Assembly: GCF_030551875.1 (NCBI RefSeq)
Contig: NZ_JAUOZU010000023.1
Span: 1 to 59,566 of the forward strand
Direction: 5' to 3'
Length of the DNA stretch: 59,566 nt
From: Fluviirhizobium alvei
Lineage (GTDB): Bacteria > Pseudomonadota > Alphaproteobacteria > Rhizobiales > Rhizobiaceae
Below are positions 1 to 59,566 of this stretch, piece after piece; positions within the stretch are counted from its first letter, which is position 1; each line of letters starts with the position of its first letter. Below the pieces are notes generated by a model, which saw only the letters and a list, made by a program, of their open reading frames with translations, had not been told where the DNA came from and ran no database searches. A program made the translations under genes and the position numbers.

Positions 1-2
1 TG

Positions 3-35
3 GGCGTCCTGCGCAATCCGATCGAAGCGGAATAG
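3..35 (+). CDS. C-terminal tail of a truncated upstream gene (uncertain)
   Basis: Reading from position 3 gives an open frame ending in the residues GVLRNPIEAE and a TAG stop. Only eleven codons are visible, so neither the family nor the coding status can be established. It may be the 3' end of a gene that begins outside the window. Positions 36-258, between this stop and the convergent LysR gene, show no convincing gene. Confidence 0.25.
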   Translation, partial: GVLRNPIEAE

Positions 36-258
36 GGCGGCGCGGATATTCGAAGATGTCCGGAGGATAACGCAATCAGCTGCAATCATCGGCGCTCGGT
101 GGAATCCCGGTGGCGACGGCAGGAGGCTCGAGAGAGCTGTTGTTGAACGTCACGGAAAACCGACGCCGATGGCGCATTGATCGTTCCTGCGGACTCTTGC
201 CTTCGCAATTGGTTCAGCAACAATTCGAAGGCGAGCTGTTACCATTCGTTTTCGCTAT

Positions 259-1437
259 TCAGAACGAAGGGCCGGCGACCTCTGCCAGAAAATCCAGCAT
301 CAGTTTCTGCGCGGTGGTGGGCAGCCAGTGCTGACGCATCGTAATGCCGATCGGGCGCAAAAGATGATCGGTGGGGAAGCGGAGATTGACAAGAAGGCCA
401 TGATCGCAATCCCGCTCGGATTGGTGGCGCGATATGCAGCCGAGATGCTGGCGATCCTCAAGCAGTTCACGCATCAGCAGAAGCGAACCGGATTCGATAA
501 TACGGACGGGAGGCTTTCTGTCACTTGAAACGAACAGTGTCTCGAACTGCGCGCGGGTTGGGGTGCCGCTTCTCGGCACGACCCAGGGATAGGCGAGCAG
601 GTCTTCAACGGAAAGATCATCCCGTTTTGCCAGCGGATGATCCGGCCCGGCGATCAGCGCTAGCCGATCGTCGAACAGGCGCTGCTGCAGCACATCGCCG
701 ATCGGGGCGGGTTCGCGCAGGGCTCCGATGAGGAAATCGATCGACCCGCGCCTGAGCCCAGCGAGCAATTCGTCATAGGGGCCGTCGAGAATGCTGACGG
801 GGTAGGTGGGTTTCAGCTGCCGGAACCGGCTGAGCGCGCGCGGCAACAGCGCGGAACGCGAGAGCGGCATGGCACCGATCACGACCCTGCCAGCCTCGCC
901 GCCATTGAACTCAGCGAGTTCGGCATCGACCTGATCCAGTTCATAAATGGTCAGCCTCGCCGCCTGGATCAGCCCTTCGCAAGGCCGGGTTGGCAGGATG
1001 CCGAACGAGGTGCGTTCGAAGAGCCTCCGTCCGGCGTCCTGCTCGACCTGGGTGACGGCACGATGCACCGTCGGCTGGGCCAGTCCGAGCCGACGTGCCG
1101 CAAGCGTGAAATTCTCGCTCTCGCCGACCGCGATCAGCGCCTGCAGTTGCGCGTAACTGAGGGTGAGCTTGAGCCGCGGTGCGATATCGCCAAGGACGGG
1201 GTCGAGCAAGGAAAAGGCGCTTCGGATCCGCTGGTGCAGGACCGATCCCCTTTGCGTCAGGAAGAAGCCGTGCGAAGTCCGGTCGAACAGGGGGCCGCCC
1301 GTCTCTCGTTCCAGCTTGCCGATGGCCTGGGTCACGGCGGGTTGCGAGAGGTTGAAGACTGCGGATGCGGCCGTCAGGGTTTTCAGCTCGGCAACGGCCA
1401 CGAAGAGACGAAGATGGCGTAGGTTGCGCGTTATCAT
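259..1437 (-). CDS. LysR-family regulator with two tandem HTH domains
   Basis: A 392-residue LysR-type transcriptional regulator, probably controlling the adjacent aromatic ring-cleavage genes. Most LysR proteins have about 300 residues and one N-terminal winged HTH. This one has two: residues 8-65 (with LSQPAVTQAIGKLE) and residues 95-150 (with LAQPTVHRAVTQVE). A normal substrate-binding domain follows (about 172-380, with DGPYDELLAGLRRG). Its ATG overlaps the stop of the DUF1932 gene (ATGA), so the two are translationally coupled. The gene is divergent from the galB-like operon, and a LysR-type dyad lies in the divergent region. The effector is unknown; a pathway intermediate is an inference. 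Confidence 0.9.
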   Translation of the reverse strand: MITRNLRHLRLFVAVAELKTLTAASAVFNLSQPAVTQAIGKLERETGGPLFDRTSHGFFLTQRGSVLHQRIRSAFSLLDPVLGDIAPRLKLTLSYAQLQALIAVGESENFTLAARRLGLAQPTVHRAVTQVEQDAGRRLFERTSFGILPTRPCEGLIQAARLTIYELDQVDAELAEFNGGEAGRVVIGAMPLSRSALLPRALSRFRQLKPTYPVSILDGPYDELLAGLRRGSIDFLIGALREPAPIGDVLQQRLFDDRLALIAGPDHPLAKRDDLSVEDLLAYPWVVPRSGTPTRAQFETLFVSSDRKPPVRIIESGSLLLMRELLEDRQHLGCISRHQSERDCDHGLLVNLRFPTDHLLRPIGITMRQHWLPTTAQKLMLDFLAEVAGPSF

Positions 1438-2309
1438 AATGCCGAAAGCACCCTGTCGGCTCTCTCGGCAAAGATGTCCTCTCCCGGAGCAAGGTCAAGC
1501 TGCGAGAGATGGCGCTGCCAGGTGACCGTGCCCGAACTGATCCAGTCCGGCAATCCGAGATCTCTCAGCGTGGTGCAGACTTCCTCCATTTCGGCGGCAC
1601 GGCGGGCACCATGGACCAGCATCCTTTCTAGATTGTAGGTGCCGCGCCGGCGCCAGTCGATGCCCGGATCGGATGCCTGCAATGAAGCGATGACCGCATC
1701 GTCAACACCGGCGCGGCGGGCTGCCAGCAGACATTCGCTGGTGAGCGCCTCAAGGCCTTTGATCATGACCGAGCGCAGCATCTTGATCATCGATGCGTCG
1801 CCGACGCGCGCTCCGGCGATTGTGGGCTCCATACCGAGTCTGATCAGCAGGTCGGCAGCGCTGTCGGCTTGGGCGCCGGAAAGCAGGATCGGCACCTGAT
1901 GGCGTTTCGGATAGACGGGCGCCATGATTGCCATGTCAGTATAGACACCACCTGCGGCTTCGATGATCCGTGCGGCTTCGGTCTTTGTCCCGGGAGCACA
2001 GGAGTTGCCATCGAGCCAGATTGCTCCCGGTCTGAGGAAGGGCGCGCAGGCGCTCGCCGCCGACAATGCCTGATCTGCCGTGACCAGCGAAAAGACCAGC
2101 ATCGCATTCTCGAGCGCAAGCGCGGGCGTGGCACAAGCGACGACACCGTTCTGCCGGCAGCGATCGATAATGAGGTCGCTCGTCGAAGGAGCCTCGATGC
2201 CCCGATCATAGGCCGCAAGAGGCATGGAGCGGTCATGCGTCCAGGAGCCGGAGATAGCATGGGCCGCTTCGCCGAAACCCACGAATCCGATTGGGGGTAG
2301 GTCGCTCAT
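1434..2309 (-). CDS. NAD(P)-binding DUF1932 dehydrogenase (6-phosphogluconate/HIBADH superfamily)
   Basis: A 291-residue protein with an N-terminal Rossmann motif (GFVGFGEAAHAI, about residues 8-19) and a C-terminal helical DUF1932 domain (with KMLRSVMIKGLEAL). This is the beta-hydroxyacid dehydrogenase superfamily. Proteins of this type occur beside protocatechuate/gallate meta-cleavage genes, but their substrate is usually unassigned. The start at 2309 (MSDLPP) was preferred over the upstream in-frame start because AGGATCAGGAAC precedes it. It is the first gene of a two-gene minus-strand unit with the LysR gene and is divergent from the ring-cleavage operon. Confidence 0.8.
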   Translation of the reverse strand: MSDLPPIGFVGFGEAAHAISGSWTHDRSMPLAAYDRGIEAPSTSDLIIDRCRQNGVVACATPALALENAMLVFSLVTADQALSAASACAPFLRPGAIWLDGNSCAPGTKTEAARIIEAAGGVYTDMAIMAPVYPKRHQVPILLSGAQADSAADLLIRLGMEPTIAGARVGDASMIKMLRSVMIKGLEALTSECLLAARRAGVDDAVIASLQASDPGIDWRRRGTYNLERMLVHGARRAAEMEEVCTTLRDLGLPDWISSGTVTWQRHLSQLDLAPGEDIFAERADRVLSAL

Positions 2310-2377
2310 GTTCCTGATCCTTCGTTTGTTCGGCAGATGTCGGAACATTGGCAGATCTGCGGCATAGATTCCATTCG

Positions 2378-2396
2378 CTATAGCTTGAACTTATAG
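2378..2396. promoter_or_regulatory. LysR-type operator dyad (T-N11-A)
   Basis: The sequence CTATAGCTTGAACTTATAG has 5-bp inverted arms CTATA/TATAG and contains a T-N11-A core, the usual LysR recognition pattern. It lies in the 160-bp divergent region between the DUF1932-LysR unit and the galB-like gene, 74 bp upstream of the latter's ATG. It is a plausible site for the adjacent double-HTH regulator. Binding is inferred. Confidence 0.5.
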
Positions 2397-2469
2397 TTTG
2401 GAGCGACCTTTCGATTTGATCTCCAGAGGGGGCGGGCGCATCCCTTGGAACAGACATCAGGAGGTTCCA

Positions 2470-3216
2470 ATGACCAAGGATAATGTTGCGGCCAAGACCG
2501 CACTCGTCATCAGCGCGCACGCAGCCGATTTCGTCTGGCGCTGCGGCGGCGCCATCGCCCTGCATGCGGCAATGGGCTACAGGGTGACAGTCGTTTGCCT
2601 GTCGTTCGGTGAACGCGGCGAATCCGCCAAGTTGTGGAAACAACCTGGCATGACCCTCGACAGGGTGAAGGCGGCGCGGCGCGCGGAGGCCGAGAAGGCG
2701 GCCGCGGCGCTCGGTGTCCACGATTTGATCAGCTTCGATCTCGGCGACTATCCGCTGCGCCTCACCGATGAGGACAAGTACCGTCTCGTCGACGTGATCC
2801 GCGATGTACAGCCCGCCTTCATGATGAGCCACTCACAGTATGATCCCTACAACACCGATCACATGTACGCGACGCAGGTGGCGCTCGAAACCCGCATGAT
2901 CGCCCAGGCCTGGGGTCACAATCCCGGCCAGAAGGTGCTCGGTGCCCCGCAACTCTATCTCTTCGAGCCGCACCAGACCGAACAGATGGGCTGGAAACCC
3001 GATGTCTTCCTCGACATCACCTCGGTCTGGGATCGGAAGCGCGCCGCCATCGAATGCATGGAGGGGCAGGAACATCTGTGGGAATTCTATACCCGTGTTG
3101 CGGAAAACCGCGCCAACCATTTCATGCGCAACTCCGGCGGCCAGTCGGGCGGGCGCGCCGCAAAATATGCGGAAGGCTTTCAGTCCGTGTTCCCGCGCAC
3201 CGTTGACGAACTCTGA
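2470..3216 (+). CDS. galB: 4-oxalomesaconate hydratase, GalB type (PIG-L/LmbE fold)
   Basis: A 248-residue PIG-L/LmbE-family protein. The N-terminal motif ISAHAADFVWRCGG (about residues 14-27) carries the family's metal-ligand His and Asp. A second histidine cluster, SHSQYDPYNTDH, lies near residues 119-130. GalB of Pseudomonas putida has this fold and hydrates 4-oxalomesaconate to 4-carboxy-4-hydroxy-2-oxoadipate. The ATG at 2470 follows AGGAGGTT at good spacing, so the longer TTG-started frame was rejected. It is the first gene of the four-gene operon. Confidence in the fold is high. The exact reaction rests on the aldolase and PrpF-type neighbours. Confidence 0.82.
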   Translation: MTKDNVAAKTALVISAHAADFVWRCGGAIALHAAMGYRVTVVCLSFGERGESAKLWKQPGMTLDRVKAARRAEAEKAAAALGVHDLISFDLGDYPLRLTDEDKYRLVDVIRDVQPAFMMSHSQYDPYNTDHMYATQVALETRMIAQAWGHNPGQKVLGAPQLYLFEPHQTEQMGWKPDVFLDITSVWDRKRAAIECMEGQEHLWEFYTRVAENRANHFMRNSGGQSGGRAAKYAEGFQSVFPRTVDEL

Positions 3217-3252
3217 TCGCCGCCCGTTTCACGGTCAAGGAGGAGAGACCGA

Positions 3253-4221
3253 ATGTCCAGACCGACCAATCCATCCTTCGATATCGCCCATCTGGCGCAT
3301 GTCGAAATGCTGACCGACAGGTTCGACGAGAGCCTCGATTTCTTCACGCGTGTCTACGGGTTGAAACTGTCCGGTCAGGACGAGACGTCTGCCTATCTGC
3401 GCGCCTGGGACGATTATGAATATTGCACCCTCAAGCTGACACGTGCCGACCGCACCGGTGTTGGTCACATTGCCTATCGGGCCTCGAGCCCGGAAGCGCT
3501 CGAGCGGCGCGCCGAGATCATCGAAGCCTCTGATTTCAAGATCCATGGCTGGAATGATGGCGACCAGAGCCATGGCCGGGCCTTCCGCTTCGAAGACCCG
3601 TTTGGTCACGTCTTCGAGATCTATTGGGAGACGAACTGGTATGCGCCCCAGGATATGGCTGAACAGGCTGCTCTCAAGAATACCGCGTCGGCTTTTACAG
3701 GGGCTGCTCCCCGCCGACTCGATCACCTCAATCTTCTGAGTTCCGACGTTCGCGAGTTCCGCCGTTTCATGGAAACCTGCCTCGGCGCCCGTGTGACGGA
3801 ACTGATCCAGCTCGACAATGGCCGCATCGGCGGCTGCTGGTTCACGATCAACAACAAGACCTACGATCTCGCCTGCACCGAGGAACATGGCGGCGGCGTC
3901 GGTCGGCTGCACCATGTGACCTACGCGACCGACCAGCGGGAGGATATCCTGCGGGCCGCGGATATCTTCCTGCAGAACGGCGTTCATATCGAAACCGGCC
4001 CGCATAAGCATGCGATCCAGGGCACCTTCTTCCTCTATGTCTGGGAGCCGGCCGGCAATCGTGTCGAGCTCGCCAATTCCGGTGCGAGGCTCATCCTTGC
4101 ACCTGACTGGCAGCCGGTCGTGTGGACCGAAGCCGAACGAAAGAAGGGACAGGCTTGGGGGCTGAAGACGATCGAGAGTTTTCATACCCATGGCACACCG
4201 CCGGTAAAGAAGGAGCATTGA
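3253..4221 (+). CDS. VOC-family (type I) extradiol ring-cleavage dioxygenase
   Basis: A 322-residue two-module vicinal-oxygen-chelate protein of the catechol 2,3-dioxygenase type. The N-terminal module ends near residue 130 ([13 protein letters not shown]). The C-terminal module carries the expected Fe(II) ligands: His in RLDHLNLL (about 156), His in RLHHVTYA (about 219) and Glu in NRVELANS (about 276). It would open a catecholic ring next to the diol. A strong AAGGAGGAG precedes the ATG. It sits between the hydratase and aldolase genes, where LigAB/GalA-type (type II) dioxygenases are normally associated. The substrate is unknown; a carboxylated catechol or pyrogallol is inferred from the downstream enzymes. 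Confidence 0.85.
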
Positions 4222-4223
4222 CC

Positions 4224-4895
4224 ATGGCTGTCGTGGTTCAGAACATCGAAAGGGTTTCGCAAGCGATCATTGACAGGCTGGCCGCCGCAGGCGTTGCGAC
4301 CGTCCATGAAGCACAGGGTCGCAAGGGCATGCTGGCAAGCCATATGCGACCGATCTATTCCGGCGCACAGATCGCCGGTTCCGCGATTACAATTTCGGCC
4401 CCTCCGGGCGACAACTGGATGCTGCATGTGGCGATCGAACAGGTGATTGACGGCGATATTCTTGTACTGGCGCCGACAAGCCCTTGCGATAACGGCTATT
4501 TCGGCGATCTGCTCGCGACTTCGGCAATGGCGCGGGGCTGCCGCGGTCTCGTCATCGATGCCGGTGTGCGCGATATCCGCGATCTGACCGCGATGGGGTT
4601 TCCGGTCTGGTCGAAGGCAATCTCCGCTCAGGGAACGGTCAAGGAGACGCTCGGCTCCGTCAACGTGCCGGTTGTCTGCGCCGGCGCCCTCATCGAAGCT
4701 GGCGATGTGATCGTCGCTGACGATGACGGCGTCTGCGTGGTCAAGCGCAGCGAGGCGGAAACGGTTGCCGCGGCTGCAGAAAAGCGTCTTGCCAACGAGG
4801 AAGCCAAGCGCAAGCGGCTCGCTGCGGGCGAACTCGGGCTCGATATCTATGACATGCGGGGCACTCTGGCCGCCAAGGGTCTGAAATATGTCTGA
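4224..4895 (+). CDS. ligK: 4-carboxy-4-hydroxy-2-oxoadipate aldolase (LigK/GalC, RraA fold)
   Basis: A 223-residue RraA-fold class II aldolase. It should cleave 4-carboxy-4-hydroxy-2-oxoadipate to pyruvate and oxaloacetate, and such enzymes also decarboxylate oxaloacetate. Family features visible are [15 protein letters not shown] (about residues 94-108) followed by VIDAGVRD, where the Arg-Asp pair contributes to the divalent-metal site. The ATG at 4224, two bases after the upstream stop, is chosen because AAGGAG precedes it; a longer in-frame extension has no ribosome site. Its 3' end overlaps the next gene by 8 bp. The family is also called GalC or HMG aldolase. Confidence 0.86.
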
Positions 4896-5958
4896 CGAGG
4901 GGATCCGCTGCCTCTGGATGCGTGGAGGCACGTCGAAAGGCGCCTATTTCCTGAAGGCGGATCTGCCCGCCGACCCGGCGGACCGGGATGATCTGTTACT
5001 CCGGATCATGGGTTCTCCCGATCCGCGGCAGATCGACGGGATCGGCGGAGCAGATCCGCTTACCTCGAAGGTGGCGGTGCTTTCGCCTTCGAGCCGTGCG
5101 GATGCCGATATCGATTATCTCTTCCTGCAGGTGTTCGTCGATCAGGCTCTGGTCAGCGATGCGCAGGGCTGCGGCAACATTCTCGCCGGCGTCGGTCCGG
5201 CAGCGATCGAGCGCGGTCTGGTGCCGGTTGCCGGCGACGAGACGACCGTTCGGATCCACATGGTCAATACGGGCGAGGTGGCACTTGCGCGGGTGAAGAC
5301 GCCGGGCGGTCGTGTTTCTTATAGCGGATCGATGGAGATCGCAGGCGTCCCCGGCAGTCATGCGGCAGTGCCGCTTCTGTTCATGAATATTGCGGGCTCG
5401 ATGTGCGGCGCGCTGCTGCCGACCGGAAATCCCGTCGACATCATCGACGGCCATGAGGTCACGCTGATCGATAACGGCATGCCCTGCGTAATTCTCAAGG
5501 CATCCGATTTCGCTCTGACCGGTCAGGAAAGCCGCGAGGAGATCGAGGCAAACGAAGCGCTCAAAGCCAAGATCGAGGCGATCCGGCTCAAGGCGGGGCC
5601 GATGATGAATCTCGGTGATGTGACGACGGCATCGGTGCCGAAAATGACGCTGGTGTCTCCGGCCACCGGTGATGGGATCCTATCGACCCGCAGCTTCATT
5701 CCCCACCGCGTCCATGCCTCGATCGGCGTGTTCGCGGCGATCACGGTTGCGACCGCGACCCGGCTCGGACATGGGCCGGCGGCAATACCCAATCAGCCCG
5801 GCGACGGGCGATACCGGATCGAGCATCCAATCGGCACGATGGAGGTTTTCCTCGATATCGGCGAAGACGGGACAATCAGAGGCGCAGGCTCGGTCAGGAC
5901 CGCACGCAAACTGTTCGATGGTCTCGTCTTTCCTCGGGATCGCGCCAGTAGAGCCTAA
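4888..5958 (+). CDS. galD: 4-oxalomesaconate tautomerase, GalD/PrpF family
   Basis: A 356-residue PrpF-family protein (diaminopimelate-epimerase fold). The N-terminal signature [12 protein letters not shown] (about residues 10-21) and QGCGNILAG (about 91-99) are typical. In gallate catabolism GalD converts the keto form of oxalomesaconate to the enol form used by the GalB hydratase. The ATG overlaps the aldolase gene by 8 bp, so translation is coupled. PrpF-family members also isomerise methylaconitate, but the hydratase and aldolase neighbours favour the oxalomesaconate role. Confidence 0.84.
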
Positions 5959-6267
5959 AGGGTGAAGAAAACTTATCCACCGGCCTGTCGCAAATTTCGT
6001 TTTGAAGATGTCCAGAGGCCCGTCTTCACGACGTTCCCCGGCAATACTATTCGAGAGCCCAATTAAATGCCGCAACGTCGAAAACTAGTAACGCACCGAG
6101 GCCGTCGGCATCGTCTCAAATGACAATACCGACGTGTGCCGGGTCAGTGCGCGGCGGCTCGAGCACAATGATGAAGGGGTCTCGACCGTCAGTTGATCCG
6201 CGCCACTTCCATGAGGAAGGTAACTTGGTCGCCGAAGCTGGAACCGCAACGAGATACGATTTCAGGC
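5959..6267. other. Gene-free spacer between aromatic and denitrification modules
   Basis: About 309 bp of lower-GC sequence separates the galD-like gene from the convergent pseudoazurin gene. Frames in it lack ribosome-binding sites and show no recognisable family. I see no clear terminator hairpin. It may be a degraded remnant or simple spacer. Confidence 0.5.
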
Positions 6268-6711
6268 TCAATTACCGGATGCTGCGATGTCCGCGTCGAG
6301 ACGTTCGCGGGCCTTTTTCGGCAGCTTGGCGGTCTTGATAGATTCGAGATTGGCGGGCTTGTCGCCCACGACGACCAGCGCAACCATGCCCATGCCCAAA
6401 TGCGGGGCGCATTTGATAACGTAGGCACCTTCGGTGCTGAAGGTGATCTTGACGGTTTCGTTCATTTTTCCCTTGAAGGCCTCGGCGCCCTCGGGGATGA
6501 GATCCTTGATGGTTTCGGCATTGTGGGATTTGTCAGTCGGCAAAAAGGTAACGCTATCCCCCACGGCGATCTTCGAAAGACCCGGTTCGAACACCATCGC
6601 GCCGTCCTTGCCCTTGTTCAGCATATGGACTTCGAAATCGGCGGCGGTCGCCTGAGAGGCGGCGGCCAAGGCCATGGCGATGTAGACTGTGGTTCTGATA
6701 AGATTTTTCAT
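6268..6711 (-). CDS. paz: Pseudoazurin (periplasmic blue copper protein)
   Basis: A 147-residue cupredoxin with a Sec signal peptide (residues 1-23, ending QATA before ADFEV). The type 1 copper ligands are H63 (in KSHNAE), C101, H104 and M109 (in [10 protein letters not shown]). Their spacing matches the His40-Cys78-His81-Met86 set of known pseudoazurins. It carries electrons in the periplasm, here most likely to NirK and possibly the nitric oxide reductase. The start at 6711 is supported by GGAGC upstream and by the signal peptide; the longer frame is discounted. An FNR/NnrR-type site at 6781-6794 lies 76 bp upstream of the start codon, consistent with low-oxygen, NO-responsive expression. 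Confidence 0.93.
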
Positions 6712-6780
6712 AGGTTTGCTCCATGTCTGGGCTTTGGTTTTCCAATGAGGCTTACTGTAGAGCAACATGTCATCGTCTCT

Positions 6781-6794
6781 TTGTTGGTGCGCAA
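6781..6794 (-). promoter_or_regulatory. FNR/NnrR-type box upstream of pseudoazurin
   Basis: TTGTTGGTGCGCAA matches TTG-N8-CAA, the half-site layout of FNR/FixK/NnrR boxes. It is centred about 76 bp upstream of the pseudoazurin start codon, compatible with a class II promoter having a 35-nt leader. Confidence 0.6.
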
Positions 6795-6853
6795 ATATCT
6801 CGTCGATTCCGTTGGAAGCGCGTTGGAGGGCCAATTGTAGCATTCCGGTCTCG

Positions 6854-7009
6854 TCACTGCTGAACATAAAGGATCGTCGCGATGAGGCAGGCTGCACTGA
6901 CAGCGATGATTGTGCTGTATCCCTGCAAGACGCCCATCCGGTGCAGCAGAATCGAAAAGCCGACGATGATGGGGGCTGCAACAACAAGCCCGATCTGTGC
7001 GTCCGTCAT
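6854..7009 (-). CDS. Small two-TM membrane protein (51 aa), unannotated type
   Basis: A 51-codon frame ([10 protein letters not shown]... ending ILYVQQ) is preceded by AAGGAGATC eight bases before its ATG. Two hydrophobic helices are predicted, roughly residues 5-26 and 31-49, joined by a short HRMGV-containing turn. The frame ends 142 bp upstream of the pseudoazurin gene and reads the same way. Its start is about 115 bp from the divergent norE start, so it may share the FNR/NnrR-type site at 7058-7071. I do not recognise the family. Location suggests a small subunit or assembly partner in nitric-oxide or nitrite respiration, which is inference. Confidence 0.6.
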
Positions 7010-7057
7010 GACATGATCTCCTTTTCTCCATTCTTAGCGATCCGGTATCCATGGTCT

Positions 7058-7071
7058 TTGTTCCGGCGCAA
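7058..7071 (+). promoter_or_regulatory. FNR/NnrR-type box in the norE divergent region
   Basis: TTGTTCCGGCGCAA fits TTG-N8-CAA. It is centred about 59 bp upstream of the preferred norE start at 7124 and about 55 bp upstream of the divergent 51-residue frame, so it could serve both directions. Confidence 0.65.
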
Positions 7072-7123
7072 AGAACGCCGGTCGTAGGCGGGATTACAGT
7101 CCCGGCAAATGGAGACCGGACAA

Positions 7124-7669
7124 ATGGTAGCTTTGGATGACGATGCGAGACCTGACGAAGGCAGCGGAGACCTTGTGCTCTGGATACTGGTATGGAGCGA
7201 ACTGGCCGCCTTCGGGTTGCTTCTGTCGGGCTTCCTCATCATGTCCTTCCTGCATCCGGACAGTTTCTCCTTGGCGAAGCTGCATCTTGATGGGCGCCTG
7301 GCAAGTTTGAACACGCTTGTCCTGATCACCAGCGGCTGGCTGGCGGCCGAAGCGGCCAGAGCGCGGACGGAGAAACTGGGAAGGTTTGCACTGATTGGCG
7401 CCTCCCTGCTCGGTTTCGCCTTCCTGGGGATCAAGTTCGTGGAATATCAGGCCGAATGGCGGTTCCTCGGCGATGCGACGCTGCAACCGTTCTTCGAACT
7501 CTACTTCCTCATCACCGGCTTTCATCTTGCGCATGTGGCCTTCCTTGCTCTCATCATGCTGCTTATTGCCCGCAAGCCGGAACAAACGAATGTGACGCTG
7601 GTGACCACGATCTGGCATGTGATCGACATCGTCTGGCTCGTCATTTTCCCCATCGTCTATCTGGGATGA
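7124..7669 (+). CDS. norE: NorE, cytochrome c oxidase subunit III-like protein
   Basis: A 181-residue, roughly five-helix membrane protein of the heme-copper oxidase subunit III family. Typical motifs are WILVWSELAAFGLL near the N terminus and GFHLAHVAFLALIMLL plus TIWHVIDIVWLVIF near the C terminus. NorE proteins accompany the nitric oxide reductase and improve its activity or assembly. The start at 7124 (MVALDDD) is preferred to the ATG five codons upstream because GGAG lies nine bases before it. The stop overlaps the norF start (ATGA). It heads the norEF unit behind an FNR/NnrR-type box. Confidence 0.88.
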   Translation: MVALDDDARPDEGSGDLVLWILVWSELAAFGLLLSGFLIMSFLHPDSFSLAKLHLDGRLASLNTLVLITSGWLAAEAARARTEKLGRFALIGASLLGFAFLGIKFVEYQAEWRFLGDATLQPFFELYFLITGFHLAHVAFLALIMLLIARKPEQTNVTLVTTIWHVIDIVWLVIFPIVYLG

Positions 7670-7959
7670 AACCGATGCAGAAACAGAAACAAGTATGGCT
7701 CATGGGTGCGGCTTCCCTGACGATGCTCGCTGCAGTCAGTGCCGGTCTGATTGCCGCGCAGTGGAAACATGAAGCGATACCTTTTGCAGCATTTGGTGTC
7801 GTTCTGCTTCTCACTCTGGTCAAGTCGAGATGGGTCGTCATGGACTTCATGGGCCTGCGCGGCAAGCGACCCGGACTCGCCTCAGCCCTCGTTGCCTGGG
7901 TCGGCTTCTTCGCTCTTGCCGCATCGGCGAAATCGGCTTTGGCCCTGTTGGTCGGATAG
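7666..7959 (+). CDS. norF: NorF, small membrane protein (subunit IV-like)
   Basis: A 97-residue membrane protein with three predicted helices. The motif KSRWVVMDFMGLRGKRP (about residues 48-64) is typical of NorF and prokaryotic cytochrome oxidase subunit IV-like proteins. Its ATG overlaps the norE stop by four bases. A second in-frame ATG lies three codons in. The family is associated with efficient NO reductase function, without a known catalytic role. A gene-free stretch of 263 bp containing the norC promoter follows. Confidence 0.85.
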   Translation: MKPMQKQKQVWLMGAASLTMLAAVSAGLIAAQWKHEAIPFAAFGVVLLLTLVKSRWVVMDFMGLRGKRPGLASALVAWVGFFALAASAKSALALLVG

Positions 7960-8112
7960 GTCGCAACGGTTAAACCAGCGACCGGAAACGCTAAGAAAAC
8001 CAAGCACCTTTGATCGGAAACCCGGGAAACCGCCTTGCCGGAAAGTCGTCGTCGGCGCGGTCCTTCCTTGTCTTCCGCCAAGGCCGGGACGGCCAGTCAC
8101 AGCTGAAATTGT

Positions 8113-8126
8113 TTGCATTTACGCAA
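8113..8126 (+). promoter_or_regulatory. FNR/NnrR-type box upstream of norC
   Basis: TTGCATTTACGCAA fits TTG-N8-CAA. It is centred about 103 bp upstream of the norC ATG, leaving room for a leader of about 60 nt. It suggests that norCBQD has its own promoter separate from norEF. Confidence 0.65.
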
Positions 8127-8222
8127 AGAAGCTCCCGGCGAATTCGGGCATCCCTGCTGCCTGAGGCAAGTCGATGACCTGCCCAATGAACAGAGCCCAT
8201 TTCGGGGCGTGAGGGACACCTT

Positions 8223-8675
8223 ATGTCGGAGCATTTAACCAAAACCGGGGCACGCAACGTCTTTTATGGCGGGTCTGCCTTCTTCTTCGCGATCTTCATC
8301 GCGCTCACCGCACACAGCCATTATTACGAGCTGACCACATCCACCGATGTGAAGACGCTCACCGACTCCGTCGAACGCGGCAAGCGCGTCTGGGAGCGGA
8401 ATGCCTGCATCAATTGCCACACACTTCTGGGGGAGGGCGCCTATTTTGCGCCGGAACTCGGCAATGTCTGGACACGCATGGGCGGCGATGAGGATGTCGA
8501 ATCGACCCGAGAGACGTTCAAGGCCTGGATGGCGGCGCAACCTTCGGGAATCGAGGGTCGCCGTCAGATGCCGCAGTTCCATCTGACGGATCAGGAAGTC
8601 AACGATCTCGCCGATTTCCTGCGCTGGACCAGCAAGATCAAGACACAGAACTGGCCGCCGAACGAAGCCGGCTGA
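8223..8675 (+). CDS. norC: Nitric oxide reductase subunit C (membrane cytochrome c)
   Basis: A 150-residue membrane-anchored c-type cytochrome. One N-terminal helix (about residues 12-32) is followed by a periplasmic haem c domain with CINCH at residues 62-66 and a probable axial Met in RRQMPQF. NorC passes electrons from periplasmic donors such as pseudoazurin or cytochrome c to NorB. The length matches the family. norB starts 22 bp downstream. The gene is led by the FNR/NnrR-type box at 8113-8126. Confidence 0.96.
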   Translation: MSEHLTKTGARNVFYGGSAFFFAIFIALTAHSHYYELTTSTDVKTLTDSVERGKRVWERNACINCHTLLGEGAYFAPELGNVWTRMGGDEDVESTRETFKAWMAAQPSGIEGRRQMPQFHLTDQEVNDLADFLRWTSKIKTQNWPPNEAG

Positions 8676-8697
8676 CCTCACCGGAAGGATAAGGACC

Positions 8698-10041
8698 ATG
8701 AAATATCAAACCCAGAAGGTCGCGATGCTGTATTTCTACGGCGCCCTCGGCCTCTTCGTCGCCCAGGTTTTGTTCGGGGTGCTTGCCGGCACGATCTATG
8801 TGCTGCCAAACACGCTTTCGGACCTGCTGCCCTTCAACATTGTGCGGATGATCCATACCAATGCATTGATCGTCTGGCTCCTCATGGGCTTCATGGGGAC
8901 CACCTACTATCTCCTGCCAGAAGAAGCGGAAACGGAACTCTACAGCACCAGGATCGCCATCGCCCAGTTCTGGCTGTTTCTCGTTGCAGCCGCAGCGGCC
9001 GTTGTCGGCTATCTCTTCCACTATCATGAAGGCCGCGAATTCCTTGAACAGCCTTTCGCCATCAAGGTCGGCATCGTGATCGTGGCCCTGATGTTCCTCT
9101 ACAACATCACTCTGACCGTGCTCAAAGGTCGCAAGACGGTGGTCACGAACATTCTGATCTTCGGTCTCTGGGGTGTCGCCATCTTTTTCCTGTTCGCCTT
9201 CTACAATCCCGCCAATCTGGCACTCGACAAGATGTACTGGTGGTTCGTCGTCCATCTATGGGTTGAAGGCGTCTGGGAACTGATCATGGCATCGGTGCTG
9301 GCCTTTCTGATGATCAAGCTCAACGGCATCGATCGCGAAGTGGTCGAAAAATGGCTTTACGTCATCGTTGGCCTGGCACTCTTTTCGGGCATTCTCGGGA
9401 CCGGACATCATTTCTACTGGATCGGTGCTCCCGGCTACTGGCAGTGGATCGGTTCGATTTTTTCCACGCTCGAAGTCGCGCCTTTCTTCACCATGGTGGT
9501 CTTCACCTTCGTGATGACCTGGAAGGCCGGTCGCAAACATCCCAACCGCGCCGCCATTCTCTGGTCGATCGGTTGTTCGGTGATGGCTTTCTTCGGGGCC
9601 GGCGTCTGGGGTTTCCTGCATACGCTATCCTCGGTGAACTACTACACCCACGGAACCCAGGTGACGGCGGCGCACGGACATCTGGCCTTCTTCGGGGCCT
9701 ATGTGATGCTCAATCTTGCCGCCATGGCCTATGCAGTTCCCGAAATCCGCGGACGTGCCCCCTATAACCAATGGCTGTCGATGATCAGCTTCTGGATGAT
9801 GTGCACTGCCATGTCGGTGATGACCTTTGCCCTGACCTTTGCCGGCGTCCTGCAGGTTCACCTTCAGCGGGTTCTGGGCCAGGGCTACATGGACGTTCAG
9901 GACCAACTCGCCATTTTCTACTGGATCCGGCTTGGTTCGGGCGTGTTCGTGCTCATCTCCACCCTGATGTTTCTCTGGGCTCTCTTCGTGCCGGGTAAGG
10001 AGCGCATGCCCAACGTTCGCTCCCTGCAGGCGGCCGAGTGA
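8698..10041 (+). CDS. norB: Nitric oxide reductase subunit B (catalytic)
   Basis: A 447-residue, twelve-helix heme-copper-superfamily protein that reduces two NO to N2O at a haem b3/non-haem iron site. Conserved elements include MIHTNALIVW (low-spin haem His at about residue 53), HLWVEGVWE (metal-site His and Glu), GTGHHFYWIG (paired metal-ligand histidines) and HGHLAFFGAYVM (haem histidines). The length equals that of cytochrome-c-dependent NorB and lacks the N-terminal extension of quinol-dependent qNor, which agrees with norC being adjacent. An AAGGATAAGG-type ribosome site precedes the ATG. Confidence 0.97.
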   Translation: MKYQTQKVAMLYFYGALGLFVAQVLFGVLAGTIYVLPNTLSDLLPFNIVRMIHTNALIVWLLMGFMGTTYYLLPEEAETELYSTRIAIAQFWLFLVAAAAAVVGYLFHYHEGREFLEQPFAIKVGIVIVALMFLYNITLTVLKGRKTVVTNILIFGLWGVAIFFLFAFYNPANLALDKMYWWFVVHLWVEGVWELIMASVLAFLMIKLNGIDREVVEKWLYVIVGLALFSGILGTGHHFYWIGAPGYWQWIGSIFSTLEVAPFFTMVVFTFVMTWKAGRKHPNRAAILWSIGCSVMAFFGAGVWGFLHTLSSVNYYTHGTQVTAAHGHLAFFGAYVMLNLAAMAYAVPEIRGRAPYNQWLSMISFWMMCTAMSVMTFALTFAGVLQVHLQRVLGQGYMDVQDQLAIFYWIRLGSGVFVLISTLMFLWALFVPGKERMPNVRSLQAAE

Positions 10042-10045
10042 GCCA

Positions 10046-10073
10046 GCGAGGCCCCGTGGCGGCGGGGCCTCGC
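10046..10073. other. Intercistronic stem-loop between norB and norQ
   Basis: A perfect 11-bp stem, GCGAGGCCCCG and CGGGGCCTCGC, with a 6-nt loop begins 5 bp after the norB stop. It has no T-tract (CCCCTTTAA follows). It is therefore more likely an mRNA 3'-protection or partial-attenuation element, separating abundant norCB message from norQD, than a full terminator. Confidence 0.7.
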
Positions 10074-10096
10074 CCCTTTAACTGGAGACAAGTTTC

Positions 10097-10909
10097 ATGA
10101 CCAAACTGACAAACAGATGCGAACAGGTTTCGCTCGACATTCCGCCCTACATCCCGAGCGGTGAAGAATGCCGGCTGTTCGAGATGGCCTGGATGCGTCA
10201 GCTTCCTTTGCTGCTCAAGGGGCCGACAGGCTGCGGGAAAACCCGGTTCGTTTCCCATATGGCGGCCAGGCTTGGCCTGCCGCTTTCTACCGTATCCTGC
10301 CATGACGATCTCGCGGCGGCCGACCTTACGGGTCGCTACCTGCTCAAGGGCGGTGATACGGTTTGGGTCGACGGACCGCTGACACGGGCTGTGCGCGACG
10401 GTGGCGTCTGTTACCTGGATGAGGTCGTGGAGGCGCGCAAGGACGTTGCCGTCGTCCTGCATCCGTTGACCGACGACCGACGCATCCTGCCGCTTGATCG
10501 CACAGGCGAGGAAATCGCCGCACCGCCGGGCTTCATGCTCGTCGTTTCCTACAATCCCGGCTACCAGAACATACTCAAGGCCCTGAAACCTTCCACAAAG
10601 CAGCGTTTTGTCTCCATCGAGTTCGATTTTCTGCCGAAAGCGCAGGAGATCGCTGTCGTGTCGGTCGAAAGCGGACTGGACGAGGCGCGTGTAGCGCCGC
10701 TGGTGGACCTTGCCCGGCGCCTGCGCAGCCTGAGAGGCCATGACATCGAAGAGGGTGTCTCGACCCGACTTCTGGTCTACTGCGCATGCCTCATCGATAG
10801 CGGCATGAGCGTGAAGGATGCCGTTCGTGCCGCGATGATCGAGCCCCTGACCGACGATCCGGATGTCAAGACAGCGTTGGTCGAAGTGGCAAACGCCGTG
10901 ATTGCCTGA
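10097..10909 (+). CDS. norQ: NorQ, MoxR-type AAA+ ATPase for NO reductase maturation
   Basis: A 270-residue MoxR/CbbQ-family AAA+ ATPase. The Walker A motif GPTGCGKTRF is near residues 41-50 and the Walker B motif VCYLDEVVE is near 104-112. A CbbQ-type C-terminal domain follows. NorQ works with NorD in the cytoplasm to insert the non-haem iron into NorB. It lies 55 bp after norB beyond a strong stem-loop, with CTGGAG upstream of the ATG. norD begins 7 bp after its stop. Confidence 0.94.
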   Translation: MTKLTNRCEQVSLDIPPYIPSGEECRLFEMAWMRQLPLLLKGPTGCGKTRFVSHMAARLGLPLSTVSCHDDLAAADLTGRYLLKGGDTVWVDGPLTRAVRDGGVCYLDEVVEARKDVAVVLHPLTDDRRILPLDRTGEEIAAPPGFMLVVSYNPGYQNILKALKPSTKQRFVSIEFDFLPKAQEIAVVSVESGLDEARVAPLVDLARRLRSLRGHDIEEGVSTRLLVYCACLIDSGMSVKDAVRAAMIEPLTDDPDVKTALVEVANAVIA

Positions 10910-10916
10910 GGTTGCC

Positions 10917-12809
10917 ATGTTCGAATTCCTGGAACTGGAAGAGACAGTCGGCAAACTCTGGCACCGGCTCGTCGGAAGAACGGCGAGCCTGCCAAGCCAT
11001 CCGGAGCACGGTGTCGCCTTCGAAGAAGTCAAACCGTACCTGCCGGTCTGCTTTCGCGGCTTCGGAGGCGAGCCCGTGGCGCAGGTGGGGCCGGCCCATG
11101 TCAAGGTTACCAGGCACAGGCTGCGCTTGCGGCAGCTTGTTGGTCTCGGCGAGGAACGGACCGCATGGGCGAGCCGGGACGATGGTTCGGTGTTGCTTCC
11201 GCCTGGTATCGACCTTTTTGCGGATCGTGCACTGAACCACGATCTCTATCTTTGGCTAACCGCCTATCTGGCGGTCATGGAGAGAGCGCCCTCAACGGAA
11301 CGTGATCCGCTTGTGGCAGATATCAAACAACTCGAAATGGCCGGAAACAACGTTGCCGCAGTGCTACGGCAGTTCCCCGGTCTTGCGCCACGATATCGCT
11401 CGCTCTGCAAGGCAATGCTCGAGACGCGGCATCGTGGCATGCTCCCTCCGGTCGAGCGGCTTGTCGAAAACCGGATAATCGGACTTCTGAGGCTTGGAGC
11501 CGGCCTTTCCAACAGTACCCCACCTTCCATCCTGCCGTGGATTGCGCCGCCCGGTTACCTGCCGATGCTGGTTGTTCCGCTCTGGCCGCATTTTGCGCTG
11601 CGCCAAGAAATCATACCGACCGAAAGGGAGGAGGGTGATGCGGCGGCCAACGCCTGCGTTAACGAGGGGCAGGGGCATTTTCAAGCTGAGCGTGATGCGG
11701 CGCGAAGCACAGATCGTAGTCCCTTCATCCTCAATCGTTTCGAGAAGATCCTCGCCATGGCGGAGATGGTCAATGTGGATCGCCCCACCGACGACCAGGA
11801 CGACGCCAACAAGGATGCGGCAAAGGATCTCGATGAGATCAGACTCGGGCAACGGAAGGAGCGCCCGTCCTCGAAGTTCCGGTTTGATCTCGATCTGCCG
11901 CCGGAAGCTGCTGACATGGCCGGTCTTGAAGGTGAGAGCCTCTATCCCGAATGGAACTATCGCAAGGGGGCGTATATGCCCGCCTACTGCCGGATTATCA
12001 GCGGTAAGGTTCCGGTCGAAGCCGAACCACATGTGCAAGCCGACGAGGAAGCCGCTCTGATCCGCAAGGTGCGCAAACAGTTCGAGGTTCTGCGGCCGCG
12101 CAACGAGGTCTTGCGCGCCCAACTCGACGGTGACGAGCTTGACCTCGACGCGGTCGTGCGGATGCGCGCTGACCTTGCCGCCGGCGGCGACGGAACCGAT
12201 CGCATCCATCTGGCCTCGCGGCCACTCGGCCATGACCTTGCCGTTAGCATTCTGGTGGATGTGTCGCTGTCAACCGATGCCTGGATCGACAATCATCGTG
12301 TGCTGGATGTCGAAAAACAGGCGCTTCTGGTGCTGGCAAACGGGCTTTCGGCGGCAGGCACCCATCATTCGATCCTGACTTTCACGTCGAGACGCCGCGC
12401 CTGGGTCCGGATCGAAACGGTCAAGACCTTTGGCGAGGCTTTGACCGCCGATGTCGAACGCCGCATCGCATCGCTCAAGCCAGGCTACTATACCCGCATG
12501 GGAGCGGCCATTCGACATGCTTCGGCAGACCTCGCCAGACAGCCCAACAAGACAAAATTGCTGCTGGTTCTGACTGATGGCAAACCCAATGATATCGACC
12601 ATTATGAAGGTCGCTTTGCGCTTGAGGATTCGCGTAAAGCCGTGGTGGAGGCGCGCCGCGCCGGTCAGGCGGTTTTCGCCGTTACGGTGGACAGGGACGC
12701 AAAGTCCTACCTGCCGATGATGTTCGGCCAGAGCGGATTTGCAGTCGTCGGCGATATCGCCAGGCTGCCGCGTTCCTTGCCAGCGATTTATCGGGCATTG
12801 ACCCGCTGA
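10917..12809 (+). CDS. norD: NorD, von Willebrand A-domain activation protein
   Basis: A 630-residue cytoplasmic protein with a C-terminal von Willebrand A domain (about 440-625). The MIDAS-type motif DVSLST sits in ILVDVSLSTDAW, and LLLVLTDGKPND supplies the second metal-site segment. A charged linker rich in Asp/Glu/Arg lies near residues 230-310. NorD partners NorQ to activate NO reductase. The ATG at 10917 follows CTGAGG; an in-frame TTG five codons upstream overlaps the norQ stop and is less likely. It is the last gene of the norCBQD unit. Confidence 0.92.
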   Translation: MFEFLELEETVGKLWHRLVGRTASLPSHPEHGVAFEEVKPYLPVCFRGFGGEPVAQVGPAHVKVTRHRLRLRQLVGLGEERTAWASRDDGSVLLPPGIDLFADRALNHDLYLWLTAYLAVMERAPSTERDPLVADIKQLEMAGNNVAAVLRQFPGLAPRYRSLCKAMLETRHRGMLPPVERLVENRIIGLLRLGAGLSNSTPPSILPWIAPPGYLPMLVVPLWPHFALRQEIIPTEREEGDAAANACVNEGQGHFQAERDAARSTDRSPFILNRFEKILAMAEMVNVDRPTDDQDDANKDAAKDLDEIRLGQRKERPSSKFRFDLDLPPEAADMAGLEGESLYPEWNYRKGAYMPAYCRIISGKVPVEAEPHVQADEEAALIRKVRKQFEVLRPRNEVLRAQLDGDELDLDAVVRMRADLAAGGDGTDRIHLASRPLGHDLAVSILVDVSLSTDAWIDNHRVLDVEKQALLVLANGLSAAGTHHSILTFTSRRRAWVRIETVKTFGEALTADVERRIASLKPGYYTRMGAAIRHASADLARQPNKTKLLLVLTDGKPNDIDHYEGRFALEDSRKAVVEARRAGQAVFAVTVDRDAKSYLPMMFGQSGFAVVGDIARLPRSLPAIYRALTR

Positions 12810-12825
12810 TACCGTGAAAAGGAGA

Positions 12826-12859
12826 TCATATGGCCTTCGCCGGATCGAAGGCCATATGA
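12826..12859. terminator. Strong stem-loop after norD, containing a nine-codon frame
   Basis: A perfect 14-bp stem (TCATATGGCCTTCG and CGAAGGCCATATGA) with a 6-nt loop follows norD. There is no T-tract. It sits between norD and the convergent hemN and could end both messages or protect the norD 3' end. The left arm also contains AAAGGAGATCAT directly before ATG, opening a nine-codon frame (MAFAGSKAI, stop) at 12830-12859 that lies almost wholly inside the hairpin. Confidence 0.6.
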
Positions 12860-12899
12860 CTGCGGGCCTCGTGCTCCCTCTCTCTTTACGCTTTGCCGA

Positions 12900-14249
12900 T
12901 CAGGCCGCCTGGCTGAAGGTGCGGCCGCTGTTTCCGAGATAGGCGTCAAAGGCGGCTGCGACGGCGCGAACGAGGAAGCGATGTTCGCCGCAAAGTGTCA
13001 CCTTTCCCGCTTCGATGGTGATGATCCCATCGGCTTGCATTGTCCGCAAAGTGTCGTTTGAATCGAGGAGCGGCTCTGGTGGAAAACCATACTGTTGTGC
13101 GATAGTAGGCACATCGACGGAAAAGTCGCACATCAACCGCTCGATCAACTGGCTGCGCATCAGATCCTCTCTGGTGAAGCGATAGCCTTTGGCGGTAGGC
13201 AAGCTGCCTTCGGCAATCCGCTTTGCATAGAGCCCCGGCGCCACTGCATTCTGTACATATCCGTGGCTGAGCTTGCCGATCGCTGAAGCGCCAAGACCGA
13301 GAAGATTGTCGCATTGGTCCGTCGTATAGCCCTGAAAGTTGCGACGAAGCGTTCCGCCTATGGCTGCAAGCGCCAATTCGTCATCCGGGAGAGCGAAATG
13401 GTCGATGCCGATCCGCAGATATCCGGCCGAAACGAGAGCGGCAGCGATCGCTTCCGCCTGTTCGATCCGTTCAGAGGCCCCCGGCAGGACGGTCTCGTCG
13501 ATCAGGCGCTGATGCTTCTTGAAGGAGGGAATATGCGCATATCCGAAGACCGACAAACGGTCCGGACGCATCACGAGCGCTGTTTTGACCGTCGCAATGC
13601 AGGACGAAACAGTCTGGTGCGGCAAGCCATAGATGAGATCGAAATTGATCCGCGCGATTCCCTCGGCACGAAGCTGGCGCACGCAATTGTCCGTCTGTTC
13701 GGCGGACTGGATGCGGTTGATCGCTTTCTGGACCACCGGATCGAAACTCTGAACGCCGAGGCTCGCTCGCCGGACACCTGACATGCCGAGAGCCGATGCC
13801 ATGTCCGTCGAAAGCGTGCGTGGATCGATCTCGACCGAGATGTTGGCCTCGCGATGGACGCCGAACCGTTGTCGCAAATGCCCGACCAATGCCGAAAACT
13901 CGTCCGGCTTGATGATGGTTGGCGTGCCCCCGCCAAAATGAATGTCGCGGATATCGAGCACAGTTGGCGCCCGGTCTGCGACGAGATCGACTTCCCGGTG
14001 CAGGACATCGAGGTAATCGAGGATCGGTCGATCGCGCTCGGTAATGGTGGTATGGCAGCCGCAATACCAGCACATGGATCGACAGAAGGGGATATGCAAA
14101 TAGAGCGAGGTGGTGCCGAAGCCAGTCTGCTGCAACCAGTCGGCATAGTGCATCGCACCGATCGCATCGGAAAACTGCGGCGCTGTGGGGTAACTCGTGT
14201 AGCGGGGCAGGCGGGCATCGCCATATGTTGCAACCATATTTTTGGACAT
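12900..14249 (-). CDS. hemN: Oxygen-independent coproporphyrinogen III dehydrogenase
   Basis: A 449-residue radical-SAM enzyme of haem biosynthesis. It decarboxylates coproporphyrinogen III without oxygen, which is needed for the haem-rich denitrification enzymes. The CxxxCxxC cluster motif is CRSMCWYC (about residues 56-63), followed by the glycine-rich HFGGGTPT. The characteristic N-terminal YPTAPQF stretch and C-terminal HemN domain are present, and the length is typical. The start at 14249 (MSKNMV) has GAGGATCTC upstream and replaces a longer frame. An FNR/NnrR-type site at 14302-14315 is centred about 60 bp upstream of the start. Confidence 0.95.
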   Translation of the reverse strand: MSKNMVATYGDARLPRYTSYPTAPQFSDAIGAMHYADWLQQTGFGTTSLYLHIPFCRSMCWYCGCHTTITERDRPILDYLDVLHREVDLVADRAPTVLDIRDIHFGGGTPTIIKPDEFSALVGHLRQRFGVHREANISVEIDPRTLSTDMASALGMSGVRRASLGVQSFDPVVQKAINRIQSAEQTDNCVRQLRAEGIARINFDLIYGLPHQTVSSCIATVKTALVMRPDRLSVFGYAHIPSFKKHQRLIDETVLPGASERIEQAEAIAAALVSAGYLRIGIDHFALPDDELALAAIGGTLRRNFQGYTTDQCDNLLGLGASAIGKLSHGYVQNAVAPGLYAKRIAEGSLPTAKGYRFTREDLMRSQLIERLMCDFSVDVPTIAQQYGFPPEPLLDSNDTLRTMQADGIITIEAGKVTLCGEHRFLVRAVAAAFDAYLGNSGRTFSQAA

Positions 14250-14301
14250 TGGGAGATCCTCTTGTGATCCCGCAAGCCTAGCGATCACCGAGCAATCGTC
14301 T

Positions 14302-14315
14302 TTGCATTTGCACAA
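14302..14315 (-). promoter_or_regulatory. FNR/NnrR-type box upstream of hemN
   Basis: TTGCATTTGCACAA fits TTG-N8-CAA and lies about 60 bp upstream of the hemN start codon. A second such site for the divergent cassette is 22 bp away. Confidence 0.65.
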
Positions 14316-14337
14316 ACGCGAGCCATTTCGTCATTCT

Positions 14338-14351
14338 TTGTTCCGCAACAA
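14338..14351 (+). promoter_or_regulatory. FNR/NnrR-type box upstream of the DUF2249 cassette
   Basis: TTGTTCCGCAACAA fits TTG-N8-CAA with extended dyad symmetry (TTGTT/AACAA). It is centred about 80 bp upstream of the ATG at 14424. It places the unknown four-gene cassette under the same control as nir and nor genes. Confidence 0.7.
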
Positions 14352-14423
14352 AGTACGGGCGTCGCGTTTCTCCTAGCCTGCACCCTCGGCATTTTGCCTG
14401 ACATCTGCGCAAGAGGAGAAACC

Positions 14424-14696
14424 ATGCTCAACCTTGAAGAAACGCGGGAAGTCGATGTTCGTCTCATTCCTCCAAACCAGCGGCATCCGACGATCTTCGG
14501 CATGCTGACAGCACTGGCACCGGGTGCTGCAATGCATGTCACCAGCGATCATGATCCGCGGCCGCTCCATTATCAAATCGAGACGCGCTGGCCCGACGAA
14601 TTCTTGTGGGTCTATCTCGCTAATGGTCCGGAGGTCTGGAAGGTCCAGATCAGGCGCGCTGACAGTGCCGGCTGTGATTGCTGCTGCGGCCACTAG
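14424..14696 (+). CDS. DUF2249 protein with C-terminal Cys-rich tail
   Basis: A 90-residue protein with a DUF2249 (TusA-like fold) core. The segment DVRLIPPNQRHPTIFGML is typical of the family start, and the segment near residues 30-65 ends in WPDEFLWVYL. The C terminus ends in CDCCCGH, an unusual run suggesting metal or persulfide binding. The ATG at 14424 follows AAGAGGAGA; the earlier in-frame start is discounted. It is the first gene of an FNR/NnrR-boxed cassette with a 12-helix membrane protein, a second DUF2249 protein and a DUF59 protein. Function unknown; sulfur, metal or NO chemistry is inferred from context. Confidence 0.8.
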   Translation: MLNLEETREVDVRLIPPNQRHPTIFGMLTALAPGAAMHVTSDHDPRPLHYQIETRWPDEFLWVYLANGPEVWKVQIRRADSAGCDCCCGH

Positions 14697-14706
14697 AGCA
14701 GAAGCC

Positions 14707-16056
14707 ATGCAAAGCGCGCCGATTTCTCGATGGTCGATAACCTATTTTGCGGTATCGCTTGCCTTCCTGCTCGCGGGAACGGGAACGATGGCAGCAGGTT
14801 TCGGTCTTCCGATCCCAGCGATCGGTGCTCCGGTCACGCTGGCTGTGGTGCACATGCTGGCTATCGGTTGGTTGGGCCTGCTTTTTGGCGGTGCGCTTTT
14901 GCAGTTCGTTCCCGTCCTGACGGCGAGCCGGCTTCGGATGCGCCGGGTTGCGGGGCCCTCTCTCGTTCTGATCGTGTGCGGATTATTGATGCTGCTCGTC
15001 GGCTTCCTGTCTCTCGACGACGCGATCGAACTTCATCCGGGCCTATTGCCCGCCGGTGGCACGATACTGGGCGCCGGCCTCGGTCTTCTCGTTCTCTGTC
15101 TTTCCTTTACCCTCCTGTCGCAAAAAAGGTTCGGCCTGACGGTTGCTCTCCTCATCATGGGTCTTGTCGGCCTGCTTGTTGCAGTCCTGAGCGGTATGAC
15201 CTTCACGGCGCTTCTTTCGGGTTACCTCGCCTGGGATGGGGCGATTGCCGCGCTTTCAAGCCTGGTGCCTCTTCACGCCGCGTTCGGTCTTCTCGGCTGG
15301 ATGACATTGACCGCCATTGGTGTCAGCTATCGCTTGCTGGCCATGTTCATGATCGCGCCGGAGGAAGACGCACAATCGAAGGCGCTGATTGCCACAGCGA
15401 TCCTGTCCTTGTCCCTGCTTATCCTGGCCGTAGTGCTGTCACTTGCCGGCTCTCGCTGGCAAATGGTTGCCGATGTTGCGGCCCTGTGCCTCGGCGTGCT
15501 TCTGCTTGCTTTTTATGGCCATGATGTCTGGTGCATGGTCAAGGCGAGGCGGCGAAAGGCCCTTGAGCTCAACACGATCGGTAGCCTTGTTGCAATCGGA
15601 TTTCTGCTGGTGGCCATTTCCATTCTCATCGTCGATGCGCTTCGGGATGATGGTTCCCAACTCGGCCCGACCGCTTTTTACCTGTTGGGTATGGGGTGGC
15701 TGACGGGTCTCGGTCTGTCGCAACTCTTCAAGATCATTCCCTTTCTCACCTGGCTGGAAGCCTATGGTCCTGTCATGGGTCGCAGCCCGGTTCCAAGGGT
15801 CCAGGATCTCGTTGATCCCCACCGGTTCGGCCTCTGGTTCTGGCTCTTCTATCTGGCTGTCGGCCTCGGCGCGTCGGCATTGCTGCTGGAGAACCCGGAC
15901 CTTTTCCAGCTTGCGTGTGCTATCCAGTTCGTCAGCATCGCTGCCCTGTGCCTGCAGTTTGCAAGGGCCCGCCTTCTTCACTACGTTCCTGAGGAACTCC
16001 GTAGGCCGCCGGGCATGATCCGGCCAAACCTGATCTTCGCATCCACGAAGGAGTAA
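14707..16056 (+). CDS. Polytopic membrane protein in denitrification cassette, function unknown
   Basis: A 449-residue protein with about twelve predicted transmembrane helices. Conserved-looking histidine segments occur in helices, for example AVVHMLAIGWLGLL (about 46-59) and PLHAAFGLLGWM (about 196-207). These are reminiscent of NnrS and haem-copper oxidase subunit I-like proteins, but no metal site can be assigned. The ATG at 14707 follows the DUF2249 stop by 10 bp and is weakly supported by AGCAGAAG; the much longer frame overlapping the upstream gene is rejected. Its place between two DUF2249 genes suggests an integral partner of those proteins. Confidence 0.75.
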   Translation: MQSAPISRWSITYFAVSLAFLLAGTGTMAAGFGLPIPAIGAPVTLAVVHMLAIGWLGLLFGGALLQFVPVLTASRLRMRRVAGPSLVLIVCGLLMLLVGFLSLDDAIELHPGLLPAGGTILGAGLGLLVLCLSFTLLSQKRFGLTVALLIMGLVGLLVAVLSGMTFTALLSGYLAWDGAIAALSSLVPLHAAFGLLGWMTLTAIGVSYRLLAMFMIAPEEDAQSKALIATAILSLSLLILAVVLSLAGSRWQMVADVAALCLGVLLLAFYGHDVWCMVKARRRKALELNTIGSLVAIGFLLVAISILIVDALRDDGSQLGPTAFYLLGMGWLTGLGLSQLFKIIPFLTWLEAYGPVMGRSPVPRVQDLVDPHRFGLWFWLFYLAVGLGASALLLENPDLFQLACAIQFVSIAALCLQFARARLLHYVPEELRRPPGMIRPNLIFASTKE

Positions 16057-16062
16057 GCCATC

Positions 16063-16575
16063 ATGGCAATAGAATTCAAAGAACTCGATGTCCGCGAGAT
16101 GCTGGCGACCGGTATCGAACCCTTTCCCGCAATCATGTCGGCAACCGATGAGCTGCGGCCGGGACAGGGCCTGCTGTTGATCGCGCCCTTTCAACCGAAG
16201 CCCCTCTATTCCGTTATGGAGCGCAAGGGCTTTCGTCATGAGGTGACCGCACTCGACACTGGCGATTTCGAGGTGCGTTTCCGGCCAGTTGCCGCAGAGA
16301 TCGTCACCTCGTCAAATGTCAGTGAAGACGATGACTGGCCCGAGCCTTCGCGCTCGTTCGATCTCACCGAACTCGAACCGCCGCAGCCGATGGTACGCAT
16401 TCTCGGCGAACTCGAGACAATGGGAGCGGGCGAGGTGTTGTTTGTCGTTCTCGCGCGCGAACCGGTGTTCCTGTTCCCCGAATTGACCAGGCGGGGACAC
16501 AAATGGGCAGGAAACTACGACAAGAGCGGAGAGGCCTTCCGCCTTCTCATCAAGAGAGGCATGGAGCCAAAGTGA
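16063..16575 (+). CDS. Tandem DUF2249 protein
   Basis: A 170-residue soluble protein with two DUF2249-like modules. The first, residues 5-80, starts FKELDVREML and contains GLLLIAPFQPKPLYSVM. The second, residues 95-168, contains LTELEPPQPMVRIL and VLFVVLAREPVFLFPEL and ends GEAFRLLIKRG. DUF2249 resembles the TusA/SirA fold, but I see no conserved N-terminal Cys in either module. Its ribosome site AAGGAG is six bases downstream of the membrane-protein stop region. Its stop overlaps the DUF59 start (TGATG), showing tight coupling. Role unknown. Confidence 0.8.
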   Translation: MAIEFKELDVREMLATGIEPFPAIMSATDELRPGQGLLLIAPFQPKPLYSVMERKGFRHEVTALDTGDFEVRFRPVAAEIVTSSNVSEDDDWPEPSRSFDLTELEPPQPMVRILGELETMGAGEVLFVVLAREPVFLFPELTRRGHKWAGNYDKSGEAFRLLIKRGMEPK

Positions 16576-16865
16576 TGGCCGATCTGCAACGGATGGGCAG
16601 AGAAGCCGAAATCGTGCACGCCCTTCGTGGCGTCATCGATCCGGAAATCGGCCTGAATGTCGTCGATGTCGGCCTGATCTATAGCATCGATCTGAATGCC
16701 GATGGTCTGGCGATCATCCGCATGACCACCACTACACGAGGCTGCCCAGCCGCTGGCGTCCTGCAAGAGGCCATCCGGCTGCGAGCGCTCGAGACCGGTG
16801 TAACCGATGTGCGGGTCGAACTCACCTACGACCCGCCCTGGTCTCCGGACCGCATGAAGGGCTGA
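16575..16865 (+). CDS. DUF59/MIP18-family iron-sulfur assembly factor
   Basis: A 96-residue DUF59 protein (SufT/PaaD-type). Typical motifs are VIDPEIGLNVVDVGLIYSI (about residues 17-35) and TTTRGCPAAG (about 51-60), whose conserved Cys is implicated in Fe-S handling in relatives. The C terminus carries VELTYDPPWSPDRM. It starts in the stop codon of the tandem DUF2249 gene and is the last gene of the cassette. Family members help mature Fe-S proteins, so this one may service Fe-S targets damaged by NO or needed for denitrification, which is inference. Confidence 0.88.
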   Translation: MADLQRMGREAEIVHALRGVIDPEIGLNVVDVGLIYSIDLNADGLAIIRMTTTTRGCPAAGVLQEAIRLRALETGVTDVRVELTYDPPWSPDRMKG

Positions 16866-16866
16866 A

Positions 16867-16907
16867 GCGGCCCGAGGTCGCCTCCAACCTCACCCGGTTC
16901 GGGCCGC
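16867..16907. terminator. Bidirectional stem-loop between DUF59 gene and nnrS
   Basis: Arms GCGGCCCGA and TCGGGCCGC form a 9-bp stem with a loop of about 23 nt between the convergent DUF59 gene and nnrS. The right arm overlaps the last codons of nnrS. No T-tract is visible, so termination strength is uncertain. Confidence 0.4.
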
Positions 16908-18116
16908 GGGCTTTCGGCGTAGCACCAGCATGGGGCCATATTCTATGAGATAGAGCGCAAAGGCGCCGATCCACAATGCAGCGGCAGCCGAATAGATCAT
17001 CATCGCATGTTCCGGTAGCAGGCCAGCGGCGGGCCGGATGACCGCGCACAAAAAGATTGCGACATAACTCAGGCAGGTGACAGGCGAAGCGGACAGTTCG
17101 CGTCCGGTATGTCCACGGGTCGCGCGCGTCATCACGGCCAACATCATGGAGGCGATCGTACCCACCGTCAGAACATGCAGGGTCGCGTTGGCATCGCTGA
17201 GAGTGAGGGCTGAAGCAGCTATCGCGATCAAGCCCGCCGGGATAAACCCATAAGCGATGTGAAGAACGAGCAGCAGCGGTTCCCCGGCGGTGTTCCAGCC
17301 GCGCCAGCGCAACAGCCTGATGAGGTTGAGGAGTGCTGCAGCCATTGAAAAGCCTGCGGTCGTCAAACTGTCTGGCAAAAGGACGAACAAGCCGAGAGCC
17401 GGAACAGTCGACAGAATGCAAAGAACGTCAAACTGATTGTACGGCACCGGAAAATCCGTCCGTCCAGTCTTTTTGAGCCAGTTGCGAGTAAAACTCGGTA
17501 TCATCCGGCCACCGACGATCACGATCATCATCGTCAGGGCCGCCAGCGCCAGCCGTTCGGCATCCGCTGCATTTCCAAAAAGAACCGTCTGGACGTGAAA
17601 GAGGATGTTGGCGAGCGCCAATGCTCCGAGACCTCCCACTACTTTCAGGTCGCCCCACTTTCTCCCCGCAATGATTTCTCGAACGCAGACAATCTGCATC
17701 ACCGGCAGGAACAGGCTGTCGATGATCATCGATGGCAGCAGCCCAATCGCATCCGGCTCCACGAGGACAAGACGGCCAGCGAACCAAAGAAGGAAAAGCA
17801 CCATAAGGGGAGGGCCGGACACGGGCAGCCTGCCGGTCCAGTTCGGAACGGCCGTGAGGAGAAAGCCGGCGACGATCGCTGCACTGAAGCCGAACAGCAT
17901 CTCGTGCGCATGCCAGGCGAAGGCGCCATAGCTGCCGCCGATTTGCAAGAGTCCCGAAAGCGTTGAAATCCAGAACGTCATGGCAAGGACGGCCCAAAGG
18001 GCGCCGGCCAGAAAGAACGGTCGAAAGCCGTATGAAAAGAGAACGGACCCGGTTGCTGACAGTCCACGCGGGATGCCGCCGGGCCGGCGACGGGATGGGG
18101 CGATCGGTGCACTCAT
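16890..18116 (-). CDS. nnrS: NnrS, haem/copper membrane protein of NO response
   Basis: A 408-residue membrane protein with about twelve helices. NnrS hallmarks are SYGFRPFFLAGALWAVL (about residues 28-44), FAWHAHEMLFGFSAAIVAG (about 66-84) and LLTAVPNWTGR. NnrS contains haem and copper in Rhodobacter and lowers NO-derived stress, with an incompletely defined biochemical role. It is divergent from nirK, and the 185-bp intergenic region has two FNR/NnrR-type sites, one for each direction. GGAG precedes the ATG. Confidence 0.94.
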   Translation of the reverse strand: MSAPIAPSRRRPGGIPRGLSATGSVLFSYGFRPFFLAGALWAVLAMTFWISTLSGLLQIGGSYGAFAWHAHEMLFGFSAAIVAGFLLTAVPNWTGRLPVSGPPLMVLFLLWFAGRLVLVEPDAIGLLPSMIIDSLFLPVMQIVCVREIIAGRKWGDLKVVGGLGALALANILFHVQTVLFGNAADAERLALAALTMMIVIVGGRMIPSFTRNWLKKTGRTDFPVPYNQFDVLCILSTVPALGLFVLLPDSLTTAGFSMAAALLNLIRLLRWRGWNTAGEPLLLVLHIAYGFIPAGLIAIAASALTLSDANATLHVLTVGTIASMMLAVMTRATRGHTGRELSASPVTCLSYVAIFLCAVIRPAAGLLPEHAMMIYSAAAALWIGAFALYLIEYGPMLVLRRKPAARTG

Positions 18117-18169
18117 GGAATTCTCCTTTCAAAGAAGAGACCAGAGTAGGAAGCCCAGCGATGGCGTCT

Positions 18170-18183
18170 TTGCTCAAACGCAA
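18170..18183 (-). promoter_or_regulatory. FNR/NnrR-type box for nnrS
   Basis: TTGCTCAAACGCAA fits TTG-N8-CAA and is centred about 60 bp upstream of the nnrS start codon. Confidence 0.6.
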
Positions 18184-18211
18184 GCTGGAAGGCCGCCAAT
18201 GTCCTACAACC

Positions 18212-18225
18212 TTGTTCTGGAACAA
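18212..18225 (+). promoter_or_regulatory. FNR/NnrR-type box for nirK
   Basis: TTGTTCTGGAACAA fits TTG-N8-CAA with near-perfect dyad symmetry (TTGTTC/GAACAA). It is centred about 83 bp upstream of the nirK ATG, so a class II promoter would give a leader of about 42 nt. Confidence 0.75.
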
Positions 18226-18301
18226 AGATCGAAATTGGCTTTCTCACTAGGGTCTTCCTCGAAGGGATCGGGAACGCCCGATCCAAGCCAGGAGAAGTCC
18301 G

Positions 18302-19438
18302 ATGAGCAATGAAATGAAGATGACACGACGCTCGATTCTCGCTGGAGCCGCATTTGCCGGGGCCATGGCCCCGCTGGTCGTGGCTTCGGTCGCCAGCGCA
18401 ACGGAGGAAGTCGGCGAGGCCAAGGTCGCCCAGACCGATATCGCCAGTCTCGAACGCGTCAAGCTCGAACTGGTCAAACCGCCATTCGTCCATCCCCATG
18501 CCCAGAAGGCTGAAGGTGCACCCAAGATCTATGAAGTGACCCTCACCATTCAGGAGAAGAAGATCATCGTCGATGACGAAGGCACCGAAGTCCATGCGAT
18601 GACTTTCGATGGTTCGGTCCCGGGTCCCATGATCGTTGTGCATCAGAACGACTATGTCGAACTCACGCTCGTCAATCCGGAAACCAACGAACTGCAACAT
18701 AATATCGATTTTCATTCGGCAACCGGGGCGCTCGGCGGTGGTGCGCTGACGGTCGTCAATCCCGGCGAAAAGGCTGTCATCCGTTTCAAGGCAACGAAGG
18801 CCGGCGTGTTCGTCTACCACTGCGCACCTCCGGGCATGGTTCCCTGGCACGTCACATCGGGCATGAATGGTGCCATCATGGTGCTGCCACGCGACGGGCT
18901 GAAGGACCACAAGGGCAACGATCTCGTCTATGACCGGGTCTACTATGTCGGCGAACAGGATTTCTATGTGCCGCGGGATGCCGCCGGTACCTACAAGAAG
19001 TATGAAAGCGCAGGCGATGCCTATGGCGATGTCCTTGAGGTCATGAAGACGCTCACGCCGAGCCATATCGTTTTTAACGGCGCGGTCGGGGCTCTGACGG
19101 GTGAAAATGCGCTCAAGGCCAAGGTTGGCGAGAAAGTGCTGATCCTGCATTCGCAGGCCAATCGCGACACCCGTCCGCATCTCATCGGCGGCCATGGTGA
19201 TTATGTGTGGGCGACTGGAAAATTCGCCAATGTGCCGGATCTCGACCAGGAGACCTGGTTCATTCCGGGAGGTGCTGCGGGCGCCGCCTTCTACACATTT
19301 CACCAGCCCGGCATCTATGCCTACGTGAACCACAACCTGATCGAGGCGTTTGAAAAGGGAGCTGCGGCCCATTTCAAGGTTGAGGGTGAATGGAACGACG
19401 ATCTGATGACGGCGATTATAAGCCCGAACAATCATTGA
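18302..19438 (+). CDS. nirK: Copper-containing nitrite reductase
   Basis: A 378-residue two-cupredoxin-domain enzyme that reduces nitrite to NO in the periplasm as a trimer. A Tat signal is present ([14 protein letters not shown], residues 7-20), with cleavage likely near residue 33. Type 1 ligands are H133, C174, H183 and M188. Type 2 ligands are H138, H173 and, from the neighbouring subunit, H344. The catalytic Asp136 (NIDFH) and His293 (RPHLIGGH) are present. Length and motifs fit the alphaproteobacterial class I type fed by pseudoazurin, which is encoded in the same window. nirV follows. Confidence 0.97.
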
Positions 19439-19506
19439 TGCCATTGGCTGGTCGCCGGATATCGTTCTGGCGGCCAGCCTTCGAACTCGAACAGGCGAGG
19501 GCGATC

Positions 19507-20406
19507 ATGTCCGCCTCAAGCGCAAGAAAAACCTCCACCCTTTTGTCCATTCTGTTTCCCGCCATGATTGCTGTGGTTTGCGGGATCGGGATCTCCGGCC
19601 AACTGGGCTACTTCGAAACGGAAAAAACAGTCGGGGAAAGGGTTCCGGAAACGGTGACCATTCCTGCAGGTGTCGCGAAATTTCGTGACCATGGCGAGTT
19701 CTTCAAGAATGGATTTGCGATTGATGGACCGGTTGTCGAACGCTTGAACAGATCGCCGCTCACCATCATGAAATACCAGGTGACGGAGGGTGATTATGCG
19801 CGCTGTGTCGAAGCAGGCCGATGCACTACAGTGCTTGCCGCCCATCGACACGGCCAAGATTTCCCCGTTACTGGCGTAAACTTCAACGATGCCAGATCCT
19901 ATGCAGATTGGTTGAGCGCCGAAACCGGCATCGTCTGGACATTGCCGACCCACGATCAGCTTGCAATCGCAGCCGGTTCGAAGTTTCCCGACGATGCGCT
20001 GGGCATCGACCCCGACAGCCGCAATCCCGCCCTTCGCTGGCTGGCGGACTATGATCGTGAGATCAGGCGCAAGAAAGAAAACGACACCACGCCAAAAATG
20101 AAGGGACATTTCGGCGAAAATGAATTTGGCCTGGCCGATTTTGCCGGCAACATATGGGAATGGACCACCACGTGTCAGCGTCGAATCGACATCGCTGGCG
20201 AAAGCCAGACGACGCAGGCGACCTGCGGCATCTACGTTACGATGGGGTTGCATCGCGCGCCGATGAGCGATTTCATCCGCGACCCGAAGACCGGTGGCTG
20301 CTCGGTCGGTGCGCCACCTGCCAATCTGGGATTCCGGCTGATCCGGGATGACCGCTGGTATGCAGACCTTCTGCGGCGACTGCGCGATCGCGGGATCATT
20401 TCCTGA
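19507..20406 (+). CDS. nirV: NirV, formylglycine-generating-enzyme-like protein
   Basis: A 299-residue protein with an N-terminal membrane anchor or signal (about residues 10-33) and an FGE-sulfatase domain. The domain shows MKYQVTEGDYARCVEAG (about 89-105), VTGVNFNDARSYADWLS (about 120-136), FGLADFAGNIWEWT (about 207-220) and the terminal LGFRLIRDD. NirV regularly follows nirK, with no defined reaction. It starts 68 bp after nirK. The ATG at 19507 follows GGCGAGGG, while an alternative ATG overlaps the nirK stop at 19438. Confidence 0.9.
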   Translation: MSASSARKTSTLLSILFPAMIAVVCGIGISGQLGYFETEKTVGERVPETVTIPAGVAKFRDHGEFFKNGFAIDGPVVERLNRSPLTIMKYQVTEGDYARCVEAGRCTTVLAAHRHGQDFPVTGVNFNDARSYADWLSAETGIVWTLPTHDQLAIAAGSKFPDDALGIDPDSRNPALRWLADYDREIRRKKENDTTPKMKGHFGENEFGLADFAGNIWEWTTTCQRRIDIAGESQTTQATCGIYVTMGLHRAPMSDFIRDPKTGGCSVGAPPANLGFRLIRDDRWYADLLRRLRDRGIIS

Positions 20407-20411
20407 TGGAT

Positions 20412-20425
20412 TTGCCAAATGTCAA
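20412..20425 (+). promoter_or_regulatory. FNR/NnrR-type box for nnrR
   Basis: TTGCCAAATGTCAA fits TTG-N8-CAA and is centred about 76 bp upstream of the nnrR ATG, just after the nirV stop. It allows autoregulation or control by an oxygen-responsive FixK/FnrN protein encoded elsewhere. Confidence 0.6.
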
Positions 20426-20494
20426 GACAAGGCGGCTCCTTGTTGCTAGGGTCAACATTCAGTCAGGTTTCGATCGTGGCAAGCGGAGACGCAA

Positions 20495-21190
20495 ATGAAA
20501 ATCGACAAGAGCGTCGTGAAATCCTTCTCGATGTTCGAAAAAATGCCCGACGCGGATGTCGAGGCATTGCTGTCGCTTGCCGTTCCGAAACGGATTGGAC
20601 CGGGTGAATCCTTTTTCGAACAGGGTGCGCCCGCTAGTCATTTCTTTCTTCTCATCAATGGTCGCCTCAAGGTCACCCAGGTGACCGCCGATGGACAGCA
20701 GATCATCGTTCGTGTCGTTCATCCGGGCGATCTGTTCGGTTTTGCGCGTGCATTGCGACGGCCGGATTATCCGGGGACGGCCATCGGAGTGATCGAGAGC
20801 CTGGCCCTGTGCTGGCCAACGGAACTCTGGCCGCAATTCATCGACCGGAGCCCACAGGTAGCGGTCAGCGCGCTCAACACGATCGGCCAGCGCCTTGAGG
20901 AGGCTCATACCCGGATCCGGGAAATGTCGACGCAGGAAGTCGAACGTCGCGTTGCCCATACCGTCATCCGCCTCAGCAAACAGGCGGGCAAGGTGGAGAA
21001 CGGTGGCGTCCGGATTGATTTTCCGATTTCGCGGCAGGATATCGCAGAAATGACGGGAACCACCCTCCACACCGTCTCTCGTATCCTGAGCGCCTGGGAA
21101 TCGAACGGGATTGTCGAGGGCGGCCGGCAGAAACTGCTGGTGAAGGATCTGCCGCGCCTGCAGGCGCTGGCCGACAGTCTGGGCAATTGA
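20495..21190 (+). CDS. nnrR: NnrR, Crp/Fnr-family NO-responsive activator
   Basis: A 231-residue Crp/Fnr-family regulator. The cyclic-nucleotide-binding-like sensor fold spans about residues 15-125 (with PGDLFGFARALRR), followed by a dimer helix and a C-terminal HTH (about 150-220). The recognition helix lies in GTTLHTVSRILSAWE. The N-terminal Cys cluster of FNR is absent, which fits NnrR/NNR proteins that respond to NO. It is the likely activator of the boxed denitrification genes. It lies 88 bp downstream of nirV behind its own box. Confidence 0.92.
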   Translation: MKIDKSVVKSFSMFEKMPDADVEALLSLAVPKRIGPGESFFEQGAPASHFFLLINGRLKVTQVTADGQQIIVRVVHPGDLFGFARALRRPDYPGTAIGVIESLALCWPTELWPQFIDRSPQVAVSALNTIGQRLEEAHTRIREMSTQEVERRVAHTVIRLSKQAGKVENGGVRIDFPISRQDIAEMTGTTLHTVSRILSAWESNGIVEGGRQKLLVKDLPRLQALADSLGN

Positions 21191-21201
21191 GGCGAAAGCC
21201 T

Positions 21202-21232
21202 GTCTCTTTTGCAGCAAGCTGCTTTTCGAGAC
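21202..21232 (+). terminator. Possible terminator after nnrR
   Basis: Outer arms GTCTC/GAGAC enclose an inner GCAGC-AA-GCTGC, 12 bp after the nnrR stop. T-runs flank the inner stem, but the inner loop is too small to be ideal. The rest of 21191-21481 (291 bp) holds no gene; its AT-rich end probably includes the chemoreceptor promoter. Confidence 0.3.
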
Positions 21233-21481
21233 GGTCAGTGCTTTTCTTTGTCGTGCCTGGACACTCGTTGCGAGGGAATGCTGGATCGTGTCCCGCCGAG
21301 CGCGTGACGCCGCTGTAAATCCAAATCGCACATTTCGAGAAAAGTCGGGCCTACCCCTGATCGCGCAGGGGTGTAACGGAAACTTTACAAATAATTGGCA
21401 AAAATTTTCACAAATGAGTCGATGTAATCGATGTGTGGAAATAATTTGCAGATTGCCCAATGGCAACCAAAAGGAGCTCGA

Positions 21482-23329
21482 ATGAGACCGCTCTCCCTGA
21501 AATCGAAACTGATTGTCGCAATTGCCGCCCTGTTCCTTGCGAGCGCGAGTTCCAGTGTCGTCGGCTATCTCAAGACGACCGAAATCCTGACCAAGAATAC
21601 CGAAGTGGCAAGCAAGTCGTTTCCGAACGTGCAGATCACCGAGGAAATCGCAGCTTCGCTGGGCGATGTGAAACTTGCCTACCTCAAGCATATTCTGGCC
21701 GTCGACGATGTCGGTCGCGAAAAGGCACTCGCGCAGATCGGCGCCACCAACGAGGTGTTCCAGAACAAGCTTGCAACCTACAAGGCGGCCGCCCAGACAG
21801 ATGCCGAACGGGTGCTGATCGACAAGATCGTGAGCTCCTACAATGGCTTCCAGGAGATGGGCAGGGAAGTCATCGACTTCTCGGACAATGGCATGAAGGC
21901 GGCCGCATCGAAATATGCCGACGAGAAAATGATGCCGGCGGGTGCCGCGATTTCCGGTGCAGTCAACGAGATCATCGATCTGACGAAGACCAGTGCCGAA
22001 AACTCCTTTCAGCAGGCACGCCAATATGCGACCGAAGCGACAATCGTCTCCGTTGTGGCGGGTTTGCTCATGACGGTAATCGCGGTCGGCGCCATGGGGC
22101 TTGCCATCTTCGGAATTGCGCGACCGATCGGCCGCATCACCGAAGCGATGCGGCGGCTTGCGGATGGTCAAACCGACCTCGTCATTCCCTATGCCGGCAA
22201 GCATGACGAGATTGGCGCGATGGCGGGTTCGGTCGAGGTATTTCGTCAGGCGGCTCTGCGCAACCGGGAACTGGAGCGCGAGGCGGAGGAGGCCAGAAGC
22301 CGATCCGAAATCGAGCGCCAACTTGCAGAGCAGCATGCCGAGGCGGAAGCCGCCGAACGGCTCCAGAAGGCCACGGCCGGCCTCGCGGAAGGGCTCAAGC
22401 GGCTTGCCATGGGCGACATGGGCTTCAAGCTCGAGGAAGCCTTCTCGCCTGAATTCGAACCGCTGCGTCATGACTTCAACATCTCGATCACCCAGCTCGG
22501 CGCCACGCTTTCTGCGCTCATGGGCTCGATCACCGTGATCGACAGTTCGTCGCGGGAGATCTCTGGCGGCGCCAAGGATCTCTCCCAGCGCACCGAACAT
22601 CAGGCCGCCTCGCTGGAGGAAACGGCTGCCGCGCTCGACCAGATTACGGTCAATGTCTCCAATTCCTCACGCCGGTCGGAGGAGGCGCAGAAGGTGGCCG
22701 TCGAAGCCAACCGCAGCGCCGAGGATTCCGCCCGTATCGTCAGCCATGCGGAAGAGGCGATGCGTCGCATCGAAGCCTCGTCCGACCAGATTTCCGGCAT
22801 CATCGGCGTCATCGACGAGATTGCCTTTCAGACAAACCTTTTGGCACTGAATGCCGGCGTCGAGGCCGCGCGCGCCGGAGAGGCGGGCAAGGGCTTTGCC
22901 GTTGTCGCGCAGGAGGTGCGGGAACTGGCCCAACGGTCGGCCCGGGCGGCCAAGGAAATCAAGGGCCTGATCCAGAACTCGTCCAACGAGGTCAATGGCG
23001 GTGTGACGCTGGTACGCGATGCCGGGCAGGCGCTGGGAACGATCGTCTCCTTCATCGGTGAGATCAATCAGCATATGCATGCGATCGCAACCTCATCGCG
23101 CGAACAGGCGACAGGTCTTGCCGAGGTGAATGCGGCAGTCAACGGCATGGATCAGCTGACCCAGCAGAATGCATTCATGGTGCAGCAATCCCATGCCGCC
23201 TCGACCAGCCTGGCCGAGGAAGCCACCAAGCTCAGGGATCTTGTCGCGCGGTTCCGACTGCCGATGGAAGACAGCCGCGGCTTCCAATCCAATGCGCGGG
23301 TCAGGACCATGGAGCGGTTGGCAGGCTAA
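21482..23329 (+). CDS. Methyl-accepting chemotaxis protein
   Basis: A 615-residue chemoreceptor. It has an N-terminal membrane helix (about 8-28), a periplasmic four-helix-bundle sensor (about 30-195), a second helix (about 200-220), HAMP (starting [16 protein letters not shown], about 223-275), a second HAMP-like stretch near 310-345 and a long coiled-coil signalling domain. The conserved hairpin tip is [20 protein letters not shown] (about 453-472). AAGGAGCTCG precedes the ATG. It is a lone gene between nnrR and the SorC regulator, and the ligand is unknown. There is no adjacent che operon. Confidence 0.92.
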
Positions 23330-23347
23330 CCCGAAAGGATCGCACGG

Positions 23348-24337
23348 TCAGGACAGGGCATTGCAGACATTGCGGGCCGTGTCCTGATCGGTGATCAGGA
23401 TGGTAGCGATCTTGGCGGAGAGCATGCCGACTATGGCATTGGTCTTTTCCGGGCCGCCGCCGATGCAGATGCGGTCCTCGACAGTCATGAAATCCTCGAG
23501 CGGCATCACCAGATGGCGGTCATCGAATCCGGTGCGGATGACATGGCCCCCGGCATCGAAGAAATAACCGGAAGCAAAGCCCACCGCGCCTTTTGCGCGA
23601 TACTGTTCGAGCAGTTCATCGGTCATGACGCCGGAATCCTCAAGCAGTGTCGGGCCGCTGAGGGCGGTCACACCGAAAAGTGTCTTGGTGCAATGGCGGA
23701 GAAGGCCGAAATGCTGCGCAACGATCGGCTCCTGCATCAGGAGCGTCTTCATCTCGGGATTGGAAACGACGCCCGGCGCATGAAGGTTGACGCAGCGCGC
23801 GTTGAGCCGTGTGGCGATGTTGGATGTGCAGAGTTCAGGCGAAAAATCATAGGTCGCAATTGAACTGCCGGTGACCTGCGCGACGGTGACGCCAGGCAGG
23901 TTTGCCGGCGACAGTGCTTTTGAAAGTGCCAGAACCGTACGCCCCCAGGCAACGCCGATGACATCGTCATCCATGATCCGTTGCTCGAGAATGCGGGCGC
24001 CCAGCCGCCCAATCCGTTCGTAGAGTGGTGAATCGGTGCCGCTCGAGGGCAGCACGAAACACTCCTTGAGCCCTGCCTTCTCACAGAGTTCGATCGAAAG
24101 ATCCGCCCGTTCCAGCCGTGTCGGATCGATGGTGATCGTCACCACGCCCTCATCGCGCGCCTTTTGCAGCAAATTGAAAACGGACGCGCGGGATATGCCA
24201 AGTCGGGCAGCGATCTCGTCCTGTTTGAGACCTTCTTCATAGTAAAGCCACGCTGTCCAGAGCGGCAGATCCGATCCGAACTGCATCGGTGGAACGCGTC
24301 TTTTTGTGCCCCTTTCGGCTGGATTTTCAGGTTGCAT
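23348..24337 (-). CDS. SorC/DeoR-type sugar-binding transcriptional regulator
   Basis: A 329-residue SorC-family regulator, the family that includes EryD of the Brucella erythritol operon. The N-terminal HTH (about residues 38-60) contains LKQDEIAARLGISRASVFNL. The C-terminal sugar-phosphate-binding domain has GVAWGRTVLALSKAL and a late ICIGGGPEKTNAI segment. The ATG at 24337 has GGAGG upstream with long spacing; a second Met lies 17 codons in. It is divergent from the polyol-phosphate dehydrogenase operon, so it most likely represses that operon until a phosphorylated intermediate accumulates. Confidence 0.88.
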   Translation of the reverse strand: MQPENPAERGTKRRVPPMQFGSDLPLWTAWLYYEEGLKQDEIAARLGISRASVFNLLQKARDEGVVTITIDPTRLERADLSIELCEKAGLKECFVLPSSGTDSPLYERIGRLGARILEQRIMDDDVIGVAWGRTVLALSKALSPANLPGVTVAQVTGSSIATYDFSPELCTSNIATRLNARCVNLHAPGVVSNPEMKTLLMQEPIVAQHFGLLRHCTKTLFGVTALSGPTLLEDSGVMTDELLEQYRAKGAVGFASGYFFDAGGHVIRTGFDDRHLVMPLEDFMTVEDRICIGGGPEKTNAIVGMLSAKIATILITDQDTARNVCNALS

Positions 24338-24447
24338 GAATGCTTGGACCTCCGGATCTCAGTCCTTTTACTCTTTTTGCCCGACAAGTCCAGTTGCGAC
24401 CCGGAGAGGGTGTAATGAAGAATGCCAACATAAATTGAAAAAAGACA

Positions 24448-24476
24448 TTGACAAAAAACATAACCTCCTGAAAAAT
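24448..24476 (+). promoter_or_regulatory. Candidate sigma-70 promoter of the polyol operon
   Basis: TTGACA at 24448 is separated by 17 bp from AAAAAT at 24471 (4/6 match to TATAAT). Transcription would start about 20 nt before the dehydrogenase ATG at 24502. It lies in the AT-rich divergent region facing the SorC gene, where an operator is expected but not clear by eye. Confidence 0.35.
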
Positions 24477-24501
24477 GCCACCAACAGATCGGGAGGAGAG
24501 A

Positions 24502-25848
24502 ATGCAGAGCGCATCGAGCGCCCTTCGGCGTCCAGCCGGATGGCGTGACTGGAATGAATTGATCCGTGATGTCAGCGCGGGTGAGTGGATCAACCCTGAT
24601 ACCGGGCGGCCGGCGGAAGTGCCGTTCAAGACGGTGCTGATCGAGGACAGCCTGCGTGGTGGCGAAGCGGACCTGCTGATCAGGACCATGCCGGCGGCGC
24701 GCTATGCCGTGGTGGCCGATGCCGATACCTATGATGCGCTGGGATATGTCATTGCTCGCAGCCTCGGGGACCGGGCAATGACAGTAATCCTCGATCATCC
24801 GCATGCCGACGAAGGCTGCGTCAGCGATCTGCAGCAGAAGACACGGGGCGCTGATGCGCTCGTGGCGGTCGGCTCGGGAACGATCAACGATCTCTGCAAA
24901 TATGCGACCGCCAAGGATGGCCGCCCCTATAGCGTGTTCGGCACAGCGCCCTCGATGAACGGCTACACCTCGACCACCGCTTCGATCACGCTCAACGACG
25001 GGCTGAAGACGACCTTGCCGGCCCATGCGGCCAAAGGCGTGTTCCTCGATATCGAGGTGTCTGCCGCCGCTCCGCAATATCTGATCGCCGCCGGTTTCGG
25101 CGACAGCCTCTGCCGATCGACGGCACAGGTGGACTGGTTCTTCTCCCACATCATGCTCGGCACGCATTATGCGACATCGCCCTATGTGCTGCAGACGGCA
25201 GATGAGGAGGCGATGCTGGCACGGTCGGCGGGTCTGGGCCACCGCGACCATGAGGCGATCGGCTACCTGCACCGGATTCTGACGCTCGGCGGCTATGGCA
25301 TCAGCATTACCGGCATGAGCCATCCTGGCTCGATGGGCGAGCACCAGATTTCACACTGGATCGACAGTTTTGCCGGCGACCGGCATCCGGGTACCGTGCA
25401 TGGCCAGCAGGTCGGTGTCACCTCTGTGACCATGGCCCGGCTGCAGGAGCTGATCCTGGCGAGCGAGACCGCACCCCGGATCCGCCCGACCGAGCTCGAT
25501 GAAGCGGCGATTGCGGCGCGCTATCCGGCTGCGGCTGTCGGCTACTGTCTCGAAGCATCCCGTGCCAAGGCCATGGACCAGGCACGCGCTGACCGCTTCA
25601 ATGCCGAACTCGAGGCCCGCTGGCCGGAACTGCGCAAGACGCTGCTTGCCATGGCCGTGCCGTCAAAAGTGCTGGCCGATCATATCCGCGCTGCCGGTGG
25701 CGGTGCGACTGCTGCCGAAATCGGAATGGATCGGGGCCTTTATCGCGAGGCGCTCCGCCACGCCAAGGAATTACGCAACCGCTATTCGATGCTCGATCTT
25801 GCCGCCGACATGGGCATTCTTGAAGATTTCATCGCGGAGGAATGCTGA
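24502..25848 (+). CDS. Iron-type polyol-phosphate dehydrogenase (AraM/glycerol-1-phosphate dehydrogenase family)
   Basis: A 448-residue protein of the AraM/EgsA family, the bacterial relatives of archaeal sn-glycerol-1-phosphate dehydrogenase. The nucleotide-binding segment has AVGSGTINDLCKYA. Metal ligands are expected in AAGFGDSLC, TGMSHPGSMGEHQISH and GTVHGQQVG. Characterised members interconvert dihydroxyacetone phosphate and glycerol-1-phosphate with NAD(P)H. In a catabolic operon it may oxidise another polyol phosphate. The ATG at 24502 follows GGGAGGAGA. It is the first gene of a run extending through two kinases and a ribose-type transporter. Confidence 0.82.
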   Translation: MQSASSALRRPAGWRDWNELIRDVSAGEWINPDTGRPAEVPFKTVLIEDSLRGGEADLLIRTMPAARYAVVADADTYDALGYVIARSLGDRAMTVILDHPHADEGCVSDLQQKTRGADALVAVGSGTINDLCKYATAKDGRPYSVFGTAPSMNGYTSTTASITLNDGLKTTLPAHAAKGVFLDIEVSAAAPQYLIAAGFGDSLCRSTAQVDWFFSHIMLGTHYATSPYVLQTADEEAMLARSAGLGHRDHEAIGYLHRILTLGGYGISITGMSHPGSMGEHQISHWIDSFAGDRHPGTVHGQQVGVTSVTMARLQELILASETAPRIRPTELDEAAIAARYPAAAVGYCLEASRAKAMDQARADRFNAELEARWPELRKTLLAMAVPSKVLADHIRAAGGGATAAEIGMDRGLYREALRHAKELRNRYSMLDLAADMGILEDFIAEEC

Positions 25849-26675
25849 TGCGTCCGCTTTCCGAACTTGGCGATGCCAGCCTGGCACAGGTCCGGGTGGT
25901 CCTGACCGACATCGACGATACGCTGACCTCCGAGGGCCTGCTTCTGGCCGAGCCCTATGCGGCGCTCGAAAGGCTGGCGGATGCGGGCATTGCGGTGGTA
26001 CCGATCACCGGCCGGCCGGCCGGCTGGTGCGATATGATTGCCCGGTTCTGGCCGGTCGCCGGCGTGGTGGGCGAAAACGGTGCCTTCTACTTTGCCTATG
26101 ATCGCCAGGCCCGCAAGATGCGCCAACGTTTCTTCGCCACCGTCGAGGAGCGGCGCGAAAACCGCCGCAAGCTTGATGACCTACGCGAGCGGATCCTTGC
26201 CGAAGTGCCCGGCACCGGTATTGCTTCGGATCAGCTCTACCGAGAGGCGGATCTCGCCATAGATGTCTGCGAGGATGTCGATCCGGTGTCCGCCGAAGGT
26301 GTGGAGCGGGTGCTGGCGCTGTTTTCGGAAGCCGGCGCGGTGGCCAAGCTCTCCTCGATCCATGTCAACGGCTGGTTCGGCAACTATGACAAGCTGTCGA
26401 TGACGCGGATCTTCTGCGCCGACCAGCTGGGTCTCGATATCGATCGCGACAAGGATCGCTTCGTCTTCGTCGGCGACAGCCCCAATGACGGGCCGATGTT
26501 CGCCTTCTTCCCCAACTCCTGCGGTGTGGCCAATGTGGCGGATTTTGCCGGTGGCAGCGCACCCTTGCCAAAATTCGTGGCCGAAAAGCGTGGCGGCGAG
26601 GGCTTTGTCGAGATCGCCAACCGGCTTCTGTCGGTGCATCAGGGGCCAGTCGTGAGGGAGCGTGCCCATGGCTGA
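25848..26675 (+). CDS. HAD-superfamily phosphatase (Cof/MPGP type)
   Basis: A 275-residue class IIB HAD hydrolase. The nucleophile motif LTDIDDTLTSEG is near residues 17-28, and the late metal motif FVGDSPNDGPMF is near 206-217. Relatives dephosphorylate sugar phosphates, including mannosyl-3-phosphoglycerate and trehalose-6-phosphate. The start at 25848 overlaps the upstream stop (TGATG) and has GGAGG at good spacing. It overlaps the following glpD by a few bases. It may remove a toxic or dead-end sugar phosphate of the operon. The substrate is not readable from sequence. Confidence 0.78.
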   Translation: MRPLSELGDASLAQVRVVLTDIDDTLTSEGLLLAEPYAALERLADAGIAVVPITGRPAGWCDMIARFWPVAGVVGENGAFYFAYDRQARKMRQRFFATVEERRENRRKLDDLRERILAEVPGTGIASDQLYREADLAIDVCEDVDPVSAEGVERVLALFSEAGAVAKLSSIHVNGWFGNYDKLSMTRIFCADQLGLDIDRDKDRFVFVGDSPNDGPMFAFFPNSCGVANVADFAGGSAPLPKFVAEKRGGEGFVEIANRLLSVHQGPVVRERAHG

Positions 26676-28191
26676 GAACTACGATATCGCCATTGTCGGC
26701 GGCGGCATCAATGGTGCCGGCATCGCTCGGGACGCAGCCGGGCGCGGTTTGAAGGTCTATCTCTGCGAAAAGGGCGATCTTGGTGGCGCCACCTCGTCGG
26801 CATCGACCAAGCTCCTGCATGGCGGTCTGCGCTATCTCGAACATTATGAGTTCCGGCTGGTGCGCGAAGCCCTGCAGGAGCGCGAGCGGCTTTGGTCGAT
26901 TGCACCGCATTTCGTCCGGCCGATGCGTTTCGTGCTTCCCTATGCGCCGGGCATGCGGCCGAAATGGCTGTTGCGGCTCGGCCTGTTCATCTACGACCAT
27001 ATCGGTGGCCGCAAGCTCCTGCCGGGAACGAGCACGGTCGATTTCAGGCGTTCGCCCATCGGCGAGGGACTCGGGAGCGGTTTTGCGACCGGCTACGAAT
27101 ATTCCGATTGCTGGGTCGAGGATAACCGGCTGGTGATCATGAATGCCATGGCCGCCCGGGAACTCGGCGCCACCATCGAGACGCACACGCGGATGACACT
27201 GGCAACCCGCGACAAGAACGGCTGGACGCTTTCGGTTTCCGGTCGTGGCCGGACCAGGGATATCCGCGCCCGCATTCTCGTCAATGCCGCCGGTCCCTGG
27301 GCCAATGACGTGGTCAAGCTCGCTTCGCGGGAGCCGGCACGTGGCAAGGTGCGTCTGGTCCAGGGCAGCCATATCGTTGTGCCAAAGCTTTATCGGCACG
27401 ATCGCTGCTTCATCTTCCAGAATGCTGACGGGCGTATCATCTTCACCATCCCCTATGAGGGTGACTATACGTTGATCGGCACGACCGACCGGGATTTCAC
27501 CGGTGAACTTGAAGGGTTCGGCGCCAGCGAGGAGGAGAAGGCCTATCTTTGCGCTGCCTCCAGCCGCTATTTCGAACGACCCGTCCGCGTCGAGGAGATT
27601 GTCTGGAGCTATTCGGGTGTCCGCCCGCTTTATGACGACGGTGCCGGTGCTGCCCAGCAGGCGACGCGCGACTATGTGCTGGAAGTCAACAATGTGGATG
27701 GGATCGGAATGATTTCCGTCTTCGGCGGCAAGATCACGACCTATCGCCGGTTGGCGGAGTCGGTGCTCGGCCGGATCGTCGAATTGCTGCCCGAGGAGGA
27801 GGGCAGGGAGATTGCCGCACAGACCGGATGGACGGGTCGTGCGGCACTGCCCGGCGGCGATTTTCCGATCGACGAACGCGGTGCGCGACTGGCTGATGTC
27901 GAGAAGCGCTATCCCTTTCTCGGAGCGAAGCGGGCTGCGCGCATGTTCAGCTACTATGGCACCCGCATCGACCGGGTCCTTGCCGGTGCGCGGCGTCTGG
28001 AGGATCTCGGCCGCGACTTCGGCGCCGGGTTGACCGAGCGCGAGCTGGATTATCTCAAACGGGAAGAATGGGCCGTATCGGCTGAAGATGTGGTGTTCCG
28101 GCGCAGCAAGCTCGGCTTGCGTCTTTCTGCCGAACAGATCGCAGCCATCGACGATTATCTCGCCGGACCGAGGAAAAGCATGGCGAGCTGA
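26668..28191 (+). CDS. glpD: FAD-dependent glycerol-3-phosphate dehydrogenase
   Basis: A 507-residue flavoprotein of the DAO family. The FAD-binding motif AIVGGGINGAGIARDAAGRG lies at about residues 8-27. SASTKLLHGGLRYLEHYEF and GGKITTYRRLAES are characteristic of GlpD. It oxidises sn-glycerol-3-phosphate to dihydroxyacetone phosphate at the inner face of the membrane, reducing quinone. EryB of erythritol catabolism belongs to the same superfamily, so a polyol-phosphate substrate is possible. The ATG at 26668 follows GAGGGAG. Its start overlaps the HAD gene. Confidence 0.88.
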   Translation: MAENYDIAIVGGGINGAGIARDAAGRGLKVYLCEKGDLGGATSSASTKLLHGGLRYLEHYEFRLVREALQERERLWSIAPHFVRPMRFVLPYAPGMRPKWLLRLGLFIYDHIGGRKLLPGTSTVDFRRSPIGEGLGSGFATGYEYSDCWVEDNRLVIMNAMAARELGATIETHTRMTLATRDKNGWTLSVSGRGRTRDIRARILVNAAGPWANDVVKLASREPARGKVRLVQGSHIVVPKLYRHDRCFIFQNADGRIIFTIPYEGDYTLIGTTDRDFTGELEGFGASEEEKAYLCAASSRYFERPVRVEEIVWSYSGVRPLYDDGAGAAQQATRDYVLEVNNVDGIGMISVFGGKITTYRRLAESVLGRIVELLPEEEGREIAAQTGWTGRAALPGGDFPIDERGARLADVEKRYPFLGAKRAARMFSYYGTRIDRVLAGARRLEDLGRDFGAGLTERELDYLKREEWAVSAEDVVFRRSKLGLRLSAEQIAAIDDYLAGPRKSMAS

Positions 28192-28251
28192 GCATACCCG
28201 CCACCGGGGATAGGGTGGGCCAGGGGCAGGAGGAGCCCCGAGGGAGGAAAC

Positions 28252-29730
28252 ATGTATCTGGGAATTGATCTCGGCACATCAGGTGTGAAAGCGATCCTGA
28301 TCGACGAAGAGCAGCAGCTCGTGGGCGAGGAGAGCTCGCGGCCGCTCGATGTTTCCCGGCCGCACCGCGGCTGGTCGGAACAGGACCCCGAACTCTGGTG
28401 GCAGGCGGTAACCGAAGCCGTCGACCGGCTGGCCTTGGCCTTTCCGGTCCAGATGGCGGCGGTGCGCGGCATCGGACTGTCCGGACAGATGTATGGTGCT
28501 ACGTGTCTCGATGAAAGCGACCGCCCGCTCAGGCCCGCCATCCTGTGGAACGATACCCGCACCGAGCGCCAATGCGCAGCACTGAAGCAAGTGATGCCGG
28601 ATATCGGCAGGATCGCAGGCCGCAATCCCAGCCTGGGCGTGACCGCACCCAAGCTGATGTGGTTGCGCGATCATGAACCGGACCTTTTTTCGCGGATCCG
28701 CACGGTGCTGCTGCCGAAAGATTATGTGCGGCTGAAACTCTCCGGCGACAAAGTGTCCGACCTGGCCGATTCGAGCGGCACAATGTGGGTGGATGTTGGG
28801 GCGCGCGACTGGTCCGAACCATTGCTTGCCGCCTCGTCCATGGATGTCGGCCAGATGCCGCGGCTCTGTGAAGGCACAGAGGCGACGGGTCGTCTGCGTG
28901 CCGAACTATGCCGGCGCTGGGGAATGGCGGTCGCTCCCGTCATTGCCGGTGGCGGTGGCGATAATGCCTGCGGCGCCTGCGGAACCGGTGTCATCAAGGA
29001 CGGCATGGGTACGGTTTCGCTCGGCACATCCGGCGTTCTCTTCGTCGCCAATGGCGTAGCGCGTCCCAGCATGGTTCATTCCATCGAGACGCTCTGCCAT
29101 TCCGTACCTGGCGTATGGCACCAGATGTCGGTGATCCTGTCGGCTACCTCCTGCCTGAACTGGCTAGCGGGGCTGCTCAAGCGGCCCGCAAGCGAACTGG
29201 TGGCCGAACTGGGAACCGACCTTGGCGCGCCGGCACCAGTGGTGTTCGTGCCCTTTCTCGACGGATGCTGGTCGCCGCATGCCGATGCCTCCATTCGCGG
29301 TGCCTTCGTCGGGCTCAACCATAGCAGCGATGACGCGGTCCTGACCCGTGCGGTTCTGCAGGGGGTAGCCTTTGCCATGCGGGAATGCGCCGATGCCTTC
29401 CGCTCGACCGGGACGAGGATCGACAATCTGCTCGCCATCGGAGGCGGCTCGCGCAGTGAATTATGGCTCAAGATCATGGCCACAATCCTCGGTGTTGAAC
29501 TGCAAGTCCCGGCATCGAGCCAGCTCGGCGCCGCCTTCGGAGCGGCGAGGCTGGCCATCATCGCAGCGGAGAATGCCGCGCCGGAATCGATCTTGGTGCC
29601 GCCACCGATCCGCAACTCGATTTCCCCGGATAGCGCTCGGGAGGAGAGCTATCAGGAGAATTACCAGACCTGGCTTTCGGTCATTCCGGATGTCCGCAAG
29701 GCTTCGGCCGCGCTCGCAAGGGCAAGCTGA
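28252..29730 (+). CDS. xylB: FGGY kinase, xylulokinase (XylB) type
   Basis: A 492-residue FGGY carbohydrate kinase. The N-terminal phosphate loop is GIDLGTSGVKAILID. The XylB-type stretch LSGQMYGATCLDES and RPAILWNDTRTE follow at about residues 80-107, and the late adenine-site motif AIGGGSRSELWLKIMA is near 400. The closest recognisable family is D-xylulose kinase, though related kinases act on other pentuloses or polyols. GGGAGG lies just before the ATG. It is 60 bp after glpD and followed by two stem-loops before the binding-protein gene. Confidence 0.82.
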   Translation: MYLGIDLGTSGVKAILIDEEQQLVGEESSRPLDVSRPHRGWSEQDPELWWQAVTEAVDRLALAFPVQMAAVRGIGLSGQMYGATCLDESDRPLRPAILWNDTRTERQCAALKQVMPDIGRIAGRNPSLGVTAPKLMWLRDHEPDLFSRIRTVLLPKDYVRLKLSGDKVSDLADSSGTMWVDVGARDWSEPLLAASSMDVGQMPRLCEGTEATGRLRAELCRRWGMAVAPVIAGGGGDNACGACGTGVIKDGMGTVSLGTSGVLFVANGVARPSMVHSIETLCHSVPGVWHQMSVILSATSCLNWLAGLLKRPASELVAELGTDLGAPAPVVFVPFLDGCWSPHADASIRGAFVGLNHSSDDAVLTRAVLQGVAFAMRECADAFRSTGTRIDNLLAIGGGSRSELWLKIMATILGVELQVPASSQLGAAFGAARLAIIAAENAAPESILVPPPIRNSISPDSAREESYQENYQTWLSVIPDVRKASAALARAS

Positions 29731-29734
29731 AAAG

Positions 29735-29769
29735 CCGCGCTCCGCCTGATTGGGTCAGACGGAGCGCGG
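29735..29769. other. Stem-loop 1 between kinase and binding-protein genes
   Basis: Arms CCGCGCTCCG and CGGAGCGCGG form a 10-bp perfect stem. After one mismatch, an inner CTGA/TCAG extension closes a five-base loop. No T-tract follows. It probably stabilises or separates messages between the kinase and the ABC binding-protein gene. Confidence 0.6.
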
Positions 29770-29778
29770 GAGCAACCC

Positions 29779-29798
29779 TCGGGCGCTGCAACGCCCGA
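29779..29798. other. Stem-loop 2 between kinase and binding-protein genes
   Basis: Arms TCGGGCG and CGCCCGA form a 7-bp stem with a 6-nt loop, 35 bp before the binding-protein ATG. It is the second of two tandem hairpins in this 102-bp gap. Confidence 0.5.
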
Positions 29799-29832
29799 TC
29801 CTATGGAAATATGCTCTTTTGGGAGGACGATA

Positions 29833-30843
29833 ATGAACATAAACGACCTGAACTTCAAGCTTTCACGCCGAACGCTGATGGGCGGCGCGGCACTTTTGGC
29901 CGCAACCCAGATGCTCGGTGCGAGCAATGCCCGTGCCCAGAACGCCGATCGTAAATTTGCCGCCGCGCTCGGCTGGACGACCTATGATTCCGGTCGCCAT
30001 CTGCAGGACGGTTTCACGGCTGCCGTGCAGGAACTCGGCGGCAACCTGACGACCACCGACGCCGGTTTCGACGCCAAGACGCAGACTGACCAGATCGATT
30101 CGCTGATTGCCTCCAAGCCCGATGCGCTGTTCATCACCCCTGCCGATGCCGTGGCGATTGCGCCGGCCGTGCAGCGCGCCATCACCGCCGGCATTCCCGT
30201 TTTCTGTGCCGACAGCGCGGTGCCGGGCGTTGCCGTCAACACGACTTCGATGTCCAACAATTTCGGCATGGGCGCCTATTCCTGCGAGCACATCGCAAAG
30301 AAGCTTGGTGGCAAGGGCAAGATTGCCCGAGTGCTCCTGCCTCAGAACGAAAGCTGGGACCAGCGGACGCTCGGCATGGAATGGACGCTGCGTCGTTACC
30401 CCGACATCAAGATCGTGGCCGACTGGGCGTTTGCGCTGGCGGGCAACGTTACGCCACGCCAGGCGGTCGACAATATTCTCACCGCCAATCCCGATATCGA
30501 TGCCATCTGGTGCGCCTGGGACGGTGCGGCGGTGGAAGGCACTCTGGCGGCGCGCGCTGCCAACAAGCCGGACCTGATCATCACCGGCATTGACGGTGGT
30601 TCGCAGGCCTTCACCTACATCGCCGGCCCCTCGCAGCTCAAGCTTTCCATGGCGCAGAGTTTCTATGAGATGGCCTATCTCTCGGTTTTCTATGCGCAAC
30701 AGCATCTCTCCGGCAAGAAGACGCCCCGACTTGTCATCACCCCCACCTATGCCGTTGACGAGTCCATGCTGAAGGCCGGGATTCCGGACGATTTCGATGT
30801 GCCCGGACGGGCCGCCGAACTGGGCTGGGTCCGCGCCGTCTGA
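29833..30843 (+). CDS. Periplasmic sugar-binding protein of ribose-type ABC importer
   Basis: A 336-residue substrate-binding protein of the RbsB-like (Peripla_BP_4) class. The N terminus has a Tat-like RRTLMGGAALLAATQM signal with cleavage near NARA-QNA (about residue 35). The mature part shows DQIDSLIASKPDALFITPAD (about 94-113) and ITGIDGGSQAF in the second lobe. It should capture a sugar or polyol for the ATPase and permeases that follow. GGGAGGA precedes the ATG. Strong stem-loops on both sides of the gene suggest a stabilised, over-represented message. Confidence 0.9.
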   Translation: MNINDLNFKLSRRTLMGGAALLAATQMLGASNARAQNADRKFAAALGWTTYDSGRHLQDGFTAAVQELGGNLTTTDAGFDAKTQTDQIDSLIASKPDALFITPADAVAIAPAVQRAITAGIPVFCADSAVPGVAVNTTSMSNNFGMGAYSCEHIAKKLGGKGKIARVLLPQNESWDQRTLGMEWTLRRYPDIKIVADWAFALAGNVTPRQAVDNILTANPDIDAIWCAWDGAAVEGTLAARAANKPDLIITGIDGGSQAFTYIAGPSQLKLSMAQSFYEMAYLSVFYAQQHLSGKKTPRLVITPTYAVDESMLKAGIPDDFDVPGRAAELGWVRAV

Positions 30844-30850
30844 CCGGAGC

Positions 30851-30881
30851 CGGGCTGGCCGCCCTCGCGACGGCCAGCCCG
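30851..30881. other. Stem-loop between binding-protein and ATPase genes
   Basis: A perfect 11-bp stem, CGGGCTGGCCG and CGGCCAGCCCG, with a 9-nt loop lies 7 bp after the binding-protein stop. It is the classic position for 3'-end protection that raises binding-protein levels over the membrane components. No T-tract is present. Confidence 0.65.
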
Positions 30882-30915
30882 AACTGCAACCATAATACTG
30901 TCTGGAGGTCCGGAT

Positions 30916-32436
30916 ATGTCTCATCCGGCATTGAGAGCGCGCGCGGTTTCGAAGCGCTTCGGCCCCGTCAATGCGCTCAGCGACGTCGATTTCATCCTCG
31001 AAGCGGGAGAAGTCCATGCGCTGCTGGGCGTCAATGGAGCGGGGAAATCCACCTTCATCAAGATCCTTTCCGGTGTCTATCAGCGCGATGCGGGGTCGAT
31101 CGAGGTCGATGGTCAGGCGATCGATTGCCGCAACCCCAAGGATGCGATCCGCCATGGCATCGCGACCGTGCAGCAGCATCCGGAACTGGTCGGCGATTTC
31201 ACCGGCTACGAAAACATCTTCCTCGGTCGCGAGGCCCAACGCCCCGGCCTGTTGTCGCGAATTGACCGGGCCGGATTGGCGCGGCGGGCCGCAAGCTTTC
31301 TCGCCCGCTTTCCTGTCGAAATCGACCTTACCCGCAAGGTGGCGGAGATGTCGGCGGTCGAGCGCGAGATCGTTGCCATCCTGCAGGCGCTTGCCGGCGA
31401 TCATATCCGTATTCTTATTCTCGATGAGCCGACCTCGACGCTGACGGAGGTGGAGAAGAAGCTGCTTTTCAAACTCATCGACACGCTGCGCGCGGGCGGT
31501 ATTGCCGTGCTCTACATCACGCATCGGCTTGAAGAAGTACTCGAAATTGCCGACCGGCTGTCGGTCTTTCGCGGTGGAAAGCTCGTGGCCACCATGCCTG
31601 TGGCTGATGTCAAACAGCAGAATCTGTCGCTTGCCACCCTGATGTTGGGCCAGGCGCTCGACAATGTCTTCCCGGCCAAACGCGATGGGGCGGCCATCGG
31701 CGCCGAGGTGCTCAAGGTCAGCCGGCTGTCGAGCGCCGGAAAATTCGAGACGATCAGCTTCAGCGTCAACAAGGGCGAGATCGTCGGCATCTTCGGTCTG
31801 GTGGGCTCCGGCGTCGATGAGCTGGCCAAGACCCTGTTTGGCGCCAATCCCGCCTCAAGTGGCGAGATGATGGTTTCCGGCAGATCGATCCGACCCGCCT
31901 CTCCCAAGGAGGCGCTGCAAAGTGGTATCTTCCTCGTCCCGGGTGACCGAAGGGTCGAGGGGCTGGCGCTGGCCGAAAACGCCATCTTCAACATCACGCT
32001 CGCCAATCCCGACCGTGCCGCCGGGTTTGCGGGCTTCCTGCGTCGCCGCTCAAATCGCCGGGCAAGCACGGAATTTGCAACGCGCCTGGCGCTGAGCCCG
32101 CCCAACCTTTCCATGGCGGTTTCCGGCTTTTCCGGCGGCAACCAGCAGAAGATTGTTGTCGCCAAGGGTCTTTTCGCCGACGCCGAGGTTTACATCATCG
32201 TCGAGCCGACGGTCGGCGTCGATATCGGCGCCAGAGCCAAGCTTTATGGCCTGATGCGCGAACTCGCGCGTTCAGCGGGCGTCATTGTCATATCGAGCGA
32301 TTGCGACGAGGTGCATGGCCTCGCTGACCGGTCTTTCGCACTCTACAAAGGCCGGCAGATCGGGGTCCCTTCCGCCGAGATCACCAGGGATGGGTTGCTG
32401 CTGGCCGGCATCATGGGAGAATGCAGACATGTCTAA
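30916..32436 (+). CDS. Two-domain ATPase of ribose-type ABC importer (RbsA/MglA-like)
   Basis: A 506-residue protein with two fused ABC ATPase domains. The first has Walker A GVNGAGKST (about 39-47), Walker B ILILDEPTST and a degenerate signature (MSAVEREIVAI). The second has the usual altered P-loop (GLVGSGVDELAK), an intact signature FSGGNQQKIVVAK and a Walker B-equivalent reading IIVEPTVGVD, in which the usual Asp before Glu is Val. Sugar importers of this class normally have one weakened domain. The last 8 bp overlap the first permease gene. Confidence 0.9.
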   Translation: MSHPALRARAVSKRFGPVNALSDVDFILEAGEVHALLGVNGAGKSTFIKILSGVYQRDAGSIEVDGQAIDCRNPKDAIRHGIATVQQHPELVGDFTGYENIFLGREAQRPGLLSRIDRAGLARRAASFLARFPVEIDLTRKVAEMSAVEREIVAILQALAGDHIRILILDEPTSTLTEVEKKLLFKLIDTLRAGGIAVLYITHRLEEVLEIADRLSVFRGGKLVATMPVADVKQQNLSLATLMLGQALDNVFPAKRDGAAIGAEVLKVSRLSSAGKFETISFSVNKGEIVGIFGLVGSGVDELAKTLFGANPASSGEMMVSGRSIRPASPKEALQSGIFLVPGDRRVEGLALAENAIFNITLANPDRAAGFAGFLRRRSNRRASTEFATRLALSPPNLSMAVSGFSGGNQQKIVVAKGLFADAEVYIIVEPTVGVDIGARAKLYGLMRELARSAGVIVISSDCDEVHGLADRSFALYKGRQIGVPSAEITRDGLLLAGIMGECRHV

Positions 32437-33433
32437 CCGGAAAGTCTTGCCGCATGGAAGCGGTCGTCTCCTCGGCTTCGCAGCGCTAGTTCTGGTGGTG
32501 GCAGCCGGCTTCTATCTTGCCGAACCGCGCTTTCTGTCAGCGCAGAACATATCGGCCGTGACCCGCCACATGGCGGCCAATGGTCTGGCGGCTCTCGGGC
32601 TGACCCTGGTGGTGATCGTACGCAAGTTCGATCTCTCCTTTGCGGGCACGGCCTGTTTTGCCGCCATGACCATCGGGTTCGTCATTGCCGGCGGTCATGG
32701 GTTATGGCTCGCGATCCTGGCGGGGCTGCTGGTGGCGGCGCTGGTCGGGCTCGTCAACGGTCTCGCGATCAGCTATCTCAGATTGCCCGATATCGTGACC
32801 ACCATTGCGACCGGTTCGATCGCCGGAGGCCTGGCTTTCGTCTATTCCAAGGGAAGGACGATCTTTCAGAATTTCATGGGCTCCGGCATCCTCGACCTCA
32901 ACGATGCGCGCATTCTGGGCTTCAGCCTCTCCTTCGTGTTCCTGATTGCGCTCTATCTCGTCGCCTGGGCGATCATGCACCGCACGCGTTTCGGCGCCGG
33001 TTTCTATGCCACCGGTGAAAATCCGGTCGCTGCCTTCTATTCCGGCGTGCCGGTCAAGCTTTATACGATGGCAGCCTTCGTGATCTGCGCATTGACGTCG
33101 GTTCTGGCCGTCATCCTGATTCTCGCCGAATCCGGCACGGCCGACACCAACGAGGGCGCCAATCTGATGATGCCGGCCTATGCCGGGGTGTTTCTGGGTG
33201 CCGCCCTGATGGGTCGTACCTCGGCGCTTGCCACGCTCTCGGGCACCTTTCTGATCACCATGCTGCTTGACGGATTCTCGCTGCTCGGCATTCCCTTCTA
33301 CTACAGCGACGGCGTCGTCAGCTTTATCCTGCTGGCGGGGGTTGTCGCGTTCGATCAGCGGTTCAGGGATTTTGTCGCCAGCTTCTCCGTCTTCCTCACC
33401 ACCTCGCCTTCGTCCAGGGGATCACGCCAGTGA
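32429..33433 (+). CDS. Permease of ribose-type ABC importer (first)
   Basis: A 334-residue inner-membrane permease of the RbsC family with about eight to ten helices. ANGLAALGLTLVVIVRKFDLS (near residues 49-69) is the family's conserved start of the core. The start at 32429 overlaps the ATPase 3' end, so the longer frame is rejected. It ends in a GTGA overlap with the second permease, giving a heteromeric channel with that protein. Confidence 0.88.
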   Translation: MSNRKVLPHGSGRLLGFAALVLVVAAGFYLAEPRFLSAQNISAVTRHMAANGLAALGLTLVVIVRKFDLSFAGTACFAAMTIGFVIAGGHGLWLAILAGLLVAALVGLVNGLAISYLRLPDIVTTIATGSIAGGLAFVYSKGRTIFQNFMGSGILDLNDARILGFSLSFVFLIALYLVAWAIMHRTRFGAGFYATGENPVAAFYSGVPVKLYTMAAFVICALTSVLAVILILAESGTADTNEGANLMMPAYAGVFLGAALMGRTSALATLSGTFLITMLLDGFSLLGIPFYYSDGVVSFILLAGVVAFDQRFRDFVASFSVFLTTSPSSRGSRQ

Positions 33434-34431
33434 CCGACGTTCTATCCGCCTCATCCGTCACCAAACAAAGCGCCGGACAGTCCTTCGGTCGTCTGGTCAG
33501 CCGCTACTGGCTGCTGGTGACGCTCGCCGCCATGATTGCCACCTTCGCGTTCCTCGCACCGCAGCTTGTCGATAGCTCCAACATTGCGACAATCCTGCGT
33601 TCCTCAGCGTTGATGGCGATCATGATCCTGGGCCTGACCTGGGTGATGGCCGCCGGCAAGATCGATGTCAGTTTCATGCATGTTGCTGCCCTCGGCAACA
33701 TGACGACTGCCTTCTTGCTGGCGGCCGGCCAGGGCTGGCTCGTTTCGGGTATCGCCGGCGTGGCCGTGGGTGCTGTGGCCGGGCTTGTCAACGGCGTCCT
33801 CATTGCCGTTTTGCGCATTCCCCCCCTGATCGTCACCATTGCCACCGGTGGCATCTGCGCCTCGATTGCGGCGGCCCTCGGAAAGGGAACCTCCATCCGC
33901 ATCAGCGATCCCGGTCCGCTTGGTGACCTGATCTTCACAAATCTCGGCCCGGTGCCGGTCATCACCATCATCGTCGCCGTGATCTACGCCATTTCCTGGT
34001 TCATGCAGGAAAAGCTGACCTTCGGCCACTATGTCTTCGCCACCGCCGAGAGCGAGGAAGCCGTCAACGAAGCCGGCATTTCGGTGCGTAGTCTGCTGAT
34101 GGTGTTGTTCGTCTTTTCGGGTGTGATGTCGGCGCTGGCGGGCGTGCTGCTGGCCGCCACGCTATCCTCGGGCCAGCCGATGATCGGGTCCTCCTACTTC
34201 ATCGATGGTCTGACGGCCGTTCTGCTCGGTAGCCTTATGCTCCGGGTCGGCAAACCGAATGTGATCGGCACCACGACTGCGATTCTTCTCCTGGCGGTGC
34301 TGGTCAGCGGCAGCGCCATGATCGGCTGGGCGGACTATCAGCGCCAGATCATCAAGGGTGTGCTGCTCCTTGTCGGTGTCACGGTTGCGATGCGCGCCGG
34401 CGGCACCCGCGACGGACAGATTGGAGGTTGA
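33430..34431 (+). CDS. Permease of ribose-type ABC importer (second)
   Basis: A 333-residue RbsC-family permease starting at GTG within the stop of the first permease. It has about ten hydrophobic helices and the conserved ILGLTWVMAAGKIDVSFMH-like core segment near residue 70. Two different permease genes in one ribose-type system are common in rhizobial polyol transporters. The kinase gene follows after 2 bp. Confidence 0.88.
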   Translation: MTDVLSASSVTKQSAGQSFGRLVSRYWLLVTLAAMIATFAFLAPQLVDSSNIATILRSSALMAIMILGLTWVMAAGKIDVSFMHVAALGNMTTAFLLAAGQGWLVSGIAGVAVGAVAGLVNGVLIAVLRIPPLIVTIATGGICASIAAALGKGTSIRISDPGPLGDLIFTNLGPVPVITIIVAVIYAISWFMQEKLTFGHYVFATAESEEAVNEAGISVRSLLMVLFVFSGVMSALAGVLLAATLSSGQPMIGSSYFIDGLTAVLLGSLMLRVGKPNVIGTTTAILLLAVLVSGSAMIGWADYQRQIIKGVLLLVGVTVAMRAGGTRDGQIGG

Positions 34432-34433
34432 CA

Positions 34434-35957
34434 ATGGCTGGGAACGGCAAAGCCTATTTCATCGGCCTCGATGGAGGCACCGGCGGCGCCCGCGCCATCA
34501 TCACCAACACGCAAGGCGATGTGGTCGCGATGGCGACGCATGACTATGCGACCCATTTCCCACGACCCGGCTGGGCCGAGCAGACGCCGGAGGATTGGTG
34601 GCGGGCCTCGATGCTCGCCGTTCGCCATGCCGTGCGCGATGGTGGTATCAGTCCCTCCGATATCCATGCGATCTCCGCTGACGGTACTTCAAGTACGCTG
34701 GTCGCGCTCGACGAGAATCTCGAGCCCGTTATGCCGGCGATACTGTGGATGGACAATCGTGCTGCGGCGCAAGCGAGGCGGATGACGGCCACCGGTGATG
34801 CCGCCCTTCGCCGTTCACGCGGGGGCGTGAGCTCCGAATGGATGATCCCGAAGATCCTCTGGCTCAAGGAAAGCCGGCCGGATCTGTTCGACAAGGTCCG
34901 CTGGTTCGTCGAAATGACAGACTATCTGGCATTGCGGCTGACAGGCCGGCTGACGCTCGGGCTCAACCACATCACCAATCGCTGGTTCTATGACGGGCGT
35001 CGCGGCGGCTGGCCCACCGGCTTCTTCGACAAGATCGGCCTGGCAGGCATTGTCGAACGTTTCCCCGATGAAATCCTGCCGCTTGGCGCACCAATTGGCC
35101 GGCTGAGCTCGGAAGCGGCTGATGCGCTCGGCCTCTTGCGTGACACGATGGTGGTGGCCAATGGCACCGACGCCTATGTGGCGATGGTGGGCCTTAATGT
35201 CTGCGAAGCCGGGCGCACTGCTTTCATCACCGGCTCGTCGCATCTGGTGTTGCCGATGACCGACCGGGATATCGAAGTGCCCGGCATTTTCGGACCGCAT
35301 CCGGATTGCGTCATTCCAGGCCTCTACGTGATGGAAGGCGGGCAGGTGTCATCCGGTTCGATCGTGCGCTGGTGGCATGACCATATCGGCAAGCTCGGCG
35401 GCGGCCCCGATACCTATGCGCTGATGCTGGCCGAGGCAGAGAACATCGCCATCGGTGCCGATGGCCTGGTGGCGCTGGATTTCTGGCAGGGCAATCGCAA
35501 TCCCTATATCGACTACGACCTCCAGGGCGCGCTTTGGGGCCTGACCCTCAAACATACGCCGGCGCACATGTTGCGCGCCTTCATCGAATCGATCGCCTTC
35601 GGCACCGAGAACATCCTGCGGACCCTGAAGGACAATCAGGTCGATATCTCCACTTTCGTCATGTGCGGCGGGGCAACGCGCACGCCGTTCTTCGTGCAGA
35701 TGCATGCCGATGTTGCAGGCATCCCGATCATGATCCCGGAAGTGCTCGATGCGACCGCTTTCGGTTCGGCGATCACAGCGGCCGTTGGCGCTGGCTTCTT
35801 CGGCTCGCTGCCGGAAGCCTCGCGGCATATGGTGCGGCAGAAAAGCGTGGTCGAGCCCAACATGCAGGCGCATGCGGCCTATGGCGAAGTGTTCGAATTC
35901 TATCGTGATACCCATGATGCGCTGCAGCCGCTGATGCATCGCAGGGCCCGGCGATAG
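34434..35957 (+). CDS. FGGY-family carbohydrate kinase (ribulokinase-like)
   Basis: A 507-residue FGGY kinase. The phosphate-loop region is FIGLDGGTGGARAII. The central SADGTSSTLVALDENLEPV and AILWMDNRAAAQA are typical of the family. FWQGNRNPYIDYDLQGALWG and the late MCGGATRTPFFVQMHAD resemble ribulokinase-type members. The substrate is unassigned. The ATG at 34434 follows GGAGG and replaces a TTG six bases upstream. It is the last gene of the 24.5-36.0 kb unit, cotranscribed with the ribose-type importer, and probably phosphorylates the imported compound. Confidence 0.82.
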   Translation: MAGNGKAYFIGLDGGTGGARAIITNTQGDVVAMATHDYATHFPRPGWAEQTPEDWWRASMLAVRHAVRDGGISPSDIHAISADGTSSTLVALDENLEPVMPAILWMDNRAAAQARRMTATGDAALRRSRGGVSSEWMIPKILWLKESRPDLFDKVRWFVEMTDYLALRLTGRLTLGLNHITNRWFYDGRRGGWPTGFFDKIGLAGIVERFPDEILPLGAPIGRLSSEAADALGLLRDTMVVANGTDAYVAMVGLNVCEAGRTAFITGSSHLVLPMTDRDIEVPGIFGPHPDCVIPGLYVMEGGQVSSGSIVRWWHDHIGKLGGGPDTYALMLAEAENIAIGADGLVALDFWQGNRNPYIDYDLQGALWGLTLKHTPAHMLRAFIESIAFGTENILRTLKDNQVDISTFVMCGGATRTPFFVQMHADVAGIPIMIPEVLDATAFGSAITAAVGAGFFGSLPEASRHMVRQKSVVEPNMQAHAAYGEVFEFYRDTHDALQPLMHRRARR

Positions 35958-35965
35958 GCCAGCCA

Positions 35966-35990
35966 GGCCATCTTTCCGAAGAAAATGGCC
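35966..35990. terminator. Bidirectional terminator between kinase and lipA
   Basis: GGCCATCTTTC and GAAAATGGCC pair with one bulged base around a CGAA-type loop, 8 bp after the kinase stop and 4 bp from the convergent lipA stop. The A/T-containing stem can serve both strands. Confidence 0.5.
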
Positions 35991-35993
35991 GGC

Positions 35994-36962
35994 CTATTCG
36001 CCGCCGGCCTTCGTCTGTTGGGCGTCGCGCGCGGCCTTCAGCCGGGCGAAATCATCGCCGGCATGGTGCGACGAGCGGGTAAGCGGGCTTGCGGCCACCA
36101 TCAGGAAACCCTTGGCATAGGCGACCGTCTCATAGGACTTGAACTCCTCCGGCGTCACGAAGCTGACGACGCGGTGATGCTTGCGCGTCGGTTGCAGATA
36201 TTGCCCGATGGTCATGAAATCGACGTCCGCCGTGCGCAGGTCATCCATCAGTTGCAGCACTTCGTTGCGTTCTTCGCCGAGGCCGACCATGATGCCCGAC
36301 TTTGTGAACATGGTCGGATCGAGTTCCTTGACCCGCTGCAGAAGCCGGATCGAGTGGAAATAGCGCGCGCCGGGGCGGACGGTGAGATAGTTGCCCGGCA
36401 CCGTTTCGAGATTGTGGTTGAACACGTCCGGCTTGGCGGCGACAACACGCTCGAGCGCGCCGGGCTTCTTGAGAAAATCGGGCGTCAGGATCTCGATCGT
36501 CGTCAAAGGCGACGCGGCCCGGATGGCGAGGATCACCTTTTCGAAATGTTCGGCACCACCATCCTCGAGATCGTCGCGATCGACCGAGGTGATGACGACA
36601 TGGGAAAGACCCATCTTGACCACGGCCTTGGCGATGTTCTCCGGCTCGGATTGATCGAGGGCCAAGGGCTTGCCGGTCGCGACATTGCAGAAGGCGCAGG
36701 CGCGGGTGCAGATCTCGCCCATGATCATGAAGGTGGCGTGTTTCTTGTCCCAGCATTCGCCGATATTGGGGCAGCCGGCCTCTTCGCAGACGGTGACGAG
36801 ATTGTGTTCCTTGACGAGCGCGCGCGTCTCGGAATAGCCCTTCGACACCGGTGCGCGCACGCGGATCCAGTCCGGCTTGCGCATGACTTCCTGGTCCGGG
36901 CGATGCGCCTTTTCCGGATGCCGCACCCGCTTTTCCGTCGTCGTGTCGAGGATCGTTACCAT
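35994..36962 (-). CDS. lipA: Lipoyl synthase
   Basis: A 322-residue radical-SAM enzyme that inserts sulfur into octanoyl-lysine of lipoyl domains. The auxiliary cluster motif [12 protein letters not shown] (about residues 58-69) and the radical-SAM motif CTRACAFC (about 84-91) are intact, and the C-terminal [10 protein letters not shown] supplies the conserved Ser and closing segment. Its ATG overlaps the stop of the tpiA-like gene (ATGA), so it belongs to a glpD-like/tpiA/lipA minus-strand unit. Rhizobia normally keep lipA with housekeeping lipoyl or pyruvate dehydrogenase genes, so this may be an extra copy serving the dehydrogenase complex at 50.8-56.9 kb. Confidence 0.95.
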
Positions 36963-37735
36963 CAGCGTGAACCGGAAATGTCGTGATAGACCGAGGCGAT
37001 AGCGAGGAAATCGCTTGCCTTCAGGCTCGCCCCGCCGATCAAAGCACCGTCGACATGATCGATGGCGAGAAGCTCGCGCGCATTGGCAGCCTTGACCGAA
37101 CCACCATACAGAATGCGCATGGCCTGGCCTTCGCTGCCGTACCGTGCCACCAGAAGTGCACGAATGTGGGCATGCACTTCCGCCACTTCGGCGGCCGTGG
37201 GCGTGAGCCCCGTACCGATGGCCCAGACCGGTTCGTAGGCAATGACCACCGTTGCGGCCCTGGCGCCCGCAGGCACCGATGCGGCCAGCTGCTGTTCGAC
37301 GATCGAAAGCGCTTCGCCGGCACGCCGTTCGGTTTCGGTCTCACCGATGCAGATGATGGTGACGAGACCTTTGCCAAGGGCGGCGTCGGCCTTGGCACAG
37401 ACAAGGTCGCTGGTCTCGGCATAGAGGGTGCGGCGTTCGGAATGGCCGAGAATGACGTGGCTGGCTCCGCAATCGCCGAGCATGGCGGCGGAGATTTCGC
37501 CGGTATAGGCGCCATCAGACTTCTCATGGCAGTTCTGGCCGCCGATCAGCAGACGGGAGCCGTGTGCCGTTCTGCTTGCGCGCTCGATCAGGGTAGCGGG
37601 CGGACAGATCAGGAGATCGATGCTGGCCGGCAGCGCATCGAGGCCGGCGACTATGGCCGCCAGCTGTTCGAGCGATTGGCCGGTGCCGTTCATTTTCCAG
37701 TTGCCGGCGACGAGCGGGCGGAGGAGCGATGTCAT
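36962..37735 (-). CDS. tpiA: Triose-phosphate isomerase, canonical type
   Basis: A 257-residue TIM barrel. Catalytic elements are intact: AGNWKMNG (Asn and Lys, about residues 10-17), LGHSERR (catalytic His) and [11 protein letters not shown] (catalytic Glu and phosphate loop), plus the late [11 protein letters not shown]. It interconverts dihydroxyacetone phosphate and glyceraldehyde-3-phosphate. The start at 37735 (MTSLLRPLV) is preferred over a TTG overlapping the upstream gene. It lies between the second glpD-like gene and lipA and can process the DHAP made by those dehydrogenases. Confidence 0.93.
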
Positions 37736-37758
37736 GGTGTTTTCCGTTCGGTTGTCGT

Positions 37759-39468
37759 TCAAGCGTTGAAATTGAGCCTGTAACGCTCCTCGAGAAGCCC
37801 GACCGTCTGGTCGATTTCCGCCTCGCGGCGGCTTTCATCCCAGCCGAGTTCGGTTGCGGCGATGCCCGCAAGATTGTGCAGGCCGGTCAGGGTCAGGGCG
37901 TTCTCGAAAGGCAGGAGCGTACGACGAAGTGCGATATCGGTCAGGCGCGTGACACGCTCACGGGCGCAGATCCAGCGGATTTCGCCAACCAGATAATCCT
38001 TGCAGCCGTCAACTTTGGCCAGATCGTCACCCTTCAGGAGTTCGCCAACCTCCATGGCCTGGCTGCCATAACGGCGCACCAGCCTTTCGGCGATATCCGG
38101 CGCGAGCGCGTATGCCTGCTCTAGTTTGCCGGCGAGCGCCTGTTGCGCCATTCTATCCTGTGGCTTGAGATTTGCAGCGCCGCCGATCGGCGCATCGAGC
38201 GTCGATTTGCTGCGCCGCTTGCCGAGTCTGCCGAGCACGACATCGGCCAATTGCTCGGCGCAGGCGCGGTAGGTCGTCCATTTGCCGCCGACCAGCGTCA
38301 CAAGATCGAAAGGCCGGCTTCCATCGGGCTCGTAGACGCGGAAACTGTGATCGCGGCTGATCGCGCCGGTCGTGCCATCGCCGGAATGGGGCAGGGGCCG
38401 CAAGCCCGCATAGGCAAAGGTAATCTCTTCCCGTTTGGCATTGGCGCCCGGCAGCACCTGCTCCAGCACGTCGAAAAGATAGGCGATTTCGTCATCCGAG
38501 CAACGGACCGTGTCGGGATTGTCGGCGCGGATATCGGTGGTACCGAGCAGAATCAGTTCGTCATCGAGCGCATAGACCAGGCAGGCCCGGAAATCATGGG
38601 TCTCGAAATAGAGCATGCCATCGCCGAGCTGGCGGGCAATATCGGGCCGACGCAGCACCAGATGTGAGCCACGCGTGCCGCCGATCAGCTTGCCTTCGAT
38701 GCCAAGGCGCCGGTTTGCCTCATCGACCCAGGGGCCGGCACAATTGACGACGAGCTTCGGCTTGATGCGGAGGATCTCGCCGTTGATCTCGTCATTGAGC
38801 AGCACCGCGTCACCGTCCGAGCCCTTGAGTGCCATATAGGGAATGGCGAGGCTTGCCGGGCAGTCGCGCTCGGAATCCTTGACGAGTTCGAGCGCCAGCC
38901 GTTCCGGATGCGTCAGGCGCGCATCGTAATATTCGGCAATGGCGCGGACGCGACCCGAAAGCATCGGCATGCGCTGACGCAACTCTGCCCCCGATACGAG
39001 CCGATGATCCGGCATCATGCGGTTCTTGCGGCCGAAGCGGTCGAAGAACATCAAGCCAAGCTTGACGACGAAGATGCCCTTCGGTCCTGGCGTTTTCTTG
39101 AGTTTGAGGAAACGCAGGCCAGCGGAGAACATGCCACCGAAATAGTTGAAGGCCGGCACCCAGACCGGCAGCGGCCGGACGAGATGGTGCGCGTTGCGCA
39201 GGAGATGATTGCGCTCGATGACCGATTCCTTGACCAGTGCGAACTCACCGGTTTCCAGATAGCGCAACCCACCATGGATCAGTCGCGAAGGGGCGGCACT
39301 GGTGCCGGACGAAAAATCGGCCTTGTCGACAAGTAATGCGCTGACGCCCTGCAAGGCAAGATCTCGGTAGAGCCCGATACCGTTGATGCCGGCGCCGACG
39401 ATAAGGACTTCGGGAATGCTTTCCTTGTCGGTCCTGAGCTTGGCAATCAGGTCCTGTCTACTGCGCAT
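37759..39468 (-). CDS. Second GlpD-family FAD-dependent polyol-phosphate dehydrogenase
   Basis: A 569-residue flavoprotein, longer than the 507-residue GlpD in the same window. The FAD motif is LIVGAGINGIGLYRDLALQG (about residues 22-41). SRLIHGGLRYLETGEFALV and TLVGGKWTTYRACAEQLAD are DAO/GlpD signatures, and a C-terminal helical domain (about 430-560) follows. It may oxidise glycerol-3-phosphate or a tetritol phosphate as EryB does. It is first in a minus-strand unit with tpiA and lipA, divergent from an EryA-like kinase. AGGGGAGGAAG-type sequence precedes the ATG. Confidence 0.85.
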   Translation of the reverse strand: MRSRQDLIAKLRTDKESIPEVLIVGAGINGIGLYRDLALQGVSALLVDKADFSSGTSAAPSRLIHGGLRYLETGEFALVKESVIERNHLLRNAHHLVRPLPVWVPAFNYFGGMFSAGLRFLKLKKTPGPKGIFVVKLGLMFFDRFGRKNRMMPDHRLVSGAELRQRMPMLSGRVRAIAEYYDARLTHPERLALELVKDSERDCPASLAIPYMALKGSDGDAVLLNDEINGEILRIKPKLVVNCAGPWVDEANRRLGIEGKLIGGTRGSHLVLRRPDIARQLGDGMLYFETHDFRACLVYALDDELILLGTTDIRADNPDTVRCSDDEIAYLFDVLEQVLPGANAKREEITFAYAGLRPLPHSGDGTTGAISRDHSFRVYEPDGSRPFDLVTLVGGKWTTYRACAEQLADVVLGRLGKRRSKSTLDAPIGGAANLKPQDRMAQQALAGKLEQAYALAPDIAERLVRRYGSQAMEVGELLKGDDLAKVDGCKDYLVGEIRWICARERVTRLTDIALRRTLLPFENALTLTGLHNLAGIAATELGWDESRREAEIDQTVGLLEERYRLNFNA

Positions 39469-39730
39469 TTCTTCCTCCCCTCCAGACTGTTCGGAGCATC
39501 GTTTCTATAGTGACAGTTTATTTCGATTAAAAGCTTTTTTTCACACTAAAAGTGTATCAAAAATGAAAAAAGCCATATAAATCAATATTTAAGACGTGTA
39601 AAAAATTTTCTTACAACACCAATTGACAATTTCGCTGGGACCAATAGCTTAGGTTTCGAGGAAGAAAGCCGCAGTGAGGTCATACCTCGATATCCGTGTG
39701 GAGACGGAGGCGGCCAGGGGGAGAATGGTG
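39469..39730. promoter_or_regulatory. AT-rich divergent control region
   Basis: This 262-bp gap separates the second glpD-like gene from the EryA-like kinase and contains no gene. It is much more AT-rich than its surroundings. ACACT-AAA-AGTGT at 39543-39555 is a perfect short dyad. TTGACA at 39623-39628 may be a -35 element for the kinase operon, though the -10 is poor. Operators for the SorC or RpiR regulator are plausible but not identified. Confidence 0.45.
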
Positions 39731-41275
39731 ATGCGTGAACGCCTTATTGGCATCGACGCTGGTGGCACGATGACGAAAGTCGTGCTGCTTGATGCGTTCG
39801 GAAACGAACTTGCCTGCGAGCGACGTCCCAATATCATGCTGATGCCGAGGGAAGGGTGGACGGAGCGCGACCCGGATGCGATGTGGGCGGCGGCCTGTGA
39901 TGCCCTGCAGTCGCTGATGATGAAAACAGGCGTCGATCCGGCCGACATCGTGGCAGTGACGCCATCCGGTTATGGCGGTGGCGTCTATTTCGTCGATGCT
40001 GATGGTCGGGCGGTCCGCAACGGTCTCGTTTCTACCGATACGCGCACCCTTCCGCTGATTGCGCGCTGGACCAGGACCGGTTTGGCAAATGCGATCAGCA
40101 AGCACATCCAGCAACAGATCTGGCCGGGTCAGACGCTTCCTATCCTAGCCTGGTTCCAGGAAAACGAGCCGGACCTCCTCGGTCGCACCGCTCATGTGCT
40201 GTCCTGCAAGGATTTTCTGCGGATGCGGCTTTGCGGCGATGTATCAACCGATCCGACCGATGCCGGATGTTCCGGCTTCCTCAATGTAACGCGCGGTGTG
40301 ATTTCCGAAGAGGCTTTCGCCGCTGCCGGACTGTCGGCCTGGTTGAACAGGTTGCCGCCGATCGGGTCTTCCGCCGAGATTGTCGGCGGTGTGTCGGATG
40401 CGGTTGCTGCTGCGACCGGATTGAGGGCGGGTACGCCGGTTGTCCGTGGTGTCTATGATGTCGTCGGCTGCTCGCTGGCGTCGGGTGCGCTCAGGCCAAG
40501 CCAGCTTGCGGTCGTTGCCGGCACTTTCGCCATTCATTCGACGATCAACGCAAAACCATCGATCGATCCGCTGCCGACCATTCAGACGCCCTATCCGGTC
40601 GGCGATCAGTTGCTGGCAACAACGGCAACCCCGACGTCTGCCAGCAATCTCGAATGGCTTTGCAAGACGGTGCTTGCAGCCGAGGCGCAACAGGCACTCG
40701 AAGCCGGTCGCAGCATCTATGATGTCTGCAATGATCTGGTCGAGGGTACGATCGGGCGCCCAAACAGCATCCTGTTTTTCCCGTTTCTCTTTGACGGGCC
40801 GCGCGGTGCGCCTGCCGGGTTCCTCGGGCTCAAGGCCGGCGCCGGCCTGGAAGATATTGTGCGTGCCGTCTATGAAGGTGTCGTCTTCGCCCATCGTTAC
40901 GACATGACCTATCTTCTGACCGGACCGGATGCGGCGAGCCCGGATGTGATCCGGCTGGCCGGCGGGCCGTCGCGGAGCGATGTCTGGTCGCAGATGTTTG
41001 CGGACGGGCTCGGCCTGCCGGTGGAAATTGCCAATGGCAGTGAGTTCGGCGCCAAGGGTGGCGCAATTGTCGGTGCTGTCGCCGCTGGCATTTACCGAGA
41101 TGTGCCGGAAGCGATCTCCAAGATGGTTTCGGTGACCAAGCGATTTGAGCCCGATCCGGTGCGGCAGGCAGCATTGACCCGCAAATATCGCTCTTTCCTG
41201 GCGGCGATCGATGTTGTCGCCGATCTCTATGCTGCCGACCAGGATAATGACGCCGGCCAGGCGCTGGCCAGCTGA
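39731..41275 (+). CDS. FGGY-family kinase, erythritol kinase (EryA)-like
   Basis: A 514-residue FGGY kinase. The phosphate loop is LIGIDAGGTMTKVVLLDAFG (residues 5-24). MPREGWTERDPDAMWAA and the late RLAGGPSRSDVWSQMFAD are family motifs. The overall layout resembles EryA and L-xylulose kinase LyxK-type members more than glycerol kinase GlpK, which would begin with a DQGTTSSR motif. The start at 39731 is chosen because AGGGGGAG lies eight bases before it; another ATG is two codons upstream. It is the first gene of the operon encoding the GlpSTPQUV-type importer, so it likely phosphorylates the imported polyol. Confidence 0.8.
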   Translation: MRERLIGIDAGGTMTKVVLLDAFGNELACERRPNIMLMPREGWTERDPDAMWAAACDALQSLMMKTGVDPADIVAVTPSGYGGGVYFVDADGRAVRNGLVSTDTRTLPLIARWTRTGLANAISKHIQQQIWPGQTLPILAWFQENEPDLLGRTAHVLSCKDFLRMRLCGDVSTDPTDAGCSGFLNVTRGVISEEAFAAAGLSAWLNRLPPIGSSAEIVGGVSDAVAAATGLRAGTPVVRGVYDVVGCSLASGALRPSQLAVVAGTFAIHSTINAKPSIDPLPTIQTPYPVGDQLLATTATPTSASNLEWLCKTVLAAEAQQALEAGRSIYDVCNDLVEGTIGRPNSILFFPFLFDGPRGAPAGFLGLKAGAGLEDIVRAVYEGVVFAHRYDMTYLLTGPDAASPDVIRLAGGPSRSDVWSQMFADGLGLPVEIANGSEFGAKGGAIVGAVAAGIYRDVPEAISKMVSVTKRFEPDPVRQAALTRKYRSFLAAIDVVADLYAADQDNDAGQALAS

Positions 41276-41323
41276 CCGACCCGACATATTGATATTGTTT
41301 TGCCTGCCCGAGGGGGGAATGAC

Positions 41324-42400
41324 GTGCTTGAGTTGAAGAATGTTAGCAAGATGGTCGGCGGCGAGGTGCATCTGCATCCGACCAGCCTGACTCTCGAGCG
41401 CGGCAGCCTGAATGTACTGCTGGGGCCGACCCAATCCGGGAAAACCTCGCTAATGCGCCTGATGGCTGGCCTCGACCAGCCAACGACGGGCGAGGTCTGG
41501 TTCGAAGGCGTCAATGTGACCGGCAAACGGGTGCAAGACCGCAATGTCGCGATGGTCTACCAGCAATTCATCAATTACCCGTCGATGACGGTCTATGACA
41601 ATATTGCCTCACCGATGCGGATCGGCGGTCGCGCAGCAGCCGAGATCGACAGGGCGGTGATGAAGGCGGCCGAGCTGATGCGGCTCACCCCCTATCTCAA
41701 GCGGTTGCCGCTCGAGCTTTCCGGTGGCCAGCAGCAGCGCACGGCGCTCGCTCGCGCCATGGTCAAGAATGCAAGCCTCGTGCTGCTCGATGAGCCGCTC
41801 GCCAACCTCGATTACAAGCTGCGCGAGGAATTGCGCGCCGAACTGCCGAAAATTTTTGCCGAGACCGGGTCGATTTTTGTCTATGCGACGACGGAGCCAT
41901 CTGAAGCCTTGTTGCTCGGTGGGAATACGGCCACCCTTGCGGAAGGCCGGATCAGCCAGTTTGGTCCGACCGTTTCGGTCTACCGTAAGCCGGTGGATAT
42001 TGTCACCGCTAGAACTTTTTCGGATCCGCCGCTCAACACGCTCCATGTCGAGCGACATGGCAACGCGCTTCATGCGTTCGGCCGCGAAATCATGCCTTTG
42101 CCGCCGCAATTGGCAAAGGTGCCCGAAGGGCCGCTGACGATTGCGATCCATCCGCACCACCTGTCCCTGGCGCCGGTGGGTACGGATGCGACCGCCATCC
42201 GCGTACGCACCATGGTTTCCGAAATCACGGGGTCGGAAAGCTTCATTCACATCGAGTTCGGCCGCGAACGGTGGGTCGTGCTGGAAAGTGGCGTCCACGA
42301 GATCGAGCCCGATATCGAACTCGATATTCATTTCGATGCCGCCCGCATCATGGCCTTCGGAGCCGATGGGCGCGCTTTGACCGGCGGATGGGAGGCCTGA
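41324..42400 (+). CDS. glpS: ABC importer ATPase 1 (GlpS-like), H-loop His replaced
   Basis: A 358-residue MalK/UgpC-class ATPase with a C-terminal regulatory (TOBE) domain. Walker A is GPTQSGKTS (about 34-42), the Q-loop is VYQQFINYPSM, the signature LSGGQQQRTALARA is intact, and Walker B is LVLLDEPLANLD. The switch region reads VYATTEPSEAL, where MalK-type proteins have a His in a THD context, so the H-loop His is absent. The start is a GTG at 41324 after AGGGGGG. It resembles GlpS of the Rhizobium glycerol importer and acts with the next ATPase. Confidence 0.87.
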   Translation: MLELKNVSKMVGGEVHLHPTSLTLERGSLNVLLGPTQSGKTSLMRLMAGLDQPTTGEVWFEGVNVTGKRVQDRNVAMVYQQFINYPSMTVYDNIASPMRIGGRAAAEIDRAVMKAAELMRLTPYLKRLPLELSGGQQQRTALARAMVKNASLVLLDEPLANLDYKLREELRAELPKIFAETGSIFVYATTEPSEALLLGGNTATLAEGRISQFGPTVSVYRKPVDIVTARTFSDPPLNTLHVERHGNALHAFGREIMPLPPQLAKVPEGPLTIAIHPHHLSLAPVGTDATAIRVRTMVSEITGSESFIHIEFGRERWVVLESGVHEIEPDIELDIHFDAARIMAFGADGRALTGGWEA

Positions 42401-42401
42401 C

Positions 42402-43472
<1,071 letters not shown>

Positions 43473-43474
43473 CC

Positions 43475-44341
43475 ATGGAAAAGACCTGGAACAACAAGGC
43501 CTGGTTCATGGTTCTGCCAGTGCTTGTGCTGGTGGCCTTCTCTGCCGTCATTCCGCTGATGACAGTGGTGAACTATTCGCTTCAGGACACGTTCGGCAAC
43601 AACCAGTTCTTCTGGGCCGGTACCCAGTGGTTCGAGGAGGTTCTGGCATCGGAGCGTTTCTGGAATGCGCTTTGGCGCAACCTCGCCTTCTCGGGCATCG
43701 TGCTGCTGATCCAGATTCCGCTCGGCATCTTCATCGCGCTCAACATGCCCAAACGCGGGCTGGGCGTGCCGGTGAGCCTCGTCTTGATGGCATTGCCTTT
43801 GCTGATCCCGTGGAATGTCGACGGCACGATCTTCCAGCTGTTGGGTCGGGCTGACATCGGTCTGGTCGGGCGAGGCCTCGCCAACATGGGCATTGCGTTC
43901 AACTATGCGTCTGATACCGCCCATGCCTGGATCACCGTCGTGGTCATGGATGTCTGGCACTGGACCAGTCTTGTCGTGCTCCTTTCCTATGCCGGCCTCG
44001 TGTCGATCCCGGACGCCTATTATCAGGCAGCTAAGATCGATGGTGCCTCGCGCTGGTCTGTGTTCCGCTTCATTCAGCTTCCCAAGCTCAAGCGCGTGCT
44101 GCTGATCGCCGTGCTGCTGCGCTTCATGGACAGTTTCATGATCTATACCGAACCCTTCGTCGTCACCGGCGGCGGCCCCGGAACCTCGACGACGTTCCTG
44201 TCGATCGATCTCGTCAAGATGGCGATCGGCCAGTTCGATCTCGGCCCGGCGGCTGCGATGTCGATCATCTACTTCCTGATTGTCCTGCTGCTGTCATGGG
44301 TCTTCTACACGATCATGACGACAAGCGACGCCAAGGCGTAA
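43475..44341 (+). CDS. glpP: ABC importer permease (GlpP-like)
   Basis: A 288-residue MalF-type permease with six predicted helices. The EAA-type cytoplasmic loop is near SIPDAYYQAAKIDGASRWSV (about residues 183-202), the site that contacts the ATPases. It starts two bases after the ATPase 2 stop region and is followed after 10 bp by the partner permease. It is a component of the GlpSTPQUV-type polyol importer. Confidence 0.9.
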   Translation: MEKTWNNKAWFMVLPVLVLVAFSAVIPLMTVVNYSLQDTFGNNQFFWAGTQWFEEVLASERFWNALWRNLAFSGIVLLIQIPLGIFIALNMPKRGLGVPVSLVLMALPLLIPWNVDGTIFQLLGRADIGLVGRGLANMGIAFNYASDTAHAWITVVVMDVWHWTSLVVLLSYAGLVSIPDAYYQAAKIDGASRWSVFRFIQLPKLKRVLLIAVLLRFMDSFMIYTEPFVVTGGGPGTSTTFLSIDLVKMAIGQFDLGPAAAMSIIYFLIVLLLSWVFYTIMTTSDAKA

Positions 44342-44351
44342 GGAGAGAAAC

Positions 44352-45203
44352 GTGAATATGTCTACCGCGTCTGCAACCACACCATTTCCCAGGCGGAAAA
44401 AGCCGGTCTCCTTCGGCTGGCTGGTGCCAACCCTTTACATCGTCTTCCTGATGATCCCGATCTACTGGCTCGTCAACATGAGCTTCAAGGACAATAACGA
44501 GATCATGTCCACCTTCTCGTTGTGGCCGCTGAACCCGACGATCCGGAACTATGTTGTGATCTTCACCGATCCGTCCTGGTACAATGGCTATATCAATTCG
44601 ATCACCTATGTGGTGATGAACACGGTGATCTCGGTTCTGGTCGCCCTTCCGGCAGCCTATGCCTTCTCGCGCTACCGTTTTCTGGGCGATAAACACCTGT
44701 TCTTTTGGCTTCTGACCAACCGCATGGCGCCGCCGGCCGTTTTCGCGCTGCCCTTCTTCCAGCTCTATTCGGCCTTCGGCCTGATCGATACCCATATCGC
44801 GGTGGCGCTGGCCCACTGCCTGTTCAATGTGCCACTGGCGGTCTGGATCCTGGAAGGCTTCATGTCGGGCGTACCGAAGGAGATCGATGAAACCGCCTAT
44901 ATCGACGGCTATTCGTTCCCGCGCTTCTTCGTGAAGATCTTCATGCCGCTCATCGCTTCGGGCATCGGCGTCTCGGCTTTCTTCTGCTTCATGTTCTCAT
45001 GGGTGGAACTGCTGCTGGCCCGGACCCTGACAACGACCGATGCCAAGCCGATTGCCGCGACCATGACGCGCACGGTCTCCGCGTCCGGCATGGACTGGGG
45101 CGTGCTTGCCGCAGCCGGTGTGCTGACCATCATTCCCGGTGCGCTCGTGATCTACTTTGTCCGCAACTATATCGCCAAGGGCTTTGCCCTGGGGAGGGTC
45201 TGA
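44352..45203 (+). CDS. glpQ: ABC importer permease (GlpQ-like)
   Basis: A 283-residue MalG-type permease with six helices. The EAA loop is near VPKEIDETAYIDGYSFPRFF (about residues 175-194). The GTG start at 44352 is preferred because AGGAG lies six bases upstream; an ATG two codons later is an alternative. The stop overlaps the next start (TGATG). It forms the second half of the channel with the GlpP-like protein. Confidence 0.9.
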   Translation: MNMSTASATTPFPRRKKPVSFGWLVPTLYIVFLMIPIYWLVNMSFKDNNEIMSTFSLWPLNPTIRNYVVIFTDPSWYNGYINSITYVVMNTVISVLVALPAAYAFSRYRFLGDKHLFFWLLTNRMAPPAVFALPFFQLYSAFGLIDTHIAVALAHCLFNVPLAVWILEGFMSGVPKEIDETAYIDGYSFPRFFVKIFMPLIASGIGVSAFFCFMFSWVELLLARTLTTTDAKPIAATMTRTVSASGMDWGVLAAAGVLTIIPGALVIYFVRNYIAKGFALGRV

Positions 45204-45610
45204 TGAACCGTTCCACTCGCTGGATCGTGCCGCTTGGTCTGATCTTTCTGCTCTTCGCCGTCGGTGTCTGGCTTCTCGTTCGGCTCCTGCCGGTCAAGGA
45301 CGGCGTCACCGATTGGCTTGCGCCACTCGTCGCGGGTGGCTGGATGGCCTGGACGTTGCCGACGGCTCTGTTCTTCATGGTCATCCTGGCATTGCTGGCC
45401 ATGATGGCCGTTTGGGAATTTGCAGCCCCCGGCGGCAGTCCGCGGGTCGGCATTCTCCGCTTCGAAACAACGCGCGGCGATCGCCTGTTCATTTCGCTGC
45501 TCGGCTCGGCATTCATTCATCTCGCATGGTTGGGTCTGATCGGGCCCAACCTGTGGTGGGCCCTGGCCCTGTCTGTGGTCTACGCCATCGGCGTCTTCAG
45601 GCTGGTCTGA
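45203..45610 (+). CDS. glpU: Small DUF2160 membrane protein (GlpU-like)
   Basis: A 135-residue protein with about four helices and the DUF2160 motif MAVWEFAAPGGSPRVGIL (near residues 68-85). Such proteins are found only beside glycerol-type ABC importers in rhizobia and relatives, with no known function. The ATG overlaps the upstream stop and has GGGAGGG before it. Constant operon position suggests an accessory membrane subunit. Confidence 0.82.
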   Translation: MNRSTRWIVPLGLIFLLFAVGVWLLVRLLPVKDGVTDWLAPLVAGGWMAWTLPTALFFMVILALLAMMAVWEFAAPGGSPRVGILRFETTRGDRLFISLLGSAFIHLAWLGLIGPNLWWALALSVVYAIGVFRLV

Positions 45611-45688
45611 GGCTCGGGAGGAAACGGGACGATCCGGCTGCCACCGAACCGTCCCTCTATCGCAATCGCAAACCCCAGGGAGGATTTA

Positions 45689-47410
45689 ATGCGAAAGCAA
45701 TTGCTGACAACCACAACCGCCATGCTTCTGGCGATGACCGGCATGGCCTTTGCCGGCATGGACGAGGCCAAGCAGTTTCTTGACAAGGAAATCGGCGACC
45801 TGTCAACGCTCGATCGCGCGGGCCAGGAAGCGGAAATGCAATGGTTCATCGATGCGGCCAAGCCGTTCTCGGGCATGGAAATCAAGGTCGTTTCCGAAAC
45901 CATCACCACCCATGATTACGAATCCAAGGTGCTTACCAAGGCATTCTACGATATTACCGGCATCAAGGTCACCCACGACCTTCTGCAGGAAGGTGACGTC
46001 GTCGAAAAGCTGCAGACCCAGATGCAGTCGGGCGAAAATATCTATGACGCCTATGTCAACGACAGTGACCTGATCGGCACCCACTGGCGTTACCAGCAGG
46101 CTCGCTCGCTGACCGATTTCATGGCCAACGAAGGCAAGGACGTCACCAACCCGAACCTCGATATCGACGACTTCATCGGCAAGTCCTTCACGACTGCGCC
46201 GGATGGCAAGCTCTATCAGCTGCCCGACCAGCAGTTCGCCAACCTCTACTGGTTCCGTTACGACTGGTTCAACGACGAGAAGAACAAGGCCGATTTCAAG
46301 GCCAAGTATGGCTACGATCTCGGCGTGCCGGTCAACTGGTCGGCCTATGAAGACATCGCCGAATTCTTCACCGGTCGCGAAATCGACGGCAAGAAAGTCT
46401 ATGGTCACATGGACTACGGCAAGAAGGATCCGTCTCTCGGCTGGCGCTTCACCGATGCCTGGCTCTCGATGGCCGGTAACGGCGACAAGGGCATTCCGAA
46501 TGGTCTTCCGGTCGATGAATGGGGCATCAAGGTCGACGAGAATTCGCGTCCGGTCGGTTCCTGCGTTGCCCGCGGTGGCGACACCAACGGCCCGGCTGCG
46601 GTCTACTCAATCGACAAATATCTCGAATGGCTCAAGAAATTCGCGCCTGCCGCTGCCCAGGGCATGACCTTCGGCGAAGCTGGCCCGGTTCCGGCCCAGG
46701 GTGAAATTGCCCAGCAGATCTTCTGGTACACCGTCTTTACCGCTGACATGGTCAAGGACGGTCTGCCAGTCGTCAATGCTGACGGCAGCCCGAAATGGCG
46801 TATGGCGCCTTCGCCGCACGGTGTCTACTGGAAGGAAGGCATGAAGCTTGGCTATCAGGACGCCGGTTCCTGGACCCTGCTCAAGTCTACCCCGGATGAC
46901 CGCGCCAAGGCAGCCTGGCTCTATGCCCAGTTCGTTACGTCCAAGACGGTTGACGTCAAGAAGAGCCATGTCGGCCTGACCTTCATCCGTCAGTCGACGC
47001 TTGACCACAAGTCGTTCACCGAACGTGCACCGAAGCTCGGCGGTCTGATCGAGTTCTACCGCTCGCCGGCCCGTCTGCAATGGTCGCCGACCGGTACCAA
47101 CGTTCCGGACTATCCGAAGCTGGCCCAGCTCTGGTGGCAGGCGATCGGCGATGCGGCTTCGGGCGAGAAGACATCCCAGGAAGCGCTGGATTCGCTCTGC
47201 GCCGAACAGGAAAAGGTTCTCGGCCGCCTGGAAAAAGCAGGCATTCTCGGCGATATCGGACCGAAGCTCGCCGAAGAGCACGATCTTGCCTACTGGAACG
47301 CCGACGCCGTCAAGAACGGTCATCTCGCTCCGCAGTTGAAGGTGGAGAACGAGAAGGAAAAGCCGATCACCGTCAACTATGACGAGCTGGTCAAGAGCTG
47401 GCAGAAGTAA
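45689..47410 (+). CDS. glpV: Extracellular solute-binding protein (GlpV-like)
   Basis: A 573-residue periplasmic binding protein of the family 1 extracellular solute-binding class. It has a Sec signal (residues 1-22, ending AMTGMAFA). Its large size and the LQEGDVVEKLQTQMQSGENI and RWRYQQARSL-like regions match the GlpV-type glycerol binder rather than typical 420-residue sugar binders. It supplies substrate to the GlpSTPQ-like transporter. GGGAGGA precedes the ATG, and a strong terminator follows. Confidence 0.9.
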   Translation: MRKQLLTTTTAMLLAMTGMAFAGMDEAKQFLDKEIGDLSTLDRAGQEAEMQWFIDAAKPFSGMEIKVVSETITTHDYESKVLTKAFYDITGIKVTHDLLQEGDVVEKLQTQMQSGENIYDAYVNDSDLIGTHWRYQQARSLTDFMANEGKDVTNPNLDIDDFIGKSFTTAPDGKLYQLPDQQFANLYWFRYDWFNDEKNKADFKAKYGYDLGVPVNWSAYEDIAEFFTGREIDGKKVYGHMDYGKKDPSLGWRFTDAWLSMAGNGDKGIPNGLPVDEWGIKVDENSRPVGSCVARGGDTNGPAAVYSIDKYLEWLKKFAPAAAQGMTFGEAGPVPAQGEIAQQIFWYTVFTADMVKDGLPVVNADGSPKWRMAPSPHGVYWKEGMKLGYQDAGSWTLLKSTPDDRAKAAWLYAQFVTSKTVDVKKSHVGLTFIRQSTLDHKSFTERAPKLGGLIEFYRSPARLQWSPTGTNVPDYPKLAQLWWQAIGDAASGEKTSQEALDSLCAEQEKVLGRLEKAGILGDIGPKLAEEHDLAYWNADAVKNGHLAPQLKVENEKEKPITVNYDELVKSWQK

Positions 47411-47435
47411 GCAACCTGATCCAATAGCATCGAAA

Positions 47436-47471
47436 GCCGCCGGTACAACTCTGTGCCGGCGGTTTGTTTTT
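47436..47471 (+). terminator. Rho-independent terminator after the GlpV-like gene
   Basis: GCCGCCGGTACA and TGTGCCGGCGGT form a 12-bp stem (two G-U pairs) with loop ACTC, followed by a T-rich tract (TTTGTTTTT). It ends the kinase-transporter operon. Confidence 0.92.
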
Positions 47472-47526
47472 GGAAAATGTTTACATATACAAAAGCCTTG
47501 TAGATCATAATCTAAGGAGCAATTCG

Positions 47527-47607
47527 ATGTCGATCGTTGATTGTCTTGGAATTCAGTTATTGAAAGTAAGAAAATTATTTACAAAAGCACCCGATGCGTT
47601 TAGGTAA
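47527..47607 (+). CDS. Possible 26-residue leader peptide upstream of the aldolase gene
   Basis: A short frame (MSIVDCLGIQ, ending KAPDAFR, TAA) is preceded by AAGGAGC at ideal 7-nt spacing. It lies in the AT-rich 263-bp gap between the terminator and the aldolase gene and reads in the same direction. The composition is AT-rich, unlike the surrounding genes. It could be a translated leader controlling the aldolase operon, or a chance frame. Confidence 0.3.
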   Translation: MSIVDCLGIQLLKVRKLFTKAPDAFR

Positions 47608-47673
47608 TTTGGTCATGAAGCCGGGTCGCATGTTGGCGGGTAGACGGCAAACACAATCGACGGGATGGAGACA

Positions 47674-48555
47674 ATGGCACTAGTAACGATGGGACCGATG
47701 CTGAAGCGCGCGCAGGCGGCCCGATATGGCATCGCCGCATTCAACATGATCGACTATAACAGCGCCCGATCGATCATTGAGGGCGCCAATGATCTCAAGG
47801 CGCCGATCATCGTCCAGGTCTCGGTCAAGACGATCAAACATTGGGGCTACAAGGCGATTGCGACTTGGGTTCGCATGCTGGCGGACGATGTGGATGTGCC
47901 TGTGGCCTTGCATCTCGACCATTGCAGCGATGCCGATGTCATCCGTCGCTGTATCGATGCCGGCTGGACCTCCGTGATGTTCGATGGTTCCGCACTGCCA
48001 TTTGCCGACAACAAGGCGCAATCCGAAGCGATCTATGCCATCACGGAGGCGGCTGGTGTCGGCCTCGAAGCCGAAATCGGCGCCATTGGCGGTGTCGAGG
48101 ACGACAAGTTCGTGGCGGAAGATGCCGCCATACTCGCCAATTACGACGAATGCGTCGCTTTTGTTTCCGCCATGCCGAACCTTGCGGTCTTTGCGCCGGC
48201 TATCGGCACTGCCCACGGATTTTACAAGGGCACGCCCAAGATCGCCTATGATCTGCTCGAACGGATCACAGCAACCATCCCCATTCCGATTGCGTTGCAC
48301 GGCGGTACCGGCCTCAGCCAGGAGCAATTCGACCGCTGCATCGCCGGCGGCTGTGCCAAGGTCAATATCTCGACCATGCACAAGCATCGCTTCATCGAGG
48401 GCTTCGTCAACCTGCATGCCGAGAAGCCGAAGCTGGCCGAGCCATTGCCCTTCATCGTCGCCCAGTATGACGCAATGAAGCGCGATGTGCATGACATGAT
48501 CCGTGCCTTCGGCTCCGAGGGCAAGGCGGTGCATGCGGCCGGTGAGGGAGCATAA
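47674..48555 (+). CDS. Class II ketose-bisphosphate aldolase (Fba/GatY type)
   Basis: A 293-residue class II (zinc) aldolase. Zinc and active-site motifs are ALHLDHCSDAD (about residues 74-84), GLEAEIGAIGG (about 129-139), AIGTAHGFYKG (about 174-184) and IALHGGTGLSQ (about 208-218). It cleaves a ketose phosphate to dihydroxyacetone phosphate and an aldehyde. Fructose-1,6-bisphosphate, tagatose-1,6-bisphosphate or a ketose-1-phosphate are all possible. The ATG at 47674 gives the conserved MALV start. It forms an operon with the CbbY-like phosphatase 4 bp downstream. Confidence 0.9.
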   Translation: MALVTMGPMLKRAQAARYGIAAFNMIDYNSARSIIEGANDLKAPIIVQVSVKTIKHWGYKAIATWVRMLADDVDVPVALHLDHCSDADVIRRCIDAGWTSVMFDGSALPFADNKAQSEAIYAITEAAGVGLEAEIGAIGGVEDDKFVAEDAAILANYDECVAFVSAMPNLAVFAPAIGTAHGFYKGTPKIAYDLLERITATIPIPIALHGGTGLSQEQFDRCIAGGCAKVNISTMHKHRFIEGFVNLHAEKPKLAEPLPFIVAQYDAMKRDVHDMIRAFGSEGKAVHAAGEGA

Positions 48556-48559
48556 GGCA

Positions 48560-49258
48560 ATGCAGGCGCTGATTTTCGATTGCGACGGGGTGCTCGTCGA
48601 TACCGAGCGGGACGGCCATCGCGTGGCCTTCAACGAGGCCTTTGCGGCACTTGGGCTGAAACGCGAATGGAGCGTGGAACGCTACGGAGAACTGCTGCTG
48701 ACAGCTGGCGGCAAGGAGCGGATGCGGCGCGATTTCGACGAGGCCGGTTGGCCTCAGTCGTCGCTCGATCATGACGCGCTGATCGCCAGCCTGCACAAGG
48801 CCAAGACCGATATTTTCATGCGGCTGATCGAGAGCGGTCGCTTGCCGCTCCGGCCCGGGATCGCCCGCATCGTCGATGAAGCGATCGGGCAGGGGATCAA
48901 GCTCGCGGTCTGTTCCACGTCCAATGAGCGGGCGGTGCAGGCGGTCGTCGATGTGATGCTCGGGGCGGAGCGCGCCACCCATATACGGGTCTTCGCCGGC
49001 GATATGGTGGCGGCCAAGAAGCCGGCGCCGGACATCTATCTGATGGCGGCCCGCGAGCTCAATCTCGATCCGTCACGCTCTATGGTGATCGAGGATAGCA
49101 ACAATGGCCTGCGGGCGGCCAAGGCGGCCGGCATGAACTGCATCGTCACCATATCCTCCTATACGGCAGATGAGGATTTCTCGCTGGCTGATCGTGTGGT
49201 CGACGATCTCGACAGCGGTAAAATCGACATTGCCGCCTGCCGGGCCATCATTGGCTGA
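48560..49258 (+). CDS. HAD phosphatase/phosphoglucomutase, CbbY type
   Basis: A 232-residue class IA HAD protein. The nucleophile motif IFDCDGVLVDTE is at residues 5-16, LAVCSTSNERAV near 117-128 and the late VIEDSNNGLRAAKAAG near 175-190. CbbY relatives hydrolyse xylulose-1,5-bisphosphate, and others are beta-phosphoglucomutases. Next to the aldolase it may clear an inhibitory sugar bisphosphate. It starts 4 bp after the aldolase stop and is the last gene before a terminator. Confidence 0.84.
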   Translation: MQALIFDCDGVLVDTERDGHRVAFNEAFAALGLKREWSVERYGELLLTAGGKERMRRDFDEAGWPQSSLDHDALIASLHKAKTDIFMRLIESGRLPLRPGIARIVDEAIGQGIKLAVCSTSNERAVQAVVDVMLGAERATHIRVFAGDMVAAKKPAPDIYLMAARELNLDPSRSMVIEDSNNGLRAAKAAGMNCIVTISSYTADEDFSLADRVVDDLDSGKIDIAACRAIIG

Positions 49259-49271
49259 GCGACGCGCCCCG

Positions 49272-49325
49272 GCTGGCTGCCACGGAACTGGCGATGAGTT
49301 CGCTGGCACCTGGCGGCCGGCTTTT
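49272..49325. terminator. Probable terminator between the CbbY-like and RpiR genes
   Basis: GCTGGCTGCCA pairs with TGGCGGCCGGC (11 bp including two G-U pairs) and is followed by TTTT. The loop is long and may itself fold. It lies between convergent genes. Confidence 0.5.
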
Positions 49326-49431
49326 CACATGTCGGGGTGAAGCGCCGTCAGACTTCAGCCCCGATCGCAGCCCCTAAGGCAGTCAATATTGCAACTGGAT
49401 GCTCGCCTGGACATCGAACGGCAGGGGCCTC

Positions 49432-50337
49432 TCAATCCTTACCGTTTGCCTTTCCGCGATAGCGCTTTTCCAGCGCCTCTCCCGTGGTCTTGAGGGCTTT
49501 GCTGGCCTTGTCTCCGACACGGAAGAGCGCCGAGACATAAAGCACGTCGATCAGGAACAACTGGCTGGCGCGGCCTTCCAGAAAATCGCCGTGCAACGGC
49601 ACAATCTGCTGGCCGCCGCTCCACGTTGCCAACACCACATCGGCGGCTTTCGCAACCTCGGAGTTCGGATTGCTGGTAATCGCGATCGTTGTGCACTTGT
49701 TGGCGCGAGCGAGCAGCAGCGAGTCGGCAATGGTCTGGGTACTGCCCGTATGCGAGATCCCGACCAGAACGTCATTCTCTGTCAAGGTCGATGCAACGAT
49801 GGTCTGGGTATAGCCATCGCGATAGCTGGTGGCTTCAAAGCCGGCCTTGAGGAAAACGTGGGCGGCTTCGTCGCAGATCGCTGCAGCGCCACCCACGCCG
49901 ACAAAGACGATCCGGCGCGAACGCACCAGTGCATCCACGGCCTGCTCGAGCCGGTGCGCATCCAGCATGCGCTGCGTTCCGGCTATGCCCGAAACCAGAA
50001 GGCCGGCAAGCTTGCTGGACGTGGAAATCAGCGAATCGTTGTCATCGATTTCCAGGGGCAGGTTGACGATCGGCGCCCGGTTGCGGGTCCCTTCGGCCAG
50101 TGACAGTTTCATGTCCGGATAGCCGTCATAACCAAGCGCACGACTGACGCGGCTGATTGTGGCTTCACTGACGCCCAGTGTGCGCCCAAGCTCAGTGATG
50201 GAGGAATCCAGTCGTTTGCCCGCATTGTTGCGCAGATAGTCCGCGACAATCCTTTCCGATTTTCTCAGGGTGCCGTAGCGCTCCTGGATACGTTCCAGCA
50301 GGTCGCCCAGTTCGGGCTCGGGTGGGATCTCATTCAT
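49432..50337 (-). CDS. MurR/RpiR-family transcriptional regulator
   Basis: A 301-residue regulator with an N-terminal HTH_6 domain (about residues 5-80, with LGRTLGVSEATISRVSRALG) and a C-terminal SIS sugar-phosphate-binding domain (about 128-260, with RIVFVGVGGAAAICDEA and VGISHTGSTQTIADSL). It is divergent from the E1 alpha gene across a 444-bp AT-rich region and convergent with the aldolase operon. It likely responds to a phosphosugar and controls the dehydrogenase/transaldolase operon. Activator or repressor role is unknown. Confidence 0.9.
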   Translation of the reverse strand: MNEIPPEPELGDLLERIQERYGTLRKSERIVADYLRNNAGKRLDSSITELGRTLGVSEATISRVSRALGYDGYPDMKLSLAEGTRNRAPIVNLPLEIDDNDSLISTSSKLAGLLVSGIAGTQRMLDAHRLEQAVDALVRSRRIVFVGVGGAAAICDEAAHVFLKAGFEATSYRDGYTQTIVASTLTENDVLVGISHTGSTQTIADSLLLARANKCTTIAITSNPNSEVAKAADVVLATWSGGQQIVPLHGDFLEGRASQLFLIDVLYVSALFRVGDKASKALKTTGEALEKRYRGKANGKD

Positions 50338-50781
50338 GGACTGGTTCGCTTTTTGGAAAGTGGTGACTAACGCCCGGTTGACCTAGGTACCATGTCCTTT
50401 GACGGATGAAAAGTTTACTCATGATGCAGTTTTAACCTTTCGCTTGCGTTGCGCCGTCTCCCGGACGCGGCCGCGTTGCAAAAAAGCTGGATTTGTCTGC
50501 TGCAGCGCATGGAAGAAATTTTCGAAACATCAGAAATCGCACCTTCCGCTTTCAGGGCGCAAAGACTTAGCAGTCCTTGGAAAATAGTTTCACGTTTTTT
50601 GAACGCGGAAAAAATGTCGATAAATCAATGATAAAATTGAATGCTCTCGCAATTTCGTCGTGAGAGAAGCCAATTTTCAGAAATAATCAGTTTGTGAAGA
50701 AAATTTTCTCGACATCGAATTTGCCGCGTGTTAGACGGTTTTTCAACAACAATTTGGCGACATTGCAGGGAGGAAGGATCC
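50338..50781. promoter_or_regulatory. Long AT-rich control region with GAAA/TTTC palindromes
   Basis: This 444-bp gap between the RpiR gene and E1 alpha has no supported gene. It contains two short perfect palindromes: TTTCGAAA at 50520-50527 and AGAAAATTTTCT at 50698-50709, the latter 73 bp before the E1 alpha ATG. MurR/RpiR regulators often bind GAAA/TTTC-type dyads, so these are candidate operators. The sequence is clearly poorer in G+C than the flanking genes. A promoter cannot be fixed by eye. Confidence 0.45.
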
Positions 50782-51768
50782 ATGCCGACAACGGCGAGCA
50801 AGGCAAATGCACCCTCCAGGGAGCTCCTGGAGAAACTTTTCAGAACCGCATACAAGATCCGGGTCTTCGAGACCGAGGGCATCAAGCTCTATCGTCAGGG
50901 TCTCATCCGCGGCTATTTCCATCCCTATCTCGGGCAGGAAGGCATCGCGACCGGCGTCTGCGCGGCGCTGAGCGAAGGCGATTTCATTGCCTCGACCCAC
51001 CGTGGTCACGGCCACTGCATTGCCTGGGGTGCGGACGTGAAGCGCATGGTCGCCGAGCTTCTGCAAAAGGAGACCGGCTATTGCCGCGGTTATGGTGGCT
51101 CGATGCATATTGCCGATATCAAGGTCGGCAATCTTGGCGCGAACGGCATTGTCGGTGCTGGCACGCCGCTCGGCGTCGGCGCAGCCCTCGCCAATCAGAT
51201 CAAGGGCAATGACGCTGTTACCGTCACCTTCTCAACCGATGGTGCTTCCAACAACGGCACCTTCCTGGAATCGCTCAATCTTGCGGCGATCTGGAACCTG
51301 GCCTTCGTGCTGGTGGTCGAGAACAACCAGTATGCGGTGTCGACCCGCATCGAGGAATCCACCCGGGAGACCGATCTGTACAAACGCGGTATCGCCATAG
51401 GCGTCGAAAGCTATCAGGTCGACGGCAACGATCCGCTGGCGGTTTACAATCTGACCCGCGAAGCGGTTGAAAAATGCCGCCAGGGCAAGGGCCCGATCCT
51501 GATCGAGGCCAAGACCTACCGCCATATGGGCCATCATGTGAACGACCCGGGCAAATACATGCCGGCCGACCGGCTTGCCTATTACAAGGAACGCGACCCC
51601 GTCGACCGCGCCCGCAATGCCCTGCTCGAAATGACCAGCATCGACAAGTCGCTGATCGAGGCGATCGAGGCCGAGATCAAGCAGGAATTCGACGATGCCG
51701 TCGAATTCTCGAAAGCGAGCGGCGAAGTGACGCTCGAGAGTTTCCGTCAATTCGTTGACGCTTACTGA
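50782..51768 (+). CDS. Thiamine-dependent dehydrogenase E1 alpha (pyruvate/acetoin type)
   Basis: A 328-residue E1 alpha subunit. The thiamine diphosphate-binding region reads FSTDGASNNGTFLESLNLAA with NNQYAVST closing the motif (about residues 153-195); the phosphorylation-loop region YRHMGHHVNDPGKY is near 250. Length and motifs fit AcoA (acetoin dehydrogenase) or bacterial PdhA. It decarboxylates a 2-oxoacid, or cleaves an acyloin, onto thiamine diphosphate. The ATG at 50782 follows GGGAGGAAGG. It heads a unit with E1 beta, a transaldolase and E2. Confidence 0.88.
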   Translation: MPTTASKANAPSRELLEKLFRTAYKIRVFETEGIKLYRQGLIRGYFHPYLGQEGIATGVCAALSEGDFIASTHRGHGHCIAWGADVKRMVAELLQKETGYCRGYGGSMHIADIKVGNLGANGIVGAGTPLGVGAALANQIKGNDAVTVTFSTDGASNNGTFLESLNLAAIWNLAFVLVVENNQYAVSTRIEESTRETDLYKRGIAIGVESYQVDGNDPLAVYNLTREAVEKCRQGKGPILIEAKTYRHMGHHVNDPGKYMPADRLAYYKERDPVDRARNALLEMTSIDKSLIEAIEAEIKQEFDDAVEFSKASGEVTLESFRQFVDAY

Positions 51769-51786
51769 TTGCCGGGGAGAGAGAAA

Positions 51787-52791
51787 ATGGCACGAGAAAT
51801 CATGTATCGCGACGCTCTGCGTGAGGCGATCGACGAGGAAATGGCCCGCGACAGCACCGTCTTCATCATCGGTGAAGGCATCGCCGAGCGCGGTGGCTCC
51901 TACAAGGTCACGGAAGGCCTGCTGGACAAGTATGGCGCCAAGCGCGTGCGCGACACGCCGATTGCCGAAGCCGGCATGATCGGAGTCGGTGTCGGGGCGG
52001 CGATTGCCGGCGCCCGGCCGATCGTAGAAATTCTCTATATAGATTTTGCCATGCTCGGCATGGACATGATCGTCAACCAGGCTGCCAAGTTCCGCCTGAT
52101 GACGGGTGGCGATGGCCGCGTGCCCTTCGTCATGCGCACCCAGGGCGGCACCGGTGGCGGTGTTGCTGCACAGCATTCGCAGAGTCTTGAAGCGCTGTTC
52201 TATCACATTCCCGGCCTCAAGGTGGTGATGCCATCCACGCCAGCTGATGCCAAGGGCCTCTTGAAATATGCGCTGCGCCAGCCCGATCCGGTCATGTTCC
52301 TTGAACACAAGCATCTTTACATGACCAAGGGCATGGTGCCGGATGGCGAGCATGTCATCGAGTTCGGCAAGGGTGACATCAAGCGACCCGGCAAGGATGT
52401 GACGCTGATTGCCTGGTCCAACATGATCCCGCGTACGCTGGAAGCCGCTGAACGGCTGGCGGCAGAGGGCATCGACGCCGAAGTTATCGATCCGCGCACG
52501 CTGGTGCCGCTCGACAAGGAGATGATCCTGACCTCGATCGCCAAGACCAACCGCGCGGTCATCGTGCAGGAAGCGGTCCGCCGCGGTGGGGTCGCCTCCG
52601 ACATCGCCTCGATCATTCAGGAAGAAGCCTTCTATGATCTCGACGCACCGATCGAGATCGTCGCCGGCCTCAACATTCCCATCCCCTTCAATCTCGAACT
52701 CGAAAAGGCCTCCGTGCCCCAGGTCGATGACATCGTGCTTGCCGCCCGCAGAAGCCTGCATGCCAAGCCGATGGCGCTGGCCGCCGAGTGA
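51787..52791 (+). CDS. Thiamine-dependent dehydrogenase E1 beta (pyruvate/acetoin type)
   Basis: A 334-residue transketolase-like beta subunit. Motifs include REAIDEEMARD, DTPIAEAGMIGVGVGAAIAG (about residues 57-76) with the Glu that activates thiamine diphosphate, and the C-terminal domain segment VIDPRTLVPLD. It forms the alpha2beta2 E1 with the upstream gene product. GGGGAGAGAG precedes the ATG at 51787. The 3' end overlaps the extended frame of the next gene, indicating cotranscription. Confidence 0.88.
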   Translation: MAREIMYRDALREAIDEEMARDSTVFIIGEGIAERGGSYKVTEGLLDKYGAKRVRDTPIAEAGMIGVGVGAAIAGARPIVEILYIDFAMLGMDMIVNQAAKFRLMTGGDGRVPFVMRTQGGTGGGVAAQHSQSLEALFYHIPGLKVVMPSTPADAKGLLKYALRQPDPVMFLEHKHLYMTKGMVPDGEHVIEFGKGDIKRPGKDVTLIAWSNMIPRTLEAAERLAAEGIDAEVIDPRTLVPLDKEMILTSIAKTNRAVIVQEAVRRGGVASDIASIIQEEAFYDLDAPIEIVAGLNIPIPFNLELEKASVPQVDDIVLAARRSLHAKPMALAAE

Positions 52792-52817
52792 GCAAAAGCC
52801 GAGACAGGAAAACGATC

Positions 52818-54038
52818 ATGTCACTGCATGTATTGGAGAAGCTCGCGGCCACGAACCCGGACTGCGAGATCTGGTGGGACTCCTCACCGCTGGTTTATGC
52901 CGGCTGGAAGGCAGAAGTCCTCGCCAACGCGCCGGCTGAAAAGCGGGCCGATTGGGACGCACAGCTGACCCGGCTGTTCGATCCGGCGACGATCCAGGCC
53001 GAGGGCACAATGGGCTTCCGTGGTGTCACCACAAATCCGCCCTTGTCGTTGCAGGCAATCCAGGCCGATCCCGCCTTCTGGGCGGAAGAAATCCGCACCA
53101 TGGCCTCGCGCATGGATCCCTCCGATATCGAGGGCATCTACTGGGCCATCTATCTCGATGTCGTTCGCCGTGGCGCTGAAATGGTGCGCCCCGTCTTCGA
53201 CAAGTCGGGTGGCAAATATGGCTATGTCTCCGGCCAGGTCGATCCGCGTTTCGTGACCGAAGGCGAGCGCATGCTGGCCCAGGGTCTCGAGTTGGCCGCG
53301 ATTGCGCCGAATGTCATGGTCAAGATCCCCGGCTCGAAAGAAGGCTATGAGGTGATCGAGGAACTGACCGCGCGGGGCATATCCACCAACAACACGACCT
53401 CATTCACCGTGCCGCAATATGTGGCCTGCATGAATGCCGTGTCGCGCGGTCTGGAACGCGCAAAGGCCAATGGCGTCGATCTCAGTCGCTGGCGCTCTGT
53501 GATCACCCACATGTCGGCTCGGCTCGGTAATGTCGGCGACCTCAAGGTGCAGGCCGAAGCAAGAGGGCTGGCGCTTTCGCCTGAAGAGATCATGTATGGC
53601 GAACTGGCCGTGCTCAAGCGTGCCTATCGTTATGGCAAGGAAATCGGCCATCCCAGCAAGATGCTGCAATGCTCGATGCGGGTATTCGATGACGCCCCGG
53701 GCGGCAAGGCATCGAGCTGGCACATTTCCAAGATTGCCGGCGGTGACTTCGTCTATACCTGCCCGCCCGGCTACATCGCCCAGCTTATGAAGGCCGAAGA
53801 CCGGCTCGAACCCTTTGACGCCAATGCCATCAACGAGGATGCGCCGGCGGAAGTGATCGAGAAGCTGATGCGCATTCCCTATTTCCGGCAGGCCTATGAA
53901 TTCGACGGCATGAAGCCGGAAGAATTCTGCCGCTTCGGAGCCTTTTCGTCGACGGCGACCGAATTTGCCGCCGCCACACGCCGCACGGTCGATTTCGTCG
54001 CCCAGTCGGTCGAATCCATGCTGCGTCGCGTGGCCTGA
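52818..54038 (+). CDS. Divergent transaldolase-family protein
   Basis: A 406-residue TIM-barrel protein, longer than usual transaldolases (about 220-370). The family core is visible: RGVTTNPPLSLQA (about residues 69-80), the Schiff-base lysine K169 in NVMVKIPGS, and STNNTTSFTVPQ (about 189-200). It should transfer a dihydroxyacetone unit between sugar phosphates or act as a fructose-6-phosphate aldolase-like enzyme. The start at 52818 follows CAGGAAAAC; a GTG overlapping the E1 beta stop is an alternative. Unusually, it lies between E1 beta and E2 of the dehydrogenase complex. Confidence 0.82.
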   Translation: MSLHVLEKLAATNPDCEIWWDSSPLVYAGWKAEVLANAPAEKRADWDAQLTRLFDPATIQAEGTMGFRGVTTNPPLSLQAIQADPAFWAEEIRTMASRMDPSDIEGIYWAIYLDVVRRGAEMVRPVFDKSGGKYGYVSGQVDPRFVTEGERMLAQGLELAAIAPNVMVKIPGSKEGYEVIEELTARGISTNNTTSFTVPQYVACMNAVSRGLERAKANGVDLSRWRSVITHMSARLGNVGDLKVQAEARGLALSPEEIMYGELAVLKRAYRYGKEIGHPSKMLQCSMRVFDDAPGGKASSWHISKIAGGDFVYTCPPGYIAQLMKAEDRLEPFDANAINEDAPAEVIEKLMRIPYFRQAYEFDGMKPEEFCRFGAFSSTATEFAAATRRTVDFVAQSVESMLRRVA

Positions 54039-54050
54039 GGAGGAATAAAC

Positions 54051-55379
54051 ATGGCACGTCCCATCCTGATGCCGCAGGTCGGCCAGGACCTTACCGAAGG
54101 CAAGGTTACTGCGATCCTCGTCAAAGTCGGCGACAAGGTGAAGAAGGGCGACATCGTCGCCGAAGTGGAATCCGAAAAGGCGGTGTTCGAAGTCGAATGT
54201 TTCGAAACCGGTACGATCATCGATATCGCCTACAAGGTGGGCGACATGGCCGTTGTCCTCGAACCGCTGATGATGGTGGGCGAGGAAGGCGAAGTGTACG
54301 AAAAGGCCGCCGCCCAGGCTCCGGCTGTCGCACCGCCTGCCGTAGTCGAAGTCGCTGCGCCTGCGGTTTTGGCTACAAAGTCGGTCCCCGCCCAGGTCGA
54401 GGCACTTGCCCCGGCAACGGCACTTGCGGTTGGTGGCGGCTCCTCTCCGCTGGCACGCCGTCTTGCTGTCCAGGCGGGGATCGACATTACCAGCGTCGCT
54501 GGCAGTGGTCCGCGTGGCGCTGTCGTCAAGCGCGATATCGAAGCCTTCCAGAAGAATGCGCCCAAGGGTTCGGTGCTGGCTTTCACCGGCGCCTCGCGCG
54601 GTGTCGCCGCCAAGGCGGGTGACAGCGTGATCAAGAGCCTGCAGGCAGGCACGGGCGATCCGGTCCTGTTCATCCACGGTTTCGGCAGCGAGCTTTCCTC
54701 CTGGCGGCCTTTCGTCTCCCAGCTCGGTATCGCAAATACGGTGCTGGCGGTCGATCTGCCGGCCCATGGGGCAGCTGCAACCGGGAGTGCCGGGGATTTC
54801 GATGCCATTGTGCAGTCCGTCCGCTCGGCCATGGCGGCTGAGGGGCTCGAACGGGTGCATCTGGTCGGCCATTCGCTGGGTGCGGCCGTTGCCGCGGCCA
54901 TCGCAGGCGGTGGCGATCTCGATGTCCGGTCGCTGACGCTGATTGCGCCGGCCGGCCTCGGACCGAGAATCAATGGTGACTTTGTCTCAGGCTTCCTCTC
55001 CTCGTCTTCCGAACCGGCACTGAAAGCCTGGCTCGACCTGCTGGTGGCCGATCCGGCCAAACTGCCCGGTGTGCTGGTGCGCGCCACGCTGTCTGCCCGC
55101 GAGGCAGGCCCTGTGGTCGAAAATCAGGCGCGGCTGGCGGCTGGCGTCTTTGCCGGCTGCACCCAGCTGTTTTCGGTGCGCGAGGCGCTGGCCCGTTACG
55201 AGGGTCCGGCCCGGATCATCGTTGGCCAGCAGGACAGGATCGTGCCGGCGGACCATGCCGAGGCCGCCCCGGCTCAGGTCGCGGTCAACCGGCTCCCTGG
55301 TGTCGGCCATCTGCCGCAGCTCGAAGCCGCTCCGCTCGTCGGCCGGCTTGTGGCCCAAACCATCCGAAGCGCCGGCTGA
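54051..55379 (+). CDS. AcoC-type E2: lipoyl domain, E3/E1-binding domain, alpha/beta hydrolase
   Basis: A 442-residue E2 subunit. Residues 1-80 form a lipoyl domain with lipoyl-lysine K43 (VESEKAVFE). Residues 130-166 form a peripheral subunit-binding domain (SSPLARRLAVQAGI). A linker rich in Ala/Pro/Val joins them. The C terminus (about 200-440) is an alpha/beta hydrolase with a complete triad: S275 (GHSLGA), D395 and H420. A classical acyltransferase domain is absent. This layout matches AcoC of acetoin dehydrogenase. The ATG starts 12 bp after the transaldolase stop, with AGGAGG upstream. A terminator follows. Confidence 0.9.
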   Translation: MARPILMPQVGQDLTEGKVTAILVKVGDKVKKGDIVAEVESEKAVFEVECFETGTIIDIAYKVGDMAVVLEPLMMVGEEGEVYEKAAAQAPAVAPPAVVEVAAPAVLATKSVPAQVEALAPATALAVGGGSSPLARRLAVQAGIDITSVAGSGPRGAVVKRDIEAFQKNAPKGSVLAFTGASRGVAAKAGDSVIKSLQAGTGDPVLFIHGFGSELSSWRPFVSQLGIANTVLAVDLPAHGAAATGSAGDFDAIVQSVRSAMAAEGLERVHLVGHSLGAAVAAAIAGGGDLDVRSLTLIAPAGLGPRINGDFVSGFLSSSSEPALKAWLDLLVADPAKLPGVLVRATLSAREAGPVVENQARLAAGVFAGCTQLFSVREALARYEGPARIIVGQQDRIVPADHAEAAPAQVAVNRLPGVGHLPQLEAAPLVGRLVAQTIRSAG

Positions 55380-55396
55380 GCGCTTCTCCTCCCGGA

Positions 55397-55437
55397 CCCC
55401 GCTACGGTGACCCCCTGTCGGCGTAGCGGGGCTTTTT
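55397..55437 (+). terminator. Rho-independent terminator after E2
   Basis: A perfect 10-bp stem, CCCCGCTACG and CGTAGCGGGG, with a 15-nt loop is followed by CTTTTTC. It separates the E1-transaldolase-E2 unit from the E3 gene 40 bp downstream. It may be leaky, or the E3 unit may have its own promoter. Confidence 0.85.
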
Positions 55438-55476
55438 CTCCGCCTGAGGTGGATCGATCCCGAAAGGAAGGCCAGG

Positions 55477-56889
55477 ATGTCGGCCTATGACGTCATCATT
55501 GTCGGTGCCGGGCCGGGCGGCTATGTCGCGGCCATCCGCGCCGCGCAACTCGGCCTTCGGGTCGCAATTGTCGAACGCGATCATCTCGGCGGCATCTGCC
55601 TCAACTGGGGCTGCATTCCCACCAAATCGCTCCTGCATTCTGCCGAAATTCACACCTCGCTCCGGCATGCGGCAACTTTCGGGGTGACGGCAGGGCAGAC
55701 GGACATCAGCCTTGTCGATATGGTCAAGCGTTCGCGCCAGACAGCGGGACAGCTCAATGCCGGCGTGCAGTTCCTGCTCAAGAAGAACAAGGTCGATCTG
55801 ATCTGGGGCCAGGCATTTGTAACGGCGCCAGGTTGTCTTCAGATCTCGCCTAGCCAGACCCCGGCACCGTCAGGGGCACTGGGTGCGGGCGCTTATGAAG
55901 CGGCCAATATCATCATTGCCACCGGCGCCCGCGAACGTCCCTTGCCGGGGCTGCAACCCGATGGCAAACGCGTCTGGTCCTATCGCCATGCCATGACGGC
56001 GGAAACATTGCCGGCCTCGCTCGCTATCATCGGTGCCGGCGCCATCGGGGTCGAGTTCGCCAGCTTTTACCAGTCTCTGGGCGCGAATGTGACGCTGGTC
56101 GAGCGGCTGGACCGTATCCTGCCGCAGGAAGATGCCGAAATCAGCGATGCGATGGCAAAACTGCTCAAGAAGCGCGGCATCGGCATTTCCACGGGCTGCT
56201 CGGTCGGCAATGTCGAGATCGGGCAGTCCGCAGTGAGGCTTCAACTGGACGAAGCGGATGGAACATCGCGGATCATCGAATGCGAAACGGTCCTCTGTGC
56301 TGCTGGCGTCATTGCCAACAGCGAAGGGCTTGGGCTGGAGACTGTTGGTGTTGCCTTGAAAAATGGTGTGATCACGACGGATCCCGCAGGCCGGACCTCG
56401 GTTGCGGGCATCTGGGCCATCGGCGATGTCGCGGGCCCGCCGATGCTGGCCCACAAGGCCGAGCATGAGGGTATCCGCGCGGTGGAAGCCATTGCCGGCC
56501 TTGGCAGCGACCATACAAAGCCCATCATTCCCGGCGCGGTCTTTGCCACCCCGCAAGTGGCTTCCGTGGGCCTCACTGAAGCGGCAGCGCTCGCAGCCGG
56601 CAAGGAAATTACCATCGGCCGCTTCACTTTCCGTGGCAATGGCAAGGCGGTGACGCTGGGCGAGACGGATGGTTTCGTGAAGACCGTGTTCGATGCTGTC
56701 ACAGACCGGTTGCTGGGCGCGCATATGCTCGGACCCAATGTCAGCGAAATGGTGGCGCTCTTTTCCTTCGCGCTGTCGGTCGGTGCCACGCGCGACCAGC
56801 TGGCCCACACAGTGTTTCCACATCCGACCCTGTCTGAAGCTATGCACGAAGCGGTGCTGGCGGCCGGCGGCCAGGCCATCCATGCCTGA
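55477..56889 (+). CDS. lpdA: Dihydrolipoyl dehydrogenase (E3)
   Basis: A 470-residue flavoprotein disulfide reductase that reoxidises dihydrolipoyl-E2 with NAD+. The FAD motif IVGAGPGGYVAAIRAAQLG is near residues 8-26, the redox disulfide C41-C46 lies in GGICLNWGCIPTKS, the NAD motif IIGAGAIGVEFASFY is near 184-198 and the His-Glu dyad segment FPHPTLSEAMHEAV is near the C terminus. An AAAGGAAGG site precedes the ATG. It probably serves the adjacent E2. It heads a unit with a phosphatase, EryC- and EryH-like genes and a transketolase. Confidence 0.95.
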   Translation: MSAYDVIIVGAGPGGYVAAIRAAQLGLRVAIVERDHLGGICLNWGCIPTKSLLHSAEIHTSLRHAATFGVTAGQTDISLVDMVKRSRQTAGQLNAGVQFLLKKNKVDLIWGQAFVTAPGCLQISPSQTPAPSGALGAGAYEAANIIIATGARERPLPGLQPDGKRVWSYRHAMTAETLPASLAIIGAGAIGVEFASFYQSLGANVTLVERLDRILPQEDAEISDAMAKLLKKRGIGISTGCSVGNVEIGQSAVRLQLDEADGTSRIIECETVLCAAGVIANSEGLGLETVGVALKNGVITTDPAGRTSVAGIWAIGDVAGPPMLAHKAEHEGIRAVEAIAGLGSDHTKPIIPGAVFATPQVASVGLTEAAALAAGKEITIGRFTFRGNGKAVTLGETDGFVKTVFDAVTDRLLGAHMLGPNVSEMVALFSFALSVGATRDQLAHTVFPHPTLSEAMHEAVLAAGGQAIHA

Positions 56890-56899
56890 GGATCATCTT

Positions 56900-57592
56900 A
56901 TGAATGTCACATCCGCCACCATCATCTTCGATCTCGACGGCACGCTTGTCGACAGTGTGCCCGATCTCGCCAATGCGCTCGACCGGCTGATGGTCGAAGA
57001 GGGTCTGCCGACGATCGGTCGGGCGCGCGCGCGCGACCTCATCGGTCACGGCATCGGTGCCTTTATCAAATCCGCCTTCTCCTTTCATAGGGTGCCGCTC
57101 GACGAGACGCGGCAGAGTGAACTGGTCAGACGCTTCAAGTCGATCTATGCCGAGGCGCTGGCCGATGAAACGATCGTCTATCCTCTTGTTCCCGAAGTGC
57201 TGTCGGGATTTCGGGACCATGGGTTCCGGATGGGCGTCTGCACCAACAAGGACGAAATCTTTGCGCGCGCGATCCTCGCGCAACTGGGTCTCGAGAGTTA
57301 TTTTTCCGTGGTCGCGGGGCCGGATACGTTTGGCTTCACCAAGCCCGATCCCCGCCATCTGACCGCGACCATCGCCGCTGTCGGCGGCGATGGTCCCACG
57401 ATCTATGTCGGCGATTCCGATGTTGATGCGAGGACTGCGATTGCTGCGCATGTACCGATGGTCATTCTCCGGCATGGCTATTGCAAAGTACCGCATGAGT
57501 CATTGGGCGCCGATCTGCTGATCGACGGATTTGCCGAGTTGCCGGCTGCTGTGGCGACACTTGTTGCCGAAGTCGAGCGCTGCCGGGCATGA
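56900..57592 (+). CDS. HAD phosphatase, phosphoglycolate phosphatase-like
   Basis: A 230-residue class IA HAD hydrolase. The nucleophile motif IFDLDGTLVDSV is at residues 9-20, FRMGVCTNKDE near 111-121, GFTKPDPRHL near 149-158 and YVGDSDVDARTA near 172-183. It resembles Gph phosphatases, which clear 2-phosphoglycolate. Inside this operon it may act on a related C2-C4 phosphate. The start at 56900 lies 10 bp after the E3 stop; the upstream in-frame extension lies inside lpdA and is rejected. Confidence 0.85.
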   Translation: MNVTSATIIFDLDGTLVDSVPDLANALDRLMVEEGLPTIGRARARDLIGHGIGAFIKSAFSFHRVPLDETRQSELVRRFKSIYAEALADETIVYPLVPEVLSGFRDHGFRMGVCTNKDEIFARAILAQLGLESYFSVVAGPDTFGFTKPDPRHLTATIAAVGGDGPTIYVGDSDVDARTAIAAHVPMVILRHGYCKVPHESLGADLLIDGFAELPAAVATLVAEVERCRA

Positions 57593-57635
57593 CAGGTGGC
57601 CGCGATCGGCCAGACATTGGAGGAGGAGCTTTGAT

Positions 57636-58568
57636 ATGCCCCTGAGACTATCGCTGAACACCAATCCGCTGATCAACCGCATTGCGGATGAGGACGAGTT
57701 GATCGAGACCATTGGAAACAAGATCAGGATCGGCTATGTCCAGCTGACGCCGGAATTCATCAATCCGTCCTGGCCGGCTTCAACCATCCGCAAGCGCGTG
57801 CGCGCATTCCGGGCGGCAATGGAGCGCACCGGGGTGAGGATCACCTCGGTTATGACCAGCACCTATGGGCGGCTCAATCACTTCGGCCATCCCGACGAGG
57901 GCGTGCGCGCCTATTATCTCGACTGGTTCAAGACGCTCGCCGATATTGCTGGCGACCTGGGTGCGGAAAGCATCGGCTCGCAATTCGCTGTCTTCACCAA
58001 GAGCGATTACGACGATCCCATCCGCCGCGATGCACTGATCGAAACCGTTATGGATTGCTGGCGCGCGGTGGCCGAGCATGGCAAGGCGGCGGGGCTCGAT
58101 TACCTGTTCTGGGAGCCGATGTCGGTGGGTCGCGAATTCGGCCATACAATTGCCGAATGCCGCCGGTTCGACAAAAGGGTCAACTCGGCCGGTCTGGCGC
58201 TGCCCTTCAGGATGATCGTCGATATCGACCATGGGGATGTCACTTCAGACAATCCTGCCGACACCGATCCCTATGCCTGGGCGGCGGCCTTTCCGCAGGA
58301 ATCACCGATCATCCACGTCAAGCAATCATCGATGAACAAGGGCGGTCACTGGCCCTTCACGGCACAGCACAACAAGGATGGCCGCATCCAGCCGGAGAAG
58401 CTGATCCGCACGGTCAAGGATGCTGGCGGCACCGACAATGAAATCTGCATGGAACTGTCTTTCCGCGAACGCGAGCCGACCGACAGCCATGTTGTGGATA
58501 TGCTGCGGGAATCGGTCGCCTATTGGGAGCCGCATATCGATACCGGTTTCAACGGGTTCAAGGGCTGA
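57636..58568 (+). CDS. eryC: EryC-like tetrulose-phosphate isomerase/racemase (TIM barrel)
   Basis: A 310-residue sugar-phosphate isomerase/epimerase (AP endonuclease 2 fold). Features recalling Brucella EryC include the N-terminal SLNTNPLINRIADEDELI, YGRLNHFGHPDEGVRAYY, LFWEPMSVGREFGHTIAE and MIVDIDHGDVTSDNP; the Glu, Asp and His residues in the last two supply the metal site. EryC takes part in isomerising tetrulose phosphate during conversion of erythritol to erythrose-4-phosphate. The ATG at 57636 follows GGAGGAGG. It sits between the phosphatase and the EryH-like gene. Exact substrate stereochemistry is not readable. Confidence 0.78.
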   Translation: MPLRLSLNTNPLINRIADEDELIETIGNKIRIGYVQLTPEFINPSWPASTIRKRVRAFRAAMERTGVRITSVMTSTYGRLNHFGHPDEGVRAYYLDWFKTLADIAGDLGAESIGSQFAVFTKSDYDDPIRRDALIETVMDCWRAVAEHGKAAGLDYLFWEPMSVGREFGHTIAECRRFDKRVNSAGLALPFRMIVDIDHGDVTSDNPADTDPYAWAAAFPQESPIIHVKQSSMNKGGHWPFTAQHNKDGRIQPEKLIRTVKDAGGTDNEICMELSFREREPTDSHVVDMLRESVAYWEPHIDTGFNGFKG

Positions 58569-58608
58569 GGCAACGCCCCCTCGCGGGCGATAATGACGGG
58601 AGAGCAAT

Positions 58609-59373
58609 ATGGCCAAGACGGTCTGGGTCGGCACGAGCTGGAAGATGAACAAGGTGCTTTCGGAGGCGCTGGCCTATGCCGACGGGCTGAAGGCAGCCGA
58701 TAGCCGCCGCCATGAGCGTGTCCGGCGCTTCATCGTTCCGTCCTATACGGTACTGCGCGAGGTCAAGGCGCGGCTGGCGGGCACCAGCGTTATGGTTGGC
58801 GCGCAGAACATGCACTGGGACGAAGGCGGCGCCTGGACCGGCGAAGTCTCGCCATCGATGCTGACTGATTGCGGGCTGGACATGGTCGAGCTTGGCCATA
58901 GCGAACGCCGCGAATTTTTCAACGAGACCGACGAGACAGTCGGCAAGAAGACCGAGGCCGCCGTCCGCCACGGGCTGGTGCCGATCGTCTGCATCGGCGA
59001 AACGCTGGCCCAGCGGCAGGCCGGAGAAGCTGACGAGGTGCTGCGTCGGCAGGTCGAGGTGGCACTCTCCTTCCTCAAGCCCGAACAGTACAAGGCCGAG
59101 ATCCTGATCGCCTACGAGCCGGTCTGGGCCATCGGCGTCAACGGCATTCCCGCCACCATCGATTACGCCAATGATCGCCACGAAAAGATCGCAGCGGTGG
59201 CTGCCAACATGCTCGGCCGCCGCGTGCCGATCCTCTATGGCGGCTCGGTCAATCCGGACAATTGTGCCGAACTGGTGTCGCAGCCAGATATTGACGGTCT
59301 CTTCATCGGCCGCTCGGCCTGGACCGCCGAAGGCTATCTCGACATTCTCGACCGGGTCGCAAGGGCGATCTGA
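58609..59373 (+). CDS. eryH: EryH-like triose-phosphate isomerase paralogue
   Basis: A 254-residue TIM barrel. Catalytic K12, H97 (LGHSERRE) and E170 (AYEPVWAIG) are present, but the Asn of the usual GNWKMN motif is Ser10 (GTSWKMNK) and the phosphate loop reads AIGVNGIPA rather than AIGTG. These changes match the tetrulose-4-phosphate isomerases (EryH/TpiA2/TpiB) of erythritol catabolism and distinguish it from the canonical enzyme at 36962-37735. GGGAGAG precedes the ATG. It follows eryC by 40 bp and precedes a transketolase. Confidence 0.85.
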
Positions 59374-59399
59374 TCCCGTCTCAGACAAAGGACATTTTC

Positions 59400-59566
59400 A
59401 TGCAGCCGTCGCTCCACAATCGCATGGCGAATGCGATCCGTTTCCTTTCCATGGACGCCGTTGAGAAGGCGAATTCGGGCCATCCGGGTCTTCCGATGGG
59501 GGCGGCCGATATTGCCACGGTGCTGTTTACGCAGTTCCTGAAGTTCGATCCGAAGGCGCCGCTGTG
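59400..59566 (+). CDS. tkt: Transketolase, N-terminal fragment (cut by window end)
   Basis: The first 55 codons of a transketolase are visible, with [20 protein letters not shown] and [15 protein letters not shown], the conserved thiamine-diphosphate/His segment. The gene runs off the window. It follows the EryH-like gene by 26 bp in the same unit. It could consume erythrose-4-phosphate or exchange two-carbon units with the upstream transaldolase products. Confidence 0.9.

What the first reader, a model, noticed from the sequence alone, without database searches (positions are those of the whole stretch)
23348..59566. Very large polyol/sugar-phosphate catabolic locus with duplicated functions
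One 36-kb stretch holds three different FGGY kinases, two GlpD-type dehydrogenases, an AraM-type dehydrogenase, two triose-phosphate isomerases, class II aldolase, transaldolase, transketolase, EryC, three HAD phosphatases, two complete ABC importers and two phosphosugar regulators. EryA/EryB/EryC/EryH-like parts point to C4 polyols, but the dehydrogenase complex, AraM-type enzyme and transaldolase are not part of the known erythritol route. This may be a new pathway, or several merged ones.
Basis: partly seen in the sequence, partly recalled or inferred. Interest (0 to 1): 0.72.

Follow-up and report, generated by a model that had tools for sequence, protein, structure and literature searches.

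The report
Polyol locus with own dehydrogenase complex
A 36-kb bacterial gene cluster joins several sugar-alcohol uptake and breakdown modules to a conserved, apparently undescribed set of enzymes that probably splits a phosphorylated sugar with its own pyruvate-dehydrogenase-like machine, which would be a new way for bacteria to break down small sugars.

Summary
In detail: 31 genes at 23.3-59.4 kb plus the start of a transketolase cut by the contig end. All 31 lie in the same order on a Shinella plasmid, so this is not chance clustering. Relatives show at least three merged modules: (A) SorC-AraM-HAD-GlpD-FGGY; (B1) a GlpSTPQUV-type importer with an FGGY kinase and an EryB-like dehydrogenase; (B2) aldolase-CbbY-RpiR-E1ab-transaldolase-like-E2-E3-Gph, with EryC and EryH in Rhizobiales. 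B2 is conserved on its own: E1b and E2 flank the transaldolase-like gene in 25 of 25 non-sphingomonad alphaproteobacterial loci, and its E1s form one clade apart from seven reference E1s. A conserved operator-like site links B2, fba-CbbY and B1, but was not found in A. EryC and EryH look orthologous, but EryA and RpiB are missing, so it is no described erythritol locus. CbbY is the XuBP-phosphatase type; the transaldolase-like protein has the Gln of fructose-6-phosphate aldolase. Best reading (inferred, 0.42): the complex oxidatively cleaves a ketose phosphate (D-erythrulose-4-P and/or Xu5P) to a C2-CoA and an aldose phosphate; aldolase, CbbY and transketolase rebuild and use Xu5P. No activity was tested.

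The parts
23348..24337 (-). Module A: SorC/DeoR-type sugar-binding regulator
   Evidence: NF053881 170 bits, below cut-off 420; Shinella orthologue annotated sugar-binding transcriptional regulator
24475..25848 (+). Module A: AraM / glycerol-1-phosphate-dehydrogenase-like
   Evidence: NF002022 128 bits, below cut-off 413; Pfam Fe-ADH_2
25842..26675 (+). Module A: HAD-IIB phosphatase
   Evidence: TIGR01484 52 bits, cut-off 41.8
26662..28191 (+). Module A: GlpD-type dehydrogenase, 48% to R. johnstonii EryB
   Evidence: NF008899 703 bits, cut-off 360
28252..29730 (+). Module A: xylulokinase XylB
   Evidence: TIGR01312 504 bits, cut-off 380
29803..34431 (+). Module A: CUT2 (ribose-type) importer: SBP, ATPase, two permeases
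   Evidence: annotated the same way in Shinella
34428..35957 (+). Module A: FGGY kinase, below all family cut-offs
35994..36962 (-). lipoyl synthase LipA; 96.4% nt over 938 bp to a second copy on contig C5
   Evidence: Pfam LIAS_N + Radical_SAM
36962..37762 (-). TIM1, canonical triose-phosphate isomerase
   Evidence: TIGR00419 184 bits, cut-off 130.6
37759..39468 (-). Module B1: EryB-like polyol-phosphate dehydrogenase (DAO + DAO_C), below GlpD cut-offs
   Evidence: 59% / 52% to Phyllobacterium / Pleomorphomonas
39595..39616 (.). operator-like site between eryB-like and FGGY3
   Evidence: matrix score 20.4; maxima of 20 shuffles 4.3-15.2
39674..41275 (+). Module B1: FGGY kinase (FGGY3)
   Evidence: 62% / 54% to Phyllobacterium / Pleomorphomonas
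41300..45203 (+). Module B1: two UgpC-like ATPases and two permeases, GlpSTPQUV-type importer
45206..45607 (+). Module B1: DUF2160 membrane protein
   Evidence: 75% to Shinella DUF2160; Pfam PF09928 on the Shinella protein
45689..47410 (+). Module B1: substrate-binding protein, 93% to a second copy in this genome, 89% to the SBP of the R. etli glp operon
47564..47585 (.). operator-like site upstream of fba
   Evidence: score 12.5, not significant alone (4 of 20 shuffle maxima are higher); position shared by 7 of 7 relatives scanned
47665..48555 (+). Module B2: class II ketose-bisphosphate aldolase
   Evidence: TIGR00167 233 bits, cut-off 215.6
48560..49258 (+). Module B2: CbbY-type XuBP phosphatase (start by Shinella homology)
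   Evidence: Shinella orthologue: 297 bits to Arabidopsis CbbYA, 179 to RsCbbY, next structure 53
49432..50337 (-). Module B2: RpiR regulator (HTH_6 + SIS)
50508..50529 (.). second operator-like site in the rpiR-E1a gap
   Evidence: score 17.9
50693..50714 (.). operator-like site upstream of E1a
   Evidence: conserved in relatives
50782..51768 (+). Module B2: E1 alpha
   Evidence: TIGR03182 324 bits, below cut-off 394; own clade 100/100; start by Shinella homology
51769..52791 (+). Module B2: E1 beta
   Evidence: NF006667 404 bits, cut-off 321; own clade 100/98
52818..54038 (+). Module B2: transaldolase-like protein with Glu-to-Gln change
   Evidence: Pfam TAL_FSA; model and fold search
54051..55379 (+). 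Module B2: E2, lipoyl + alpha/beta-hydrolase (AcoC) type
   Evidence: NF011457 321 bits, cut-off 307
55477..56889 (+). Module B2: E3 dihydrolipoyl dehydrogenase
   Evidence: TIGR01350 521 bits, cut-off 409
56906..57592 (+). Module B2: Gph-like phosphoglycolate phosphatase
   Evidence: closest structures phosphoglycolate phosphatases, 91 bits; Shinella orthologue annotated gph
57636..58568 (+). EryC, 62% to R. johnstonii EryC (start by Shinella homology)
58609..59373 (+). TIM2 = EryH/TpiB type, 68% to the R. johnstonii protein
59400..59566 (+). transketolase, start only, cut by the contig end

Best explanation
The right half (36.0-59.6 kb) is one predicted RpiR-controlled pathway. A short polyol enters through a GlpSTPQUV-type importer, is phosphorylated by FGGY3 and oxidised by the EryB-like enzyme; EryC and EryH then give a 2-ketose phosphate with a free C1 hydroxyl, most likely D-erythrulose-4-P. 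A dedicated acetoin-dehydrogenase-type E1-E2-E3 complex, with a lipA copy of its own, cleaves that ketose phosphate oxidatively between C2 and C3: the C2 unit leaves as glycolyl-CoA (or glycolate), the rest as glycolaldehyde phosphate. Class II aldolase joins glycolaldehyde phosphate to DHAP as xylulose-1,5-bisphosphate, CbbY turns it into xylulose-5-P, and the transaldolase-like enzyme does a parallel DHA-type aldol reaction. Xylulose-5-P goes to transketolase or back to the complex; TIM1 recycles GAP to DHAP; Gph clears phosphoglycolate. The left half (module A) is a separately regulated polyol module that adds xylulose-5-P through XylB. Shown: gene content, sequence relationship, synteny, clade structure, conserved residues, a conserved DNA motif. 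Inferred: every substrate, the reaction of the complex, the direction of flux, and binding of RpiR to the motif.
For: E1b upstream and E2 downstream of the TAL-like gene in 25 of 25 non-sphingomonad alphaproteobacterial loci. E1s form one clade (100/98, 100/100). E2 passes the acetoin-DH E2 cut-off, so cleavage of an alpha-hydroxyketone is likelier than of a 2-oxo acid. lipA lies in the EryB-like operon here and in Shinella. EryC 62% and EryH 68%. CbbY identity; XuBP is made from DHAP + glycolaldehyde phosphate and CbbY is specific for it (PMC10212915, passages). Gph and a transketolase start. TAL-like Glu-to-Gln in 57 of 57 rows, not all independent, the fructose-6-P aldolase residue (PMC13259622, passages). 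An operator-like site joins E1, fba-CbbY and the eryB-like/FGGY3 region. In Phyllobacterium a thiamine-diphosphate enzyme stands beside FGGY3 and the EryB-like gene. Mutant E. coli PDH E1 raises DXP in vivo (PMC3424233, passages).
Against: No substrate or activity is known. The importer is indistinguishable from glycerol importers, so the polyol may be glycerol or one shared with it. RpiB, absent here, is elsewhere in 5 of 6 checked genomes whose locus has EryC and in 12 of 16 genomes checked, so the normal E4P exit is open to most carriers. Form II lacks EryH and, in all but one locus (L051), EryC, so D-erythrulose-4-P cannot be the only entry. The role of the TAL-like enzyme is not fixed; the FSA Tyr position is Met here and the fold search ranks transaldolases first. 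The C2 fate is unproven: GlcD-like below cut-off, no Gcl over cut-off. The E1 tree has seven reference rows and long branches.
Confidence: 0.42

Rival explanations
1. The complex cleaves a 1-deoxy or branched-sugar-derived ketose (phosphate), for example DXP or a relative, and releases acetyl-CoA, not glycolyl-CoA; it keeps the acetoin-like methyl-ketone chemistry.
For: Related E1s (45% alpha, 52% beta) sit in S. meliloti Rm41 beside a protein 696 bits from 3UPL, with lipA and a sugar importer (that 3UPL is the DXR-like enzyme DRL is recalled); an Aminobacter set has a gene of the same product name. E2 is AcoC-like.
Against: CbbY, Gph, EryC and EryH have no role in such a route; TAL-cluster E1s are a clade apart from those sets; the Rm41 E2 is not AcoC-type.
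Confidence: 0.18
2. Several ordinary polyol routes are merged: tetrulose phosphates leave through normal pentose-phosphate reactions (aldolase, transaldolase, transketolase), and the complex is an extra pyruvate or acetoin dehydrogenase that oxidises the end product.
For: Modules A, B1 and B2 occur apart; transketolase is present or adjacent in 10 of 25 alphaproteobacterial loci; RpiB is elsewhere in most carriers.
Against: The E1 clade is specific to TAL clusters and far from own PDH; TAL lies between E1b and E2 in 25 of 25; this genome lacks RpiB; the TAL-like protein lacks the transaldolase Glu.
Confidence: 0.22
3. The aldolase is an erythrulose-1-phosphate formaldehyde lyase: tetrulose-1-P gives DHAP + formaldehyde, and the rest deals with the C1 and C3 products.
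For: Such a cleavage has been suggested for erythritol catabolism in S. meliloti (PMC10733421, passages); EryC and a class II aldolase are both present.
Against: fba is next to CbbY, whose known substrate is a bisphosphate; no C1 gene among the locus genes; FbaA did not serve as the synthase in that paper's selection.
Confidence: 0.08
4. Chance clustering of unrelated sugar genes.
For: Modules occur apart in other species.
Against: 31 of 31 genes collinear with a Shinella plasmid; four Shinella plasmids carry tal, eryB-like, araM and FGGY3; shared operator-like sites.
Confidence: 0.03

Closest known systems
Erythritol/polyol (ery) loci of Rhizobiales (PMC3599248; R. johnstonii 3841 pRL12, L095)
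   Same: EryC (62%) and EryH/TpiB (68%); FGGY kinase, GlpD-type dehydrogenase, CUT2 importer and SorC-type regulator types are shared
   Different: No EryA (24-28%), no EryD (29%), no DeoR-type EryR among the genes, no RpiB; adds E1-E2-E3, TAL-like, CbbY, Gph and LipA, none of which the paper's passages name
Acetoin dehydrogenase complex (AcoABC-L)
   Same: E2 of the lipoyl + alpha/beta-hydrolase type over the family cut-off
   Different: E1s form a separate clade, TAL-like gene inserted, sugar genes around it; no butanediol/acetoin dehydrogenase gene as in the Paracoccus set
Rhizobium glycerol importer GlpSTPQUV
   Same: Two ATPases, two permeases, DUF2160, SBP 89-93%
   Different: Kinase and dehydrogenase partners are FGGY3 and EryB-like, not GlpK and GlpD
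CbbY (XuBP phosphatase)
   Same: Close match to both solved XuBP phosphatases
   Different: No Rubisco or phosphoribulokinase among the locus genes; XuBP would be an aldolase product here
Transaldolase / fructose-6-phosphate aldolase
   Same: Schiff-base Lys, Asn and Thr kept; transaldolase fold
   Different: Own about-400-residue subfamily with Gln for Glu and Thr-His-Met at the TalB 176-178 positions (TalB numbering recalled)

Membership tests
Erythritol (ery) locus | EryA orthologue | tested here: not met
   FGGYs of the locus 24-28% to R. johnstonii EryA; best in genome 32%, on contig C42
Erythritol (ery) locus | EryB orthologue | tested here: inconclusive
   GlpD-type at 26662 is 48% to EryB, but another GlpD copy in the genome is 53%; EryB-like at 37759 is 28%
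Erythritol (ery) locus | EryC and TpiB/EryH | tested here: met
   62% and 68%; only one EryC in the genome
Erythritol (ery) locus | EryD regulator | tested here: not met
   SorC-type regulator 29%
Erythritol (ery) locus | RpiB in an eryR-tpiB-rpiB module | tested here: not met
   PF02502 not found in the genome; control rings in 7 of 14
Acetoin dehydrogenase complex | AcoC-type E2 | tested here: met
   321 bits, cut-off 307
Acetoin dehydrogenase complex | E1 grouping with acetoin E1 | tested here: inconclusive
   TAL-cluster E1s are their own clade; one acetoin reference on a long branch, next to them in the E1b tree with weak support 83/57
Acetoin dehydrogenase complex | Activity on acetoin | not testable with these tools
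   needs enzyme assay
Transaldolase | Catalytic Lys, Asn and Thr | tested here: met
   Lys 56 of 57, Asn and Thr 57 of 57
Transaldolase | Acid-base Glu (TalB E96, numbering recalled) | tested here: not met
   Gln in 57 of 57; Glu in 25 of 26 other TALs, 1 not covered
Fructose-6-phosphate aldolase | Gln and Tyr of the catalytic-water triad | tested here: not met
   Gln present, Tyr position is Met in 56 of 56 covered rows
CbbY XuBP phosphatase | Sequence closest to the proven XuBP phosphatases | tested here: met
   297 and 179 bits against 53 for the next structure
GlpSTPQUV glycerol importer | Two ATPases, DUF2160, GlpV-like SBP | tested here: met
GlpSTPQUV glycerol importer | Linked GlpK and GlpD | tested here: not met
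   FGGY3 87.5 bits against the GlpK cut-off 590; EryB-like 247 bits against the GlpD cut-off 360

The most novel reading that the evidence does not exclude
Alphaproteobacteria have a 'ketose-phosphate dehydrogenase complex': a lipoyl multienzyme that oxidatively splits 2-ketose phosphates to glycolyl-CoA and an aldose phosphate, a CoA-linked analogue of phosphoketolase, coupled to an aldolase/CbbY loop in which XuBP is a normal intermediate and not a Rubisco by-product. It takes C4 and C5 ketose phosphates from different kinases and importers under one RpiR regulator. Related complexes beside a DXR-like enzyme would do the same to DXP.
Probability: 0.33. Interest if true: 0.85.

Novelty: new variant of a known kind. 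Interest (0 to 1): 0.62.

Why it matters
If right, it adds an oxidative C2-cleaving route for tetrulose and pentulose phosphates, would explain operons now annotated as acetoin dehydrogenase plus transaldolase (25 named alphaproteobacterial loci here), and gives CbbY a job outside the Calvin cycle. A glycolyl-CoA-forming, sugar-cleaving complex would also interest designers of carbon-conserving pathways. Even if the chemistry differs, the conserved set (E1-TAL-E2, fba-CbbY, importer and kinase) is an uncharacterised pathway that can be tested directly.

Tried and rejected
Considered and set aside: a plain erythritol locus (no EryA, EryD or RpiB); a plain glycerol locus (kinase and dehydrogenase are not GlpK or GlpD although the importer is glycerol-type); RpiB absence as general proof of a new exit (5 of 6 checked EryC-bearing relatives have RpiB elsewhere); a ligand change in the FGGY-linked SBPs (only 4 columns separate four such rows from two GlpK-type rows); a Gcl route (no Gcl over cut-off). 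tRNA and Rfam scans gave nothing. Paper searches: searches found none; others listed papers that did not describe this set, judged by titles and abstract starts, and for one by passages.

The shuffles for the operator kept only single-base composition in 1-kb blocks; scores above 12 also occur inside genes in L047, L055, L056, L072, L108 and L110; the fba site of the window is not significant alone; L056 has fba but no site upstream; L039 was not scanned.


Full report
Observation. The window is all of contig C16 (59,566 b) of a 5.2-Mb genome scored 99.75% complete. The transketolase is only begun (ATG 59400; 71% over 49 residues) before the contig ends; a near-copy of that start (97.3% over 148 nt) lies at the edge of contig C2, so a repeat probably broke the assembly. 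The first 23 kb are other matters.

Is it one thing? On Shinella sp. H4-D48 plasmid p1 all 31 genes match in the same order and relative orientation, 54-96% protein identity. Four Shinella plasmids carry tal, eryB-like, araM and FGGY3; a second one, read over the left 19 genes, shows the same order. So the assembly of genes is conserved, not chance.

Modules. (A) AraM, HAD-IIB and GlpD are annotated in a row, with an FGGY kinase nearby, in R. leguminosarum CP090116; in S. meliloti CP090106 an FGGY kinase, a SorC-type regulator, AraM and HAD-IIB are listed together (that gene table is incomplete); both have other importers. (B1) The two-ATPase importer with its small membrane protein, FGGY3 and the EryB-like dehydrogenase occur together in Phyllobacterium zundukense and Pleomorphomonas sp. 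SM30 without the rest. The importer is of the Rhizobium glycerol type: its SBP is 93% identical to a second copy in this genome and 89% to that of the R. etli glpD-ABC-glpK operon; PMC7912956 (passages) describes the R. leguminosarum glycerol transporter. Four FGGY-linked and two GlpK-type SBPs differ consistently at only four columns. (B2) fba, CbbY, RpiR, E1a, E1b, TAL-like, E2, E3 and Gph.

B2 across genomes. The genome scan with the TAL-like protein gave 54 loci. E1b lies just upstream and E2 just downstream in 25 of 25 non-sphingomonad alphaproteobacterial loci, and in 0 of 14 sphingomonad, 0 of 1 gammaproteobacterial and 0 of 14 deltaproteobacterial-type loci. Two forms appear. Form I (mostly Rhizobiales) has EryC in 10 loci, EryH in 7 of these 10 (some cut by contig ends), and transketolase in 2. 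Form II (Rhodobacterales, Rhodospirillales and others) has an importer and FGGY kinase, often a VOC protein, and transketolase after E2 in 8 loci; no EryH, and EryC in one (L051). RpiB was seen in none of the 54 loci. In the Exilibacterium MAG the gene follows fba, CbbY-like, DhaL and DhaK, with a sugar-acid-dehydratase-like gene upstream, which points to dihydroxyacetone chemistry.

Individual enzymes. EryC and EryH are 62% and 68% identical to those of the R. johnstonii 3841 locus; the other TIM is canonical. CbbY: the Shinella orthologue scores 297 bits to Arabidopsis CbbYA and 179 to R. sphaeroides CbbY, against 53 for the next structure. PMC10212915 (passages) states that CbbY is highly specific for XuBP and that XuBP was made by aldol addition of DHAP to glycolaldehyde phosphate. 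The TAL-like protein keeps Lys179 (56 of 57 rows; one reads E), Asn and Thr, but has Gln in 57 of 57 where 25 of 26 ordinary TALs have Glu (one not covered), and Thr-His-Met in 56 of 56 covered rows. PMC13259622 (passages) reports that Gln59 belongs to the catalytic-water network of fructose-6-phosphate aldolase and that swapping residues that organise this water interconverts aldolase and transaldolase; its Tyr131 partner is Met here. The model (pLDDT 93) matches transaldolases first (3r5e).

The complex. E2 passes the acetoin-dehydrogenase E2 cut-off. E1 alpha (25 rows) and beta (27 rows) of the TAL clusters form one clade each (100/100 and 100/98) apart from seven reference rows: own PDH, own C10, a second G115 set, an acetoin set, a Priestia set and two sets next to a DXR-like-type gene, with 40 and 37 signature columns. 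References are few and branches long. Two outside facts make ketose-phosphate cleavage plausible: E. coli PDH E1 mutants raise DXP about 20-fold in vivo (PMC3424233, passages), and in S. meliloti Rm41 such a complex sits beside a close relative of 3UPL with Lpd, LipA and a sugar importer (that 3UPL is the DXR-like enzyme DRL is recalled); its E2, however, is not AcoC-type. In Phyllobacterium an acetolactate-synthase-superfamily enzyme, below the cut-offs shown, stands next to FGGY3.

Regulation. A 22-bp site lies upstream of E1a: of 23 rpiR-E1a regions, 16 have it within 5 mismatches and 18 within 8. A matrix from those 18 (the window's own included) finds further window copies at 39595 between eryB-like and FGGY3 (20.4), 50508 (17.9) and 47564 upstream of fba (12.5); maxima of 20 block shuffles were 4.3-15.2. 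The fba site is 102-128 bp upstream in 7 of 7 relatives scanned (L036, L037, L038, L041, L042, L043, L045), absent in L056. Form-II-type SBP genes have one in 5 of 6 loci scanned (L043, L055, L056, L108, L110; not L106). Shinella has weaker copies at the same two places (14.0 and 10.3). None of the top eight window hits lies in module A. Hits above 12 inside genes of some relatives show the background. I read this as one predicted RpiR regulon for B1+B2 and separate control of A.

Mechanism and doubt. The pieces fit a pathway in which a ketose phosphate (in Form I probably D-erythrulose-4-P) is cleaved oxidatively to a C2-CoA and glycolaldehyde phosphate, and aldolase plus CbbY rebuild xylulose-5-P for transketolase or a second cleavage. 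Against certainty: no substrate is known; RpiB, absent here, is elsewhere in 5 of 6 checked genomes with an EryC-bearing locus and in 12 of 16 genomes checked; the importer looks like a glycerol importer; the fate of a C2 product is open (GlcD-like 461 bits, cut-off 568; no Gcl over cut-off). Another aldolase role, erythrulose-1-P formaldehyde lyase, is raised by PMC10733421 (passages).

Known or not. PMC3599248 (abstract, first part of Results, passages) surveys 19 erythritol loci with EryA, EryB and EryD throughout and says the eryR-tpiB-rpiB module is presumably in all erythritol users; this locus lacks EryA, EryD and RpiB by the tests here. My searches of the held open library showed no description of this set; subscription papers are not covered. 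I call it a new variant of a known kind (polyol locus plus acetoin-type complex), with a real chance that it is a new pathway.

Noticed in passing
L120:1-11815 (S. meliloti Rm41 pRM41A); L119:4607-9341 (Aminobacter): Sugar importer, SorC-type regulator, a protein 696 bits from 3UPL (recalled as the DXR-like enzyme DRL), E1 alpha, E1 beta, E2, Lpd and LipA in a row in Rm41; Aminobacter has a like-named oxidoreductase with E1 alpha, beta and an AcoC-type E2. May be catabolism of methylerythritol or deoxyxylulose through DXP cleavage.
   Followed up: partly
window 35994-36962, 45341-47410, 59400-59566: lipA (96.4% nt), the importer SBP (87.6% nt) and the transketolase start (97.3% nt over 148) have close second copies elsewhere in the genome; for lipA the copy is much closer than the Shinella locus orthologue (83%), which suggests recent duplication or gene conversion.
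   Followed up: partly
L093:12337-14112 (Phyllobacterium zundukense): A 591-residue acetolactate-synthase-superfamily enzyme, below the family cut-offs shown, stands between FGGY3 and the importer; possible simpler substitute for the E1-E2-E3 complex.
   Followed up: partly
L079:9992-12315 (Syntrophaceae MAG): The TAL-like gene is followed by a HisC-like aminotransferase gene, with an ABC importer upstream; a different role in deltaproteobacterial-type genomes.
   Followed up: no
L058-L067, L069-L071, L073: Sphingomonad relatives keep the TAL-like gene without any other gene of the E1 cluster nearby (0 of 14).
   Followed up: no
L072:2266-9698 (Exilibacterium MAG): PHB-depolymerase-like, sugar-acid-dehydratase-like, fba, CbbY-like, DhaL, DhaK and TAL-like in a row: perhaps a glycolaldehyde/dihydroxyacetone assimilation module.
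   Followed up: partly
window 1-23329: LysR, PrpF and glyoxalase-type genes, a NorQ/COX1/VWA set, NnrS, an FGE-sulfatase-domain protein and a chemotaxis receptor next to the locus.
   Followed up: no
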